A DNA stretch of 64,000 nt from Rhodocyclaceae bacterium. Its GTDB lineage: Bacteria > Pseudomonadota > Gammaproteobacteria > Burkholderiales > Rhodocyclaceae. This document shows, one piece after another, positions 1 through 64,000 of this stretch; position 1 is the stretch's first letter, and every line of letters starts with the position of its first letter. The stretch spans positions 1 to 64,000 of the forward strand of contig JAVBYI010000023.1 of NCBI GenBank assembly GCA_030824115.1. The letters are read 5' to 3'. A program made the translations under genes and the position numbers. The notes under the pieces are model-generated. The model had not been told where the DNA came from, searched no databases, and saw nothing but the letters and a program-made list of their open reading frames with translations.

Positions 1-2381
1 CTCGACAGGTCCTGGTTGCCCGCCGCAATTTCCTGCGCCGCCGTGTTGATCGCCTCCGTCGCTTCCTTGATCCGACCCACTACTTCCTTTAACCGCTCTA
101 CCGTCGTGTTGGTGTCGTCTTTCAACTCGCCGAACACGCCATAGAAGTCACCCTCGATGGTCTGCGTCAGGTCACCGCGCGCCAAGGCATTCAGTGCATT
201 CGAAGTAGCCTGCAAAGCGGTACTGGTGGTATCAAGAAAGCGATTCAGGCTGGTCGCCAGCACCATGAAGAAGCCACTCTTGCCCTCCAGGCTAAGACGT
301 GACGTCAATTCGCCCAATGCCGCACCCTGAACGATTTCCTGCACCTCTTTTTCCAGATTGACTTCGGCGGTACGGTCCGTCCATTGCGTCACACGGCCAA
401 TGTGCGCCCCCTGAGTATCGATGATCGGGCGTGCCGCCAGTCGCAGGAAGTGGGCATTGAACTCGATATCAACATCGGCCCCTTGGTGGGCCGCTTCGTT
501 CATCTTCTCGACGGCAGCGGGGTCGGTAATCAGGTCGGTGACACGGCCGCCGACCAGCGTCGCGGCATCGAACCCCGCGCCACCAATGCTGTTCAGCAAC
601 TGCTTCCCCGCCGGAGTCATATAGATCAGATTGCCGTCAGCGCCCGAAATCGTGATGCAGGCCGTCGAATTGTCCAGCGCCCCCAGAATCCGCGCCATTT
701 CCTCGGATTGGCGCTTGGATTCCGCCACCTCGAAGCCGAGGCGGTTCTGCATGGTCTCCATGCCCTGCAACACCTTGCCGATTTCATCGTAGCGTGTAGT
801 GTCGAGCGCATTGCTGTACTGACCCGCCGACAGGGCACGGAAGCCCGGCAGCACCATGTCGTTCAACGGACGATAGACCAGGTTGCGGACCAGCCAGATG
901 ATGATACCGACCAGCAACAAACCGACCAGCAACGAAACCCCCAGCAGCAGCTGTTTCACCGTGCGGGCAGTGGCCTCGAATTCGTGGATATAGGTACCGC
1001 CACCGATCAGCCACTGCCATTCGTTGAGCGTATCAAAGACAGCGATCTTCTCGTGGGACTGGCTGTCCCCAAGCTCCTGATTGACCCATGGGTAGCGCAT
1101 TTCACCCTGTTTCCGGTCAATCATCTCCCTGATAAATTCACGGCCACCGGCATCCCTGGCATCAAGGATCGTCTGCCCTTCTTTGGCCGGATGAATCAGC
1201 GCCATCCCCAGATCAGGGCCGGGCTTGGCGTCAAGCACGAAGAAATAACCGCTCTCGCCCACCTTGATTTTCTTGATTTCATTCTTGAGCGCGGTAATTT
1301 CCGAAGTGACGTCGATGCCGATGAACATGGCGCCGATGACCTGCCCCTCCTTGCTCTTGATGGGTGCGTAGCTGGTGAAATAATCCGTGCCAAACATCTT
1401 GACCTTGCCCGTGTAACGCTCCCCGGCCAGCAAGCGGGTACGTGCCGGATGTTCCTTGCCCAGCGGCGTATCAACGGCACGCGCGCCCTTGTCGTTTTTC
1501 AGTGACGTGGCGATCCGCACGAAATCGTCACCCTTGCGCATGAACACTGTCGCCGCCACCTTGCTGGAGGCAGTGAACCCATCGACCTCGGTCTCACGAT
1601 AGGCCATGTCGGTCTTGCCATGCCGCAGGGTCGGCTTCTCGCCGTCCTCAAGGGTGAAGCCCTCGGTAAAGCCCCCGACAAACAAATCATTGAGGCGCAT
1701 GGCCTCGCGTTGCATGGCGAAAGCCCGCACCTCAATCATGCCGCGAATCAGGCCAAGGTTCTGGCGTAAATCGGCCACCCCCCGCGCTTCAAGCAAACTG
1801 CCCATGCGCGCACCCAGGATTTGGGCCGAAAGTCCCATCACCAGCATGGCGGCAATCGCACAGCCCATCACCAGCTTGGTCGTCAGCGAGGACTGTTTGA
1901 TCTTGCGGCCAAAGCGCGCGACGGCAGAATTGGATACCACCTGACCATCCAGAACACTGAGGCCCCTAGCCTTGCCCTCGCGAAAATCACGGTAGGCTTT
2001 TTCACAGGCATCAACCTTGTCACGCGCCGGCTTGCGGCGCACCGACATATAGCCTGTCACCTGGCCGTTTTCCCAAACCGGTGCGGCATGCGCCTCGACC
2101 CAATAGTGGTCGCCATTCTTGCAGCGGTTCTTGACGTAACCGACCCACGGACGCCCATCCTTGAGCGAATCCCACAGGTCCTGAAAGGCCTCAACCGGCA
2201 TGTCGGGATGACGCACAATGTTGTGCGGCTCGCCGATCAGTTCCTTCTCGGTAAAGCCACTGATCTCGAGAAAATCCTTATTGACGTAAGTGAGACGCCC
2301 CTTGAGATCCGTCTTTGAGACGATCATCGAGTTGTCGCTCAACAGTATTTCGTTACCCGTCACTGGCAAATTGGTACGCAT
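1..2381 (-). CDS. Methyl-accepting chemotaxis protein with N-terminal Aer-type PAS domain (3' end beyond window)
   Basis: The frame is open from the ATG at 2381 to the window edge, giving about 793 residues. Visible order: an Aer-like PAS domain at about 10-120 (PHNIVRHPDMP, RCKNGDHYWVEAH), a membrane segment near 165-185, a long periplasmic Cache-like sensor (YTGKVKMFGTDYFTSYAPI; FIGIDVTSEI), a second membrane segment near 475-500 (LLLGVSLLVGLLLVGIIIWL), HAMP-like sequence, and a second PAS region (ACITISGADGNLIYMTPAGK). The methyl-accepting signalling tip would lie beyond base 1. It likely senses redox through PAS and a small ligand through Cache, and signals to the adjacent CheA/CheW. It starts 13 bp after cheW with GGAG upstream, so it is the distal gene of the chemotaxis operon. 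The ligand is unknown. Confidence 0.88.
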   Translation of the reverse strand, partial: MRTNLPVTGNEILLSDNSMIVSKTDLKGRLTYVNKDFLEISGFTEKELIGEPHNIVRHPDMPVEAFQDLWDSLKDGRPWVGYVKNRCKNGDHYWVEAHAAPVWENGQVTGYMSVRRKPARDKVDACEKAYRDFREGKARGLSVLDGQVVSNSAVARFGRKIKQSSLTTKLVMGCAIAAMLVMGLSAQILGARMGSLLEARGVADLRQNLGLIRGMIEVRAFAMQREAMRLNDLFVGGFTEGFTLEDGEKPTLRHGKTDMAYRETEVDGFTASSKVAATVFMRKGDDFVRIATSLKNDKGARAVDTPLGKEHPARTRLLAGERYTGKVKMFGTDYFTSYAPIKSKEGQVIGAMFIGIDVTSEITALKNEIKKIKVGESGYFFVLDAKPGPDLGMALIHPAKEGQTILDARDAGGREFIREMIDRKQGEMRYPWVNQELGDSQSHEKIAVFDTLNEWQWLIGGGTYIHEFEATARTVKQLLLGVSLLVGLLLVGIIIWLVRNLVYRPLNDMVLPGFRALSAGQYSNALDTTRYDEIGKVLQGMETMQNRLGFEVAESKRQSEEMARILGALDNSTACITISGADGNLIYMTPAGKQLLNSIGGAGFDAATLVGGRVTDLITDPAAVEKMNEAAHQGADVDIEFNAHFLRLAARPIIDTQGAHIGRVTQWTDRTAEVNLEKEVQEIVQGAALGELTSRLSLEGKSGFFMVLATSLNRFLDTTSTALQATSNALNALARGDLTQTIEGDFYGVFGELKDDTNTTVERLKEVVGRIKEATEAINTAAQEIAAGNQDLS

Positions 2382-2394
2382 GTTTTGACTCCGG

Positions 2395-2892
2395 TCAGGA
2401 CTGGGTAACTTCGTCCACGAGGGCCATCTCGCCGGACAGCATCAGCTTTTCAATATCGACCACGATCAGCATGCGCTCGCCGAGCGTGCCGAGACCATTG
2501 ATGTAGCGGGTATCCACGGTAGCGGCAAACTCGGGAGCGGGACGAATCTGCTCGCTGCGCAGGCTGGTCACATCCGACACGCCATCAACGACAATGCCGA
2601 CCACACGGCCGACGATCGACAGAATGATCACGACCGTGAAAGGCGTGTAGTCCGCCTTGCCGACCCCGAACTTGATGCGCAGGTCGACGATTGGCACGAT
2701 GATGCCGCGCAGATTGATAACACCCTTGATGAAGGCCGGCGCATTGGCAATCGTGGTAGGCGGCTCATAGCCACGGATTTCCTGCACCTTCAAGATATCG
2801 ATGGCGTACTCCTCCGGGCCAAGCGTAAAGGTGAGGTACTCCTGGGCAAAGCCACCCTCATCGGCAGTTTTGGTCTTGTTTTCCTGAACCAT
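2395..2892 (-). CDS. cheW: Chemotaxis coupling protein CheW
   Basis: This 165-residue protein is one CheW domain, the usual length. Family-typical segments are visible: [17 protein letters not shown] near the N-terminus, [19 protein letters not shown] in the middle and [13 protein letters not shown] near the end. CheW couples receptor tips to CheA in cytoplasmic chemoreceptor arrays. It lies between cheA and an MCP gene on the same strand, 37 bp from cheA, so co-transcription is likely. No anomalies are seen. Confidence 0.95.
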
Positions 2893-2929
2893 GCTGTGGT
2901 GCTCCTTTGGCGAACGTCAGGCAGATGGA

Positions 2930-5197
2930 CTACGCAGCCACCGGCAGGGTATGCCGGGCCATGCTGACGAGCATCGAGACATCGAGGATCAGGGCGACGC
3001 GACCGTCGCCCATGATGGTGGCGCCGGATACGCCGGCAACTTTCCGGTAATTTGATTCGAGACTCTTGATGACGACCTGATGCTGACCGACCATGGCATC
3101 AACGAACAGTGCCGCCTTGGTGCCGTCCGCCTCGAGGATGATCATGATGCCTTCCTCGAACGAGGTAACAGCGCCGGGCACACGGAAGATTTCGTACAAG
3201 GTCACCACCGGCAGATATTCGTCGCGCACCTGGATCAGTCGCTCAACACCGGAGACGCTCTTGATCATGCCGCGTTCAACCTGCAGCGACTCGATGACGT
3301 AGCCGAGCGGGATGATGTAGGTTTCGTTGCCGACGGCGACCGACATGCCATCGAGAATCGCCAACGTCAGCGGCAGCTTGACGGTCATGCGCGTGCCGAC
3401 ACCTTGCAGCGAGTCGATTTCAACCCGGCCGCCCATCGCCGTGATGTTTTTCTTCACCACGTCCATACCGACACCGCGACCAGACACTTCGGTGATCTGG
3501 TCGGCGGTTGAAAACCCCGCCTCAAAAATCAGGCCATAAACTTCCTGATCGGTCATCTGGTCGTGCACGTTGAGGCCGCGCTCTTTGGCCTTGGCGAGAA
3601 TCTTGTTGCGCGGCAGGCCGGCGCCGTCGTCGCCCACTTCAATGACGATGTTGCCGCTCTGATGGTAGGCCGACAAGGTGATCGTGCCAACCGGCTGCTT
3701 GCCTTTCGCGGCACGCTCGTCAGGCATCTCGATGCCATGATCAAGACTGTTGCGGATCAGGTGGGTCAACGGATCGGTGATGCGCTCGATCAGCCCCCGG
3801 TCGAGTTCGGTACTTTCGCCCGAGGTTTTCAGCTCGACCTGCTTGCCAAGTTTCTGCGACAGATCGCGCACGACGCGCGGGAAGCGTGAGAACACCACCG
3901 ACATCGGCATCATGCGGATCGACATCACCGACTCCTGCAGGTCGCGCGTGTTGCGCTCCAACTGGATCAGGCCGTTGTGCAGGCGTTCAAACTCGACCGG
4001 ATCAATCTGCGAAGCCGACTGCGCCAGCATCGCCTGCGTGATGACGAGTTCGCCGATCAGATTGATCAGTTGATCGACCTTGTCGACACCCACGCGAATG
4101 GAGGTATCGGCACCGGGTTTGGCGGCGGCCACCGGCGCAGGGCGCTTGGTGCCAGCCTCTTTGTCTTTGGGCGCTGCAGGCTTTTCTTCGACGACCAGCG
4201 CCACCGTCGGCACGGCGGTGGATGCGGCAGTCGCGGCCACCGGCTCGGGCAAAGGCTCGAAGAAGCCATAGGCATCCTCAGGTGATGTCTCAGGCGCAGG
4301 GGCTGCGGTCTCGGGCAGCGGCTCGAAGAAACCGTAGGCATCGTCTGATGCGGCAGTCCCTGCCGCCTCGCCTACCGGTTCGAAGAAGCCATAGGCCTCA
4401 TCGGCAACCGTCCCCGGTGTCGCACTGTCCGTAAAGAAACCATAGGCGCCATCGGTCGCATCCCCTAATCCGCCGCCTTCATCCAGTGGCGTCACGCGAA
4501 TACTGTCATTACGGGCCACGAATTCAAGCATGCCGCGCAGCAGTTCAGCGTCTTCGACACCGCCCATCTGCAGATGCCAGGGCTGATCAGGGCTGGCAGC
4601 ACGGCCGACGATTCGCACATCGCCTTGCTCGGCCAGTTCGGCCATCAGGTTTTCAAGCGTGGCTTCGGTCGTTGCGGCATCGCCTTCAAGGACGAAGTGG
4701 AGATGAAAACCTTGCTGCAACTCGGCGGCGGGCACGGGAGTCGTCCCGGCAAAAGTCGGCGCTGGCGGGACGGCATTAGCCGGAGTTGAAACCGGCGCAG
4801 CCGCAGCCTCGTTCTCGGTCAGCAAACGCAGGCGCTGGCACACCGCCTTGGCCATGTCGGTATCCGATTCGCCATCGCCCTGATGCGCCGCCAGCATGCC
4901 TTTCAGTACATCGCCGGCATCAAGGAAGGCATCGATCATGTCCTCGCGCAGCTTGAGCTCACCCTTGCGCACCTTGTCGAGCAAGTTCTCGAGGATGTGC
5001 GTGACATCCTGCAAATCGGTAAAACCGAAGGTGCCACTCGACCCCTTGATCGAGTGCGCGGCCCTGAAAATGGCATTCAGCTGCTCGTGATCCGGCTCGT
5101 GCACATCGAGCGTGAGCAGCAGGTTTTCCATATTGGCCAGATGTTCCGCGGTCTCCTCGAAGAAGACCTGGTAGAACTGGCTCATGTCGATGGACAT
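2930..5197 (-). CDS. cheA: Chemotaxis histidine kinase CheA
   Basis: About 755 residues from the ATG at 5197, which has GAGGAGG just upstream; an ATG 120 bp further up lacks such a site. An Hpt domain carries the phospho-acceptor His48 (AAHSIKGSSG). A linker follows, then the dimerisation helices, an HATPase (HLIRNSLDHGIE, GDDGAGLP, GRGVGMDVV) and a C-terminal CheW-like regulatory domain. It autophosphorylates and passes phosphate to CheY. Odd features: the linker carries four copies of a motif like D-x-AYGFFEP (about residues 240-335), and a segment reading PPAPTF encoded by a copy of the dispersed repeat at 4751-4774. The gene lies between cheY and cheW. Confidence 0.96.
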   Translation of the reverse strand: MSIDMSQFYQVFFEETAEHLANMENLLLTLDVHEPDHEQLNAIFRAAHSIKGSSGTFGFTDLQDVTHILENLLDKVRKGELKLREDMIDAFLDAGDVLKGMLAAHQGDGESDTDMAKAVCQRLRLLTENEAAAAPVSTPANAVPPAPTFAGTTPVPAAELQQGFHLHFVLEGDAATTEATLENLMAELAEQGDVRIVGRAASPDQPWHLQMGGVEDAELLRGMLEFVARNDSIRVTPLDEGGGLGDATDGAYGFFTDSATPGTVADEAYGFFEPVGEAAGTAASDDAYGFFEPLPETAAPAPETSPEDAYGFFEPLPEPVAATAASTAVPTVALVVEEKPAAPKDKEAGTKRPAPVAAAKPGADTSIRVGVDKVDQLINLIGELVITQAMLAQSASQIDPVEFERLHNGLIQLERNTRDLQESVMSIRMMPMSVVFSRFPRVVRDLSQKLGKQVELKTSGESTELDRGLIERITDPLTHLIRNSLDHGIEMPDERAAKGKQPVGTITLSAYHQSGNIVIEVGDDGAGLPRNKILAKAKERGLNVHDQMTDQEVYGLIFEAGFSTADQITEVSGRGVGMDVVKKNITAMGGRVEIDSLQGVGTRMTVKLPLTLAILDGMSVAVGNETYIIPLGYVIESLQVERGMIKSVSGVERLIQVRDEYLPVVTLYEIFRVPGAVTSFEEGIMIILEADGTKAALFVDAMVGQHQVVIKSLESNYRKVAGVSGATIMGDGRVALILDVSMLVSMARHTLPVAA
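4751..4774 (+). repeat. Dispersed 24-bp repeat, copy 1 (inside cheA)
   Basis: The core GTCGGCGCTGG is followed by CGGGACGGC. In the cheA frame (minus strand) it encodes the PPAPTF part of the interdomain linker. Confidence 0.8.
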
Positions 5198-5234
5198 GGC
5201 GCCTCCTCGTGAAATCTGTGGTGGTGCGGAGGAA

Positions 5235-5600
5235 TCAGCCGATGACTTTCTTGACGACTTCGACCAGTTTCTGCGGATCAAAGGGCTTGACCAGCCAGCC
5301 GGTGGCGCCGGCAGCACGTCCCTGCTGCTTCATCGCATCCGACGATTCCGTCGTCAGCATCAGGACTGGCGTGGTCTTGTATTGCGGCAATCCGCGCAGA
5401 TTCTTGATCAGCGTCAGGCCGTCCATGCGCGGCATGTTCTGGTCGGTCAGGATCAGATCGAATGTTTTTGCCTTGGCCTTTTCAAGGCCGTCCATGCCAT
5501 CGACGGCCTCGGTCACCTCATAGCCGGAGCTTTTGAGGGTAAAGGTCACCATCTGGCGAATGGAAGCGGAATCGTCGACGGCAAGGATGGTTTTAGCCAT
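5235..5600 (-). CDS. cheY: CheY-like single-domain response regulator
   Basis: This 121-residue protein is a lone receiver domain. The acidic pair is Asp9/Asp10 (ILAVDDSAS), the phospho-acceptor is Asp53 (ILTDQNMPRMDG), and a conserved Lys sits in LVKPFDP. There is no output domain, so it should act at the flagellar switch or as a phosphate sink. It is 38 bp upstream of cheA on the same strand and follows the CheZ-like gene. The exact role of this CheY versus paralogues elsewhere in the genome cannot be judged here. Confidence 0.93.
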   Translation of the reverse strand: MAKTILAVDDSASIRQMVTFTLKSSGYEVTEAVDGMDGLEKAKAKTFDLILTDQNMPRMDGLTLIKNLRGLPQYKTTPVLMLTTESSDAMKQQGRAAGATGWLVKPFDPQKLVEVVKKVIG

Positions 5601-5627
5601 GGGTAAGCTCCTGTGTGCAGGGTAGGT

Positions 5628-6161
5628 TCAAAATAGTTCGATGTCGCCCTGGGTCATTGCCTTCTGGTCGACAGGATTATTGATGGTCTGTGCTTCGATA
5701 TTCTTGAGGGCCGCGATGATCCTACCCTGTTCCTGACGCATGGAGGCAATCGCGCCACGGGCATCATGGCTGCGGGCTTCCTGTTCGAGCGTCGAGCCCA
5801 ACGTATTGAGTTCGCGCATCACACCATCCATCGCGTCGATGCGGCATCCGACATGGCCGAGCAACTGTGACACCATATCCTGGAATTGCAGCGCGGTGAT
5901 CGCTCGGCCGAGGATGTCCCCCGCTTGCTGCGACGACTCGGGCGTGGCGCGCATGTCCCGAGCAGCCATATCCTGAAAACTGACGGTCAGCGCGTCGATT
6001 GCCTCTTGCAACAGGTCTTGCACACTGGCGATCTCACCGCGCGCCGCATTCAATTGGTTGCTGAACTGCAGCGCCATCTCGCGCAACAAGTTGCGAAACT
6101 CCTCCAGGAGCGCCCGCTCGTCTTCGCCGCCGAAGGCCCAAGACTTGTTAAGGACATGCAT
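5628..6161 (-). CDS. CheZ-like chemotaxis protein (putative CheY phosphatase)
   Basis: A predicted all-helical protein of 177 residues in the slot between motB and cheY, where a CheY-modulating gene is expected. The central segment LQFQDMVSQLLGHV resembles the CheZ active-site helix with its catalytic Gln (FQD[LM]). The C-terminus ends acidic and hydrophobic (QGDIELF), comparable in character to the CheZ tail that docks CheY. The N-terminal two thirds could form the long hairpin typical of CheZ. Sequence similarity to enterobacterial CheZ is weak, so the function is inferred. The start is the ATG at 6161, overlapping nothing and 8 bp past the motB stop. Confidence 0.6.
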   Translation of the reverse strand: MHVLNKSWAFGGEDERALLEEFRNLLREMALQFSNQLNAARGEIASVQDLLQEAIDALTVSFQDMAARDMRATPESSQQAGDILGRAITALQFQDMVSQLLGHVGCRIDAMDGVMRELNTLGSTLEQEARSHDARGAIASMRQEQGRIIAALKNIEAQTINNPVDQKAMTQGDIELF

Positions 6162-6169
6162 GGTGCAAC

Positions 6170-7135
6170 TCAGCGTAACGGCGGCTTGCCCGGAACCGGC
6201 TGGGCGGCCGTCCCCGTGGCCGGGGCGGTCAATTGCTGGGCATCACTCACCTGGGCCACCGGCTCCTCCCTACCATCGTTCAGGATGGCTTCTTCGGTAC
6301 GCTTGTTCATCACGACAATACTGATCCGCCGGTTAATCGCGTGGTTAGGCTGCTCCCTGTCGAACAACACGGTCGAGGCAAACCCCACCACCCGCATGAC
6401 TTTGCGTTCCTCCAACCCACCGATGATCATTTCGCGCCGCGAGGCATTGGCCCGATTGGTCGACAGTTCCCAGTTGCCGAAGCCCTTGTCGCCCCCAGCG
6501 TAAGGTGTGGCATCGGTATGACCGGACAGGGACACCTTGTTCTCAACACGATTGAGGACAGGGCCAATCTCGCGCAAAATCAACTTGGTATAAGGCTTCA
6601 ACTCGGAACTGGCGAGATCGAACATCGGCCGGTTCTGTTCATCGACGATTTGAATGCGCAAGCCTTCACTGGTCACATCAATCAGAAGCTGATTCTTGAA
6701 TTGCTTGAGCGTCGGATTCGACTCGATAAGCTGCTCAATGTCCGCCTTCAAGGCCTCAAGCTTCTGCTTTTCCATTTTCTCGAAGTCGGCCTTGAGTGCC
6801 TGCAGGTTGATCGCCTTCTTGTCCGCCTCAATGGCGCCGCGCTTGACCTGACCATGGGTGCGGGTCAAATCCTCACCACCACCCTGAATTACCGAGGAGG
6901 AATCGCCCGAACCCGAGCCGCCAAACATGGCGACCATCAACGGGGTCTGGAAGTGGTCGGCAATACCCTTCAGGTCTCCCTGCGTGGTCGAACCAAGCAG
7001 CCACATCAGCAGGAAAAAGGCCATCATGGCCGTCACGAAGTCAGCGTAGGCGATCTTCCAGGCACCACCGTGACCGGCGGCACCGCCCTTTTTGATCTTC
7101 TTGACGACGATCGGTTGTTGGCTGTCGTCGCTCAC
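6170..7135 (-). CDS. motB: Flagellar motor stator protein MotB
   Basis: 321 residues from a GTG at 7135, 3 bp after the motA stop. The cytoplasmic N-terminus (VVKKIKKGG) is basic, and one membrane helix carries the proton-binding Asp32 (AYADFVTAMMAFFLLMWLLG). A plug and coiled-coil linker (AIEADKKAINLQALKADFEKM) leads to a C-terminal OmpA-like peptidoglycan-binding domain (LSGHTDATPY; NWELSTNRANASRR). It anchors the proton-driven stator to the cell wall. Translational coupling with motA is likely from the spacing. Confidence 0.95.
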   Translation of the reverse strand: MSDDSQQPIVVKKIKKGGAAGHGGAWKIAYADFVTAMMAFFLLMWLLGSTTQGDLKGIADHFQTPLMVAMFGGSGSGDSSSVIQGGGEDLTRTHGQVKRGAIEADKKAINLQALKADFEKMEKQKLEALKADIEQLIESNPTLKQFKNQLLIDVTSEGLRIQIVDEQNRPMFDLASSELKPYTKLILREIGPVLNRVENKVSLSGHTDATPYAGGDKGFGNWELSTNRANASRREMIIGGLEERKVMRVVGFASTVLFDREQPNHAINRRISIVVMNKRTEEAILNDGREEPVAQVSDAQQLTAPATGTAAQPVPGKPPLR

Positions 7136-7138
7136 GAC

Positions 7139-7996
7139 TTACTTACCCTTGCGTGCCTTGATGTCGTCTTCAAGTTCGATGAAAGTCGGACGATCCGCAG
7201 AGTAGAGGACCTTGCGACCAAATTCAATCGCCACCTGCGGTGCATAACCGTTCATGCTGGCCAGCAATACCACCTTGATGCACTGGTAAATCTTGCTGCC
7301 CTCATCCACTTTCTGATTCAACTGGTTGGCAATCGGCTCGACAAAACCATAGGCCAGCAGAATACCGAGGAAGGTACCGACCAACGCACCCCCGATCATC
7401 TTGCCCAGAACGGCCGGCGGCTGTCCGACCGACCCCATCACGTTCACCACGCCCATCACCGCCACAACGATACCAAAGGCAGGAATACCGCCCGCCAGGG
7501 TCTGAACGAAGTGGGCCGGAAAGTGGGCTTCATGGTGGTGGGTTTCGATTTCGATGTCCATCAGGTTCTCAATCTCGAAGGCATTCAGGTTGCCGCCGAC
7601 CATCATGCGCAGGTAGTCGCAAATGAACTCCATCACATGGTGGTCATGGGAAACCGAGGCGTACTTTGAAAAGATCGGGCTGCTCTCGGGATTCTCGACA
7701 TCGCTTTCGATCGACATCAGGCCTTCCTTGCGTACCTTCGAGAGAATCTCGAACAACATGGCCAGCAGGTCCATGTAAAGCGCCTTGTTGAGATGCGAAC
7801 CCTTGAGCACCGAGGGAATGGCGCCCAATACGACTTTCAACGAACGCGGACTGTTGGAAGCAACCAGGTAACCAGCGGTAAGGCCAACAATGGCGATGTA
7901 TTCAAGCGGCACCCACAGGGCGCCCAGGCTGCCGTGAACTGCATAAGTGCCCACCGAAGACAGCAGAACAACCACATAGCCAATGAGCAATAACAT
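7139..7996 (-). CDS. motA: Flagellar motor stator protein MotA
   Basis: About 285 residues from the ATG at 7996, the family's normal length; a start 93 bp upstream would add an atypical N-terminus. Four membrane segments are visible: MLLLIGYVVVLLSSVGTYAV, a second beginning VPLEYIAIVG, and a pair around PAFGIVVAVMGVVNVMG and MIGGALVGTFLGILLAYGF. The long cytoplasmic loop carries the charged residues that touch the rotor (KVRKEGLMSIESDVE). Together with MotB it forms the ion channel that turns the flagellum. Confidence 0.95.
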   Translation of the reverse strand: MLLLIGYVVVLLSSVGTYAVHGSLGALWVPLEYIAIVGLTAGYLVASNSPRSLKVVLGAIPSVLKGSHLNKALYMDLLAMLFEILSKVRKEGLMSIESDVENPESSPIFSKYASVSHDHHVMEFICDYLRMMVGGNLNAFEIENLMDIEIETHHHEAHFPAHFVQTLAGGIPAFGIVVAVMGVVNVMGSVGQPPAVLGKMIGGALVGTFLGILLAYGFVEPIANQLNQKVDEGSKIYQCIKVVLLASMNGYAPQVAIEFGRKVLYSADRPTFIELEDDIKARKGK

Positions 7997-8126
7997 GAAC
8001 GACCCCGGGATTGAATTCAGGCAGCGCGGGCATGAGGCGCGCAAACATCCGCAATGATAGCGGCAAATGCGCTGCACGGCACAAATCAAGCATGTCCGAG
8101 CTCACTTGCCACGCCAGACGTACAAA

Positions 8127-8160
8127 GGGCATGAACCCCCGTTACCAGGAGATCATGCCC
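8127..8160. terminator. Inverted repeat between flhC and motA, possible terminator
   Basis: GGGCATGA at 8127-8134 pairs with TCATGCCC at 8153-8160 (8-bp stem, 18-nt loop). Read on the minus strand it lies 34 bp past the flhC stop and is followed by only a short T-rich stretch. It may attenuate flhDC transcription ahead of motA, but it is a weak candidate. Confidence 0.3.
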
Positions 8161-8193
8161 TCTTCAAGCAGGGAGAGAGAGAACTAAGTGAAC

Positions 8194-8745
8194 TTAGGCG
8201 ACGGCGGCTTCCAGCGCGCTGGCCTCAGCGGCCCGGCGTGTCTTGCCGGCACGGGCCGGCATGTGGCACAGGCCGCAGACATAATCCTTTTTAGGATCAT
8301 GGGCATGCGCCACGAAATCACCACCGCAGCACTTGCAACGCGTCATTTGCAGCATACCGGCGTCGAAAAAGCGCACCATCGTCCAGGCACGAGTCAGTGA
8401 CAGAACGCTTTCCATACCGGTGCGATTGATCTGCTCGGTGTAAAGGCGATAGGCCTTGATGATGCGCTCCAGACCGTTCAAACCGGTATGACGCTCAAGG
8501 AAGTTGTAATAGGCCATGAACAGTGAGGCATGGACGTTCGGCTGCCAGGTCATGAACCAGTCGGTCGAGAACGGCAGCATGCCCTTGGGGGGCGAAACAC
8601 CGCGCACTTCCTTGTAGAGCTTGAGCAGGCGCTCGCGGGAAAGATTGGTTTCGGCTTCGAGCAACTGCAGGCGGGCGCCCAGCTCGATCAATTCGATGGC
8701 GAGATGAATATCTTTCGCCTCCGTGATGACGGATTTATTACGCAT
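8194..8745 (-). CDS. flhC: Flagellar transcriptional activator FlhC
   Basis: 183 residues from the ATG at 8745, preceded by GGAGG; the longer frame starting at 8835 has a basic N-terminus foreign to the family. The typical FlhC body is present ([31 protein letters not shown]), ending in the zinc-binding four-cysteine cluster (CKCCGGDF...CGLCHMP). It binds DNA with FlhD as a hetero-oligomer to switch on flagellar class II genes. It lies 28 bp downstream of flhD and upstream of motAB. Confidence 0.95.
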
Positions 8746-8773
8746 AGAGTCCTCCGGTCTTCGACTTGGGCGA

Positions 8774-9094
8774 TCAGGCGACAGTCTCGACCGGCTTGCC
8801 GGCAGCGAGAATCGCAGCATGAATGTGACCAACACCGCGCTCGCGCTCGTGATTGGCCAGCAGATCGATCAACAGGGTGTCATCGAAGCGGAAGTTGCAC
8901 AACAGCATGTCGGTACTGGCCATTTTCAGAACCTGTCCCGGGGTGAGGGTTTCCAGGATGTCGGCAATCTCCTCACTGATACCCAGACGGAAAATGGCGG
9001 CCGAGCGATCGGCGCGGACCATATTCTGTGCCAGCATCAGATAGGCGAGATTGACCTCCTTAATATCATTGTAGGTGTCGGTCGATTTCATCAT
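8774..9094 (-). CDS. flhD: Flagellar transcriptional activator FlhD
   Basis: About 106 residues. The start is the first of two tandem ATGs (9094 or 9091), with AAGGAGAG immediately upstream; a longer frame to 9172 has no such site. Family signatures: [33 protein letters not shown] and [16 protein letters not shown]. It partners FlhC as master regulator of motility. The flhD-flhC-motA-motB-che order matches the enterobacterial arrangement, unlike the fleQ-type control of many other bacteria. Confidence 0.94.
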
Positions 9095-9204
9095 TCTCTC
9101 CTTGCATTGCCACCAATCCCGGGCGCCGAATGTGGTTCGCGCATGCCCGTTTGGCAGTGATGGCATTTTCAAGAGAATTCGACAAGAAGAAAATCAACGG
9201 AAAG

Positions 9205-9258
9205 ACCATCCTTTTGTAAGAACAGGATGGTGATGTCTTGTAAGAAAAAACCTTACAA
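9205..9258. promoter_or_regulatory. AT-rich flhD upstream region with two hairpins
   Basis: The otherwise featureless space between flhD and the next gene (9095-9296) is AT-rich and holds two inverted repeats. ACCATCC 9205-9211 pairs with GGATGGT 9225-9231, and TTGTAAG 9238-9244 pairs with CTTACAA 9252-9258. They may end transcription of the HDOD-REC-GGDEF gene or act in the flhDC leader. No clean U-tract follows either one. Confidence 0.35.
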
Positions 9259-9296
9259 ATACCAGCTTATCCCATGTTTTTAAGCAATATTTTCTG

Positions 9297-11255
9297 TTAG
9301 CCGGATTTTGCAGGCACATCCGGCACACATGCAATACAGTTCCTACCCTGTTGTTTTGCAAGGTAAACACCCTCATCGGCGCGCTTGATCAGGGCATCGA
9401 TGTCCTTCGTACCTGCATCCCGCGTGGCATAGCCCACACTGACGCTACCGGTCAGCTTCAACGTACCCGCCATCAGGCGCATGTTCGCCACGGCCCGGTG
9501 AACGCGTTCGCCACAGACCTTGGCGGCAACAATATCTGTCTCTGGACAGATCACCAGAAACTCGTCGCCGCCGGTACGGCAAACCACATCCTGCGCCCGC
9601 AGGCCACTCTTGATGGCCTGTGCCGTTTCCTTGAGCACCAGGTCGCCGATGTCATGGCCGTGTGTGTCATTGATGGTCTTGAAATGGTCGATATCGACCA
9701 CCATGCAGGACAAAGGGCGATTGCTGCGGTTGGAGGCCAGCCATTCCTGCTGGAAACGTTCGATGGCATAGCGCCGGTTGGGAAAGCCGGTCAGCACATC
9801 GGTGAGCGCCGCCTCTTGCAGGCGCCGGTTGGTCACCGCCAGTTCGGCGGCAAAGCGACGGATTTCCTCGCGATCGCGCTCAATCTCGTTCTGCAACATC
9901 ACCACGCGCTGGCCAGCGCGCAAGCGCGCGCCCAGCACGCGCGACTTGAGCGGCTTGCTCATGAAGTCATCGACGCCGGCATCGAAAGCCTCGATCAGCT
10001 TGTCCTCGGCTTCAAGCGCGGTGAGGATCAAAATGTAGATGCTGCGCCCGACCTTGGTCTGGCGCAAGGCACGCGTCAGTTCGACGCCATCCATCTCGGG
10101 CATCATCCAGTCGGTCACCATGATCTGCGGCCGTACTTCCAGCGCTTTCTCGAAGCCTTGCTGGCCGTTGGTTGCCTCATGCACCTCATAACCAGAATGC
10201 GTCAGCAACGCCTTGAGCAGCGTCCGCATGCTGTTGTCGTCATCCACCACCAGCACACGCATGGCGCCCTCGCTATCGTGCGTGGCACTGGGCATGCCGG
10301 CCTGCGAAAGTTCGGGGGCTGACGGCGGCTTGGATAGCTCATCAAATGGCGGCACGATGTTCGAATCGACATTCAACTGCTGCGCCCAGTCCTGCCAGCC
10401 GCTCACGACGCGATCACACAGCGCTGTCAGCGTTTCGCTTTCGAGCGACAGCTTGCCGCCCAGCAGGAACAGCTTGGACATCATGGCGCGCCGCTCCGAC
10501 TCGGCCGCCAGACAGATATCCGCGATCAGCCGCGCCAGCGTCAGCGTCCAGGTCATCTTGTATTGCCGTGATTCGGGCGGGAAATTGGCCTGTTCCGGTG
10601 TCTCGTGCGAATAGACCGGATCGACGAACATACGTGGCAAGCCCCAGTCATGCAACATGGCGGCTGAAAGTTCGGTATGCGTCATGGCAAAGGTGGCCTG
10701 CTCAAGCGCCGCCAATGACGCGGCGCGATCCACCGCCAATTGCCCCAGCAGGCGCGCATAGTCCTCGGGATAAACCGTTGCCAGCGCCAGTTCGCCAATA
10801 CGACTGAGCAAACCGACACTGAACGCCTCATCGGGCGGTGCTGCGCGAATCTGGCCCGCCAGCGCCTGCGTCGCCACCGCACAGGCAAGCGAATAGGACC
10901 AGAAACGACGGTAATCGAAACTGGCGCACTGCCCCGCACGATAGCCGGACAGCAGCGAAAAACTCAACGCCAGATAACGCACGGTAGGCACACCGAGCAA
11001 CAGCAGCGCATCCTGCACGGCCGCCACCGGGCGATGAGCGCCCGCCTGCGTTGAATTGGCCGCCTTGATCAGGCGCCCCACCAAGGCGGGATCGGTCTGC
11101 ACCACATGCGCCAACTCGCTGATCGACACATCCTCCTTGCGTGTCAGACGCATCACGGCCAGCGCCGCACCTTTCGGCGAAGGCAAATCCCCCAGCGACT
11201 TCAATTCCTGGAGTTTTTCGTATTTTGGCGGCAACGAATCGTGTGAGATGGGCAT
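9297..11255 (-). CDS. HDOD - receiver - GGDEF protein (probable diguanylate cyclase)
   Basis: A cytoplasmic protein of 652 residues. An N-terminal HDOD domain spans about 20-270 (ISELAHVVQTDPALVGRLIKA). A receiver domain spans about 330-450 (VLVVDDDNSMRT, phospho-Asp in VTDWMMPEMDG). A C-terminal GGDEF domain has an intact GGDEF active site and an RxxD inhibitory site (RAQD) five residues upstream. It is therefore likely an active, feedback-inhibited c-di-GMP synthase switched by phosphorylation. It is transcribed toward flhDC, which suggests a role in the motile/sessile decision. The cognate kinase is not encoded nearby. Confidence 0.88.
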   Translation of the reverse strand: MPISHDSLPPKYEKLQELKSLGDLPSPKGAALAVMRLTRKEDVSISELAHVVQTDPALVGRLIKAANSTQAGAHRPVAAVQDALLLLGVPTVRYLALSFSLLSGYRAGQCASFDYRRFWSYSLACAVATQALAGQIRAAPPDEAFSVGLLSRIGELALATVYPEDYARLLGQLAVDRAASLAALEQATFAMTHTELSAAMLHDWGLPRMFVDPVYSHETPEQANFPPESRQYKMTWTLTLARLIADICLAAESERRAMMSKLFLLGGKLSLESETLTALCDRVVSGWQDWAQQLNVDSNIVPPFDELSKPPSAPELSQAGMPSATHDSEGAMRVLVVDDDNSMRTLLKALLTHSGYEVHEATNGQQGFEKALEVRPQIMVTDWMMPEMDGVELTRALRQTKVGRSIYILILTALEAEDKLIEAFDAGVDDFMSKPLKSRVLGARLRAGQRVVMLQNEIERDREEIRRFAAELAVTNRRLQEAALTDVLTGFPNRRYAIERFQQEWLASNRSNRPLSCMVVDIDHFKTINDTHGHDIGDLVLKETAQAIKSGLRAQDVVCRTGGDEFLVICPETDIVAAKVCGERVHRAVANMRLMAGTLKLTGSVSVGYATRDAGTKDIDALIKRADEGVYLAKQQGRNCIACVPDVPAKSG

Positions 11256-11333
11256 AACTAAAGCTAGAGACTGTACAGGCTTTCATTTTAGGCCAAACTT
11301 CCTGGCGGCATGTCGGGTCTAGAATCGGAACCG

Positions 11334-11879
11334 ATGGAACCGCCAATCCGTTTTTGTTGCAGTTGTGCTGCGCCAGTCACCCTCAGGGTCCCTGCAGGCG
11401 ACAGTCTGTTGCGTCACGTCTGCGACGCCTGCGGTGTCGTTCACTACCGCAACCCACGACTGGTCGTCGGCACCCTACCAGTTTGGGAAGACAAGATATT
11501 GCTCTGCCGCCGCGCCATCGAACCGCGCCTCGGCACCTGGACCCTGCCGGCAGGTTTCATGGAAAACGGCGAAAGCGTCGCCGCTGCGGCAGAGCGCGAG
11601 ACCAGCGAGGAAGCCTGCGCGCGCATCGAACTGGGCGAGATGTTCTCGATGATCTCGGTACCGCACATCAGCCAGGTGCATGTGATCTACCGCGCCCGCC
11701 TGCTCGACCTCGATTTTGCCCCCGGCGAGGAAACGCTGGAGGTCGCGCTGTTCGAGGAATCCGCCATCCCGTGGCAGGAAATTTCCTTTCGCACCGTTGC
11801 CCTGACCCTGCGCCACTTTTTTGCTGACCGGCAACACGGTTCCTTCAGCTTGCATGCCGAAGCACTGACGCCCGACTGA
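11334..11879 (+). CDS. Nudix hydrolase with N-terminal zinc ribbon
   Basis: About 181 residues from the ATG at 11334 (an ATG at 11310 is also possible; neither has a strong ribosome site). Two cysteine pairs (CCSC, CDAC) form a predicted zinc ribbon. The Nudix box is complete: GFMENGESVAAAAERETSEE follows G-x5-E-x7-RE-x2-EE. It should cleave a nucleoside diphosphate-linked substrate, as in NADH or ADP-ribose pyrophosphatase relatives; the substrate cannot be read from sequence. It diverges from the HDOD-REC-GGDEF gene and converges on the TonB-like gene with a 1-bp gap. Confidence 0.87.
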   Translation: MEPPIRFCCSCAAPVTLRVPAGDSLLRHVCDACGVVHYRNPRLVVGTLPVWEDKILLCRRAIEPRLGTWTLPAGFMENGESVAAAAERETSEEACARIELGEMFSMISVPHISQVHVIYRARLLDLDFAPGEETLEVALFEESAIPWQEISFRTVALTLRHFFADRQHGSFSLHAEALTPD

Positions 11880-11880
11880 A

Positions 11881-12558
11881 CTACTCTTCCACCTCGAACA
11901 CCACCGGCAACAACACGGCAAACTGCCGATGACGCAAGGCATCGGGTAGCGCGGTTCGCTCAGCGGCCAGACGCAACATCTCGACTGCCGCCGTATCCAG
12001 TTGGACATGGCCGCTCGACCGCGTCAGTTCGGTCTGGGCAGCGACACCGCTGGCGGCAATACTGATCCGCACTTCCGCCGTTCCAGCCAGCCCGGCACGG
12101 CGTGCGGCGGCTGGATAGCGCCGGTAACGGCGTGCTTCGCTGGCCAAGGCCAGACGATATTGACGCAGGCCAGCCGCATCAGGGGCGCCAAGTTCGGCTG
12201 GTGAGGGCAACGCCACCGAAGGCGCCGCTGCCTCCGTTGCAACCGCCGGCTCACCACCCGCCATGGCGGTGAGCGGTACGGACGCAGGGTTATCAACCGG
12301 CGCGGAATGACTCGACTGCGTGACAATCTGCGGACGCGCAGACGGTACAGTCGCATTGGCCTGCGCAGGAAAAGTCGGCGCTGGCAGGACAGCAGGAGCA
12401 GGCACCGGCGCGCTGCGCAAGCGGGCCAGCAAGCGCTGCGCCGACGGTACACCGGCTTCCCCCTGCGGCAACACCGGCACCAGGGCCAGCAAGACCAACG
12501 CATGCGCACCCAATGACCAGGCCAGCGCATGCCAGGGAAATCCACCGATTCCCCGCAT
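11881..12558 (-). CDS. TonB-like energy transducer
   Basis: About 225 residues from the ATG at 12558; starts further upstream lack a clear ribosome site. There is one N-terminal membrane helix (ALAWSLGAHALVLLALVPVL), a Pro/Ala-rich periplasmic linker, and a C-terminal TonB fold (AGTAEVRISIAASGVAAQ; SGHVQLDTAAVEML). It would carry proton-motive energy to an outer-membrane receptor, but no exbBD or receptor is adjacent. The linker contains PAPTF encoded by a dispersed repeat copy. A second TonB with its own ExbBD is encoded at 59019. Confidence 0.75.
   Translation of the reverse strand: MRGIGGFPWHALAWSLGAHALVLLALVPVLPQGEAGVPSAQRLLARLRSAPVPAPAVLPAPTFPAQANATVPSARPQIVTQSSHSAPVDNPASVPLTAMAGGEPAVATEAAAPSVALPSPAELGAPDAAGLRQYRLALASEARRYRRYPAAARRAGLAGTAEVRISIAASGVAAQTELTRSSGHVQLDTAAVEMLRLAAERTALPDALRHRQFAVLLPVVFEVEE
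12371..12393 (+). repeat. Dispersed 24-bp repeat, copy 2 (inside TonB-like gene)
   Basis: AAAGTCGGCGCTGG followed by CAGGACAGC, one base off the commonest form. On the coding strand it encodes LPAPTF in the proline-rich linker. Confidence 0.75.
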
Positions 12559-12665
12559 GTCTTTCCCGTATTGGTGTGAACTTTCCATTGTCACAATGCT
12601 CTGATAGGCTGTAGCGCTTGGCACGTTGCAAACGCGCATTGTAAGCAGGACATGGTTTGGAGACG

Positions 12666-13238
12666 ATGAGTACCTACCCACTGATCCTCACGCTTGACCC
12701 GCATGGCGTTCCCCACCGCTGGGTAACGTGGCAGCATGCGTGCTTTTACTATGCCAAGGATCTGGTCGCCTGGGCCATCGGCGAGCATAGTTTCACCATT
12801 CACGGCGGCCTCAACCGCATCACCGGGCTGCGCTCGGAAATCCACGCCAACAGCATCATCGCCATCAAGGGTAAGGCGTTGGCCGGCGACCAATACCATC
12901 GCATCCCACCGCTCGACAACCGCGAACTGTTCCATCGCGACCGCCACATCTGCGGCTATTGTGGCGACAATCTCCCCGGTGCGCGCCTCACTCGCGATCA
13001 CATCAAGCCGGTCTCGCAGGGCGGCAAGGACATCTGGATGAACGTCGTCACCGCCTGCCGTCCCTGCAACCAGCGCAAAAGCGGACGCACGCCGGAACAG
13101 GCGCACATGCAACTGCTGTATGCGCCCTACGTCCCGAACAAAGCTGAATACCTGATCCTCTCGAACCGGCAAATCCTTGCTGACCAGATGGACTTTCTGG
13201 CACGCCACGTCCCGGAGAAGAGTCGAATCCGGCTGTAA
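12666..13238 (+). CDS. HNH endonuclease family protein
   Basis: About 190 residues from the ATG at 12666, preceded by GGAGACG. The C-terminal half holds an HNH core: CGYCGDN, LTRDHIKPVSQGG, the Asn of WMNVVTACRPCNQRK and paired zinc cysteines (CxxC twice). The N-terminal half (HRWVTWQHACFYYAKDLVAWAIG) matches widespread bacterial HNH proteins of unknown biological role, often non-mobile. It stands alone, divergent from the TonB-like gene and 9 bp from ygiQ. No intein or phage genes are nearby, so it is probably chromosomal rather than mobile. Confidence 0.85.
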   Translation: MSTYPLILTLDPHGVPHRWVTWQHACFYYAKDLVAWAIGEHSFTIHGGLNRITGLRSEIHANSIIAIKGKALAGDQYHRIPPLDNRELFHRDRHICGYCGDNLPGARLTRDHIKPVSQGGKDIWMNVVTACRPCNQRKSGRTPEQAHMQLLYAPYVPNKAEYLILSNRQILADQMDFLARHVPEKSRIRL

Positions 13239-13247
13239 ACTGCGGCG

Positions 13248-15221
13248 ATGAAACCCGCCAAAAGCCTCACGGCTTACCGCCCCTATTGGGCCAAACGTTT
13301 CGGCACCGCCCCCTTCCTGCCCATGTCGCGCGCCGACATGGAAGCACTCGGCTGGGACAGTTGCGACGTCATCCTCGTCACCGGCGACGCCTATATCGAC
13401 CACCCGAGCTTCGGCATGGCGCTGGTTGGCCGCCTGCTCGAAGCGCAGGGCTTCCGCGTCGGCCTGATCGTCCAGCCGGACTGGACAGCGGCAGACGACT
13501 TCCGCCGCCTTGGCAAACCGAATCTTTACTTTGGCATCACCGCCGGCAACATGGATTCGATGGTCAACCGCTACACGGCCGACAAGAAAATTCGTTCCGA
13601 CGACGCCTACACCGCCAACGCCGAACCGGGCAAGCGCCCGGATTACGCTGCCACCGTCTATGCCCAACGGGCGCGCGAAGCGTTCAAGGATGTACCCGTC
13701 GTGATTGGCGGCATTGAAGCCTCCCTGCGGCGCATTGCCCATTTCGACTACTGGTCGGAAACCGTCAAGCGCTCGGTGCTGGCCGACAGCAAGGCTGATC
13801 TGCTGCTGTTCGGCAATGCCGAACGCGCCTTGGTTGAGTTAACGCATCGCATTGCCAAAGGCACGCCGATCAGCGAGATTCGCGATTTGCGCGGCAGCGC
13901 CTTCATGGTGCCGACAGGCTGGACGCCCTCACCAAACTGGCACGAAGTCGGCACACGCCACGTGCATGACGACCGCACCCTCACCTACGTGCGCCTGCCG
14001 GCCTACGAAACGGTGAAGGCCGACAAGGTCGCTTACGCCGAAGCCTCTCGGCTGTTTCATCTCGAATCGAACCCCGGCAATGCCCGCGCCCTCGTGCAGC
14101 AGCATGGCAATCGCGACCTTTGGCTGAATCCGCCGCCGCTGCCGCTCAGCACGGCCGAGATGGATCACGTCTATGGCCTGCCCTACGCTCGCGCACCGCA
14201 CCCCAGTTATGGCGAGGCGAAGATTCCCGCGTGGGAGATGATCCGCTTCTCCATCAACATCATGCGCGGCTGCTTTGGCGGCTGCACCTTCTGCTCGATT
14301 ACCGAGCACGAAGGCCGCATCATCCAGAGCCGTTCGGAGGCCTCCATCCTCCATGAGATCGAGGAAATTCGCGACAAGACGCCGGGCTTTACCGGCGTCG
14401 TCTCCGATCTCGGCGGCCCGACCGCCAACATGTATCGCATGGCCTGCAAGGACAGCAACATCGAAGCCGCCTGCCGACGCCTCTCCTGCGTCTATCCCGA
14501 CATCTGCCCGAACCTCGGCACTGACCACAGCGCGCTGATCCATCTGTATCGCAGCGCGCGGCAGGTGCCCGGTGTGAAGCGCATCCTGATCGGCTCGGGT
14601 CTGCGCTACGACCTCGCCGTGCGCTCGCCAGAATACATCAAGGAACTGGTCAGCCACCACGTCGGTGGCTACCTCAAGATCGCGCCCGAGCACACTGAAG
14701 AAGGCCCGCTCGCCAAGATGATGAAGCCGGGCATGGGCAGCTACGAGAAGTTCAAGCGCCTCTTCGAAGCGGCCTCGAAGGCAGCGGGCAAGGAACAGTA
14801 CCTGATTCCCTATTTCATCGCCGCGCATCCGGGCACTACCGACAACGACATGGTCGAACTGGCGCTGTGGCTCAAGCAGAATGGTTTCCGTCTCGATCAG
14901 GTACAAACCTTCCTGCCCACGCCGCTGGCCATCGCTACCGGCATGTGGCATAGCGGCAAGAATCCGCTCAAGCGGGTTTCGAAAGACTCGGAGGAAGTGC
15001 CCGTCGTGCGCGGTGGTCGCCAGCGCAAGTTGCAGAAAGCCTTCCTGCGCTACCACGACCCGAAGAACTGGCCGCTGTTGCGCGAAGCGCTCAAGGCGAT
15101 GGGCCGCGCCGACCTGATCGGCAATGGCAAGCGCCATCTCGTGCCATCATGGCAGCCTTCGGATGAAAAGTCGGCGCTGGCAGGACGGCGTCCGCAGCCA
15201 AGAAGGAAACCCCATGCGTAA
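13248..15221 (+). CDS. ygiQ: YgiQ-family radical SAM protein
   Basis: A protein of 657 residues with the N-terminal YgiQ module ([39 protein letters not shown]) and a radical SAM core. The Fe-S cysteines are Cys342, Cys346 and Cys349 ([18 protein letters not shown]). A C-terminal Lys/Arg-rich tail follows. The reaction is not known for the family. The final 20 residues ([11 protein letters not shown]) are encoded by a dispersed repeat copy just before the stop. Its last 8 bp overlap the start of the RND adaptor gene. Confidence 0.92.
15166..15189 (+). repeat. Dispersed 24-bp repeat, copy 3 (3' end of ygiQ)
   Basis: AAAAGTCGGCGCTGG then CAGGACGGC, a full match. It is read in frame as EKSALAGRR in the YgiQ tail and lies just upstream of the next gene's start. 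Confidence 0.85.
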
Positions 15222-16329
15222 CAAAGCAAGCATCGTCGGGCTGGTTGTACTGGCGCTCGGCGCCGTCGGCTGGTTCTGGTTCGGCCAGGGCGAAGCACCC
15301 AAGTCAAAGGGCCCGGGTGTCGTGCCCATCGTCAGCGCCAGTGTGACGCCGCAGGATGTTTCGGTACAACTCACCAGCAACGGCACGGTTACCGCCGTCC
15401 AGTCAGTCGAGGTACGCGCCCAGATCAGTGCCACGATTCGCGCCGTGCATGTGAAGGAAGGCCAGCACGTCAAGCAGGGCGAGCGACTGTTCAGCCTCGA
15501 CGTGCGCACCGAGGAGGCCAATCTCGGCAAGGCGCAGGCACAGGTGGCCAAGAGCCGTGCCGATCTCGCCAATGCCGAACGCAACCTGCAGCGCCAGAAG
15601 GAACTATTTACCCAGAAGTTCATTTCACAAACGGCGCTCGACACCGTTCAGAATTTAGTCGACAGCCTGCGCGCGCAGGTCGCCGCCGATCAGGCCGCCG
15701 TCGCCGCCATGCAGGTCAATCGCGGCTTCGGCGACATCGTCGCACCCATCGCCGGACGGATTGGCACCATCAGCGTCTATCCCGGCAGCCTCGTGCAGCC
15801 CAGCGGCGCAGCGCTGGTCAGCATCACGCAGATCGACCCGATCAATATCAGTTTCACCCTGCCGGAACGCGAACTGCCGGCGCTGCGCGAGGCCATGGGT
15901 AAAGGCAGTGTGACCGTCACCGCCCGACTGGAAGATGGCAGCACGGCCAGCGGTGAATTAAGTTTCATCGACAACAGCGTCGACACCACCAGCGGCACGA
16001 TCCGCCTCAAGGCCCATTTCAATAATTCGGACAGCAAGCTGTGGCCCGGCATGTTCGTCACCATCGCCCTCGCGCCGCGCAGCTTGACAGGCGCCCTGAC
16101 CGTACCGGTGCAAGCGGTGCAGACCGGCCCGGAACGCAAATTTCTCTACGTTATTGGTGAGGACGGCAAAGTATCGCCCTTGCCGGTGCGCGTGCTGCTG
16201 ATACAGGAGGAGCTTGCCGTCATCGAAGGTGCGGAACCGGGCACGAAGGTGGTCGTCGAAGGTGCCCAGAACCTGCGCCCGGGCAGCAGCGTCAGCGAAG
16301 GCGGCAAGGGCGCAGCGAAGAAATCGTGA
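15214..16329 (+). CDS. RND efflux periplasmic adaptor (MdtA/AcrA-type)
   Basis: 371 residues from the ATG at 15214; AAGGAAA precedes it and the signal anchor [18 protein letters not shown] follows at once. A biotinyl-lipoyl half motif ([21 protein letters not shown]), a coiled-coil hairpin ([20 protein letters not shown]), the second half ([20 protein letters not shown]) and a beta-barrel are in family order. It bridges the inner-membrane pump encoded next to an outer-membrane channel. No outer-membrane gene is present here, so it presumably borrows one. It overlaps the pump gene by 4 bp. Confidence 0.9.
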
Positions 16330-19300
16330 ACCTCTCCGAGCTCTGCATCCGCCGTCCGGTGATGACGGTGCTCCTGTCGCTGGCCGCGATCATAGCCGGC
16401 GTACTGGCCTATCGCGAACTGCCAATTGCCGCATTGCCCAGTTACGACGCACCCACCATTTCCGTCACCGCCTCGCTACCCGGCGCCAGCCCGGAAACGA
16501 TGGCTTCATCGGTCGCCACGCCGCTTGAACGGCAGTTCTCGACGATCTCGGGCCTCGCGGTCATCAGCTCGACCTCGACACTGGGCAGCACCTCGATCAC
16601 GCTGGAATTCGACCAGAAGCGTGACATTGACGGAGCGGCACTCGACGTGCAAGCGGCATTGCTACGCGCGCAACGCGCCCTGCCTGAGGAGATGACCTCG
16701 CTGCCCGCCTATCGCAAGGTCAATCCGGCCGACAGTCCGATCGTGTTTCTGTCGCTCACCTCACCCTCGATGGCGCTGTCCGACCTCAACAGCTTTGCCG
16801 ATAACCTGATCGCCCCGACCCTCTCAACGCTGGCGGGCGTCGCGCAGGTCAATATCAACGGGCAGAAAAAATTTGCGGTGCGCGTGCGCGTCGATGCCGA
16901 GGCGCTGGCCACGCGCAACCTCTCGATTGACGATGTCGCCATTGCCCTCAGGAACGCCAATGCCAACTCGCCGGTCGGCGTCCTTGAAGGGCCACGCCAG
17001 ACGCTGACGATTCAAGCCAACCGGCAACTGGCCAACGCTGCCGCCTTTGCCGAGCTGGTCATCAGTGCACCCGGCGGTCGCCCGGTACGTCTCGCCGAAG
17101 TGGCCGAGGTCATCGACAGTGTCGAATCAATCAAGACCGCCAGCTGGGTGAATGGCGAACGTGGCATTACGCTCTCGGTCATGCGCCAGCCGGGGGCCAA
17201 TACGGTGGCCACCGTCGATGCCATTCGCGCCGCCCTGCCCGGCCTGATTGCCCAGATGCCCGCCTCGATCGAACTGACCACACGCAATGACCGCTCGCTC
17301 TCGATTCGCCATGCCATCCGCGACGTGCAAATCACGCTGGCCGTTACCATTGCACTGGTCGTCGGCGTGATTTTTCTGTTCCTGCGCAAGTCGAGCGCCA
17401 CGCTGATTCCCGCCCTGTCGCTGCCGATTTCGCTGCTCGGCACAGTCGCTTTCATGCAACTGTTTGGCTTCAGCCTCGACAACATTTCCCTGCTGGCCAT
17501 CACCCTCGCAGTCGGTCTGGTAGTCGATGACGCCATCGTCGTACTGGAAAACATCGTGCGCCACATCGAGGCAGGCGAAACGCCGCTACAGGCCGCCCTG
17601 CGTGGCTCGAAGGAGATGAGCTTCACGATCATCTCCATCTCCGTATCGCTGGTCGCTGTATTCATCCCGATCTTCTTCATGCCCGGCGTGATTGGCCTGC
17701 TGTTCCATGAATTCGCTGCCGTGGTCGGTCTCTCGGTGCTGGTCTCGGCCATTGTCTCGCTGACCATCATTCCGATGCTGGCCAGTCGCTATGTCCGCCA
17801 TGAGGAAGCGGAAGGCCCCGGCATGCGCTGGACGGCCTGGTTCGAGCGCGGCTTCCTGCGGGTGCAGTCCGCATATGAACGCGCCCTCGACTGGTCGCTG
17901 CAGCACACGCGCAGCATTCTCGCGCTGGCCTTCGCCACCTTCGCCGCCTCGGTTGCCCTGTTCATGGCACTGCCCAAGGGCTTCTTCCCGAACGAGGATA
18001 TCGGGCAGGCCCTCATCACCGTCGAGGCGGTCGAGGATATTTCCTTCCCGGCGATGGCGGCTCTGCTAACCAAAACCGGCGAGGTGATCCGCGCCAATCC
18101 CGCCGTCGAAACGCTGATCGTCCATGCCAACGACAGCAACAGCGGGCGCATGTTCATGACGCTCAAGCCGATGGCCCAGCGACCGCACATCGACAAGGTG
18201 GTCGAAGGCCTGCGCAAGGAGGTGCGCGGCATCGCGGGCGTAAGCGTCTTCATCAATCCGATCCAGAACTTGCGCCTTGGCGGGCGTATCAGCAAAAGCC
18301 GCTACCAGTACATCCTGCGCAGTGTCGATGCCGAGGATTTGCGAGGCTCTGCCACGCAACTGGCGGCGAAACTGCGCGAAGACCCCGTCTTCCGCGATGT
18401 CACCACCGATGCGCAGATGAAGGGCCTGCAGGCACGCCTGAACATCGACCGCGACAAGGCGGCCCTGCTCGGCCTGCAGGTCGCTGACATTCGCTCGGCC
18501 CTATACAGTGCCTTTGGCGAACGACAGGTATCGACGATCTACACCTCAAGCGACAGCTATCCGGTGATCCTTCAAGTGAGTGCCGAGGATCGCACGGATG
18601 AGACCGACCTTGGCAAGATTCACGTCCGCGCAAAAACGGGCGCCCTCATTCCGCTCTCCAGCGTCGCGACGGTCCAGCGTGAGGTCGGCCCGGTCTCGAT
18701 CAATCATGCCGGCCAGCTCGAAGCCGTGACGCTCTCCTTCAACCTCGCCCCAGGGGCGGCACTCGGCGATGCCGCAAAGCAAATCGACCGTTACAAGCAG
18801 GAACTCGCCCTGCCCGCCAGCATTCTGACCAGTTGGGGCGGTGATGCCGCCGCCTTCCAGTCATCGCAGGGCAGCCAGATCGTGCTGATCATCACGGCCC
18901 TGCTGGTGATCTATGTGCTGCTCGGCGTGCTGTATGAAAGCTACATCCATCCACTCACCATCCTGGCCGGCCTGCCGTCGGCCGCCGTCGGCGCACTGGT
19001 GATGCTATGGCTGTTCAAGCTGGACCTGTCGATCATCGCCATGATCGGCATCCTGATGCTGATCGGCATCGTCAAGAAGAACGCCATCATGATGATCGAC
19101 TTTGCGCTCGCCGCGCAGCGCGAACAGGGCATGACGCCGCGCGAGGCGATCCGCACGGCCTGCCTGATTCGTTTTAGGCCAATCATGATGACGACCTCGG
19201 CCGCCCTTATGGGGGCACTGCCGATCGCCCTGGGCCTCGGCGCCGGCGCCGAATTGCGTCAGCCGCTCGGGCTCTCGGTTGTCGGCGGCCTGCTGTTTTC

Positions 19301-19382
19301 ACAGGCCATCACCCTGCTGATTACGCCGGTGATCTATCTGGCCCTCGACCGCTACTCCGGTTCCGGGCCTCTCAAGCTCTGA
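16326..19382 (+). CDS. RND multidrug efflux permease (MdtB/MdtC-like)
   Basis: 1018 residues from a GTG at 16326 overlapping the adaptor stop. Typical HAE1/AcrB-family architecture: the first membrane helix (RRPVMTVLLSLAAIIAGVLA), large periplasmic loops, the proton-relay pair in TM4 (LAITLAVGLVVDDAIVVLEN), and C-terminal helices (LIGIVKKNAIMMIDFAL; PIALGLGAGAELRQPLG). It exports hydrophobic compounds in exchange for protons as a trimer. The sequence looks closer to MdtBC-type pumps than to AcrB, but specificity is unknown. It converges on the tusE-like gene with no gap. Confidence 0.93.
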   Translation: MNLSELCIRRPVMTVLLSLAAIIAGVLAYRELPIAALPSYDAPTISVTASLPGASPETMASSVATPLERQFSTISGLAVISSTSTLGSTSITLEFDQKRDIDGAALDVQAALLRAQRALPEEMTSLPAYRKVNPADSPIVFLSLTSPSMALSDLNSFADNLIAPTLSTLAGVAQVNINGQKKFAVRVRVDAEALATRNLSIDDVAIALRNANANSPVGVLEGPRQTLTIQANRQLANAAAFAELVISAPGGRPVRLAEVAEVIDSVESIKTASWVNGERGITLSVMRQPGANTVATVDAIRAALPGLIAQMPASIELTTRNDRSLSIRHAIRDVQITLAVTIALVVGVIFLFLRKSSATLIPALSLPISLLGTVAFMQLFGFSLDNISLLAITLAVGLVVDDAIVVLENIVRHIEAGETPLQAALRGSKEMSFTIISISVSLVAVFIPIFFMPGVIGLLFHEFAAVVGLSVLVSAIVSLTIIPMLASRYVRHEEAEGPGMRWTAWFERGFLRVQSAYERALDWSLQHTRSILALAFATFAASVALFMALPKGFFPNEDIGQALITVEAVEDISFPAMAALLTKTGEVIRANPAVETLIVHANDSNSGRMFMTLKPMAQRPHIDKVVEGLRKEVRGIAGVSVFINPIQNLRLGGRISKSRYQYILRSVDAEDLRGSATQLAAKLREDPVFRDVTTDAQMKGLQARLNIDRDKAALLGLQVADIRSALYSAFGERQVSTIYTSSDSYPVILQVSAEDRTDETDLGKIHVRAKTGALIPLSSVATVQREVGPVSINHAGQLEAVTLSFNLAPGAALGDAAKQIDRYKQELALPASILTSWGGDAAAFQSSQGSQIVLIITALLVIYVLLGVLYESYIHPLTILAGLPSAAVGALVMLWLFKLDLSIIAMIGILMLIGIVKKNAIMMIDFALAAQREQGMTPREAIRTACLIRFRPIMMTTSAALMGALPIALGLGAGAELRQPLGLSVVGGLLFSQAITLLITPVIYLALDRYSGSGPLKL

Positions 19383-19712
19383 TCAGACACAACCTGTGGG
19401 CTTGGGCATGCCGGCGTAGCGCGCTGCCTGCTTGGCCGGACCGTAGGGAAACAGATCGAACAGATACTTCTTGTCCGAAAACTCGTCGCCAAGGTCATTG
19501 CCAATCATCTTGGTCATCACACGCAGGTTGGGTGCCGTGGAATTCTCGGCGTAGTAGGCGCGAATCCAGTTGATCACCTGCCAGTGCTTCTCGCCGAGTG
19601 CCAACTCGTCCTGATGCGACAGCACGACGGCCACGTCTTCGCTCCAGTCATCCAGATTCGCCAGAAAGCCTTCCGCATCGGTTTCGATATCTTTGCCATT
19701 CACGTTGATCAT
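19383..19712 (-). CDS. tusE: TusE/DsrC-family sulfur-carrier protein
   Basis: 109 residues ending in the invariant GMPKPTGCV, so the sulfur-carrying Cys108 is penultimate. True DsrC also has a second cysteine about ten residues earlier in the GPAKQAC context. Here that position is alanine (GPAKQAARYAG), as expected for TusE-type members that pass sulfur during tRNA 2-thiouridine synthesis. No dsr, tusBCD or sulfite reductase genes lie nearby. An FNR-like box sits about 100 bp upstream of the start. Confidence 0.85.
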   Translation of the reverse strand: MINVNGKDIETDAEGFLANLDDWSEDVAVVLSHQDELALGEKHWQVINWIRAYYAENSTAPNLRVMTKMIGNDLGDEFSDKKYLFDLFPYGPAKQAARYAGMPKPTGCV

Positions 19713-19812
19713 TTTTTATTTCCTCTCTGTAAGGGGTGGGGTTGAGGGTGTAATTGTTGATTAATTTTGTCGGGATTTTAGGCGCGAGAAAGTGTAAAGC
19801 AAATAAAAGAAT

Positions 19813-19826
19813 TTGCTATAGATCAA
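19813..19826 (-). promoter_or_regulatory. FNR/ANR-like box upstream of the tusE-like gene
   Basis: TTGCTATAGATCAA matches the FNR consensus TTGAT-N4-ATCAA at 9 of 10 fixed positions. A possible promoter on the minus strand (TTGCTT at 19802-19797, TAAAAT at 19780-19775, 16-bp spacing) would place the box near -51, which is not the ideal activator position. Confidence 0.4.
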
Positions 19827-19856
19827 GCTATTTTTATGGGGATTGAGGGGATAATG

Positions 19857-19944
<88 letters not shown>

Positions 19945-20009
19945 GACGTTTCGAATTATAACCGTGACGCCCAGCTTGTCTTCAGGGTCGCTGCGATTTC
20001 TTCAAATTC

Positions 20010-22715
<2,706 letters not shown>

Positions 22716-22764
22716 TTAGATTGAGCGACGGGAGTTGGGGGACATTTTAAGCGGAGGAACGCAG

Positions 22765-23034
22765 ATGATTTCCATCAAGGACTGCATCGATTACAGCGAC
22801 CTGACCGAAGACGAGGTCGCCACCATCGCCGAACACGAACATCTGCCCTATGCCTCGGCCGCCCAGTTGGCCTGCTGTCTGGCGCAAAGTCAGGACGGCA
22901 CCGAGTTGTTGCGCTGCCTGCTTAAGAATGCCGTCTGCGATGCAGCGGCCTGTGGACACGCCGAAGCCCTGCGGGTAGCCGAACGCGCGGAACAGCAGTT
23001 CGCCGTGAACCACCCTCAATCGCCCGGAAGTTAA
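22765..23034 (+). CDS. Small conserved-looking hypothetical protein
   Basis: 89 residues from the ATG at 22765 with GGAGG upstream. It is acidic and helical, starting MISIKDCIDYSDLTEDEV. The middle contains several cysteines (AAQLACCLAQ; CLLKNAVCDAAACGHAEAL), suggestive of thiol or metal chemistry but matching no motif I know. It lies between divergent serS and convergent rarA, and stops directly at the rarA stop. No function is assigned. Confidence 0.65.
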   Translation: MISIKDCIDYSDLTEDEVATIAEHEHLPYASAAQLACCLAQSQDGTELLRCLLKNAVCDAAACGHAEALRVAERAEQQFAVNHPQSPGS

Positions 23035-24354
23035 TCAGCGTTTCTTTTTGCTCGCTTGCGCATCCAGTGTGCGCAGGTGTTGCAGCTTTTCGCCAATTTT
23101 CTGTTCCAGCCCGCGTGGCGTCGGCTGGTACCAGTCTGTCTTCGGCATGCCTTCGGGAAAGTAGTTCTCACCGGCCGCGTAGGCCTCCGGCTCATCGTGG
23201 GCATAGCGGTATTCCTTGCCGAAGCCCAGTTCCTTCATCAGCTTCGTCGGCGCATTGCGCAGGTGCTCCGGCACTGGGCGGCTGACATCCTTGCCGATGA
23301 ACCGCCGCGCCGCGCCGTAAGCCACATAGGCGGCATTCGACTTGGGTGCTACGGCGAGATACAGCACCGCATTCGCCAGTGCCAGTTCGCCCTCGGGCGA
23401 GCCGAGGCGCTCATAGGTTTCGGCCGCATCCAGCGCGATGCGCAAGGCGCGCGGGTCGGCCAAGCCGATATCTTCACTGGCCATGCGGATGATGCGCCGA
23501 CCGAGATAAAGCGGATCGGCCCCGCCATCGAGCATGCGCGTCAGCCAGTACAGCGCCGCATCGGGTGACGAGCCGCGCACCGACTTGTGCAGCGCCGAGA
23601 TCTGATCGTAGAAGGCATCGCCGCCCTTGTCGAAGCGGCGCAGATCGGACGCCATCGCCTGTTCCAGAAAGTCGGCGCTGACAAGACGGCATCCCGCCGC
23701 GCCTGCGGCCGTACGCAGCGTTTCCAGCACATTCAGCAAGCGCCGCGCATCACCGTCGGCGTAGCCGACGATACGATCCACCGCGTCATCCGCAAAATCC
23801 AGATCGGCAAACGCACGCGACCGGGCGCGCGCAAACAGTTCGTACAACTCCTCCGCCGTCAGCGACTTCAGCACATACACCGCCGCTCGTGAGAGCAACG
23901 CGGAATTCACTTCGAAGGAAGGATTCTCCGTCGTCGCGCCGACAAAGGTCAGCAGGCCCTGCTCGACAAACGGTAGAAAGGCATCCTGCTGTGCCTTGTT
24001 GAAACGGTGTACCTCATCGACGAACAGCAGGGTGCGCTGGCCACTCTGGGCCAGCGTCAGTTCGGCCTGCTCCACCGCCGCGCGAATATCCTTGACGCCG
24101 GAAAACACCGCCGAAAGCGCCAGAAATGCCGCATCAAACGCATCCGCCATCAGCCGCGCCAGCGTGGTCTTGCCCACGCCCGGCGGACCCCACAAAATCA
24201 TCGAATGCGGTGTGCGCGATTCAAACGCCAGGCGCAAGGGCTTGCCCGGCCCGAGCAGGTGTTTCTGCCCGATCACCTCATCCAGCGTGGCGGGGCGCAA
24301 CTGCTCCGCAAGCGGCGCGTGGGGATTGGGTTCTTTGAACAGATCGTCGGACAT
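23035..24354 (-). CDS. rarA: Replication-associated recombination protein A (RarA/MgsA)
   Basis: 439 residues. An AAA+ core has Walker A at 56-63 (GPPGVGKT), Walker B (LLFVDEVHRFNKAQQD) and sensor 1 (GATTENPSFEVN). The C-terminal helical region has ISALHKSVRGSSPDAALYWL, a hallmark of RarA/MgsA/WRNIP1. It acts at stalled replication forks. The segment CRLVSADFLEQ is encoded across a repeat-like sequence at 23668-23690. It belongs to the lolA-rarA-serS neighbourhood, interrupted here by a diguanylate cyclase gene. Confidence 0.96.
   Translation of the reverse strand: MSDDLFKEPNPHAPLAEQLRPATLDEVIGQKHLLGPGKPLRLAFESRTPHSMILWGPPGVGKTTLARLMADAFDAAFLALSAVFSGVKDIRAAVEQAELTLAQSGQRTLLFVDEVHRFNKAQQDAFLPFVEQGLLTFVGATTENPSFEVNSALLSRAAVYVLKSLTAEELYELFARARSRAFADLDFADDAVDRIVGYADGDARRLLNVLETLRTAAGAAGCRLVSADFLEQAMASDLRRFDKGGDAFYDQISALHKSVRGSSPDAALYWLTRMLDGGADPLYLGRRIIRMASEDIGLADPRALRIALDAAETYERLGSPEGELALANAVLYLAVAPKSNAAYVAYGAARRFIGKDVSRPVPEHLRNAPTKLMKELGFGKEYRYAHDEPEAYAAGENYFPEGMPKTDWYQPTPRGLEQKIGEKLQHLRTLDAQASKKKR
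23668..23690 (+). repeat. Dispersed 24-bp repeat, copy 4 (inside rarA, divergent)
   Basis: AAAGTCGGCGCTGA then CAAGACGGC. It has several mismatches to the others and could be a chance or decayed copy. Confidence 0.5.
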
Positions 24355-24368
24355 GTGCGAATGATAAG

Positions 24369-24391
24369 GCCGTCTCGCCAGCGCCGACTTT
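24369..24391 (-). repeat. Dispersed 24-bp repeat, copy 5 (intergenic)
   Basis: GCCGTCTCGCCAGCGCC followed by GACTTT, in reverse orientation, in the 58-bp gap between rarA and the diguanylate cyclase. Confidence 0.8.
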
Positions 24392-24412
24392 GCGGCTGGG
24401 TGATCTACCGGG

Positions 24413-26206
24413 TCAGGCTAGCGCGCTGTCGGGGCATTCCAGCGCCCTGGCAATGGACTCTTCGTCCGGCAGCACCTGGTGGATCACCACGCGGTTCTTG
24501 CCGCTACGCTTGGCGGCGTAGAGCGCCTTGTCGGCGGCGTTGGTCAGATGGTAGTGACTGTAGCCGTGCAGCGGGAACTCGGCGACGCCGACACTCACGG
24601 TCACTTGCGGGATGTTGCCGAGGTTGTGGCTGTTCCATTCGATGCTGGCAACGGCCTCGACCAGACGTTGGCCAACTTCATTGGCCACGGCGCTGTCGGT
24701 ATCGGGCAGGGTGACGACGAATTCTTCGCCGCCGTAGCGCGCGATGATGTCGCATTCGCGAATGGCGCGGCGCATGGTTCTCGCCACTTCCTTGAGCACC
24801 AGGTCGCCGACGTGATGGCCGTATTCGTCGTTGAGGCGCTTGAAGTTGTCGATGTCGACCATGAACAGGGCCAGCGGCTTGTTGCCCCGCTTGGAGATAC
24901 TGAGCAGGCTGGCCATGTATTCGACCATGTAGCGCCGGTTGTAGAGTCCGGTGAGACCGTCGGTAAGTGCCTGGTTCTTGTAGGAGTCGATCAGGGTGAG
25001 GTTGCTCAGCGACAGCGCGGCGAGGTAGACGTAGGTGTCGAGCAGGGACTCGGCGACGGCGACCGGGCTGCCGTTACCGGCACCGGCCAGTTCGCGTTGC
25101 AGGCGCGCGTTGTCCAGTGTCACCTTGCAGACGCCCATTTCCTTGCCGGCCGAAACCAGTGGCTTGCAGATCAGCACTTCGTCTTTGCACTGGTTGTCGC
25201 CGGTGCGGCAGTAACCGCACACTGCCTCGCCGGGCATCTGCACCAGCCGGGAGCCGGAACGGTAAACGAAGCAGCGTTGCGGATCGCTCAGCAGCTCGTC
25301 GCAGAAACTGGAAGCGCGCGCATCGAAGATCGGGTTGAGACGGTTCAGACTGTGGTTGACCTCAAGGACGGTGAAGTTCTTCAGCGGCAACTCCAGGCTC
25401 AGGATGTTGTGGAGATTCGCCGCCAGTTGCTGCTTGTTGTTCTCAGCGGTAGAGATGGCGATGAACTTGTCGAAGTTGGTCTTGTGGCGCGCCCAGGTAT
25501 GCAGGGCGCGCATGTTGCGCTCGATGTTGACCGAGATTTCCTCCGGCAGCACCTCGAAGCGCTCTTCCGGCAGGGCCGATGGCGTATTGCCGGAAACAAT
25601 GCCGTCAATGCTGCCGCGCAGCCGGGTTTCCAGAAAGCGCACCAGCGGATTGACGATCCAGTAGCGCAGGGCCGTGTAGGCCAGCAGGAAATAGATCGCC
25701 AGCAAGGCGGCCACGAACAGCGAGGTATTGGCGGTTAACGGCCAGATGCTGCGCGCGATGCTGTCCTTGCTGAATCCGGCGACAACATTCAGGCCGCCGA
25801 CCGCCTGGACCGGCAGCATCACCAGATCGCCCGCCTCAATCAAGGCGTGGTTGCCGGGACCGATCGGATGGGCCGCCACCGCATGGCGGATCTCGTCCGT
25901 CAAGCCGACGCCGCCAACCACCTGATTGCCGGCATCCACTACCGCGCCGAAGGCTGCCACGCCGGGCAGGTGCAGACTTTCGTGGATGATCTCGGTGAGT
26001 CGCCCCGCGTCCAGCTTGTCCGCCCGGCCGCCCGCCTCGCGCAGGTGCTGGGTAATGTGATTATTGACCCCGCCAGCGAGCATCTGACTGGCGTGGGCCA
26101 GGCGCTCCTGATAGATCAGATGACGATTGAAGGCCAGACTGGCGAGGGCGACCAGCAGGATCATCACGACCAGTAGTGCGTTGTATTTGGCGACAGTGGA
26201 TTTCAT
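24413..26206 (-). CDS. Membrane-bound diguanylate cyclase
   Basis: 597 residues. Two membrane helices (about 10-30 and 160-185) flank a periplasmic sensor region. A cytoplasmic HAMP-like and sensor segment then leads to a C-terminal GGDEF domain with active-site GGEEF and an RxxD product-inhibition site (RECD) five residues upstream. It should make c-di-GMP in response to an outside or redox signal. Unusually, the region before the GGDEF domain is cysteine-rich (CFVYRSG, CGYCRTGDNQC, ICKP, CKV), which could bind metal or sense thiol state. It splits the usual rarA-lolA pairing. Confidence 0.9.
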   Translation of the reverse strand: MKSTVAKYNALLVVMILLVALASLAFNRHLIYQERLAHASQMLAGGVNNHITQHLREAGGRADKLDAGRLTEIIHESLHLPGVAAFGAVVDAGNQVVGGVGLTDEIRHAVAAHPIGPGNHALIEAGDLVMLPVQAVGGLNVVAGFSKDSIARSIWPLTANTSLFVAALLAIYFLLAYTALRYWIVNPLVRFLETRLRGSIDGIVSGNTPSALPEERFEVLPEEISVNIERNMRALHTWARHKTNFDKFIAISTAENNKQQLAANLHNILSLELPLKNFTVLEVNHSLNRLNPIFDARASSFCDELLSDPQRCFVYRSGSRLVQMPGEAVCGYCRTGDNQCKDEVLICKPLVSAGKEMGVCKVTLDNARLQRELAGAGNGSPVAVAESLLDTYVYLAALSLSNLTLIDSYKNQALTDGLTGLYNRRYMVEYMASLLSISKRGNKPLALFMVDIDNFKRLNDEYGHHVGDLVLKEVARTMRRAIRECDIIARYGGEEFVVTLPDTDSAVANEVGQRLVEAVASIEWNSHNLGNIPQVTVSVGVAEFPLHGYSHYHLTNAADKALYAAKRSGKNRVVIHQVLPDEESIARALECPDSALA

Positions 26207-26314
26207 CAGGGCGACAGGCCGGGTTGCGCAACGGAAGGTGCGCGATTATCCGTAAAAACCGCAGGCCGCTCAATATATGAAACGCATCACCGCATCGGAA
26301 TTAATGATGCGTAA

Positions 26315-26920
26315 CTACTCGCCCACCACGTCTGCGCCCTTGGGCGGCACGAAGCGGAAAGTATCTTTTGCCAAAGCAGGATTGGGCTGGAATTCTGAAA
26401 ACAACAACGTGGTGGTCTGGCCGAAGTTGTCACGCACTTCCATCAGGCGCGGCAGGTTGTTGGATAAACCGATGCGCACCCGGGCAAAGGTACTGTCGCT
26501 CGCCTTGGGCATGGCATCGACGATCTCCAGCCCGTCGGCCGCACCGGCCTCGGTGAGCGTGAAATGCTTGTCGAGCGATTCGCCGGTCAGTAGCGCGGCC
26601 GGGCTGGCGCCGAGCGCCTTGTCCATCTTGCTGATGGTGACCTGATTCAGATCGGCGTCGTAAGTCCAAAGCTTTTCGCCATCGGCAACCAATATCAATT
26701 TGTAGGGCTTCTCGTAACTCCAGCGCAGCTTGCCGGGGCGGGCGAGTGAAAAACTGCCGCTGGAATTCTGCGGCTTGCGGCCGGATTTGGTGGCGACGCT
26801 CTGGGCAAACGTGCCCTGTGCCGCATGGGTGTTGGCCCAGAAGGCCTTGAGCTGGTCGATGCCGGTGGCGGCGGCAACGCCGGAGAACAGTAGGGCGGTA
26901 AGCAGAAGGATTGTGCGCAT
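26315..26920 (-). CDS. lolA: Outer-membrane lipoprotein carrier protein LolA
   Basis: 201 residues from the ATG at 26920, which begins a clean signal peptide (MRTILLLTALLFSGVAAATG). Family landmarks: AQGTFAQSV, GSFSLARPGKLRWSYEKPY and ILVADGEKLWTYDADLNQV. It ferries lipoproteins across the periplasm from LolCDE to LolB. Longer frames upstream lack signal-peptide character. It lies downstream of ftsK as in many betaproteobacteria, here separated from it by the broken Fic gene. Confidence 0.92.
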   Translation of the reverse strand: MRTILLLTALLFSGVAAATGIDQLKAFWANTHAAQGTFAQSVATKSGRKPQNSSGSFSLARPGKLRWSYEKPYKLILVADGEKLWTYDADLNQVTISKMDKALGASPAALLTGESLDKHFTLTEAGAADGLEIVDAMPKASDSTFARVRIGLSNNLPRLMEVRDNFGQTTTLLFSEFQPNPALAKDTFRFVPPKGADVVGE

Positions 26921-27131
26921 GGGTGCATTATCCCCCAAGCGCGCTGCCACGCTCATGCTACCGTCCCCATGCTGACGGCGGGCCTGTGCCGACTTTTTGA
27001 AGGAATTCCGGTAAATTGCATATGCCTCTGCCCTAAAGACCAATACACATTGCCCCCTCCTTTTCGTAGTAAGCCAAACTTTGAGAAACCGTCGATTGCG
27101 GGCAGACCCGAATCGTGCGACGATAGTGCCC

Positions 27132-27880
27132 ATGACACCGAGCCGCATCCAGCAGATCGACCAGAAACTCCAGCAATGGCGCGCCCAGCATCCGGACGTC
27201 GCCAGCCGTCGTGCCGCCTATCGGGAGAAGGTGCTGGACTTCACGCTGAACTCGATGGCGCTGGAAAACGAACCAGTGGATCGGACGCGGGTGCAGGCGC
27301 TACGGACTCGACCCGCCCGCTAGACGCCACGCGCGAATTCGCCAGCGCGGCGGGTTCGCTGACATATACCGAGGTTTCCGAACAGCTAGCAGCAAGGGTT
27401 GCAGATTGCATCGACGCGCTGCTCGACGCCGATCCTGCCGCCATTGCGATTTCGTCTGAGTGGTTGCGCGATATTCACCGCCGCATCGCCGCCGAGTTGT
27501 TCCCGGACTGGGCTGGACGTTGGCGTACTACCGAGGTTCAGGTCGGCACGCATCTCCCACCACCACCGCACGATGTGCCGGTGTATGTAAAAAACTTCTG
27601 TCTTGATCTGGAAGTACGCCTGCGCCACATAGGGGATGCGCAATCCGTGGCCGAACTACTGGCCTGGGTAGATTGGCGCTTCCAGTGGATTCATCCGTTC
27701 AAGGATTTCAACGGTCGCGTTGGGCGCATTCTGTTGGTGGCGCTTGCCTACAAACTGGGGCTACCTCCCATCGATCCGGCTGAAGGCGCAGCCCAGCGCG
27801 AGCGTTATTTTCTAGCTTTGCGTGCCGCAGATGCCGGGAACCTTGCGGCGCTGACGGGAATCTGGCTACATCGTCTGTAA
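27132..27880 (+). pseudogene. Frameshifted Fic-domain protein (class II AMPylase-like)
   Basis: Two frames make one Fic protein. The N-terminal part starts at the ATG 27132 (MTPSRIQQIDQKLQQWRA) and includes the inhibitory helix motif SMALEN, matching S-x3-E-N of class II Fic proteins; it stops at 27323. The remainder continues in another frame from about 27310 (LDATREFASAAGSLTYTEVS) and contains the core HPFKDFNGRVGR, where Phe replaces the usual Gly of HPFx2GNGRx2R. One indel near 27300-27320 explains the break. It is either an inactivated gene or a sequencing error. Fic enzymes transfer AMP to protein hydroxyls. It is inserted between lolA and ftsK. Confidence 0.75.
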
Positions 27881-27902
27881 AAGTCGGCGCTGGCAGGACG
27901 GC
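27879..27902 (+). repeat. Dispersed 24-bp repeat, copy 6 (at Fic stop codon)
   Basis: AAAAGTCGGCGCTGG then CAGGACGGC, a full match that overlaps the TAA stop of the Fic frame and lies before the ftsK stop. Confidence 0.85.
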
Positions 27903-27917
27903 GCCCTGCCGCTCGCT

Positions 27918-31334
<3,417 letters not shown>

Positions 31335-31338
31335 AGCA

Positions 31339-31878
31339 ATGGCCAACAGGGCGCTGGATGAACAGTCGCGCGCCCTGTTCCGGGAGGCGGTGGCCGATGC
31401 CGTGCCGCTCTCGATCGACCGGATGCATCACGAACCGCCGCCCCCGCCCGCCATCCCGCGCAGCAAGGCACGCGACGAACGCGCCGCGCTGGACGAATCG
31501 CTTTCTGACGTCGATCCGCTGCATCTCGCCCTGGAAGGCGGCGATGAAGCGGTCTATCTCAAGCCCGGCATGGCCCCCAAGGTGCTCAAGGACCTGCGGC
31601 GCGGGCGCTGGGTGGTGCAGGCCCACCTCGACCTGCACGGCATGCACCGCGACGAAGCGCGCCAGCAGGTTGCACTGTTTCTCGCCGAATGTGTGGCGCA
31701 CCGTCAGCGCTGCGTGCGCATCGTGCATGGCAAGGGACATGGCTCACCGGGGCGGATACCAGTGCTCAAGCGATTGGTCATCAGCTGGCTAGCGCAGCGT
31801 CAGGAAGTGCTTGCTTACTGCCAGGCCCGCACGGTTGAAGGGGGGGCAGGAGCGGTTATCGTGCTATTGGCGGGATAA
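31339..31878 (+). CDS. Smr-domain protein
   Basis: 179 residues. The C-terminal half is an Smr (small MutS-related) domain: LDLHGMHRDEARQQVALFL, then VRIVHGKGHGS and a terminal AGAVIVLLAG. The N-terminal part is Pro- and Arg-rich (HHEPPPPPAIPRSKARDERA). Stand-alone Smr proteins act as endonucleases on nucleic acids, for example in ribosome rescue. It starts 4 bp after trxB and is probably co-transcribed. Its last 81 bp are duplicated, in diverged form, at 36751-36831. Confidence 0.88.
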   Translation: MANRALDEQSRALFREAVADAVPLSIDRMHHEPPPPPAIPRSKARDERAALDESLSDVDPLHLALEGGDEAVYLKPGMAPKVLKDLRRGRWVVQAHLDLHGMHRDEARQQVALFLAECVAHRQRCVRIVHGKGHGSPGRIPVLKRLVISWLAQRQEVLAYCQARTVEGGAGAVIVLLAG

Positions 31879-31905
31879 GGTGCCGTCCTGCCAGCGCCGA
31901 CATTT
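31798..31905 (+). repeat. Left copy of a 108-bp direct repeat bracketing an apparent insertion
   Basis: It spans the last 27 codons (with stop) of the Smr gene and the dispersed repeat after it. The matching copy is at 36751-36858. By eye the two are roughly 85% identical, with most differences at third codon positions. Confidence 0.85.
31882..31905 (-). repeat. Dispersed 24-bp repeat, copy 7 (after Smr stop)
   Basis: GCCGTCCTGCCAGCGCC then GACATTT, a full match beginning 4 bp past the stop codon. Confidence 0.9.
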
Positions 31906-31990
31906 GTGAGACAGGACTCGATCCGAAGCGGATGTTGCCATCCAGAGAAGCGGACATTCTGCGTTTGAGCTGGGGGCTGCCGAGCGGAGC

Positions 31991-32025
31991 AAGAGTACCG
32001 AGAAGCGTAATTTCTCGGTACTCTT
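31991..32025. terminator. Perfect 14-bp hairpin at the end of the orphan gene
   Basis: AAGAGTACCGAGAA (31991-32004) pairs exactly with TTCTCGGTACTCTT (32012-32025) around a 7-nt loop and overlaps the stop of the minus-strand gene at 32024. Neither strand has a clear U-tract, so factor-independent termination is not certain. Twelve bases of one arm recur at 32390-32401 inside the gene. Confidence 0.5.
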
Positions 32026-32440
32026 AAACATTCTTCAGGTACTCCACTAACGCACTAACCGCAAGGGCTCCGGCTGCTACCCATAGACCGATGCGGGTAT
32101 AGAGGTTTGACCTCTTCATCTGTTGATTCTCGGAGGCCCGACTCTGTAGTTCCCGTGCAGCGTCGAAGAGCATAGCGGGATGGTATGGAAAGAAGAAACA
32201 AACGCCTTCCCTTGGGATGTGGTTCAGGATCGAATCTCGTTCGTGCGAAGAACCGGAAATGCCTTCATCCCAAACCCCCATGTAGCATTTCAACGAGTAG
32301 TAAGTGGGAACTACCTCGGCGGGCGAGGACTCGGCAGCTTTGCGTTCTTCGAGGCTCAATGAAAAGCTGAGCGGGCGACCGGTATTCTCTTCTCGGTACT
32401 CCTTGGACAAGAAGTGACAGTGGCGACATTTCGGCTGCAT
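32024..32440 (-). CDS. Hypothetical protein with N-terminal CxxC and C-terminal membrane helix
   Basis: 138 residues, not recognised. The N-terminus has CRHCHFLSKEY, a possible metal site. The middle has aromatic, conserved-looking segments (CYMGVWDEGI; CFFFPYHPAMLFDAARELQ). The end is a single hydrophobic helix (LWVAAGALAVSALVEYL) just before the stop, as in tail-anchored proteins. Base composition looks lower in GC than its neighbours. It lies inside the 5-kb segment bracketed by the Smr-end duplication and has no partner gene. Confidence 0.6.
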   Translation of the reverse strand: MQPKCRHCHFLSKEYREENTGRPLSFSLSLEERKAAESSPAEVVPTYYSLKCYMGVWDEGISGSSHERDSILNHIPREGVCFFFPYHPAMLFDAARELQSRASENQQMKRSNLYTRIGLWVAAGALAVSALVEYLKNV

Positions 32441-32949
32441 GATTGAGTGTCTAACGAAGCTGTAGAGAATAAAAGGGTAATGCTCACATTTTGACTAGCG
32501 GCCCGAGCCACGAAACGCTGACAGCATACCTGTAGCACAGCCGATTGTCCGCTTCGGGGAGCAGTTGTCCACGCCCGCTCTTGGCCGTTTGCCGACTGAT
32601 ATCACCTAGTCAAGATAACGATAATCCATAGTCAAGTGACATGAATCAACTGGCCAACTCAGTCGATATTCCGCAGGCAAGTGGACGGTGGCGAGCCTTA
32701 ATTGAGGGTATCCGGGACAGCGCCTGCTTACGGATCTGATCAACGCCGACCGGCAACGCGGGCGCCGCTAGGGTAGCGTCGTCGCCTTGGGTCGAACGGT
32801 GATCACTCCTGTGCAACTGCGCGCTCAACCTCACGCGAAAGATGGTCAGCCACGACGGCTGTTTGCCAGGGAAAAATCAGGTTGCCAACCATGGTAATGA
32901 CAATGCGTTAGACTTAAACTTGATTGAGAGCAATGAGGGAGCGCGTTTC
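32441..32949. other. 509-bp non-coding stretch in the insertion
   Basis: No supported gene is seen. Short frames on both strands lack ribosome sites and family features. The right end presumably holds the promoter of the transporter-kinase gene. GTTAGAC next to the orphan gene start (rc of 32447-32453) fits the integron core-site consensus, but no partner site is visible. Confidence 0.4.
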
Positions 32950-35900
32950 ATGGCCACGCATACAGTCGAAGTAACACGGCGCCAATACAACAACTGGGTT
33001 GCCAACGAAACGATTGAAGATTACGCGCTGCGTTACTCGCCGGCGAGTTTTCGCAAGTGGACGCCTGCCTCCATCGGCAACACCATGATCGGCACCAACT
33101 CGGCCCTCTCTTACGAGGCGATTGGCGCATTGCTACTACTCAGCTACGGGTTTGCCAACGCCATGTGGGCCATGGTGTTTGCGACGGTGGTGATTTTTGC
33201 CGTCGGCTGGCCAATCTGCCATTACTCCGCCAAGTACAGTATCGACATGGACTTGCTGACGCGTGCCGCCGGTTTCGGCTACGTCGGCTCTACCTTCACC
33301 TCGCTGATCTACGCCTCGTTCACCTTTATCTTCCTGGCATTCGAAACGGCGATCATGGCGCAGGCCGTCAAGCTGTGCTTCGGCGTGCCACTCTGGCTGG
33401 GCTACATCCTGTGTTCGCTGGTGGTGATCCCCATCGTTTTTTACGGGGTAACGGCGATCAACCGCTTTCACAAATGGACGCAGCCACTCTGGTTGATTCT
33501 GCTGGTGATTCCCTTCTATTTTGTGCTGACGCGCGATCCACAGGCGCTGGAAGCTATGCAGCAGTTTGCCGGTGATGTTTCCAAGAGCAACGGCTTCGAT
33601 CTGTTTCACTTCGGCATTGCCGCAGGGATATCTTTTGCGTTGATCGCCCAGATTGGCGAACAGGTGGACTACCTGCGTTTCATGCCGGAGCGAACCCAGG
33701 GCAATCGTACCAGCTGGTGGCTGAACATGATGGTGGGCGGGCCCGGTTGGGTAATTATCGCTTTCGTTAAGCAGATGGGCGGCGCTTTACTGGCGGCGGC
33801 TGCGGTAGTCGCCGGCCTCTCCATTGCAGAGGCCAAAGAGCCCATACAGATATTCAATCATGCGTTTCAGTTCGCCGTCAGCGACCCCTTTGCCGCACTG
33901 TTGATCAGTACGATATTTGTTTGTGTTTCCGAGCTCAAGGTTAATGTCACCAACGCCTACGCCGGCTCGCTGGCGTGGTCGAACTTCTTTTCCCGGGTTA
34001 CCCATTCGCATCCGGGTCGCGTCGTCTGGTTGATCTTCAACTGTGCCATTGCACTGCTGCTCATGGAACTTGATTTGTTCGAGGCCATGAATAGCGTGCT
34101 GGGCCTGTATTCCAATATTGCCGTGGCGTGGATTTGCGCCCTGGTGGCGGATCTGGTGATCAACAAGCCGATGGGCTTCAGTCCGAAGATCGTGGAATTC
34201 AAACGTGCCCATCTCTACGACGTCAATCCGGTGGGGGTTGTCAGCATGGTGGTGGCCTCCGTGGTATCCACTGTGGCGTTCAGCGGTATTCTCGGTGACT
34301 ATGCACAGGCCTACTCATGGCTTATCGCTGCCATGCTGGCCTTCATTTTGTCGCCGCTGATTGCCATCTGGACCAAGGGCAAGTACTACATTGCCAGAAG
34401 CGGTCCGTTCAACGAGCGATCCAATCAGTTGGCGGAATGTACGGTATGCACACACCACTATGCTGAAGCGGATTCGACTCACTGCCCCCATCACGAAGGC
34501 ACCATCTGTTCTCTGTGCTGTACGCTGGAATCCACCTGCAAGGACATCTGCAAACCGATCGTCAAAACCCCGCTGGATCGTTACCGTGAGTGGGTGCTCC
34601 ACGGTTTGGTAAAACTGCTGGGGCGCGAGATTTCACAACAAGCGGCGCTGCGGGTCGCAAACTTCGCGCTGGTCTGGAGCGCGATGCTGGTCATCATCGC
34701 CATGATTTTGTGGATGAGCCTGCCAGCCAAACTGGGCGAGCTCGATGCCGCAGCGTTTGCCCTGATCGGCGACTACCGCTGGCGGGTGTTTTTTGGTGGG
34801 GCAATGCTATCCAGTATGGCCACCTGGTGGATCGTGCTGGTGAGCGAGAGCCGCGATATCGCCGAAGATGAACTGCGCTTTGCGCGCGATAGCGCTGAAG
34901 AGGCAACGCGTGCCAAGAGCGATTTTCTCGCCAACATGAGTCATGAAATCAGAACACCGATGAATGCCATTATCGGCATGTCCCATCTGGCGCTTCAAAC
35001 CGATCTGAACCAAAAGCAGCGCAACTACATCAGCAAGGTGAAACGCGCGGCAGAGAATCTGCTGGGCATCATTAACGACATTCTCGATTTCTCGAAAATT
35101 GAAGCTGGAAAACTGACCATTGAGGAAACTGAGTTCCGCATCGAAGAGGTGATGGATCATCTGGAAGACTTGGTGGGTCTCAAGGCCGAGGACAAAGGTC
35201 TCGTACTCAAGTTCCTGCCCGCGCCGGATGTGCCGGCGGCCTTGATTGGCGACCCGCTGCGACTGGGTCAAATCCTCATCAATCTGGGCAACAATGCCGT
35301 CAAGTTCACTGATGCCGGAGAAATCCTCATCGGCATTGAAACCGTCAGTCGCCAGGATGATCAAGTCGTGCTGCATTTTTGGGTGACGGATACCGGCATC
35401 GGCATGACGCCGGAACAATGCGGGCGAATGTTCCAGTCGTTCAGTCAGGCCGATAGTTCGACCACGCGGAAGTATGGCGGCACGGGGCTCGGATTGGCGA
35501 TCTCGAAGAATCTGGTCGAACTGATGAACGGTCGGATCTGGGTGGATTCGATTCCCGGCACGGGATCGACGTTCCACTTTCATGCACAGTTTGGGGTGCA
35601 GGCCGGCGAACAAGGCGCTGCTTACCAGCATGACCGGCCGTCGGCCGGTAGTCAGGCCGAGGCCATGAAATGCCTGGCGGGTAGCCGTGTGCTGCTGGTC
35701 GAGGACAATGAGATGAATCAGGAACTGGCTGTCGAACTTCTGCGCTCTGCGTCAATCCGGGTGGTGGTCGCCGCCAACGGGCAGGAGGCGCTCGACGTAC
35801 TGGCGCGCGACTCGCGCTTTGATGGCGTGCTCATGGACTGCCAGATGCCGGTGATGGATGGCTACGCCGCAACCCGTGCGCTGCGCGCAAATCTTGCGTT

Positions 35901-36705
35901 GGCGTCACTGCCGGTGATTGCCATGACGGCGAATGCCATGGCCGGCGACAAGGAGAAAGTGTTGGACGCCGGCATGAACGACCACATTGCCAAACCGATT
36001 GATGTGGCAGAAATGTTTGGCACCATGGCGCGCTGGATTTCGCCCGGCGCGATGCCCCAGTCCGTGGAAACAATTATTGATGCAGAACGCACCTTTAGCC
36101 CGACGCTTATTGAAGGGTTACCCGAGCTAAAAGGCATTGACACCCATGCCGGGATGGCGGTGGCCATGGGCCAGCTCACGCTGTACCGGCGTCTTTTGCA
36201 GAAGTTCCATGCCAGCCAGTCTCATTTCGCCGAAGCATTTGCGTTGGCACAGGAATCATCGGACGCATCGGCCGCCACGCGCTGTGCTCATACACTCAAA
36301 GGCAATGCCGCCAACATTGGGGCCAAGGCGGTGGCGCGCGCGGCGGGCGAACTGGAGGCCGCTAGCGCGCGCAGTGCCAATCAGACCATTATCGGCGAAC
36401 TGTTGGCGAAGGTTCTCGGCGAACTGGGGCCAGTACTGGCCGGTTTGGCCCTGATGGACCAGCCGGAGTTTTCCGAAAGCGGTACCACCCAGGTACTTAG
36501 GCGGGAGGAAGTCCTTGCCTTGGCCAAACTGCTGGCGCAGCAACTGGCCGATGCCGATGCGGAGGCCGTTGAAACGGTCCAGCAATTGCAGTCGCTGACC
36601 GATGGAACTGTTCTGGAACAGCCTGTGCGTTCGCTTTCCCACACTATTTTTGAATTCAATTTTGAACAGGCCGAACGTGCACTCGGTCGACTGACGATTC
36701 CCTGA
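32950..36705 (+). CDS. NCS1-type transporter fused to hybrid histidine kinase (receiver and Hpt)
   Basis: 1251 residues from the ATG at 32950, preceded by GGGAG. Residues about 40-480 are a 12-helix cytosine/purine (NCS1) permease ([40 protein letters not shown]). A cysteine/histidine cluster follows at about 497-535 (ECTVC, HCPHH, CSLCC, CKDIC), then two more helices. The HisKA His665 is in [11 protein letters not shown], with an HATPase ([29 protein letters not shown]). The receiver Asp963 is in [11 protein letters not shown] and the Hpt His1114 in [10 protein letters not shown]. It probably senses transport or binding of a nucleobase-like compound. No dedicated output regulator is nearby. 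Confidence 0.88.
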
Positions 36706-36730
36706 TGCGATGGGCGTTTAGCACTACAAG

Positions 36731-36751
36731 AGTCGGCGCTGACGGGACGGC
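36731..36751 (+). repeat. Dispersed 24-bp repeat, copy 8 (right end of insertion)
   Basis: AGTCGGCGCTGACGGGACGGC, truncated by about 3 bp at its A-rich end. It abuts the duplicated Smr end directly and faces the opposite way to copy 9. Confidence 0.75.
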
Positions 36752-36831
36752 GTCAGGAAGTACTTGCTTACTGACAGGCCCTCACGGTTGAGGGGCGCGC
36801 GGGGGCCGTCATCGTACTGTTAGCGGGATAA
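36751..36831 (+). pseudogene. Duplicated 3' end of an Smr-domain gene
   Basis: 27 codons corresponding to the end of the Smr gene at 31798-31878, reading RQEVLAY, an in-frame TGA, then QALTVEGRAGAVIVLLAG and TAA. There is no start codon. Most changes relative to the intact gene are synonymous, so it looks like the end of a diverged allele rather than a recent copy. With the repeat that follows it forms the right arm (36751-36858) of the bracket around 31.9-36.7 kb. Confidence 0.8.
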
Positions 36832-36834
36832 GGT

Positions 36835-36858
36835 GCCGTCTCCCCAGCGCCGACATTT
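36835..36858 (-). repeat. Dispersed 24-bp repeat, copy 9
   Basis: GCCGTCTCCCCAGCGCC then GACATTT. It has the same position relative to the Smr stop codon as copy 7. Confidence 0.8.
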
Positions 36859-36873
36859 CAACGTGCGCACCCC

Positions 36874-36890
36874 TGCGACAATCTGTCGCA
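36874..36890. promoter_or_regulatory. 17-bp palindrome, probable Crp/Fnr-family site (ABC operon)
   Basis: TGCGACAATCTGTCGCA is a perfect 7-3-7 palindrome. A TAAAT-type -10 at 36912-36917 would put its centre close to -41.5, the class II activator position, for the operon starting at 36955. Confidence 0.65.
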
Positions 36891-36954
36891 TTCCCCTCCG
36901 CAGCCGTCGGGCGTAAATTGCCTCACACAACAGACCGCCTGAGGAGTCATCACC

Positions 36955-37128
36955 ATGAGCCAGCCGCAATCGTCCAATCCACCCGAAATGGCTTCATTGT
37001 TGCTGGGTGCCGGCTTCGCGCTCGCCTCGCTGATCATCCTGCCCGCCGTGGCACAGAAAATCGGCATGGGGTCGAGCCTCACTATCGCGCTACGCGGCGC
37101 CCTGATGCGGGCCGCCAATCGCTTCTGA
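36955..37128 (+). CDS. Small single-span membrane protein
   Basis: 57 residues, short but with a good GAGGAG ribosome site 8 bp before the ATG. A soluble N-terminus (MSQPQSSNPPEM) is followed by one hydrophobic helix (MASLLLGAGFALASLIILP) and a short basic C-terminus (LMRAANRF). It is the first gene downstream of the palindrome at 36874 and lies 47 bp before the next gene, so it is probably the leader gene of the ABC operon. I do not recognise a family. Confidence 0.6.
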   Translation: MSQPQSSNPPEMASLLLGAGFALASLIILPAVAQKIGMGSSLTIALRGALMRAANRF

Positions 37129-37174
37129 CATAATCGCATCCCCTGATGTTTGATCTACGGCGCGTCCGGTCAGG

Positions 37175-37522
37175 ATGCGCCGTTTGCTTTTGATGCGCCC
37201 TGCCAATTTCGCCCTCTCCGTCTTCGCCCTCGCCCTCGGCGCCTTTGCGCTGACCTTCATCGATGCGGCACGGCTGCGCGCGGCCAATGCAGCATCGGTC
37301 GCCGCCACCGCCGCGCTGGTGGAACGACTGGAACTCACTGATCTGGTTCTGTTCACCGAAGCCCGCTACACGCGCCACCCGACCCAGGCCGACCTGCAGT
37401 CGGCCTTCCAGGACCACCCCGTCGCATTCGAACACTTCCCCACCGGCTCGCTCATGCCGCCGCCGGCCGGCATCCTCACCGCCTATGAAAATCTGGATCG
37501 AAAAGCAAAAGCACCTGATTGA
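37175..37522 (+). CDS. Exported or membrane-anchored hypothetical protein of ABC operon
   Basis: 115 residues. An N-terminal hydrophobic helix (ANFALSVFALALGAFALTF) acts as signal anchor. The outside part has a distinctive stretch, EARYTRHPTQADLQSAFQDH then PVAFEHFPTGSLMPPP, rich in His and aromatic residues, which hints at metal or cofactor contact but matches no motif I know. It overlaps the downstream permease start by 38 bp, so the two are translationally coupled. The function is unknown; context suggests an extracytoplasmic partner of the ABC transporter. Confidence 0.65.
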   Translation: MRRLLLMRPANFALSVFALALGAFALTFIDAARLRAANAASVAATAALVERLELTDLVLFTEARYTRHPTQADLQSAFQDHPVAFEHFPTGSLMPPPAGILTAYENLDRKAKAPD

Positions 37523-38621
37523 CTTCACCCTCGCCTCGCTGGCGCGGCGCAAGGGCAAGAACCTCGGTCTGCTGTTCATCTACGGCCTGCTGGTATTCGT
37601 GCTCGCCTCGGTAGCGCTGTACACCCACGCGCTGCGCACCGAGGCGCAAAAGGTGCTCGCCGGCACGCCGGAGATCGTCCTGCAACGCCTCGTCGCCGGC
37701 CGCCATGATCTGATCCCGCCCGGCTACATCGAGAAGATCGGCAGGATTCGCGGTGTACAGAAGAAGGAAGGGCGCCTGTGGGGCTACTACTACGACAGCG
37801 TGGTGAAGGCCAACTACACCTTCATGGCCCCGCGCAACATGCAGGTGGCGCGCGGCGAGATCATTGTCGGCCCGGCACTGGAACGCTCGCGCGGGCTGGC
37901 TGCCGGCAACGGCATCTCCTTCCGCTCCTATTCGGGCGAGCTGCACACCTTCATCGTCGCCGATGTGCTGCCGCAGACGTCCGAACTGGTCAGTGCCGAC
38001 CTTGTACTGATGCACGAGGAGGACTTTCGCGCCTTCTTCAAGTATCCAGAGGGACATGTCACTGACGTCGCCCTATCGGTGGCCAATCCGCAGGAGATCA
38101 AGAACGTCGCGCTCAAGCTGATGGACGCCCTACCCGATAGCCGGCCCATCCTGCGCGACGAGGTACTGCGTACCTATGCCTCGGTGTTCGACTGGCGCGA
38201 GGGCATCATGCTCGCGCTGCTCTCGGCAGCCATCCTTGCCTTCGGCATCTTTGCCTGGGAAAAGGCCGCCGGCCTCTCGGCCGAAGAGAAGCGCGAAATC
38301 GGCATCCTCAAGGCGATCGGCTGGGAAACCGGCGACGTCATCAAGATGAAGTTCTGGGAAGGTCTGCTGATCTCGTTGCTGGCCTTTTTGCTCGGCTACA
38401 TCGCCGCCTATCTGCATGTCTTCCACTTCGGATCGATCCTGTTCGAACCGGTGCTGAAGGGCTGGGCGGTGCTCTACCCGAGTTTCACGCTCACCCCGCA
38501 CATCGACGGCCTGCAGGTTGCGACACTGTTCTTCTTCACCGTGTTTCCCTACACGGCGGCCGTGCTGGTGCCAATCTGGCGCGCAGCAACCACCGATCCA
38601 GACACCGTGATGCGGGGTTAA
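37485..38621 (+). CDS. ABC transporter permease, FtsX/MacB-type
   Basis: 378 residues from the ATG at 37485. The N-terminal membrane helix is LGLLFIYGLLVFVLASVALY. A large extracytoplasmic domain spans about 50-240. Three C-terminal helices follow (MLALLSAAILAFGIFAWEKA; LISLLAFLLGYIAAYLHVF; LFFFTVFPYTAAVLVPIW). This is the FtsX-like layout of MacB/LolC-class permeases, which act as mechanotransmitters or extract lipids and proteins rather than import solutes. It is coupled to the ATPase encoded 3 bp downstream. Confidence 0.85.
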   Translation: MKIWIEKQKHLIDFTLASLARRKGKNLGLLFIYGLLVFVLASVALYTHALRTEAQKVLAGTPEIVLQRLVAGRHDLIPPGYIEKIGRIRGVQKKEGRLWGYYYDSVVKANYTFMAPRNMQVARGEIIVGPALERSRGLAAGNGISFRSYSGELHTFIVADVLPQTSELVSADLVLMHEEDFRAFFKYPEGHVTDVALSVANPQEIKNVALKLMDALPDSRPILRDEVLRTYASVFDWREGIMLALLSAAILAFGIFAWEKAAGLSAEEKREIGILKAIGWETGDVIKMKFWEGLLISLLAFLLGYIAAYLHVFHFGSILFEPVLKGWAVLYPSFTLTPHIDGLQVATLFFFTVFPYTAAVLVPIWRAATTDPDTVMRG

Positions 38622-38624
38622 GCC

Positions 38625-39299
38625 ATGCTCGAACTCACCCAAATCCGCAAAGCCTTCAACCAGGGCAAACACAACGAATACTGGGCATTGGCCGGTATCG
38701 ATCTCGCCATCCCTGAAAAGCAGGTCACGGCCCTGCGCGGCCCCTCTGGCTCGGGCAAGACCACGCTGTTGACCATCCTCGGCTGCCTCGCGCGTCCCAC
38801 CGAAGGCCGCGTGCGCTTGAAGGGTGAGGACATCTCCGGTCTGCCAGAGCGCTTCCTCACCGAGATCCGCCGCCAGACCTTCGGCTTCATCTTCCAGCAG
38901 TTCAACCTGATCCGCGGCCTCTCGGCCATCGAGAACGTCGTCCTGCCGGCCTACCCAACTGGCCGCCCCCGCAAGGAACTGCTCGAAAAGGCCGAGGCGC
39001 TGCTCGCCGACGTCAACCTCGGCCATCGCCGCGAGGCGAAGGTGGAATGGCTTTCCGGCGGCGAGCAGCAGCGCGTCGCCATCTGCCGCGCGCTGATCAA
39101 CGACCCCGAAGTCCTGATTGCCGACGAGCCGACCGCCAACCTCGACACCCGGCTCGCCGGCGAATTTCTCGGCATCCTCGAAGGCCTTGCCGACAAGGGC
39201 CGCACCATCATCCTCACCAGCCACGATCCGATGGTAGTGGAATCCGAGATCGTGAATTTCATCGTGACGCTGCGCGACGGAAAGATTGTTGAACAGTGA
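38625..39299 (+). CDS. ABC transporter ATP-binding protein, LolD/MacB-type
   Basis: 224 residues, a single nucleotide-binding domain. Walker A is GPSGSGKTTLL, the Q-loop is GFIFQQFNLIRGLSAIENV, the signature is LSGGEQQRVAICRAL, Walker B is VLIADEPTANLD, and the switch His is in ILTSHDPMV. It powers the FtsX-like permease. The start is 3 bp after the permease stop, and the end overlaps the next gene's GTG. The closest classes are LolD and MacB; the substrate is unknown. Confidence 0.92.
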   Translation: MLELTQIRKAFNQGKHNEYWALAGIDLAIPEKQVTALRGPSGSGKTTLLTILGCLARPTEGRVRLKGEDISGLPERFLTEIRRQTFGFIFQQFNLIRGLSAIENVVLPAYPTGRPRKELLEKAEALLADVNLGHRREAKVEWLSGGEQQRVAICRALINDPEVLIADEPTANLDTRLAGEFLGILEGLADKGRTIILTSHDPMVVESEIVNFIVTLRDGKIVEQ

Positions 39300-40300
39300 T
39301 TTTTCAACCGGCAATCATCGCGTTGTTGCTGGCCGCCAGCCTGAGCTTGCTGATGCTCATCATCGCCTCGCCGTTCGCCATGCAGGTCATCCGCCACTGG
39401 GACATCACGAGCGGCAGCGAACGGCAGTTGAAACTGGAACGCCTGACCTACCTGTTCTCAACGCTGGTCGCCTTCGTCTGCCTCGTGCAAATCCTGTCGG
39501 CGCTGCTGTTCGTCTTCAATGCCGACAAAATGTCGGTGATGTTCGTTGGCGCGATGTGCGCGGTGGGCGCGCTCAACGTTAATGAATTCGGCTTCCCCGC
39601 GCTCTATCTGCAACTCGCGCTGTTCTTCCTGGCGACATTGTGGCTCGCCATTAACCACGCCGACAGTCAGGCGCGCGACTACCCGCTGGTGAAGCTCAAG
39701 TACGCGCTGCTGCTCGCCGCCATCCCGTTGTTCGCGTTGAGCCTTGGCTTACAGCTGCAATACTTCCTCGGTCTGAAAGCCGACGTCATCACTTCCTGCT
39801 GCGGCAGCCTGTTCTCCAGCGACGCGCCAACTCTCGCCAGCGAGGTCAGCGCCCTGGAACCCAAGCCAGCGCTACTGATGTTCTACGGCAGCCTCATCGT
39901 CGCCATCACGCTCTCCGGCTGGCACTGGCGCGACAAGGGCAACCTGAGCGGCTACGCCAGCGGCCTCGGCGCACTCGCTGCATTCGTCGCCAGCATCGCC
40001 GGCATCCTCGCCTTCGTCTCGCTCTACATCTACGAGCACCCGCACCACCACTGCCCGTTCTGCATCCTCAAGCCGGAGTATGACTATCAGGGTTATTGGC
40101 TCTACCTGCCGCTGTTTGCGGCCGCAGCGGCCGGCATGAGTGCCGGCGTGTTACGCGTTTTTGCTAACCGTCCCAGCCTCGCCCAAGTCGTGCCGGCCTT
40201 GACGGGAAGACTCGCCGGCATCGCCGCGATCAGCTACGTGCTGTTCGCACTGATCGCCAGCCTGATGATCTGGCAATCGAATCTGATCCTGCTCGACTGA
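39296..40300 (+). CDS. Polytopic membrane protein of ABC operon, function unknown
   Basis: 334 residues from a GTG at 39296 within the overlap GTGA. About eight hydrophobic helices are visible (ALLLAASLSLLMLIIASPFA; LALFFLATLWLAI; YVLFALIASLMIW). Two loop motifs stand out: DVITSCCGSLFSS and YEHPHHHCPFCILKPEYDY. These His/Cys clusters suggest metal binding or thiol redox at the membrane surface. It is the last gene of the operon with the LolD-like ATPase and permease. I do not recognise a named family. Confidence 0.75.
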   Translation: MIFQPAIIALLLAASLSLLMLIIASPFAMQVIRHWDITSGSERQLKLERLTYLFSTLVAFVCLVQILSALLFVFNADKMSVMFVGAMCAVGALNVNEFGFPALYLQLALFFLATLWLAINHADSQARDYPLVKLKYALLLAAIPLFALSLGLQLQYFLGLKADVITSCCGSLFSSDAPTLASEVSALEPKPALLMFYGSLIVAITLSGWHWRDKGNLSGYASGLGALAAFVASIAGILAFVSLYIYEHPHHHCPFCILKPEYDYQGYWLYLPLFAAAAAGMSAGVLRVFANRPSLAQVVPALTGRLAGIAAISYVLFALIASLMIWQSNLILLD

Positions 40301-40303
40301 AGT

Positions 40304-40327
40304 GCCGTCCTGCCAGCGCCGACATTT
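40304..40327 (-). repeat. Dispersed 24-bp repeat, copy 10 (between convergent genes)
   Basis: GCCGTCCTGCCAGCGCC then GACATTT, a full match starting 4 bp after the ABC operon stop and touching the stop of the convergent outer-membrane factor gene. Confidence 0.9.
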
Positions 40328-41762
40328 ACGTCGGGGATGACGGCCAGCCACCGCCCAATGCCTTGAAGAGACCCGCCAGCGCAGCGCGCTGGGCGCGTTC
40401 GGCATCAATGCGGGCCAGTTCGGCGGCCAGCAGGTTGCGCTCGACATCCAGCACGTCGAGACGACTGGCAATGCCGGCATCAAAGCGCTGGTGGGCGGCC
40501 TGCAGCGCCTTTTCCAGCGCCAGCGCACGGGTCGTTTCTGCCGCCAGGGCAGCGCGGACGGCGGTCTGTGCGGCCAAAGCATCGCGCACATCCTTGAACG
40601 CATTCGCCACCGCCTGCTTGTATTGGGCCAGTGCCTGTTCGCGACGCGCCTCGGCTGCGTCCACCGCGAAACCGATGCGACCCGCGTTCCAGATGGGCTG
40701 GGCGAGGCTGACGACGAAGGAGAAAATGCCGGCAGGGCCAGTGAACAATTTCGAGAAGGCCACGCTCTCGCCGCCGCTGTAAGCGGTGAGGCCGATAGAC
40801 GGGAAATACTGGGCGCGGGCTGCGCCGATGCGGGCGTTGGCAGCAATCAGCTTCTGCTCTGCCTCCTGCAGGTCGGGACGGCGCAGGAGCAGGTCTGAGG
40901 GCAGGCCCGCCGGCACGGTGAGAGGCGGCAAGGCACCCGGCGTACCACGGATAACCGTGCCTTCAAGCACCTCTCTGGGAGAACGCCCGAGCAGCACGGT
41001 CAAGGCTGTTTCAGCGCGCTCCCGTTCAAGCAGAAGCGCGGCGAGTTGTGACCGGGTTGCGGCTTCTTCGGCCTCGGCCCGACGCAGGTCGAATTCGGAC
41101 AAAACACCGGCCTCCAGGCGCTGATGGAAGAGCTTGAGCGTCTCGACGCGAGAGGCAGCGGTACGCTCAGCCACTTTCACCTGGGCATCGCTGGCAAGCA
41201 GGGCGAAATACTGCTGGGCAACGCCAGCGCTCAGGCTCAGGCGCACGGCATCCCGCGCAGCACTAGCCGCGAAGAGATCGGCCCTGGCCGCTTCGCTGGC
41301 GCGGCGAAGCTTGCCCCAGAGATCAATTTCGTAGCTGGCATCGAGCGTCGCCCGGTAACTGTTCTGGATACGCGGCAAGTCAGCCGGCTGCGGCATGCTG
41401 CCCAGCAGGGTGCTCTTGCTACGGTTGGCGGCATAACCGGCGGAAAGCGCCGGATAGAGGTCGGCATCCACCGTGCCGGCGACGGCCCGCGCCTCCAGCA
41501 CCCGCGCAGCCGCCACCTGGATATCGGCGTTGTTGGCCAGTGCCTCTTCCACCAACTGATCGAGCACCGGGTCGGCATAGAGTGACCACCAGCGCTCTCC
41601 CGCCTTGTCGGTCGGCAGGACGGTCTCGGGATCGGACGCCGCGGCCTTGCTCCAGGCACTGGACATGAGCTGCGACGGGCGCACGTAATCGGGGCCGACG
41701 GCGCAGCCGGCAAGGAACAGCGCCGCGCTCAGGGGGAGCAAGCGCAAGACAGGCTTATACAT
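40326..41762 (-). CDS. RND efflux outer-membrane factor (NodT/OprM-type lipoprotein)
   Basis: 478 residues from the ATG at 41762, which overlaps the pump stop and begins a lipoprotein signal (LLPLSAALFLAGC). Typical repeated helical halves of the TolC fold follow: WWSLYADPVLDQLVEEALANN, ARADLFAASAARDAVRLSLS and RRPDLQEAEQKLIAANARIG. It forms the outer-membrane duct for the adaptor and pump encoded upstream. All three genes run on the minus strand under the divergent TetR gene. A longer frame upstream has no signal peptide. Confidence 0.93.
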   Translation of the reverse strand: MYKPVLRLLPLSAALFLAGCAVGPDYVRPSQLMSSAWSKAAASDPETVLPTDKAGERWWSLYADPVLDQLVEEALANNADIQVAAARVLEARAVAGTVDADLYPALSAGYAANRSKSTLLGSMPQPADLPRIQNSYRATLDASYEIDLWGKLRRASEAARADLFAASAARDAVRLSLSAGVAQQYFALLASDAQVKVAERTAASRVETLKLFHQRLEAGVLSEFDLRRAEAEEAATRSQLAALLLERERAETALTVLLGRSPREVLEGTVIRGTPGALPPLTVPAGLPSDLLLRRPDLQEAEQKLIAANARIGAARAQYFPSIGLTAYSGGESVAFSKLFTGPAGIFSFVVSLAQPIWNAGRIGFAVDAAEARREQALAQYKQAVANAFKDVRDALAAQTAVRAALAAETTRALALEKALQAAHQRFDAGIASRLDVLDVERNLLAAELARIDAERAQRAALAGLFKALGGGWPSSPT

Positions 41763-44700
41763 GGTCGTCTCCTGGGGCTTCTTCATCTTTCCTGACGCGT
41801 TCGAGCAGTTTTTCGTGGGCCTTGGCATGGGTTTCCTTGATCTCTGCAAACATCGCATCGGTACTGCGGGCTTCCGACAGCTTGCGGTCGGCGATAAAGC
41901 GGTAGAAAAGCGGCACGAAGAAAACCGCAAGGAAGGTAGCCGCCAGCATGCCGCCCATGACGCCCGTGCCCACGGCCTGCCGCGCACCGGCGCCGGCGCC
42001 GTGGGAAATGGCCAGTGGCAGGACGCCCAGGATAAAGGCCAGCGAGGTCATCAGAATCGGTCGGAACCGCAGCCGGGCCGCCTCGATCGCCGCCGCCGCC
42101 GCGCTCATCCCTTCCTGGTGTTTGTAGATGGCGAATTCGACGATCAGGATCGCGTTCTTCGCCGCGAGGCCAAGCAGCGTGACCAGACCGATCTGGAAAT
42201 AGACATCGTTGGTCATGCCACGCAGCCAGACCGCGGCAAGCGCGCCGAAGGTGCCGAAGGGCAGCGCCAGCAGCACCGCGAGCGGCAGCGACCAACGCTC
42301 GTACTGCGCGGCCAGGATCAGGAACACCATCAGCGCACCAAGCGCGAGGGCGAAGCCGGAATCGCCGCTCGACTTCTTTTCCTGGAACGAGGCACCACCC
42401 CAATCGAAGCCAAAGTCCGCCGGCAGCGTCTCGCGTGCAATCTGCTCAACACGCTCGATGACTTGCCCGGACGAGGTGCCGGGCACGCCGGAGCCGATGA
42501 TCTTCACCGACGGCAGGTTGTTGAAACGCTCCAGCGTTTCCGGCCCGGTTGTCTGCTGAACCTGCGCCAGCGCGCCCAACGGCACCATCTCGCCGCGCTC
42601 GGAACGGATGTAGATACCATTCATGTCGGTCGGTCGTGCGCGAAAGCCCGGCTCGGCGGAGAGCAGCACCTGCCAGGCGCGGCCGTACTTGTTGAAGTCG
42701 TTCACGTAGTAGGTGCCGAGCGTCGCCGAGAGCGTGTCGAACAGACCATCGAGCGGCACGCCAAGCGCCTTCGCCTTCTCGCGGTCGACGGCCACATCGA
42801 GCTGCGGCACATTCGAGCGCCACATCGACGACACCATCCCGAAGGTCGGGTCGGCGCGCAGCTTGCCGATGAACTGTTCGCTGACTTCAGCCAGACGCCT
42901 GGCATCGCCTTCGCCGCGATTTTGCAGATAGAACTCGAAGCCACCGGAGTTGCCCAGCCCGAAGATCGCTGGCGGACCGAAGGCCAGCACCAGCGCCTCC
43001 TGGATATGCGCGGTCTTCATGAACAGTTCGCCGACCAGCGCGCTCGCCGGCACCTGCCGCTCGTCCCAGTGCTTCAAGGTAACGAAGAAAGTAGCGGCAT
43101 TGTTCTTGAAACTGCCGCCGATGAAATCAAGGCCGGTGAAAGCAACCGTGCGTGCGACGTTCGGATTCTCGCGGATGATCGCGTCGACCTGTTGCACGAT
43201 GCGGTCGGTACGATCGAGCGAGGCGCCGTCCGGCAGATAGACGGCCGTGATGTAGTAGCCCTGATCCTCGTCCGGGACCAAGCTGCCCGGTGTCATCTTC
43301 CACAGGCCGGCAGTGAGCGCCACCATGCCGGCGAACAGCAGCAGGCCGAGCGTGCCGCGCCGGATCAGCCATGCGACGCCAGCGGTATAGCGGCTGGTGA
43401 CGCGGGCGAACCAGGTGTTGAAAGCGGCGAAAACGCGGTTCTCGGCCTTGTGCTCGTGCTTCAGGATGAGCACGCACAAAGACGGCGTCAGCGTCAGCGC
43501 AACGACCCCGGAGATGACGACTGCGATGGCAATGGTCACGGCAAACTGACGATAAAGTTCACCGGTCAAGCCACCGAGGAAGGCAATCGGCACAAACACC
43601 GCGCACAGCACCAGCACGATGGCGATCACCGGCCCGGTCACTTCGCGCATCGCCTGAATTGCCGCCGCCTTCGCTGCCAGCTTCTCCTCATGCATGATGC
43701 GCTCGACGTTTTCCAGCACGACGATGGCATCATCGACCACAATGCCAATCGACAGCACCATGCCGAACAGCGTCAGCGTATTGATCGAATAGCCGAGGAG
43801 GTGCAGGCCGGCGAAGGTGCCGATCAGCGAGACCGGCACCGCCAGCGTCGGGATCAACGTTGCACGCCAGTTCTGCAGGAACAGGTAGACGACGAGGAAG
43901 ACGAGGAGCATCGCCTCGGTTAGTGTTTTCAGCACCTCGCGGATCGAGACATGCACGAAGTCGGTAGTGTCGTAGGGCACGTCGACCGTTAGCCCGTCCG
44001 GGAAGCGCGTCGACAATCCAGCCAGCGTGTCCTTCACCTCCTGCGCGACATCAAGCGCATTGGCACCCGGTTTGAGAAAGATGCCGACCAGCGTCGCCGG
44101 CTTGCCGGAAAGACGGCCGATGAAGTCATAGTCGCGGGAGCCGAGTTCTACGCGGGCAACGTCTTTCAGCTTTAAAAGTGAACCATTGCCATTGGCGCGG
44201 ACAACGATGTTTTCAAACTCGGCGACGGTCGCCAGCCGCCCCTTGGTGTTCACCGTCAGGGCCAGTTCCTGCCCGGAGAGCGTCGGCGGCTGACCGATGC
44301 GACCGACCGCATACTGCGCATTCTGTTCGTTGATCGCCCGCACGATGTCCGAACTGGCCAGCTGCAGTTGCGCCAGCCGATCCGGCTTCAGCCAGACACG
44401 CATGGCATAGTCCTTGGCACCGAAGATCTGTACATTGGTCGTACCCGGGATACGCTTCAGCACATCGAGCACGTTCAGGGTGACGTAGTTGCTGGTGTAC
44501 AGATCGTCGTAGCGACCGTCCGGCGAAGTGAAAGCAAGCACTTGCAGGAACGAGGACGAGGACTTCTCGACCTGGATGCCCTGGCGGCGCACTTCCAGCG
44601 GCAGCCGCGCCTCGGCCTGCTTGACGCGGTTGCTGACGTTGATGACGGCTTGATCGATATCGGTGCCGATCTCTAATGTAACGTAGAGCTCGACTCGACC

Positions 44701-44958
44701 GTTCGAAGCCGATGTCGAGTTCATGTAAAGCATCCCCTCGACGCCATTGATCTGCGTTTCCAGCGGTGCGGCAACGGTCTTTTCCAGCACCTCGGCCGAA
44801 GCGCCGGGGTAGGTGGCAGCGACGAGCACCTGCGGCGGTGCAATTTCCGGGTACTGCGCAATCGGCAGTCCACGCATCGCGGCCAATCCCGCGATCATGA
44901 TGAAGATCGAGATCACCATCGCGAAGATGGGCCGATCAATAAAGAAGCGTGAGAACAT
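41755..44958 (-). CDS. RND multidrug efflux permease (AcrB/MexB-type)
   Basis: 1067 residues. HAE1 features: the N-terminus FSRFFIDRPIFAMVISIFIM, the porter-domain start MRGLPIAQYPEIAPPQVLV, TM4 proton-relay residues in GMVLSIGIVVDDAIVVLENV, and the C-terminal GLAAKNAILIVEFA. It is a homotrimeric proton antiporter that takes up drugs, detergents or solvents from the periplasm. It sits between adaptor and duct genes as in mexAB-oprM. The C-terminus is charged (EEAPGDDHV) and overlaps the duct gene by 8 bp. Confidence 0.96.
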   Translation of the reverse strand: MFSRFFIDRPIFAMVISIFIMIAGLAAMRGLPIAQYPEIAPPQVLVAATYPGASAEVLEKTVAAPLETQINGVEGMLYMNSTSASNGRVELYVTLEIGTDIDQAVINVSNRVKQAEARLPLEVRRQGIQVEKSSSSFLQVLAFTSPDGRYDDLYTSNYVTLNVLDVLKRIPGTTNVQIFGAKDYAMRVWLKPDRLAQLQLASSDIVRAINEQNAQYAVGRIGQPPTLSGQELALTVNTKGRLATVAEFENIVVRANGNGSLLKLKDVARVELGSRDYDFIGRLSGKPATLVGIFLKPGANALDVAQEVKDTLAGLSTRFPDGLTVDVPYDTTDFVHVSIREVLKTLTEAMLLVFLVVYLFLQNWRATLIPTLAVPVSLIGTFAGLHLLGYSINTLTLFGMVLSIGIVVDDAIVVLENVERIMHEEKLAAKAAAIQAMREVTGPVIAIVLVLCAVFVPIAFLGGLTGELYRQFAVTIAIAVVISGVVALTLTPSLCVLILKHEHKAENRVFAAFNTWFARVTSRYTAGVAWLIRRGTLGLLLFAGMVALTAGLWKMTPGSLVPDEDQGYYITAVYLPDGASLDRTDRIVQQVDAIIRENPNVARTVAFTGLDFIGGSFKNNAATFFVTLKHWDERQVPASALVGELFMKTAHIQEALVLAFGPPAIFGLGNSGGFEFYLQNRGEGDARRLAEVSEQFIGKLRADPTFGMVSSMWRSNVPQLDVAVDREKAKALGVPLDGLFDTLSATLGTYYVNDFNKYGRAWQVLLSAEPGFRARPTDMNGIYIRSERGEMVPLGALAQVQQTTGPETLERFNNLPSVKIIGSGVPGTSSGQVIERVEQIARETLPADFGFDWGGASFQEKKSSGDSGFALALGALMVFLILAAQYERWSLPLAVLLALPFGTFGALAAVWLRGMTNDVYFQIGLVTLLGLAAKNAILIVEFAIYKHQEGMSAAAAAIEAARLRFRPILMTSLAFILGVLPLAISHGAGAGARQAVGTGVMGGMLAATFLAVFFVPLFYRFIADRKLSEARSTDAMFAEIKETHAKAHEKLLERVRKDEEAPGDDHV

Positions 44959-44961
44959 GGT

Positions 44962-46140
44962 TCAGTTCCCTTTCTTTGCGTCGACCGCCGGTGCACTCCC
45001 GGCAGGCGTTACCTGTACCGGCGCGCCGGGGCCGAGCTTGAGCACGCCGTCGACGATCACCTGTTCGCCGGCAGTCAGGCCGGAAGTGACGACCACATCA
45101 CGGCCATCCCATTCATCCGTCGTCACCGGTCGAATATCGGCCTTGCTTTCCTGTCCAACGACGAAAACAAACTTGCCCTTCGGCCCCTCCAGTACCGCCC
45201 GCTGCGGTATGCGGAAAACGCCGGCACGTACTGCGCCGGACAGCATCACCCGCACAAACTGACCCGGTTGCAACAGGCCGTTCGGGTTCGGCACCTCGGC
45301 ACGCCCTTCACTGGTGCCGGTATCACGCGAGACACGCACGTCGGCAAAATCGGTGTGGCCAGTCTGAGCATAGGTGCTACCGTCGGCGAGCTTCAGGGTA
45401 GCCGTGAAGCGACCGTCGGCCGGCAGCTGCAAGCGGCCGGCATCGGCCTCCTGATGCAGCTTCAGGCGCTCGTTATCGGGAATGCCGAACAGCACATGGA
45501 TAGGATTAGTCTGGGAAACGGTCGTCAGCAGCACGTCCGGGCCAGAGACCAGAGAACCCTCGGACTTGAGCGACCGGCTGGCAGTTCCCGTGATCGGGGA
45601 CGCCACCCGCGTCCAGCCCAGGTTGAGATGTGCCTCTTTGAGACGCGCCCTGGCCGCCTGCAGGTCAGCAGCGGCGATGGACTCGGTCGAAGCAGCATCA
45701 TCGAATTCCTTCTGGCTGATCGCCTTGCTGGTCATCAGCGGCTGCAGTCGCCCGGCTTCGCGCTTCGCCTGGGCATGACGGGCTTCAGCAGCTGCCACGT
45801 CAGCCGCCGCCCTGGCAGCGGCGGCCTCAAAGGGAGCCGGGTCGATGGTGAATAGCGATTGACCCGCCTTCACCAGACCACCTTCCACGTAATTGCGCTT
45901 TTCGAGAATGCCGGCAACCCGTGCCCGCACCTCCACCTCCCGGGATCCCTGAGTCTGGGCGGTGTATTCCAGGGTCACCGGGAAGGATTCGGGCTGTGCG
46001 GTGACGACCCCCACCGGCACCGGGCCGCCGAAGCCGGCAGGACCATGTCCTCCCTGTCCCTGATCACAAGCCGCAAGCGTCAGGGCAATCAGGGACAGCG
46101 AAAGCAAAGGGCTACGAAGGCGGATGGCAAGGCTGGACAT
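44962..46140 (-). CDS. RND efflux periplasmic adaptor lipoprotein (AcrA/MexA-type)
   Basis: 392 residues from the ATG at 46140, with AGGAGAA upstream. The lipoprotein signal ends LIALTLAAC. A lipoyl half (VEVRARVAGILEKRNYVEGG), an alpha-hairpin (AADVAAAEARHAQAKREAGR), the second lipoyl half (WTRVASPITGTASRS) and the barrel (GQFVRVMLSGAVRAGVF) follow in family order. It links the adjacent AcrB-type pump with the duct. The start codon lies 46 bp from an AcrR-like operator. Confidence 0.94.
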   Translation of the reverse strand: MSSLAIRLRSPLLSLSLIALTLAACDQGQGGHGPAGFGGPVPVGVVTAQPESFPVTLEYTAQTQGSREVEVRARVAGILEKRNYVEGGLVKAGQSLFTIDPAPFEAAAARAAADVAAAEARHAQAKREAGRLQPLMTSKAISQKEFDDAASTESIAAADLQAARARLKEAHLNLGWTRVASPITGTASRSLKSEGSLVSGPDVLLTTVSQTNPIHVLFGIPDNERLKLHQEADAGRLQLPADGRFTATLKLADGSTYAQTGHTDFADVRVSRDTGTSEGRAEVPNPNGLLQPGQFVRVMLSGAVRAGVFRIPQRAVLEGPKGKFVFVVGQESKADIRPVTTDEWDGRDVVVTSGLTAGEQVIVDGVLKLGPGAPVQVTPAGSAPAVDAKKGN

Positions 46141-46186
46141 GAGGTTCTCCTGAAATGGGGCGACGGCTGACAAGCGCCACGAATAT

Positions 46187-46210
46187 TACATACATTTCTG
46201 TATGTATGTA
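46187..46210. promoter_or_regulatory. AcrR/TtgR-like operator
   Basis: TACATACATTTC followed by TGTATGTATGTA: a near-palindrome of 24 bp between the divergent pump operon and the TetR gene. From memory it differs from the E. coli AcrR operator at only a couple of central bases. The TetR protein at 46267 is the obvious binder. Confidence 0.8.
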
Positions 46211-46266
46211 AATGATGAGCTACAATTATTTCGTGCGGGATCAAATCATGAGGGAGGTAAGAAGCG

Positions 46267-46887
46267 ATGGTTCGCAAGACCAAGGAAGTGGCGCAGGAAA
46301 CCCGTCACGCCATCCTTGACGCTGCCGAGCGGGTATTTCAGGAACACGGCGTCGGTCATACCTCTCTGGCGCAGATCGCCGCGGCGGCAGGGGTGACGCG
46401 GGGAGCCATCTACTGGCATTTCAAGAACAAGGCCGATCTGTTCGACGCCATGATCGAGCGGGTGTTCGATCCCCTGGAGGCAAAGCTGACCGAGGTATTG
46501 GCGCGGGAGGCGGAAGATCCGCTGCAAATGTTGCGCGATCTGGCCGTCTACTTCATCGAGCGGGTCGCCGCCGAGCCTTGCTACCTGCGGGTATTGGAGA
46601 TCAGCTGGCACAAGTGCGAGTACGTCGGCGAAATGGCCACCAGCCGCGACAACCATCTGGAGTGCGGCAACCGTTACTTGAGCATCAACGAAGACGCCAT
46701 CCGGCTCGCCATCGAGCGCGGTTACCTGTCACCACGGGTTGATCCCCGGCGAGCGGCAGTGGGGGTCATGGCGGTGGTAGACGGCTTGGTGGTGAACTGG
46801 ACCCTCGACCATAAACTATTCCCATTGGCCGACTACGGCACTGCGGCCATTGACACCTATTTCGCGGGGCTGCGGGCGACGGTCTGA
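46267..46887 (+). CDS. TetR-family repressor of the RND pump (AcrR/TtgR-like)
   Basis: 206 residues. The N-terminal TetR helix-turn-helix (HAILDAAERVFQEHGVGHTS; IAAAAGVTRGAIYWHFKNKADLFDAM) is nearly identical in style to AcrR/TtgR. The C-terminal ligand pocket resembles the same group (ISWHKCEYVGEM). The gene is divergent from the pump operon with one operator between them. It should repress both, releasing on drug binding. A good GGAGG lies upstream of the ATG. Confidence 0.92.
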   Translation: MVRKTKEVAQETRHAILDAAERVFQEHGVGHTSLAQIAAAAGVTRGAIYWHFKNKADLFDAMIERVFDPLEAKLTEVLAREAEDPLQMLRDLAVYFIERVAAEPCYLRVLEISWHKCEYVGEMATSRDNHLECGNRYLSINEDAIRLAIERGYLSPRVDPRRAAVGVMAVVDGLVVNWTLDHKLFPLADYGTAAIDTYFAGLRATV

Positions 46888-46889
46888 GC

Positions 46890-46906
46890 TGCGGCAATTC
46901 GTCGCA
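46890..46906. promoter_or_regulatory. 17-bp palindrome, probable Crp/Fnr-family site (thioredoxin/P-ATPase operon)
   Basis: TGCGGCAATTCGTCGCA shares the 7-3-7 layout of the site at 36874. A TATATT -10 at 46950-46955 would put its centre near -64, a class I activator spacing. Confidence 0.5.
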
Positions 46907-46985
46907 GGCTGTCCCACATGGCCGCGTCGAACTTCTCTGAGCCTGTTGGTATATTGCCGGCTTGCCCCTGCCCCTGCCCGCCCGC

Positions 46986-47483
46986 ATGAAACGCCTGCTG
47001 CCCTTTCTCTCTGTCCTATTGATCACTGCCCTCGTTGCCGCCTGCGGCGGCGAACCGCCGGCCAAGCTCAACACTGGCGATGTCGCGCCCGTCTTCAAAA
47101 CCGTGCGGCTTGATGGCACACCCGTCGACTTCCCCGCCGCTTTCGCCGGCCGTCCTGTCGTGCTGCGCTTCTGGGCCGACTGGTGCAAGTATTGCGAGCC
47201 GGAAATGAAGCTGATCGACACCGTGCGCCAGCGCCATGCCGGACTGGAGGTACTCGCCGTCAATGCCGGGCAGGACAAGGCGACCGTTGAAGCCTTCATG
47301 AAGAAGCTCGGCGTCGGTTATCCGGCTGCCATGGACGAAAGCTCGAAAATCGCCAAGTCTTACGGTGTCGTCGGCCTGCCGACCACTTTCCTGATCGACG
47401 GCCGGGGCATGGTGCGCGGCAAGATCATCGGCGAGGCCGATGAGGCGATGTTTGAACACCATGTCCAGGCACTCTTGAAATGA
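46986..47483 (+). CDS. Thioredoxin-like lipoprotein (TlpA/ResA family)
   Basis: 165 residues from the ATG at 46986. The lipoprotein signal (LSVLLITALVAAC) is followed by a thioredoxin fold with active site WCKYC (RFWADWCKYCEPEMKLID) and the cis-Pro loop GVVGLPTTFLID. It acts outside the cytoplasmic membrane as a disulfide reductase, probably on cysteines that receive metal or heme. It heads a tight operon with small metal-binding proteins and a P1B-ATPase. Its stop overlaps the next start (ATGA). This context favours copper-site maturation, as for TlpA/Sco-like proteins. Confidence 0.85.
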   Translation: MKRLLPFLSVLLITALVAACGGEPPAKLNTGDVAPVFKTVRLDGTPVDFPAAFAGRPVVLRFWADWCKYCEPEMKLIDTVRQRHAGLEVLAVNAGQDKATVEAFMKKLGVGYPAAMDESSKIAKSYGVVGLPTTFLIDGRGMVRGKIIGEADEAMFEHHVQALLK

Positions 47484-47668
47484 AACCCTGCGATTTATGC
47501 AGCCTCGACTGCGGCAATAAGCCCTTCGATCTGGTCACACCGGAAAAGACGCTGCAATTCTGCTGCGAGGGCTGCCGGGGAATCTACGAAATGTTGCACG
47601 ATATCAAGGCAGCGCCTGCGCAAACGACGCAAAATAATCCGAACTCACCTGAAAGGAAACCAACATGA
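47480..47668 (+). CDS. Small metal-binding protein (P-type ATPase N-terminal-like cysteine domain)
   Basis: 62 residues with CDLCSLDCG near the start and FCCEGCRGIYEM in the middle. This cysteine layout matches the small domain found at the N-terminus of some cation-transporting ATPases. It probably binds Cu(I) or another soft metal and hands it to the P1B-ATPase encoded three genes on. It overlaps both neighbours by 4 bp. The C-terminus is a polar tail. Confidence 0.75.
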   Translation: MKPCDLCSLDCGNKPFDLVTPEKTLQFCCEGCRGIYEMLHDIKAAPAQTTQNNPNSPERKPT

Positions 47669-48021
47669 ACACGCCAATGATGGAAGCTGCCCGCCAGATG
47701 CCGCACATGATGAGCAATATGGGCCAGATGATGTCCCACCCGATGGCCGGTGGCGCCATGCTCGCCGCAGGGGGGTATGCCGCCGGCAAGGGGCTGCTGG
47801 GCGCTGGGGCAGGACTGTTGCGCAACCCGCTGCTGTTTGTTGCCGCCGGCCTGGCTGCCGGTTACCTGATGCACAAATACGAAAAAGAGATCATCGAGAC
47901 TGTCTCCAAGGCCACCGGCATGGGCAAGGATTTCATGCTGCACCAGAAGGAAAATCTCGACGACCTGATTGCCGAATCGCAATCGACCGCCACCACCCCG
48001 GCCCAGCCCACGCAGGAGTAA
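47665..48021 (+). CDS. Met/His-rich small membrane protein of copper-type operon
   Basis: 118 residues. The N-terminus is methionine-rich with histidines (MMEAARQMPHMMSNMGQMMS, then HPM), a pattern seen in copper-handling proteins. It is followed by a Gly/Ala hydrophobic hairpin (MLAAGGYAAGKGLLGAGAGL; NPLLFVAAGLAAGYLMH) and a charged C-terminal helix. It probably presents metal at the membrane next to the ATPase. It starts 4 bp inside the preceding gene. No named family is recognised. Confidence 0.7.
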   Translation: MNTPMMEAARQMPHMMSNMGQMMSHPMAGGAMLAAGGYAAGKGLLGAGAGLLRNPLLFVAAGLAAGYLMHKYEKEIIETVSKATGMGKDFMLHQKENLDDLIAESQSTATTPAQPTQE

Positions 48022-48028
48022 GCACCCC

Positions 48029-48583
48029 ATGGATGCAAGCACGATCGAGGTCTTGCACCGCGAGACAGGCTATCTGCGCCTGCGCCTGCCGGCGCATTGC
48101 CGTGTCGCCACAATCGGCGCAATGCTGGAAAACGGACTCAAGTCGCTGCCCGGCATGCAGCGCGTGACCTGGCTCACCGCCGAAGGGAAACTCGCCACCC
48201 GCTTCGATCCGCATGTCTGCACGCATGCCGATGTGGCCCGACGCGTCAAAGCGCTGCTGACCGAACTGCCTCAGCCACAGCAGGCCACTGAAAATGTTGA
48301 AGAGCTACCGACACCCGCGCCGCAAAACCTCGTTGAGCGCCTCGACGACCTGCGCGAAAAGCTGATCTTCGCCGCGCCGGAGCGCTTCCGCCCGCTGGTC
48401 GAAAGCGCGACAACCGAAAAAGCCGTCACCAATTTCTTCAACGACATCGTCGCCTTCTACCTGATCCGCACCCACTGGGATCTCATCACCCGGCTGTGGA
48501 TCAAGAACCCGGTGAAATACGGCAACGCCTGGCTGACCGTCTTCTACCTCGTCTTCCTGCTGGTGCGCTACCGCAAATCGTGA
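48029..48583 (+). CDS. HMA-like domain protein lacking the CxxC metal site
   Basis: 184 residues. The first 85 look like a heavy-metal-associated fold without CxxC ([37 protein letters not shown]). The rest has a helical region and one C-terminal membrane segment ([15 protein letters not shown]). A similar CxxC-less domain forms the N-terminus of the next gene's ATPase, so the two may dock. It may be a regulatory or scaffold subunit of the metal pump. It lies 7 bp before the ATPase gene. Confidence 0.65.
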
Positions 48584-48590
48584 AAGCTGC

Positions 48591-51020
48591 ATGATGCGTT
48601 ACCGCGTTGTCCACCGCCTGCCGCAACGCATTCGCCTGCTGGTGCCGCCGCTCGTCCGCAACGAGGAAAAGTGTTACCTGCTTGAAATTCTGCTACGCAA
48701 GCATCCGGCCATTACGCATGTGCGTGTGGTCGCCGAGATTGCCTCGGTCACGATCCAGTACGACCCGGCCAAACTGCCCGAACATCGCCTGCTGGCGCTG
48801 GCCAATGCGGTGATCGGCAACCTCGCTGCTGCACCGAACAAGGCCGTCTCGCCAGCGCCGACATTTGTAGCCGAAGGTCCATCGCAGGAATGCCTCGCCG
48901 CCGTCGAAGGCATGACCTGTGCCTCCTGCGCCGCACTGATCGAACTCTCGCTCAAGCGCGACCCGCGCGTCGAGAACGTCGCCGTCAATTACGCCGCCGA
49001 AACCGTCACCGTCAAAGGCTATCTCTCGAAAGACGAACTGTTCGCCACGGTTAGCAAGCTCGGCTATCAGGCACGGCCGATGGACACACTGGCACAGCGC
49101 CGCCTGCTGGTCGAGCGTGAAAAGGCGCGACTGGAAACCGCCAAGCGCAAACTGATGCTGGCCGCCGCCCTGACCGCGCCGGTGATGGTTTCCGGCATGC
49201 TGATGCACCGCTCGCCGCTGCTGCGCCTGATGGAACTCGCGCTCTCCACCTATGTCATCGCCGGCCCCGGCAACGACATCTTCAAGAAAGCCTGGGCGCT
49301 TGCGCAGCAACGCGAAGCCAACATGGATTCGCTGATTGCCATGGGCGCCGGCGCGGCCTTCCTCTACAGCATCCCCGGCGTGCTGCGCCTGGAGCACCAC
49401 GTTTACTTCGAGTCGGCGGCGGCCATCATCGCCTTCGTGCTCGGCGGCCGCTACATGGAAGAACGGGCCAAAGGAAAAGCGTCGGAAGCGATTCGCAAAC
49501 TGATCGAACTGCAGCCCGATACGGCAATCCGCGTGACCGACAGCGGCGATGAAACCGTCAGCATCGACGACGTGCAACTCGGCGACATCCTGCGCGTACG
49601 GCCCGGCGACAAGGTGCCGACCGACGGTATCGTGCTGGCAGGCAGTTCCGCCATCGACGAATCGCTGCTCACCGGCGAACCACTGCCGGTGGCGAAAGCA
49701 CTCGGCGACAAGGTCGTCGGTGGCACGCTGAATGGCAATGGCGGTTTCACGCTCAAGGTCACGGCCATCGGCACCGATACCGTGCTCTCTGGCATCGTCA
49801 AGCTGGTCGACCACGCGCAGGGCAGCAAGCTGCCGGTGCAGAAACTCGCCGACCGCATCTCGGCGCGCTTCGTGCCTGCGGTCGGCGCCGTTGCCGCCAC
49901 CACCTTCGCCGGCTGGCTGCTGGCTGGTCATCCGCTCGCGCGTTCGCTCTCGCACGCCGTCGCCGTGCTGCTGATCGCCTGCCCCTGCGCACTCGGGCTG
50001 GCCACGCCCACCGCCATCATGGTCGGCACCGGCCAGGCGGCGCGGCGCGGCATCTACATTCGCAACGGCGAAGCGCTCGAAACCGCTGCGACGCTCGATA
50101 CCTTGGTGTTCGACAAGACCGGCACAATCACCGCCGGCAAGCCGGTGGTGACCGATTTCCTACCCATAGCCGGACAGGACGAGAACACGCTGCTGGCGCT
50201 CGTCGCCAGTACCGAGCAGCACTCCGAACACTTCCTCGCCCGTGCGATCATCGCTTATTGCCAAGCGAGGGCCGTCCCGCCAGCGCCGACATTTGATTTC
50301 GTCGCCACGCCCGGCCACGGCGTGCAGGCCGGCTACGACGGCGGCACGCTGCGCATCGGCAATGCCAGCTTCCTCGAAGCCGCCGGCATCGACTGCCGCG
50401 CCCAACTGGCACAGGCAGACGCGCTTGCCGAGCAAGGCAAGACGCCGGTCTTCGTCGCGCTCGACCAAAGCTGCATCGCGCTCTTCGCCATCGCCGACGC
50501 ACCGCGCGACGGTGCGAAGGATGCCATTGCCCTGCTCCATCAGCTCGGGCTGAAAACCATCATGTGCACTGGCGATGTCGAAGCCGCCGCGCGGCATGTG
50601 GCACACGAGGTCGGCATCGACGAAGTGATTGCGCGCGCCACACCCGCCGACAAGCTCGCGCTGATCGAGCGCCTGAAGCGCGAGGGCAGGAAAGTCGGCA
50701 TGATCGGCGACGGCATCAACGATGCCCCCGCGCTCGCCGCGGCGGCGGTCGGCTTCGCCATCGGCGGTGGCGCCGACATCGCGGTGGAAGCCGCCGACGT
50801 CACGCTGGTCGGCGGCGACATCGCCCGCGTCTCCGGTGGCATCGAACTCTCGCGCCGCACCATGGCCATCGTCCGCCAGAACCTGTTCTGGGCGCTCGGC
50901 TACAACATCGTCGCCATCCCCTTCGCGGCGGCCGGTCGACTCAATCCGATGATCGCCGCCGCCGCGATGGCGATGAGCTCGGTCTCGGTGGTCACCAACT
51001 CGCTGCGCCTGCAGAAGTAA
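48591..51020 (+). CDS. copA: P1B-type heavy-metal (copper-type) transporting ATPase
   Basis: 809 residues. The N-terminal 85 form a CxxC-less HMA-like domain, followed by a classical HMA domain with Cys110/Cys113 ([10 protein letters not shown]). The membrane CPC motif (Cys464/Cys466, [15 protein letters not shown]) marks Cu(I)-type transport. The phosphorylated Asp508 is in [10 protein letters not shown], the actuator TGEP is present, and the hinge is [15 protein letters not shown]. It pumps metal out of the cytoplasm, for detoxification or for loading exported cuproenzymes; the neighbouring thioredoxin and COG2836 genes favour the latter. Two dispersed repeats lie in frame within it. Confidence 0.92.
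48843..48866 (-). repeat. Dispersed 24-bp repeat, copy 11 (inside the P1B-ATPase gene)
   Basis: GCCGTCTCGCCAGCGCC then GACATTT. It reads in frame as AVSPAPTF between the two N-terminal domains. Confidence 0.85.
50271..50294 (-). repeat. Dispersed 24-bp repeat, copy 12 (inside the P1B-ATPase gene)
   Basis: GCCGTCCCGCCAGCGCC then GACATTT. It reads in frame as AVPPAPTF in the nucleotide-binding domain. Confidence 0.85.
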
Positions 51021-51022
51021 TC

Positions 51023-51718
51023 TTGGACCACGCGCACCACGCCGTCCAGTTTTCCTACTGGCTCGCCTTCATGACCGGGCTGCTCGGCGCCGGCCACTGC
51101 CTCGGCATGTGCGGCGGGCTGGTCTCGGCCTTCTTCATGAAGCTGAACGCACGCGGGCCCTGGCCCTATCTGACCTACCACGCCGGCCGCATCGCGGTCT
51201 ATGCCGTCGTCGGCCTGATTGCCGCCGCACTCGGCGCAGTGCTCGTCTCCACCGGCCGCCTCGGCCTCGCGCAGGGCATCCTGCAAATCGTTGCCGGCCT
51301 CATCGTCATCGTGCTCGGCTTCGACCTGCTCGGCCTCTCGCCGATCCGCAACGCCTACGGCTTCGCACCGCTCGCCTGGTTGCGCAAACAGTTCATGACC
51401 GCGACACAGAAAGGCCCGATCCTCGGCGCACTGATCGGCGGCGCCATCAACGGCCTGATGCCCTGCTCGATGACCATGGCGATGGCCGTGCAGGCCACCA
51501 CCGCGCCCTCGCCACCCGAAGGCATGCTGCTGATGCTCGCCTTCGGCGCCGGCACCCTGCCGGCGATGCTCTCCGCCTCGGTGCTGTTCGGCAAACTCGG
51601 CCCCCGCCTGCGCGGCTGGCTACTCAAGGGCGCCGCGCTGTTTGTCATTGCGCTTGGCGTATCGACGCTCTGGCAAGGGCTGCGTTACTTCCTCGTCATG
51701 TGGAAACTGGTCGGCTGA
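51023..51718 (+). CDS. COG2836/TauE-SafE-like membrane protein (cytochrome/copper assembly type)
   Basis: About 231 residues if it starts at the TTG 51023, which follows the ATPase stop by 2 bp; no better start covers the first helix. Six membrane helices are expected. The first contains GAGHCLGMCGG and the fourth MPCSMTMAMAV, the conserved His/Cys/Met positions of this DsbD-related family. Genes of this group commonly accompany CcoI-type copper ATPases and CcoG. It probably moves copper or electrons across the membrane. It closes the operon and is followed by a repeat copy. Confidence 0.8.
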   Translation: MDHAHHAVQFSYWLAFMTGLLGAGHCLGMCGGLVSAFFMKLNARGPWPYLTYHAGRIAVYAVVGLIAAALGAVLVSTGRLGLAQGILQIVAGLIVIVLGFDLLGLSPIRNAYGFAPLAWLRKQFMTATQKGPILGALIGGAINGLMPCSMTMAMAVQATTAPSPPEGMLLMLAFGAGTLPAMLSASVLFGKLGPRLRGWLLKGAALFVIALGVSTLWQGLRYFLVMWKLVG

Positions 51719-51720
51719 GA

Positions 51721-51744
51721 AAAAGTCGGCGCTGGCGGGATGGC
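51721..51744 (+). repeat. Dispersed 24-bp repeat, copy 13 (after stop codon)
   Basis: AAAAGTCGGCGCTGG then CGGGATGGC, 2 bp past the COG2836 gene's stop. Confidence 0.85.
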
Positions 51745-51805
51745 GCATATTAATCTTTCGCCGCTCATTGATCACGATCAAACAACTCAAGTCTTTGTAA
51801 GCACC

Positions 51806-51854
51806 TGCGACAACATGTCGCGCGACATGATGTCACATGCGACAACATGTCACT
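51806..51854. promoter_or_regulatory. Tandem 17-bp palindromes upstream of TonB receptor operon
   Basis: TGCGACAACATGTCGCG (51806-51822) and TGCGACAACATGTCACT (51838-51854) share the layout of the sites at 36874 and 46890. Between them GCGACA-TGA-TGTCAC forms a third overlapping pair. The nearest gene start is 51925. This is the densest cluster of the motif in the window. Confidence 0.6.
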
Positions 51855-51924
51855 TCCCGATGCGCTAGCGCCTCTTCAGAATGCGTGGCTTCATTGATTA
51901 CGCCAATCTGGAAAAGGTCGTCGC

Positions 51925-54204
51925 ATGCCCGCTCGCCACCCTGCAAAATTCATGATGCGTCCCCTTGCGGCGCTGCTTCTGGTCTCTCCCGCCGCCATCA
52001 TTTCAGCACAGGAGACCAGCCTGCCGGCGATGACGATTGCATCCGATGCGGACAAGCCCGTTCAGCAGCGGACAGAGTTGGGCAAGCTGACGGAATACAC
52101 GCCGATTTCCGGCGCGGTCGTCAGTCAGGAAGAACTCGAACATCTGCAACTCGGGAATAATCTGCTCGAACTGGGCAAACGCATCCCGGGCATTGCCATG
52201 ATCCGCAACATGCGGATTCCCGACGGTGGCAAGCTCTACACCGAGAATCGCATCGATGGCATGCGCGCCACCGCAACCAACACCTCGGTGCTCGATGAAA
52301 TCGACCAGGCCGACATCGAACGCATCGAGGTCATTACTGGCCCGGCCTCGGCGCTTTACGGCAGCGGCGCCTTCGGCGGCACCATCAGCGTCTTCACGCG
52401 CCAGCCGCCGCGGGATTTCAAGGCCAACCTGTCACAAGAACTCGGCAGTTGGGGATTCGCTCGCACCAAGGGTTATGCCGGCGGTTCGTTCGCCGACGGC
52501 CGCGTCGGCTTCATCGTCACCGGCAGCACCATGGATAACGATGGCTGGCGGAAAAATACCGCACCGGGCGCCAGCGATGCCGCCGCCGAGCACAAGGATG
52601 GACTCACGTTACGCACGCAATTCCGGCCAACAGACTCGACCAAGCTGACGCTTGGCTACAGCGAGCTGAAATACGACTACCGCTGGGCCGGGCCAATCCC
52701 GCTAAATGCAACCGAAGCGGCCAAGCTGAAGAATCAGACTCTGAATGGCACCAACCTGCGCAGCGTCTATCTCAATAACGACTGGCAGCAGGTGGTTCCC
52801 GGTACATACGGCCAGTACATCGACGATTACCAGACGACAACACTGCGTCTGCAGCAACTGCTCGGGGATCGAGGCGAACTGACCTTGGCGCGTAGCCGCA
52901 TCGCCAATGATAGTGTCAATAATGGCAACGGTGGTTCGGGCGGCGCCAACGGCGTGATCTGCGATAACGCCACCGTAACCTGTAACGTAGTCAACGTCTC
53001 GGCCACCGTCACCAATACGGTCAAGGTTTCCCGCACCATCACGGAGACGACCCAGGCCATGTACCGTCAGGAATTCGACCTCGCCAAGACAACCGCCTAT
53101 GTCGGCGCCGAGGTGATCGATATCGCCACCGATTCCACCACCTTGAACAACGCTTACACTGCTTTGCAAGGTCAGGCCGGACTGTGGGCGAATGGAGCGA
53201 TGACCGCCACCGGCCAAGGATCATTCAACAAAACCCGAGATACAACGCCCTTCGTCCATATCGAGTTCTCCCCGATAGACCGCCTGCGATTTCACCTTGG
53301 CGAACGCTTCGGCAAAATCAACTACAAGGTCGACGACAGGACCGCATCAAACAAGGATGTCACGATGACCCGGAAGGGCAATGTGCTCCGCCTCGGCGCG
53401 ACTTACGAACTCGACAAGAGCCATATCGTCTGGGCCAACTACGGTGAAACATTCAATCCGCAGTCGACAAGCAGCCTGATTAATTCACTTGCCGGCAATG
53501 CCGCGAACAATGTGATTGGCGTCGCTCTAGCGCCGGAACGCGGCGAAACCAAGGAGATTGGTTTCCGCGGACGATTCCATCCGCTGGGACTTCGCTACGA
53601 CATGACCTTCTTCGACGCGCGTTCCAACGGCTTCAACACCACTCGCACCTGTACCGCAGCAGAGTCGGCAGCCCTGAACGGCGGTTTGGCCTGCACCATC
53701 AACGAGACGGCAGGCCAACTCGCCACAACCGGGCTGGAGTCGATGCTGTCTTGGGCTGCAACTTCCTGGCTCGATCTGGGTGCCACTTACACGAATGCCC
53801 GTATCTGGTTCACTGATTACAAGACTACAACCTTCGACTACAGCGGCAAGACGTATCAAGCTGCACCTCGTCACAAACTCAACCTGCGTGTTGGCTTCAA
53901 GCCGGCCCCCGGCTGGCTGATCGAACTGGAAGGCGACCATATCTCCAGGTACTTCGTCGATAACACCAACAACAATGGCACCTATCAGCGACCCGACCTG
54001 TTCAGCCTGCGCGCCAGTTATCGCCAGAAGGACTGGTCGTTCTGGCTCCATGCAATCAATCTGACCAGCCAGAAGTATGCAACACGTGTTCAATTGAGCA
54101 CCGTCGGTGGTGTCCAGAACGTTCTTGCAGCGCAAGCCGGTCAGGGCAACGCCGGCAGTTACACGCCGCTGACCCTGCGTGCCGGCCTGAGCTACCAGTT
54201 CTGA
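51925..54204 (+). CDS. TonB-dependent outer-membrane receptor 1
   Basis: 759 residues from the ATG at 51925 (AAGGT upstream); internal ATGs at 51952 and 51955 also precede the signal peptide (MRPLAALLLVSPAAIISA). The plug is clear (LLELGKRIPGIAMIRNMRIP; IERIEVITGPASALYGSGAF) and the barrel ends in the expected aromatic (GLSYQF). Two extracellular-looking loops hold spaced cysteine pairs (VICDNATVTC; RTCTAAES...LACTIN). It imports a bound metal or metal complex using TonB energy. It leads the uptake operon directly below the palindrome cluster. Copper is the best guess from context. Confidence 0.88.
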   Translation: MPARHPAKFMMRPLAALLLVSPAAIISAQETSLPAMTIASDADKPVQQRTELGKLTEYTPISGAVVSQEELEHLQLGNNLLELGKRIPGIAMIRNMRIPDGGKLYTENRIDGMRATATNTSVLDEIDQADIERIEVITGPASALYGSGAFGGTISVFTRQPPRDFKANLSQELGSWGFARTKGYAGGSFADGRVGFIVTGSTMDNDGWRKNTAPGASDAAAEHKDGLTLRTQFRPTDSTKLTLGYSELKYDYRWAGPIPLNATEAAKLKNQTLNGTNLRSVYLNNDWQQVVPGTYGQYIDDYQTTTLRLQQLLGDRGELTLARSRIANDSVNNGNGGSGGANGVICDNATVTCNVVNVSATVTNTVKVSRTITETTQAMYRQEFDLAKTTAYVGAEVIDIATDSTTLNNAYTALQGQAGLWANGAMTATGQGSFNKTRDTTPFVHIEFSPIDRLRFHLGERFGKINYKVDDRTASNKDVTMTRKGNVLRLGATYELDKSHIVWANYGETFNPQSTSSLINSLAGNAANNVIGVALAPERGETKEIGFRGRFHPLGLRYDMTFFDARSNGFNTTRTCTAAESAALNGGLACTINETAGQLATTGLESMLSWAATSWLDLGATYTNARIWFTDYKTTTFDYSGKTYQAAPRHKLNLRVGFKPAPGWLIELEGDHISRYFVDNTNNNGTYQRPDLFSLRASYRQKDWSFWLHAINLTSQKYATRVQLSTVGGVQNVLAAQAGQGNAGSYTPLTLRAGLSYQF

Positions 54205-54209
54205 TCGCC

Positions 54210-56306
54210 GTGTCGCTGCTTACCTTCAGACTGGTGCCCGCCTTCTGTGGCGGGTTGCTGGTCGCCGGTGCCGTCTTCGCCCAAAGCGAAAAATCGCTCG
54301 ACACGATCACCGTCACCGCGACGCTTGATGACGTCGCCGAGCGCCGCGAGTCCGCCGCGCAAAAGACCATCGTCACGAAACAGGACATCGAAGCGATGGG
54401 CGCGCTGACCATCAGCGATGTGATGGGCAAGCTGCCGGGCGTCGATGCCAGTACGCCGGGCGCCGACGGCTCGATGGCGCTACGTTCCCGTGGCATGGTG
54501 CGCGACTCCGTCCAGATATTGGTGGATGGCGAGCGGGTGCACCAGAATGCCCGTGTCGCTCAGGGCATTGTCGGTCGACTGCCCGCAACGGAACTGCTGC
54601 GGGTCGAGATCATGCGCGGATCTTCAGCGGAGAGTGGCGGTAGCGCACCGCTTACTGTAAATCTGGTGCTCGCCAAGCCCATGTCGCGCAAGTCCACCGC
54701 CTTCAAGGCGGCAACCGGTTTCCTTGGTGATCGGCTTATCGCGCAAACCAACATCACGAAGGGCGGTGGCGACAAGGACTTCTCCTGGTTGCTGCCGGTG
54801 ACGCTGAACCACCACGAAATGCCGTCCGCGCGGCAAGCCAGTCGGCGAGACAGTACCGGCCTGCGGCAGGAGGACAGCGAGCAGGGTGACCGCAGCACCG
54901 AGGAATTCGTGATCTCGCCGCGCCTGATCTGGAAGTCGGGAAAGGACAACCTGACGCTAAATCCGGTGTTCTTTCGTTCCTTCGGCGCCAGCGACAACGA
55001 TTTCGGGCGCAGCGATCTGGGGGTCCCGGCCAGCAGTTCCACGCGCACGGATAAGGGAAAGAGCCGCAATGCCTTCAACCGCATGCGTGCCGATGGCGAG
55101 ATATTCCGGCAGGGCGTGAAATATTCCGGGCGGCTGGCGTTTTCCGATGGTGAGCGCAATGCCGACACGCAACGCAGCGGGATGACCGCTGGTGGTATTG
55201 CCACAGTCTCCGATGAAGAGACCCGCCGCAAGGAGCGGGATCTTGGCGGTGCCTTGCGTGCCGACTGGAGTAAGGGTCCGCATGTGCTGGCCGCTGCTGT
55301 CGAGCATTCAGGCCATCGACGTGATGAACGCCAGTCGAACAGCGGCCTCGGGGTCGCCGAGACACATGATGGTTGGGACCGGCAATCGAGCGTCTGGCTA
55401 CAGGACGAGTGGCGCCTCGCCGCCGCCACGACGCTGACGCTGGGATTGCGTGGCGAATCGATCCGTTACGCCATCGACGGAATCGGCCAGCGCCACCGAA
55501 AACTGCTGCCATCGCTCGCCGTGAAGTGGGAGCCGCTCGAACAGTGGGTCGTCCGTTCCTCTCTGGGTGCCGGCATCAAGCCGCCGCGACTGGACGAACT
55601 CACCAATCAGCCGGTGTACAGCGTCAATGCCAACACACCGCTGGAACCCGACCGACGCGGCAATCCAAATCTGCACCCGGAGCGCAGCATCAATTTCGAG
55701 GCCGTGCTCGAACGCTATCTGCCGGGCGAGGCGGGCGTGCTTGGCGCCAACTTTTATCTGCGGCATACCGAGAACTTCACCGAGCGACGCGTGCAACTGG
55801 AAGGTGCGCGCTGGGTGGATCGACCCTACAACGAAGGATCGGCGCGTCACTGGGGCCTTGAACTCGACGGCAAGCTGCGCACTGACAGCCTCGGCTGGCA
55901 CGGCGCCACTTTCCGCACCCATCTCACCGTACCACGCAGTCGTGTAGACGACGAGCGCCTCGGCATGCGCCGTGCCGCGCGCGATCAACCCCGCTACATC
56001 CTGAGTGGCGGCTACGACCAGACGCTGGGCTCCCGCAGTTTCGGCATGTCGTTCCAGCACAGCGGGCGCGTACTGACCCATGTGTCCGGCGAGCAGTCTT
56101 TCGAGACCCGGCGGCGTACGGTGGTCGACGCCTATGCCCTGCAGAAGCTGAATCAGGAACTCAACCTGCGCCTGTCGCTGCAAAACCTGTTCCGCGCCGA
56201 TACGCGGCGGCAGATGGATGCCTTCGCGCCGGGGAGCATCTGGTTCCTGAGCAGTGAGGACAGAAGTGCGCGCACCGTGCTGCTCTCGCTGGAAGGAAAG
56301 TGGTGA
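54210..56306 (+). CDS. TonB-dependent outer-membrane receptor 2 (divergent type)
   Basis: 698 residues from a GTG at 54210, 5 bp after receptor 1. It has a signal peptide (GGLLVAGAVFAQ), a TonB box-like start (LDTITVTATL) and a plug with TISDVMGKLPGVDASTPGAD and LLRVEIMRGSSAESGGSAP. The barrel ends TVLLSLEGKW. Compared with canonical plugs, the segment after GSSAE is shortened and lacks the usual GGxINI. The second receptor may handle a different form of the same substrate. It is coupled to the next gene. Confidence 0.85.
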   Translation: MSLLTFRLVPAFCGGLLVAGAVFAQSEKSLDTITVTATLDDVAERRESAAQKTIVTKQDIEAMGALTISDVMGKLPGVDASTPGADGSMALRSRGMVRDSVQILVDGERVHQNARVAQGIVGRLPATELLRVEIMRGSSAESGGSAPLTVNLVLAKPMSRKSTAFKAATGFLGDRLIAQTNITKGGGDKDFSWLLPVTLNHHEMPSARQASRRDSTGLRQEDSEQGDRSTEEFVISPRLIWKSGKDNLTLNPVFFRSFGASDNDFGRSDLGVPASSSTRTDKGKSRNAFNRMRADGEIFRQGVKYSGRLAFSDGERNADTQRSGMTAGGIATVSDEETRRKERDLGGALRADWSKGPHVLAAAVEHSGHRRDERQSNSGLGVAETHDGWDRQSSVWLQDEWRLAAATTLTLGLRGESIRYAIDGIGQRHRKLLPSLAVKWEPLEQWVVRSSLGAGIKPPRLDELTNQPVYSVNANTPLEPDRRGNPNLHPERSINFEAVLERYLPGEAGVLGANFYLRHTENFTERRVQLEGARWVDRPYNEGSARHWGLELDGKLRTDSLGWHGATFRTHLTVPRSRVDDERLGMRRAARDQPRYILSGGYDQTLGSRSFGMSFQHSGRVLTHVSGEQSFETRRRTVVDAYALQKLNQELNLRLSLQNLFRADTRRQMDAFAPGSIWFLSSEDRSARTVLLSLEGKW

Positions 56307-56332
56307 TGCACTGTTTATCTGATGGAGAAAAA

Positions 56333-57235
56333 ATGAAGGCCTTATTCCTGATTCTGTCGCTAACGTCGCTCGGGCTTGCGACGCCAACCCTTGCCCAGCA
56401 CGATCATGGTGCGGCGCCCGCAGCCAGCGCTGCTTCCGCCCCGCCGGGGCGGCCGGCCGGTCGCCCGCCAGCCCGTGACTGGACAGGGCAGCCGCTGCTG
56501 CTCGGCAAGGCCGAGCGGGGCAGCCGCACCACCGCCATGCTGACCCCGCGTGGCCTGGCAGCAACAAGCGTCGCCGTGTATGCCTCCGCAGGGCCGGCCG
56601 AACGCCGCAAGCTTGACTATCCGGTGGGAGCGGAAGGCGCAAAGATCGAATCCGTCGCACCGAAAATCGGCAATTACCATTGGCTCGTCGCACGCGAAGA
56701 AAGCGGCGATACGGTGCGTGTCGCCACGACGGCCTGGTATTTCGGCGAGCCCGGCGACTCGCCAACGGACATGCTCGCTCTGCCGAAGCATGAACTCGAG
56801 ATCGTGCCCGCGCCGCTGCCGCGCGAACACCGCAGCTATCGCGAGGCCGAGAAATGGCGCTTCCTGGTCCGCCTCAACGGGCAACCGCTGGCCGGGCAGA
56901 CTGTCGGCATGGAAACCGAGCTAGGCAGCCGTTCCGCGGCAGTGTCCGATGTCTCAGGCCATGCAACGATTGTTTTCCCCCGGGACTTCAAGCCGGCATC
57001 CGGGGCGGATGAAGAAAGCAACGACCCGCGCAGCCGTGCGCGATTCGTGCTGTTCGCCGAGAAGGAAGCAGACGGCAAACGTTATCTGACAACGTTCAAT
57101 TACACCTACGCCCAGGACCCCGACCGCAACCGCAGCCTCACCTGGGGGGTGGCCTTCGGCCTCCTCGGTATGGTGGCAGCCACGCCGTTATTGCGGCGGC
57201 GGCAACAGAATGAAGGAGCCAACGGCCATGCTTAA
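56333..57235 (+). CDS. Exported His-containing protein with C-terminal membrane anchor (DUF4198-like)
   Basis: 300 residues from the ATG at 56333, with GGAG upstream. The signal peptide (LILSLTSLGLATPTLA) is followed by a short metal-binding-looking start (QHDHGAA) and a Pro/Ala-rich linker. A beta-sandwich-like domain follows (KWRFLVRLNGQPLAGQTVGM), similar to periplasmic nickel/copper uptake proteins. It ends with one helix and RRRQQ. It probably receives metal in the periplasm after the receptors and passes it to the membrane proteins encoded next. The assignment is by resemblance and context. Confidence 0.65.
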   Translation: MKALFLILSLTSLGLATPTLAQHDHGAAPAASAASAPPGRPAGRPPARDWTGQPLLLGKAERGSRTTAMLTPRGLAATSVAVYASAGPAERRKLDYPVGAEGAKIESVAPKIGNYHWLVAREESGDTVRVATTAWYFGEPGDSPTDMLALPKHELEIVPAPLPREHRSYREAEKWRFLVRLNGQPLAGQTVGMETELGSRSAAVSDVSGHATIVFPRDFKPASGADEESNDPRSRARFVLFAEKEADGKRYLTTFNYTYAQDPDRNRSLTWGVAFGLLGMVAATPLLRRRQQNEGANGHA

Positions 57236-58298
57236 GCATTTCTTCCCCACGCTTTCCCGTTTCCGTTTTGCGGTGCAGGTGCTCATGCTGTTCGTCACCG
57301 TCTATGGCAGCGTCATCGTCGGCCACTACGCCGCCGACAAGATTACCGGCGCCCTGCCGGCGCTGTCCTGCGCCTATGACCAGATGAATGGCAGCTATTG
57401 CATCCTGGTGCCGACCCAACATCAGGTGCATCATCGCATCGGTCAGGCAATGGTCAAGGCGCAGCAACTGACCTTCCAGATGGTGCTGCCGCTACTGATG
57501 ACATTCCTCACCTTCTTCGCCTTCTTCTTCGTCATCGGCAAAGCCTTCTGCGGCTGGGTCTGCCCGCTGGGCACCCTTCAGGAATGGATCGGAAAAATCG
57601 GGCGGCGCTTCGGCATCGGTCTGCGCCGCTTCGATAAAGGGGATCTAGGCGAAGTGAAGCGCGTGCGGCCGTTCAAATGGCTGCTGCTGCTGGGTCTGGT
57701 ATTTCTGCTGCCGCTGCTGACGGGCCTGGGAGTGACGCCGCATTCCCTGGGCAATCCCTACTGCGACATCTGTCCCTCGCGCGTTGCCACCACCTTGCTG
57801 ACCGGCAACACCGAGGAACTTGCCCTGCGGCTGGGCGACGACTGGAAGTTTGGCCTGGGTGCGGCCGCCAATACGCTGATCGGCTTCATGTTGATCGGCG
57901 GTCTGGCGATGCGCCAGCCCTTTTGCCGCATCTGCCCGTTGCTGGCGCTCAATGCGCTATTCCAGCGCCTGTCGCCACTGCGTCTGGCCAAGCCGTCACG
58001 CGACAAGTGCGGTTCCTGCCATATCTGCACCGAGGCCTGCCCGATGGACATCCCGGAAATCTCATCGGAAAGCGGGCGCAAGGCATTTCACGAGGACTGC
58101 ACGCTGTGCGGCCGGTGCGCGGAATACTGTCCGCAGGACGGCGTGATCCGGCTCAAGTGGGGACCATTCGCGTTGTTTTCCTCCAGCCGCGAGTATTACA
58201 AGGCAAAAGTGAAGGGCGAGCTGCCGGACGGTACGGTGAAACCGGTCAGGTTCGTGAAGAACGCGGCCAAGCCTGCGGTGGATGCAGCCGATGCTTGA
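57228..58298 (+). CDS. NapH/CcoG-like membrane polyferredoxin
   Basis: 356 residues from the ATG at 57228 (GGAG upstream). About five membrane helices are present. Two membrane-edge CxxxCP motifs (CGWVCPLGTLQEW; CRICPLLALNALF) and the segment YCDICPSR lie between helices. The C-terminal cytoplasmic domain has two 4Fe-4S motifs (CGSCHICTEACP; CTLCGRCAEYCP). It resembles NapH, NosR and CcoG. CcoG is a cupric reductase, so reduction of imported metal is a plausible job here. It overlaps the previous gene by 8 bp. Confidence 0.85.
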   Translation: MLKHFFPTLSRFRFAVQVLMLFVTVYGSVIVGHYAADKITGALPALSCAYDQMNGSYCILVPTQHQVHHRIGQAMVKAQQLTFQMVLPLLMTFLTFFAFFFVIGKAFCGWVCPLGTLQEWIGKIGRRFGIGLRRFDKGDLGEVKRVRPFKWLLLLGLVFLLPLLTGLGVTPHSLGNPYCDICPSRVATTLLTGNTEELALRLGDDWKFGLGAAANTLIGFMLIGGLAMRQPFCRICPLLALNALFQRLSPLRLAKPSRDKCGSCHICTEACPMDIPEISSESGRKAFHEDCTLCGRCAEYCPQDGVIRLKWGPFALFSSSREYYKAKVKGELPDGTVKPVRFVKNAAKPAVDAADA

Positions 58299-59013
58299 GG
58301 AACTCGCCGCCGGACAAGTCACGCTGGCCACCGTCTGGCTGCTCGGCGTGTCGATGGGGCTGACCGCCTGCACCGTCACCTGCCTGCCATTCATGGGGAC
58401 GTGGGCGCTGGGGCGCGCCAGCGGGCAACGCGAAGCTTTTGTTCACACCGGCGTGTTTCTCGCCGGCCGGGTGACCACCTACACCCTGTTGGCGGCATTG
58501 TCCGGTGCCGTGGGTTTTGGGCTGGCGCAAGCGCTTGGCGGCCCGCTGGGTAACACCCTCATCGGCGCGGCGAGCGTGCTTGCCGGCCTTTGGCTTCTGG
58601 CCAAGCCAACGGGAAAAGCTTGCAGTGCCGTCCTGCCAGCAGGGAGGCCGTCAGGCCGGAAGCGGCCCGAAGAGGCTGCGCCGACTTTTGCACCGGTGCA
58701 GGTGCATCGTCGCAAGGCCGACAGCCTGCCGCCGCTGTTTCTTGGCGCAGCACTCTCGCTGACCCCCTGCATGCCGCTGGCTTCCCTGCTGGCACTGGCC
58801 GCGAACGCGGGGAGCGCCACCGAAGGGGCGTTCTTCGGCCTGGCCTTCGGCCTTGGCGCGGCGATGACACCGATGCTGGTGCTGGTGCCGCTGGCTGGCC
58901 GGCTGGGACGCGAACTGCGTGCAGGCCGCGCCTGGCTGTCGCGCTGGCTGCTCTGGAGCGCTGCGGCCGTCCTGATCCTGCTGGGTCTGCGGCGCATCCT
59001 GCTGGCCTTTTAA
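58291..59013 (+). CDS. DsbD/CcdA-like membrane protein
   Basis: About 240 residues; the ATG at 58291 overlaps the previous stop (a start at 58282 is possible). Six helices in two halves carry the family's paired cysteines (LTACTVTCLPFMGTW; LSLTPCMPLASLL). Such proteins carry electrons across the membrane for thiol, heme or copper-site chemistry. The cytoplasmic loop between the halves is expanded by a dispersed repeat copy that is itself split by 37 bp (58627-58689). It lies between the polyferredoxin and tonB. Confidence 0.75.
   Translation: MLEELAAGQVTLATVWLLGVSMGLTACTVTCLPFMGTWALGRASGQREAFVHTGVFLAGRVTTYTLLAALSGAVGFGLAQALGGPLGNTLIGAASVLAGLWLLAKPTGKACSAVLPAGRPSGRKRPEEAAPTFAPVQVHRRKADSLPPLFLGAALSLTPCMPLASLLALAANAGSATEGAFFGLAFGLGAAMTPMLVLVPLAGRLGRELRAGRAWLSRWLLWSAAAVLILLGLRRILLAF
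58627..58689 (-). repeat. Dispersed 24-bp repeat, copy 14, split by a 37-bp insert
   Basis: The left part GCCGTCCTGCCAGC (58627-58640) and right part GCGCCGACTTTT (58678-58689) together form the full repeat. The 37 bp between them are GC-rich and unrelated. The whole lies in frame within a loop of the DsbD-like protein (ending AAPTF). Confidence 0.75.
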
Positions 59014-59018
59014 CGAAA

Positions 59019-59648
59019 ATGGATCGAACCGTTCATCCGTTCAAACCCGAGCGCGCCGCGGGACTGGCGGTTGTCCTGGCGCTGCACGCCGCCGCGCTGT
59101 GGAGCCTGTGGCAACACCGGCTGATTCCGGGTCCGCAGGAAGCCGTGACGCTTTTCGTGAACTTCATCACGCCGCCCGTGCCCGAAAAAACGGCCCCCCC
59201 CAAACCGCTACCCAAGCCGAAGCCGATCGAGAAACCCCAGCCACGGCAGATCGTCGCCGAAACCCCGGTGCCTACCCCAACCGACTACGTCGCGCCGCCG
59301 CCCCCGCCCGTCCCCATCGGCGTGGTGTCCACCGCGCCGCCGAAACCGGCAGGGCCCGTCACCCTTGGCGGGGAACTCTCCGTCGCCTGCCCGGAGCGCA
59401 CGCCACCACGCTATCCGCATCATTCGCGGCGCATGGGTGAGGAGGGTACCGTGGTGCTGCGTGTAGAGCTAAACGAGCAGGGCAGTGTCAGCGCAGCGCA
59501 GGTGTCAGCCAGCAGTGGTTATGCGCGACTGGATGAAGCCGCTCTCATCGCCGTCCGCACCTGGCGGTGTAATCCGGCAACGCGCCACGGCCTTCCGGTG
59601 CGCGCCGTGGCCGTGCAACCTTTCAATTTTGTTTTGCAAGGAACCTGA
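59019..59648 (+). CDS. tonB: TonB energy-transducing protein
   Basis: 209 residues. One N-terminal helix carries the functional His typical of TonB (AVVLALHAAALWSLW). A Pro-Lys periplasmic rod (PPKPLPKPKPIEKPQP) is followed by a compact C-terminal domain (PRYPHHSRRMGEEGTVVLRV; SGYARLDEAALIAVRTWRC). With ExbB and ExbD, encoded next, it energises the two receptors upstream. It starts 5 bp after the DsbD-like gene and ends 3 bp before exbB, so it is a dedicated energiser for this uptake system. Confidence 0.92.
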   Translation: MDRTVHPFKPERAAGLAVVLALHAAALWSLWQHRLIPGPQEAVTLFVNFITPPVPEKTAPPKPLPKPKPIEKPQPRQIVAETPVPTPTDYVAPPPPPVPIGVVSTAPPKPAGPVTLGGELSVACPERTPPRYPHHSRRMGEEGTVVLRVELNEQGSVSAAQVSASSGYARLDEAALIAVRTWRCNPATRHGLPVRAVAVQPFNFVLQGT

Positions 59649-59651
59649 CCG

Positions 59652-60335
59652 ATGGAACAGACCGTTGTCGAAGGACTGGGCTTTGCCCACTTTCTTACCC
59701 AGGCCGATGGCGTCGGCAAAAGTGTGCTGGCCGTATTGCTGCTGCTGTCGGTCACCAGTTGGTATCTGATCGTCACCCGCGCGCTAACGAACTGGCTGGC
59801 CCAGCGGCGGGCAGACGCCTTTCTTGCGCGCTTTTGGCAAGCAGGCTCACTCGACGAGGTAGCCGTTTCGCTGCATGGTGGTGCCGACAATGCCTTCGCC
59901 GTGCTGGTTGATGCGGCTTTGTTGGCACACGCTCACGGCGGAGTAAATAATCTCGCCGTGGCCGGCGGCATGGGCGAGTATCTGACACGCACGCTGAACA
60001 ACGCAGTGGATCGCGAGTCGGCGGCAGCCGAACACGGCCTGACGGTGCTGGCGTCGGCCGGCTCGGCAGCGCCCTATATCGGCCTCTTTGGGACGGTCTG
60101 GGGGATATATCACGCGCTGGTGCAGATCGGCATGAGCGGCCAGGGTACGCTGGACAAGGTGGCAGGGCCGGTCGGCGAGGCACTGATCATGACAGCGCTC
60201 GGCTTGGCGGTGGCGATTCCGGCGGTGCTGGCCTACAACGCCTTCAACCGCAGGAACCGCATGTGGCTTTCACGGCTGGAGTCCTTCGCCCACGATCTCT
60301 ACGTGCTGCTGACAGTGAAAAATGGCCAGCATTGA
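59652..60335 (+). CDS. exbB: Biopolymer transport protein ExbB
   Basis: 227 residues of the MotA/TolQ/ExbB family. Three helices: VLAVLLLLSVTSWYLIVTRA near the N-terminus, and a C-terminal pair around SAGSAAPYIGLFGTVWGIYH and MTALGLAVAIPAVLAYNAF, both strongly conserved. The pentameric channel uses the proton gradient to drive TonB. It overlaps exbD by 14 bp. Confidence 0.95.
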   Translation: MEQTVVEGLGFAHFLTQADGVGKSVLAVLLLLSVTSWYLIVTRALTNWLAQRRADAFLARFWQAGSLDEVAVSLHGGADNAFAVLVDAALLAHAHGGVNNLAVAGGMGEYLTRTLNNAVDRESAAAEHGLTVLASAGSAAPYIGLFGTVWGIYHALVQIGMSGQGTLDKVAGPVGEALIMTALGLAVAIPAVLAYNAFNRRNRMWLSRLESFAHDLYVLLTVKNGQH

Positions 60336-60735
60336 TCCCCGACGCCAACGCCACAGCGCACCGATGGCGGACATGAACGTAGTGCCGCTGGTCGACGTCA
60401 TGCTGGTGTTGCTGGTGATCTTCATCGTCACGGCGCCGCTGCTCACGCATGCGGTGAAGATCGATCTGCCGAAGGCGTCCTCCAGTGCCAACATCACCAA
60501 GCCGGAGCATATCGAATTCGGTATCCGCGAGGACGGTAGCCTGTTCTGGAGCGGCGAGCAGGTGGCGCTCGGCCAACTGCCGCAACGTTTTGCGGCGGAG
60601 GCGGCAAAACAACCGCAGCCGGAGGTGCATATCCGCGCTGATCGCCACGCACATTACGAGAAGATCGCTCAGGTGATGGCGCTTGCGGCAAAGGCGGGGC
60701 TCGTCAGGATCGGGTTCATCTCCAATCCTGATTAG
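60322..60735 (+). CDS. exbD: Biopolymer transport protein ExbD
   Basis: 137 residues. The single N-terminal helix carries the proton-binding Asp (MNVVPLVDVMLVLLVIFIVT), followed by a small periplasmic domain (PEVHIRADRHAHYEKIAQVM). It pairs with ExbB in the TonB motor. It is the last gene of the receptor-to-motor operon. The next gene is convergent, 51 bp away. Confidence 0.95.
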   Translation: MASIDPRRQRHSAPMADMNVVPLVDVMLVLLVIFIVTAPLLTHAVKIDLPKASSSANITKPEHIEFGIREDGSLFWSGEQVALGQLPQRFAAEAAKQPQPEVHIRADRHAHYEKIAQVMALAAKAGLVRIGFISNPD

Positions 60736-60786
60736 TCCGGTGATCACGACAATCGGACAAACCGCCGCACACCCGTCAGCGGTTAT

Positions 60787-61464
60787 TCAACCAACCAGCA
60801 CTGCAAGTTTTTCCCGGTCGACTACCCGGGTAGTTCGCTTGCAAACCTCAATTACCCCTGCATCCTTGAGATCGCGCAGGGCGCGCGACAGCGCCTCTGG
60901 CGTCATGCCGAGGCGCGAGGCAAATATGTGGCGAAGCGCAGGAAAACTGACTGGCGCTCCGTCGCCCTTAGTAACGCTATCAAGCAGATAGCGGGCGACG
61001 CGCTGACGCGGGGCACGCATGCAATAGTCTTCGAGGTCGTTGAGGACAGAGGAAATGCCCTGCGCAATGTGAAACATCATTCGCTGCGCGAAAGTGGGCG
61101 AAGCGCCAACCAATTCGTACAGCACACTACCGTCGATATAGAGTAACCGCGCTGGACTCAGCGCCGCCGCATAGTAGGGGTAGGGACTGCCAAGGAGCAG
61201 CGCCGCCTCACCAAATACCCGTCCTGGGGCAGGCAGGTCGATGACTTTTTCGCCGCCGCGCGGAGACTGGCAGGCCATCTTGAACGTTCCCGAAATGACG
61301 ACAAACAGGCCGGTCGGCTGATCGCCCTTGAGAAATACCAGCATGCCTTTGCCATAACTTCGCTCCCGGCTCATCCTGGCGAGTAACTGCAATTGCGTGT
61401 TGGACAGGCAATCGAAGAAGGGTATCGCCTGTATTTGGCGAAGTGCGGCACCGGGCTCGCTCAT
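60787..61464 (-). CDS. Crp/Fnr-family transcriptional regulator (Dnr-like)
   Basis: 225 residues. A cyclic nucleotide-binding-like barrel spans about 15-125 (GMLVFLKGDQPTGLFVVISG), then a long dimer helix and a winged helix with recognition helix residues E190, S193 and R194 (GMTPEALSRALRDLK). The N-terminal cysteine cluster of FNR is absent, so direct Fe-S oxygen sensing is unlikely; Dnr/Nnr-type proteins sense NO through heme. It lies convergent to the receptor operon. It is the local candidate for binding the 17-bp palindromes, but this is unproven. Confidence 0.88.
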   Translation of the reverse strand: MSEPGAALRQIQAIPFFDCLSNTQLQLLARMSRERSYGKGMLVFLKGDQPTGLFVVISGTFKMACQSPRGGEKVIDLPAPGRVFGEAALLLGSPYPYYAAALSPARLLYIDGSVLYELVGASPTFAQRMMFHIAQGISSVLNDLEDYCMRAPRQRVARYLLDSVTKGDGAPVSFPALRHIFASRLGMTPEALSRALRDLKDAGVIEVCKRTTRVVDREKLAVLVG

Positions 61465-61547
61465 ATCGTCCGTCGGAAAGTATTGATGCAGACGGATGCT
61501 AGCAACGTAGCCACCTCTTCACTATCAGCAGGCGGCTGATTTTTGCC

Positions 61548-61563
61548 ATCGGAATATTCCGAT
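61548..61563. promoter_or_regulatory. Perfect 16-bp palindrome upstream of the Crp/Fnr gene
   Basis: ATCGGAATATTCCGAT is perfectly symmetric. It lies 84 bp upstream of the Crp/Fnr start and 15 bp past the leuA stop. It may be an operator for the Crp/Fnr gene; the factor is unknown. Confidence 0.4.
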
Positions 61564-61577
61564 ATTTGGAGATATGC

Positions 61578-63263
61578 TTATGCCGCCGCCCGCACCGCCG
61601 CAACCCCCAAGCGATTCACGCCACCGACAATTGCCTTGATCGAGGCAGTGACGATATTCGCGTCCAGCCCTACGCCGTAGCGCTGCTGGCTCTCGCCATG
61701 GTGCGCAAGTTCGAGAAAGGCGCAGGCCACGGCCTCGCCCGCATTGCCGCTCGCGCTCATGGCTCGCTCTTCGTAGCTGCGCACCTGGACGTCGATGCCG
61801 ATGCCGCGCAAGGCATGCACGGCCGCGTCAATCGGACCGTTGCCTTCGCCACTGAGCAAATGCGGCACGCCATTCACTTCGACGGCGAGGCGAATGCCCT
61901 GCCCCTTGCCATGCTCGAAAAGGTGATGCTCGACGTAGCGCAGCGGCATTTCGCGCTCGAAATAGGTGTGGGTGAACAAGGCCCAGATGTCGGCCGCGTT
62001 CATCTCGCCGCCGTGCGTATCGGTGTACCGCTGCACTTCGGCAGAGAACTCGACCTGCAAGCGACGTGGCATGACGATGCCGTACTCCGTCTCAAGCAAA
62101 TAGGCGATGCCGCCCTTGCCCGACTGGCTGTTCACACGGATGACCGAATCGTAGCTGCGGCCGACATCGTTGGGATCGACGGGGAGATAGGGCACCGACC
62201 ACGCTTCATCCACCTTTTGGGCGGCGAACCCCTTCCTGATGGCGTCCTGATGGGAGCCGGAGAAGGCCGTAAAAACGAGATCCCCCACGTACGGGTGGCG
62301 CGGGGAGACGGGAAGCTGGGTGCAGTGTTCGTAGGTACGCGCGACGGCGTTGATATCGGAGAAATCGAGCCCCGGCGCCACGCCCTGTGTGTAGAGATTC
62401 AAGGCGAGGGTGACGAGGTCGACGTTGCCGGTGCGCTCACCGTTGCCGAAGAGGCAGCCCTCGACGCGGTCGGCGCCGGCCATGAGGCCGAGCTCGGCAG
62501 CCGCGACAGCCGTACCACGGTCATTGTGCGGGTGGAGGCTGATGAGAACGCTGTCGCGGCGCGCGACGTTACGGTGCATCCACTCGATCTGGTCGGCATA
62601 GACGTTCGGCGTCGCCACTTCGACGGTGGCCGGCAAGTTGAGGATGACCTTGCGCTGCGGCGTCGCGCCCCACTCGGCGGTGACGGCATCGCAGACTTCG
62701 CGGGCGAAGTCGAGCTCGGTGGCGGTAAAGGTCTCGGGGCTGTATTCGAGGACAAATTCCGTCTCAGGCTGCTGCACCGCCAAGTCCTTGATGAGACGCA
62801 CGGCGCTCACCGCCATATCGACGACCTCCTTCTGCGACATACCGAAGACGAAGTCACGGAAGGGCTGCGAGGTGGCGTTATAGACATGGACGATGACACG
62901 CCTGGCGCCCTTCACCGCCTCGAAGGTACGACGGATCAAGTGCTCACGCGCCTGCGTGAGCACTTCGATGGTCACGTCGTCGGGAATGTGGCGGCCCTCG
63001 ATGAGGCCGCGCACGAAGTCGAACTCGGTCTGCGAAGCGGAGGGAAAGGCGATCTCGATTTCCTTGAAGCCGATGGCGCAGAGCATTTTGAACATGCGCA
63101 TCTTCTTCTCGGCGTTCATCGGTTCAAAGAGCGCCTGATTGCCGTCGCGCAAATCGGTGCTCATCCAGATCGGCGCGTGGTCGATAACTCGGCTGGGCCA
63201 CTGGCGGTCGGCCAAGGCGACCGGCGGAAAGGGGCAGTACTTGGCGGCGGGTTGGATCATCAT
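61578..63263 (-). CDS. leuA: 2-isopropylmalate synthase, long form
   Basis: 561 residues, the long LeuA type. The catalytic TIM barrel begins with [17 protein letters not shown], and metal ligands include HPHNDRG and [15 protein letters not shown]. The C-terminal domain ([20 protein letters not shown]) binds leucine for feedback inhibition. It condenses acetyl-CoA with 2-oxoisovalerate, the first step of leucine synthesis. It starts at one of two tandem ATGs (63263 or 63260). It is divergent from an Lrp-family gene that probably controls it. Confidence 0.95.
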
Positions 63264-63353
63264 GATGGCGTTCCTGAAATGCGTTTCGATGGCGCCATCT
63301 TAGGCAAAAGTCCTTGGCATGTGTTTGCGTTCTATGGCCATACAGAGGTGATT

Positions 63354-63372
63354 TGCGCAATAATGTTGCTCA
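63354..63372. promoter_or_regulatory. Inverted repeat between leuA and the Lrp-family gene
   Basis: TGCGCAA-N5-TTGCTCA, matching at 6 of 7 arm positions, centred in the 133-bp divergent promoter region. The form suits Lrp/AsnC operators. Confidence 0.45.
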
Positions 63373-63396
63373 TTAAACGTATTTACAGGCATAGAC

Positions 63397-63864
63397 ATGG
63401 AACTCGACCGCTACGACCGCCAGATTCTTCAAGTCTTGCAGGAGGATGGGCGCATCAGCAATCAGGATCTGGCCGACCGCATCGGCCTCTCGCCTTCGCC
63501 CTGTCTGCGCCGCGTGCGTGCACTGGAGGAAGCCGGCCTGATCTGCGGCTATCGCGCGCTACTCGATGCGAAAAAGCTCGGCCTCTCTCTCATGGCGCTG
63601 ATCCACATCTCGATGGATCGCCACACGCCCGAACGCTTCGAGAACTTCGAAGCCGAGATCAACGCGATTCCCGAGGTGATCGAATGCCTGCTGATCACCG
63701 GCCAGGACGCCGACTACCAGTTGAAGACCGTGGTGCGCGACATGGATGCCTATCAGGAACTGCTGCTCAACCGCATCACGCGCATTCCCGGCGTTACCGG
63801 CGTGCATTCGAGTTTCGTGCTGCGGCGGGTGGTGGACAAGACAGCCTTGCCCGTAGGTGCCTGA
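63397..63864 (+). CDS. Lrp/AsnC-family transcriptional regulator
   Basis: 155 residues. The N-terminal helix-turn-helix (DRQILQVLQEDGRISNQDLA; IGLSPSPCLRRVRALEEAGL) is followed by the RAM effector-binding domain (ECLLITGQDADYQLKTVVRD). Such regulators form octamers and respond to amino acids, often leucine. Divergent placement next to leuA makes leucine-linked control of leuA likely. No other target is visible. Confidence 0.92.
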   Translation: MELDRYDRQILQVLQEDGRISNQDLADRIGLSPSPCLRRVRALEEAGLICGYRALLDAKKLGLSLMALIHISMDRHTPERFENFEAEINAIPEVIECLLITGQDADYQLKTVVRDMDAYQELLLNRITRIPGVTGVHSSFVLRRVVDKTALPVGA

Positions 63865-63878
63865 GGGCGCATGACGAC

Positions 63879-63895
63879 TGCGGCAATTTGCCGCA
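63879..63895. promoter_or_regulatory. 17-bp palindrome, probable Crp/Fnr-family site (right-edge gene)
   Basis: TGCGGCAATTTGCCGCA is a perfect 7-3-7 palindrome. TATATT at 63918-63923 would place its centre near -43, consistent with class II activation of the gene at 63959. Confidence 0.6.
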
Positions 63896-63958
63896 GTCCG
63901 ATTCATCATCGCCGCCTTATATTGCAGGGCATCATCAATCGCACCAAGGAAGCCCATC

Positions 63959-64000
63959 ATGGATCGTCGCGAAGCCCTCAAACTCTCCCTGCTCGCCGGT
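63959..64000 (+). CDS. N-terminus of a probable Tat-exported protein (truncated by window)
   Basis: Only 14 residues are visible (MDRREALKLSLLAG), preceded by AAGGA. The RR-E-A-L-K pattern followed by hydrophobic residues resembles a twin-arginine signal, used for folded cofactor-bearing enzymes. The upstream Crp/Fnr-like palindrome suggests anaerobic or redox control. The identity cannot be read from this window. Confidence 0.55.
   Translation, partial: MDRREALKLSLLAG

Follow-up and report, generated by a model that had tools for sequence, protein, structure and literature searches.

A 25-bp motif repeated throughout some Rhodocyclaceae genomes is a probable DNA uptake sequence

The window, meaning here the whole 64,000-nucleotide stretch of Rhodocyclaceae DNA that was analysed, carries one short repeat at 14 places, 13 of them intact and one split by 39 bp. 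A sequence-only reading of the window had listed these 14 places as copies of a 24-bp repeat, and every one of them holds the motif:

4751..4775, plus strand: motif copy, antisense in a CheA-like gene, in the linker between the Hpt and dimerisation domains; peptide AVPPAPTF
12370..12394, plus strand: motif copy, antisense in a TonB-like gene, upstream of its C-terminal domain
15166..15190, plus strand: motif copy, sense, close to the C-terminal end of a radical-SAM (DUF3362) gene; peptide KSALAGR
23667..23691, plus strand: motif copy, antisense in a RarA/MgsA-like gene; the motif aligns ungapped to RarA structure 3pvs
24368..24392, minus strand: motif copy, intergenic
27879..27903, plus strand: motif copy overlapping a predicted stop codon
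31881..31905, minus strand: motif copy 2 bp past a predicted stop codon
36728..36752, plus strand: motif copy, intergenic, 22 bp past a predicted stop codon
36834..36858, minus strand: motif copy, intergenic, orientation opposite to 36728..36752
40303..40327, minus strand: motif copy between two converging genes, with a 2-bp overlap with a predicted stop codon
48842..48866, minus strand: motif copy between two HMA domains encoded by a copper-type P-ATPase gene; present, decayed or absent in orthologs
50270..50294, minus strand: motif copy in the same P-ATPase gene as 48842..48866, in the hydrolase domain; ungapped against two copper-ATPase structures
51721..51745, plus strand: motif copy 2 bp past a predicted stop codon
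58626..58689, minus strand: split motif copy, halves 39 bp apart and in frame, in a DsbD_2-domain gene

In the split copy, 15 bp (58626-58640) and GCCGACTTTT (58680-58689) flank a 39-bp insert, and the whole encodes AVLPA...APTF with 13 residues between the halves. The copies at 36728 and 36834 form one close inverted pair. Known RNA families were not found in the window, except for a tRNA.

We derived the motif from 464 kb of the same genome (the window and 20 further stretches), in which 121 copies, each with no more than 3 mismatches, gave the 25-bp consensus AAAWGTCGGCGCTGGCRRGACGGCA. In the sequence logo of this sample the motif edges are sharp, the flanking columns are near random and no longer unit emerges. 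The copies comprised 55, 32, 23 and 11 with 0, 1, 2 and 3 mismatches, respectively, as opposed to 0, 0, 0 and 1 for a reversed control, so that a single genome yields a strong consensus far above background, as is typical of uptake sequences. Within the window, the 11-bp core GTCGGCGCTGG is exact at 11 of the 14 places, has one mismatch at 23668 and 36731, and is split at 58627. The core has 18 matches at one mismatch or fewer, 5 of them not belonging to a full-motif copy, compared with a mean of 4.0 and a maximum of 10 in 100 shuffles of the window. The 3.0-Mb genome as a whole holds 676 copies when two mismatches are tolerated, split 342 to 334 between the forward and reverse strands, and none of the reversed control. 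The motif is thus over-represented on both strands, another property of uptake sequences, and the suspicion that it recurs far beyond chance was borne out in the both-strand genome count, which is nowhere near expectation. Its information content within one genome is ∼38 bits, compared with the ∼13 bits sufficient for marking 676 sites.

REP/BIME elements and MITEs are short, dispersed, present in many copies and enriched between genes, and they carry a palindrome or hairpin. The motif shares the first four of these traits, and its sharp edges and very tight consensus would fit a very small mobile element (a MITE, a REP or similar) copied by a transposase. However, we found no palindrome or terminal inverted repeats in the motif, and neither strand of a consensus copy folded better than shuffled sequences. 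Both this and the single-unit logo speak against a mobile element, and the initial view that the repeat is not self-complementary and is unlike REP/BIME holds. On the same folding result, we rejected a hairpin or terminator role.

We then placed the 121 copies relative to genes predicted with a simple purpose-made gene finder (coding fraction 91%). Eighty copies (66%) lie wholly in predicted genes, 10 overlap a gene end and 31 lie between genes. By chance 89% would be expected in genes; hence the gaps between genes are enriched for the motif, with 34% of copies not wholly inside genes as opposed to 11% expected. This enrichment favors a mobile element, whereas the location of two thirds of the copies in predicted genes, for a unit of 25 bp that is not a multiple of 3, argues against one. 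The genic copies prefer one shared reading frame, used by 34 of 44 sense copies (p = 9e-10) and 24 of 36 antisense copies (p = 6e-5), which yields the peptides KVGAGxTA or AVxPAPTF. Read from the consensus, the motif has no stop codon in any frame, and we therefore attribute the frame bias to which peptides are tolerated.

The motif extends well beyond the window and its genome. Among 18 other genomes of the same genus, 17 carry 168-697 copies, and one (G005) carries none; absence outside the window, which would have spoken against a real family of repeats, was not what we found. A search with the window's own dialect in 18 other genomes of the family recovered 504 copies in G019, 638 in G026 and at most 6 in each of the other 16, and at most 5 in each of 24 genomes from other families of the order. 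Among 30 genomes reached through named records (30 of at least 80 loci), 24 hold 225-697 copies and 6 hold 1-11; the titles of the 24 rich records include Sulfuritalea, Sulfurisoma, Rhodocyclaceae bacterium, one Propionivibrio dicarboxylicus and one Gammaproteobacteria bacterium. The NCBI taxonomy places Sulfuritalea in the Sterolibacteriaceae, Nitrosomonadales (Betaproteobacteria).

Searching with the window's consensus under-counts other dialects, since G028 gave 3 matches with it and 308 with the dialect-neutral pattern AAAGTCNGN5GN4ACGG. Of 249 family genomes, 35 had at least 50 matches to this neutral pattern, with controls never above 5; the 35 are spread over nine genera (g1, g2, g9, g11, g47, g62, g70, g88 and g90), of which g9, g47, g62 and g90 are represented by one genome each. 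A similar pattern run across 399 genomes of the order reached 50 copies only within the family (4 of 13 genomes), and its maximum among the 386 genomes outside the family was 18 (G339). The reversed control of that pattern matched 32 times in G455 and 20-26 times in two further genomes of f44, a family that we infer to be Neisseria. We take these matches to be the known DUS, because the reversed pattern contains GNCTGAAA and f44 genomes are rich in the DUS 10-mer GCCGTCTGAA: four of them hold 2160+2125, 1655+1643, 932+931 and 135+112 copies.

Related species thus carry the motif as dialects, again as uptake sequences do. The dialects keep the ends (AAAGTC-like on one side, ACGGY or ACGCC on the other) and vary in the middle, across nine genera as far as sampled. 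The dialect is AAAAGTCGGYGCTGGCGRGACGGCG in G026, RARAGTCGGCGCTGGYGMYACGGYG in G019, RAAAGTCAGTCNCNSCRRSACGGCG in G028, AAAAGTCGGCGCTGGCGNNACGGCGA in G079, AAAAGTCGGCGCTGGYGANACGGYG in G187 and, by eye, roughly AAAGTCAGYCNTNRYGGTACGCC in G188, the logos outside the window's genus being built from 7-24 copies each; in g47, where 160 kb yielded 3 seeds, the dialect is ill-defined. The G028 12-mer GAAAAGTCAGTC occurs 57+53 times in that genome (control 0) and 0-1 times in five other genomes. A k-mer enrichment search for a separate uptake motif in 59-80 kb samples of the motif-free genomes G005, G023, G036 and G033 gave nothing convincing; the enrichment in G033 was a local tandem repeat.

We next followed individual sites between species, a check on site conservation that the first reading had proposed and that gave a divided answer. 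Ten genomes of the same genus were aligned over blocks near the copy at 50270-50294, and eight of them reach it. The copy is kept (at most 2 mismatches) in G001, G004, G006, G013 and G017; at this site the G003 copy has decayed and the length differs by 12 nt, G016 shows an unrelated sequence that is just as long, and G005 is without the motif. A wider set covered 64 motif sites and, after 10 rows from duplicate loci L001-L030 had been dropped, 175 ortholog comparisons, which are not independent, as several of the query sites are orthologs of one another. The motif is kept in 100 comparisons, 57 of those at equal spacing, and lacking in 75. The length differences in the 75 were 0 in 16, 1-6 nt in 14, -25±2 in 1, -31 to -37 in 9 (from two sites) and other values in 35. 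We did not observe a peak at -25 that would betray a unit-sized insertion polymorphism. The length difference exceeds 6 nt in 45 of the 75, including the nine at 31-37 nt, so insertion or deletion may nevertheless have occurred at some sites, and the two sites that differ by 31-37 nt between species count in favor of a mobile element.

A protein test against solved homologs, which follows the USS test of PMC1626085 (section 7), bears on the same question. Eight proteins were tried, and two of these queries returned no solved homolog at the cut-off. A motif-sized insertion was absent in all six alignable proteins; in one of these the motif falls in a linker that aligns poorly. RarA, the copper ATPase and prolyl-tRNA synthetase align without gaps within the motif (the alignment does not reach the second motif copy of the copper ATPase). 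The RarA alignment has a 2-residue gap 4 residues before the motif, and that of methionine synthase has a 2-residue gap directly after it. In the thiamine enzyme, the homolog is 4 residues shorter at the motif, not longer; in the succinyltransferase linker, the motif is ungapped but poorly aligned. At alignable protein sites, the genic copies thus appear to have arisen by substitution rather than insertion, and the DNA comparisons are mixed. Furthermore, at one orthologous site two genera carry two different dialects at equal length. Ungapped protein alignments, the lack of a -25 peak (1 of 75) and other dialects at orthologous sites all argue against copying by a transposase, and we regard a mobile element as very unlikely.

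The spread of the copies along the chromosome bears on a different explanation, namely that the motif is the site of an intracellular chromosome-organising, segregation or recombination protein (KOPS, Chi, parS or NAP-like). Such a site would account for the conserved sequence, the presence in most genomes of the genus and the even chromosomal spread: across 20 stretches of 20 kb from the window's genome, copy number is Poisson-like (mean 5.4, variance 5.0). We observed no polarity, however. In the single-contig genome G028, the 100 listed of 110 dialect 12-mers showed no replichore bias, the best bias of 14 being reached by 1556 of 2000 shuffles, and in stretches of the window's genome there was no strand preference with GC skew (44:44 and 17:16). 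Together with the near-equal strand counts of 342 and 334, this answers in the negative the initial question of a strand or replichore bias, and a Chi/KOPS-like polarity was rejected for these two genomes. The ∼38 bits of the motif also exceed the 13 needed, one genome of the genus does without it, and it is sparse in L036, the sole low-GC stretch sampled (GC 0.50), which has 1 copy in 20 kb compared with the mean of 5.4. This scarcity agrees with foreign DNA that lacks the tag, in a single case. Overall, we consider a chromosomal-protein site very unlikely.

Alternatively, a gene-transfer agent, a phage or a conjugative system that transports host DNA might use the motif as its packaging or transfer signal, and biased transfer of this kind would likewise spread a self-marker. 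Among IMG/VR viral contigs, 63 stretches bear the exact 20-mer, mostly once and three of them twice, and the copies in the window's own genome are evenly spread, not clustered. Both observations make a packaging or transfer signal extremely unlikely, and on the viral stretches we rejected a phage origin.

An uptake sequence accounts for these features best when set beside the known cases. Neisseria belongs to the Betaproteobacteria. Like the DUS of Neisseriaceae, the motif occurs in hundreds to thousands of copies, is strand-symmetric, forms dialects and is found in Betaproteobacteria. In the account of a 2025 paper (PMC12616744), Neisseriaceae and Pasteurellaceae are the only families known with uptake sequences, the known motifs measure 9-12 nt, ComP is the DUS receptor, DUS dialects occur between related species, and USS has two dialects in the Pasteurellaceae, which are Gammaproteobacteria. 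Here the motif is 25 bp as opposed to 10-12 for DUS, and the receptor is only putative. Read from the opposite strand, the 3' end of the motif (TGCCGTC) recurs within the AT-DUS (AT-GCCGTCTGAA) as given in PMC3630211, which may be chance. GCCGTCTGAA itself is not enriched in the window's family, with 1-8 copies in six genomes and, in the window's own genome, 7 compared with 11 for the reversed control.

The likeness to the USS of Pasteurellaceae lies in a tight consensus, a mostly genic location, an origin by substitution and dialects. According to PMC1626085, the USS consensus is anomalously strong, and in H. influenzae 65% of USS lie in genes (66% here) and arise by substitution, not insertion. 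The motif differs from USS in length (25 bp versus a 9-nt core), and the USS words AAGTGCGGT and ACAAGCGGT are not enriched, with 3 and 2 copies in 464 kb of the window's genome compared with 6 and 17 for controls. Unlike REP/BIME and MITEs, the motif is without palindrome or hairpin, lies mostly inside genes and has no unit-sized insertion signature. Judged from sequence comparison, the motif shares statistical and evolutionary features of DUS and USS, but not their sequence, and it is longer, the system being about twice as long as known uptake sequences. The sequence-only reading had thought an uptake role conceivable and at the same time the repeat "too long and too variable" for a standard uptake sequence. 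The first of these gains from the distribution, gene placement and origin of the copies, all of which match known uptake sequences. The second fails as an objection for the same reasons and because the consensus is tight: the variability is not there, and the length sets the motif apart from DUS and USS.

We also surveyed competence genes. ComEC turned up in 55 of the 61 genomes searched, including that of the window, and a ComP_DUS-family pilin (PF16732) in 53 of 61, irrespective of the motif. A DprA-family match was present in 16 of 16 genomes, over the cut-off in 15, among them the window's genome. Minor-pilin families are present in the window's genome and most others (GspH was examined in 8 genomes). 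ComEC and ComP_DUS are about equally common in motif-free relatives, so that no receptor is singled out, and assignment of a receptor by gene presence was rejected, since ComEC, ComP_DUS and DprA do not separate motif-bearing from motif-free genomes. G005, with 0 copies, retains ComEC and DprA. G019 (504 copies, 99% complete) has a DprA match only below the cut-off; ComEC gave no match in G018 (364 copies), nor did ComP_DUS in the motif-bearing G012 and G015, all three being drafts in the 76-83% completeness range. We found no report of uptake experiments in these bacteria, or of natural transformation in Sulfuritalea, most subscription papers being outside the search; nor did the titles and opening abstract lines of the papers listed name this group.

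We consider it highly probable, from genome sequences, that the motif acts across the genus as a DNA uptake sequence, which a putative surface receptor of the type IV pilus or competence machinery would recognise as a "self" tag. This receptor, presumably pilin-like, would bind the motif, and DNA from the same or related species would preferentially be taken up through it. Copies would arise by point mutation at tolerant positions such as linkers, tails and intergenic gaps, and would be favored as motif-bearing fragments enter more often. Biased uptake and recombination (molecular drive) would then have multiplied and homogenised the copies, and a shift in receptor taste would let them drift jointly into new dialects.

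It is likely, too, that we are looking at a third family with an uptake watermark, one of 25 bp whose ends hardly change and whose middle differs by dialect, sampled in nine genera, with a putative receptor and a sequence unrelated to DUS or USS. If true, uptake specificity evolves repeatedly, free-living environmental bacteria included, and a third case, its several dialects seen in drafts and single-contig genomes alike, would be an independent replicate for asking why uptake specificity evolves, what it requires of a receptor and how dialects shift. The uptake reading predicts natural competence in Sulfuritalea-like bacteria. The motif would then be a marker for tracing gene flow between species, and transformation could serve the engineering of its carriers.

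We found neither copies of the motif nor matches to the neutral pattern, a dialect-independent form of the motif, in genome searches of G005, a member of the same genus as the window's genome, and no motif of its own was evident in the 59 kb sampled. Despite the absence of the motif, both ComEC and DprA were found in G005. The proposed uptake system was either lost from this genome or never possessed.

Within the window, 39 bp divide one motif copy in frame in a DsbD_2-domain gene (58626-58689), and the two halves of this split copy still encode AVLPA and APTF. We also observed two direct repeats of 109 nt each (31797-31905 and 36750-36858), 85% alike and each ending in a motif copy. The reverse strand of the motif 3' end, TGCCGTC, is common to the motif and the Neisseria AT-DUS (ATGCCGTCTGAA); this overlap possibly reflects chance or a related receptor family.

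In the motif-poor genome G123, four clear copies fall within ~50 kb, in the region of two stretches:

G123:C1 1456001-1476000, stretch L310
G123:C1 1486001-1506000, stretch L311

A duplicated segment of this region holds two of the four copies, and L311 also contains long near-identical repeats. Parts of L310 share 75-87% identity with L066, a Casimicrobiaceae record, and the motif may here mark horizontally moved DNA. By its coordinates, L066 belongs to G339, a genome outside the window's family in which the neutral pattern matched 18 times; part of these matches resemble the window genome's own dialect and part that of genus g11, consistent with either transfer or contamination. In the window's own genome, a low-GC (0.50), foreign-looking stretch (L036, G000:C1 250001-270000) carries a single motif copy in its 20 kb.

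Lastly, two motif variants, with middles CTGGC and GCTYC, seem to coexist in stretches L173 and L184-L186 of G001, a genome of the window's genus, as if a dialect transition were under way.
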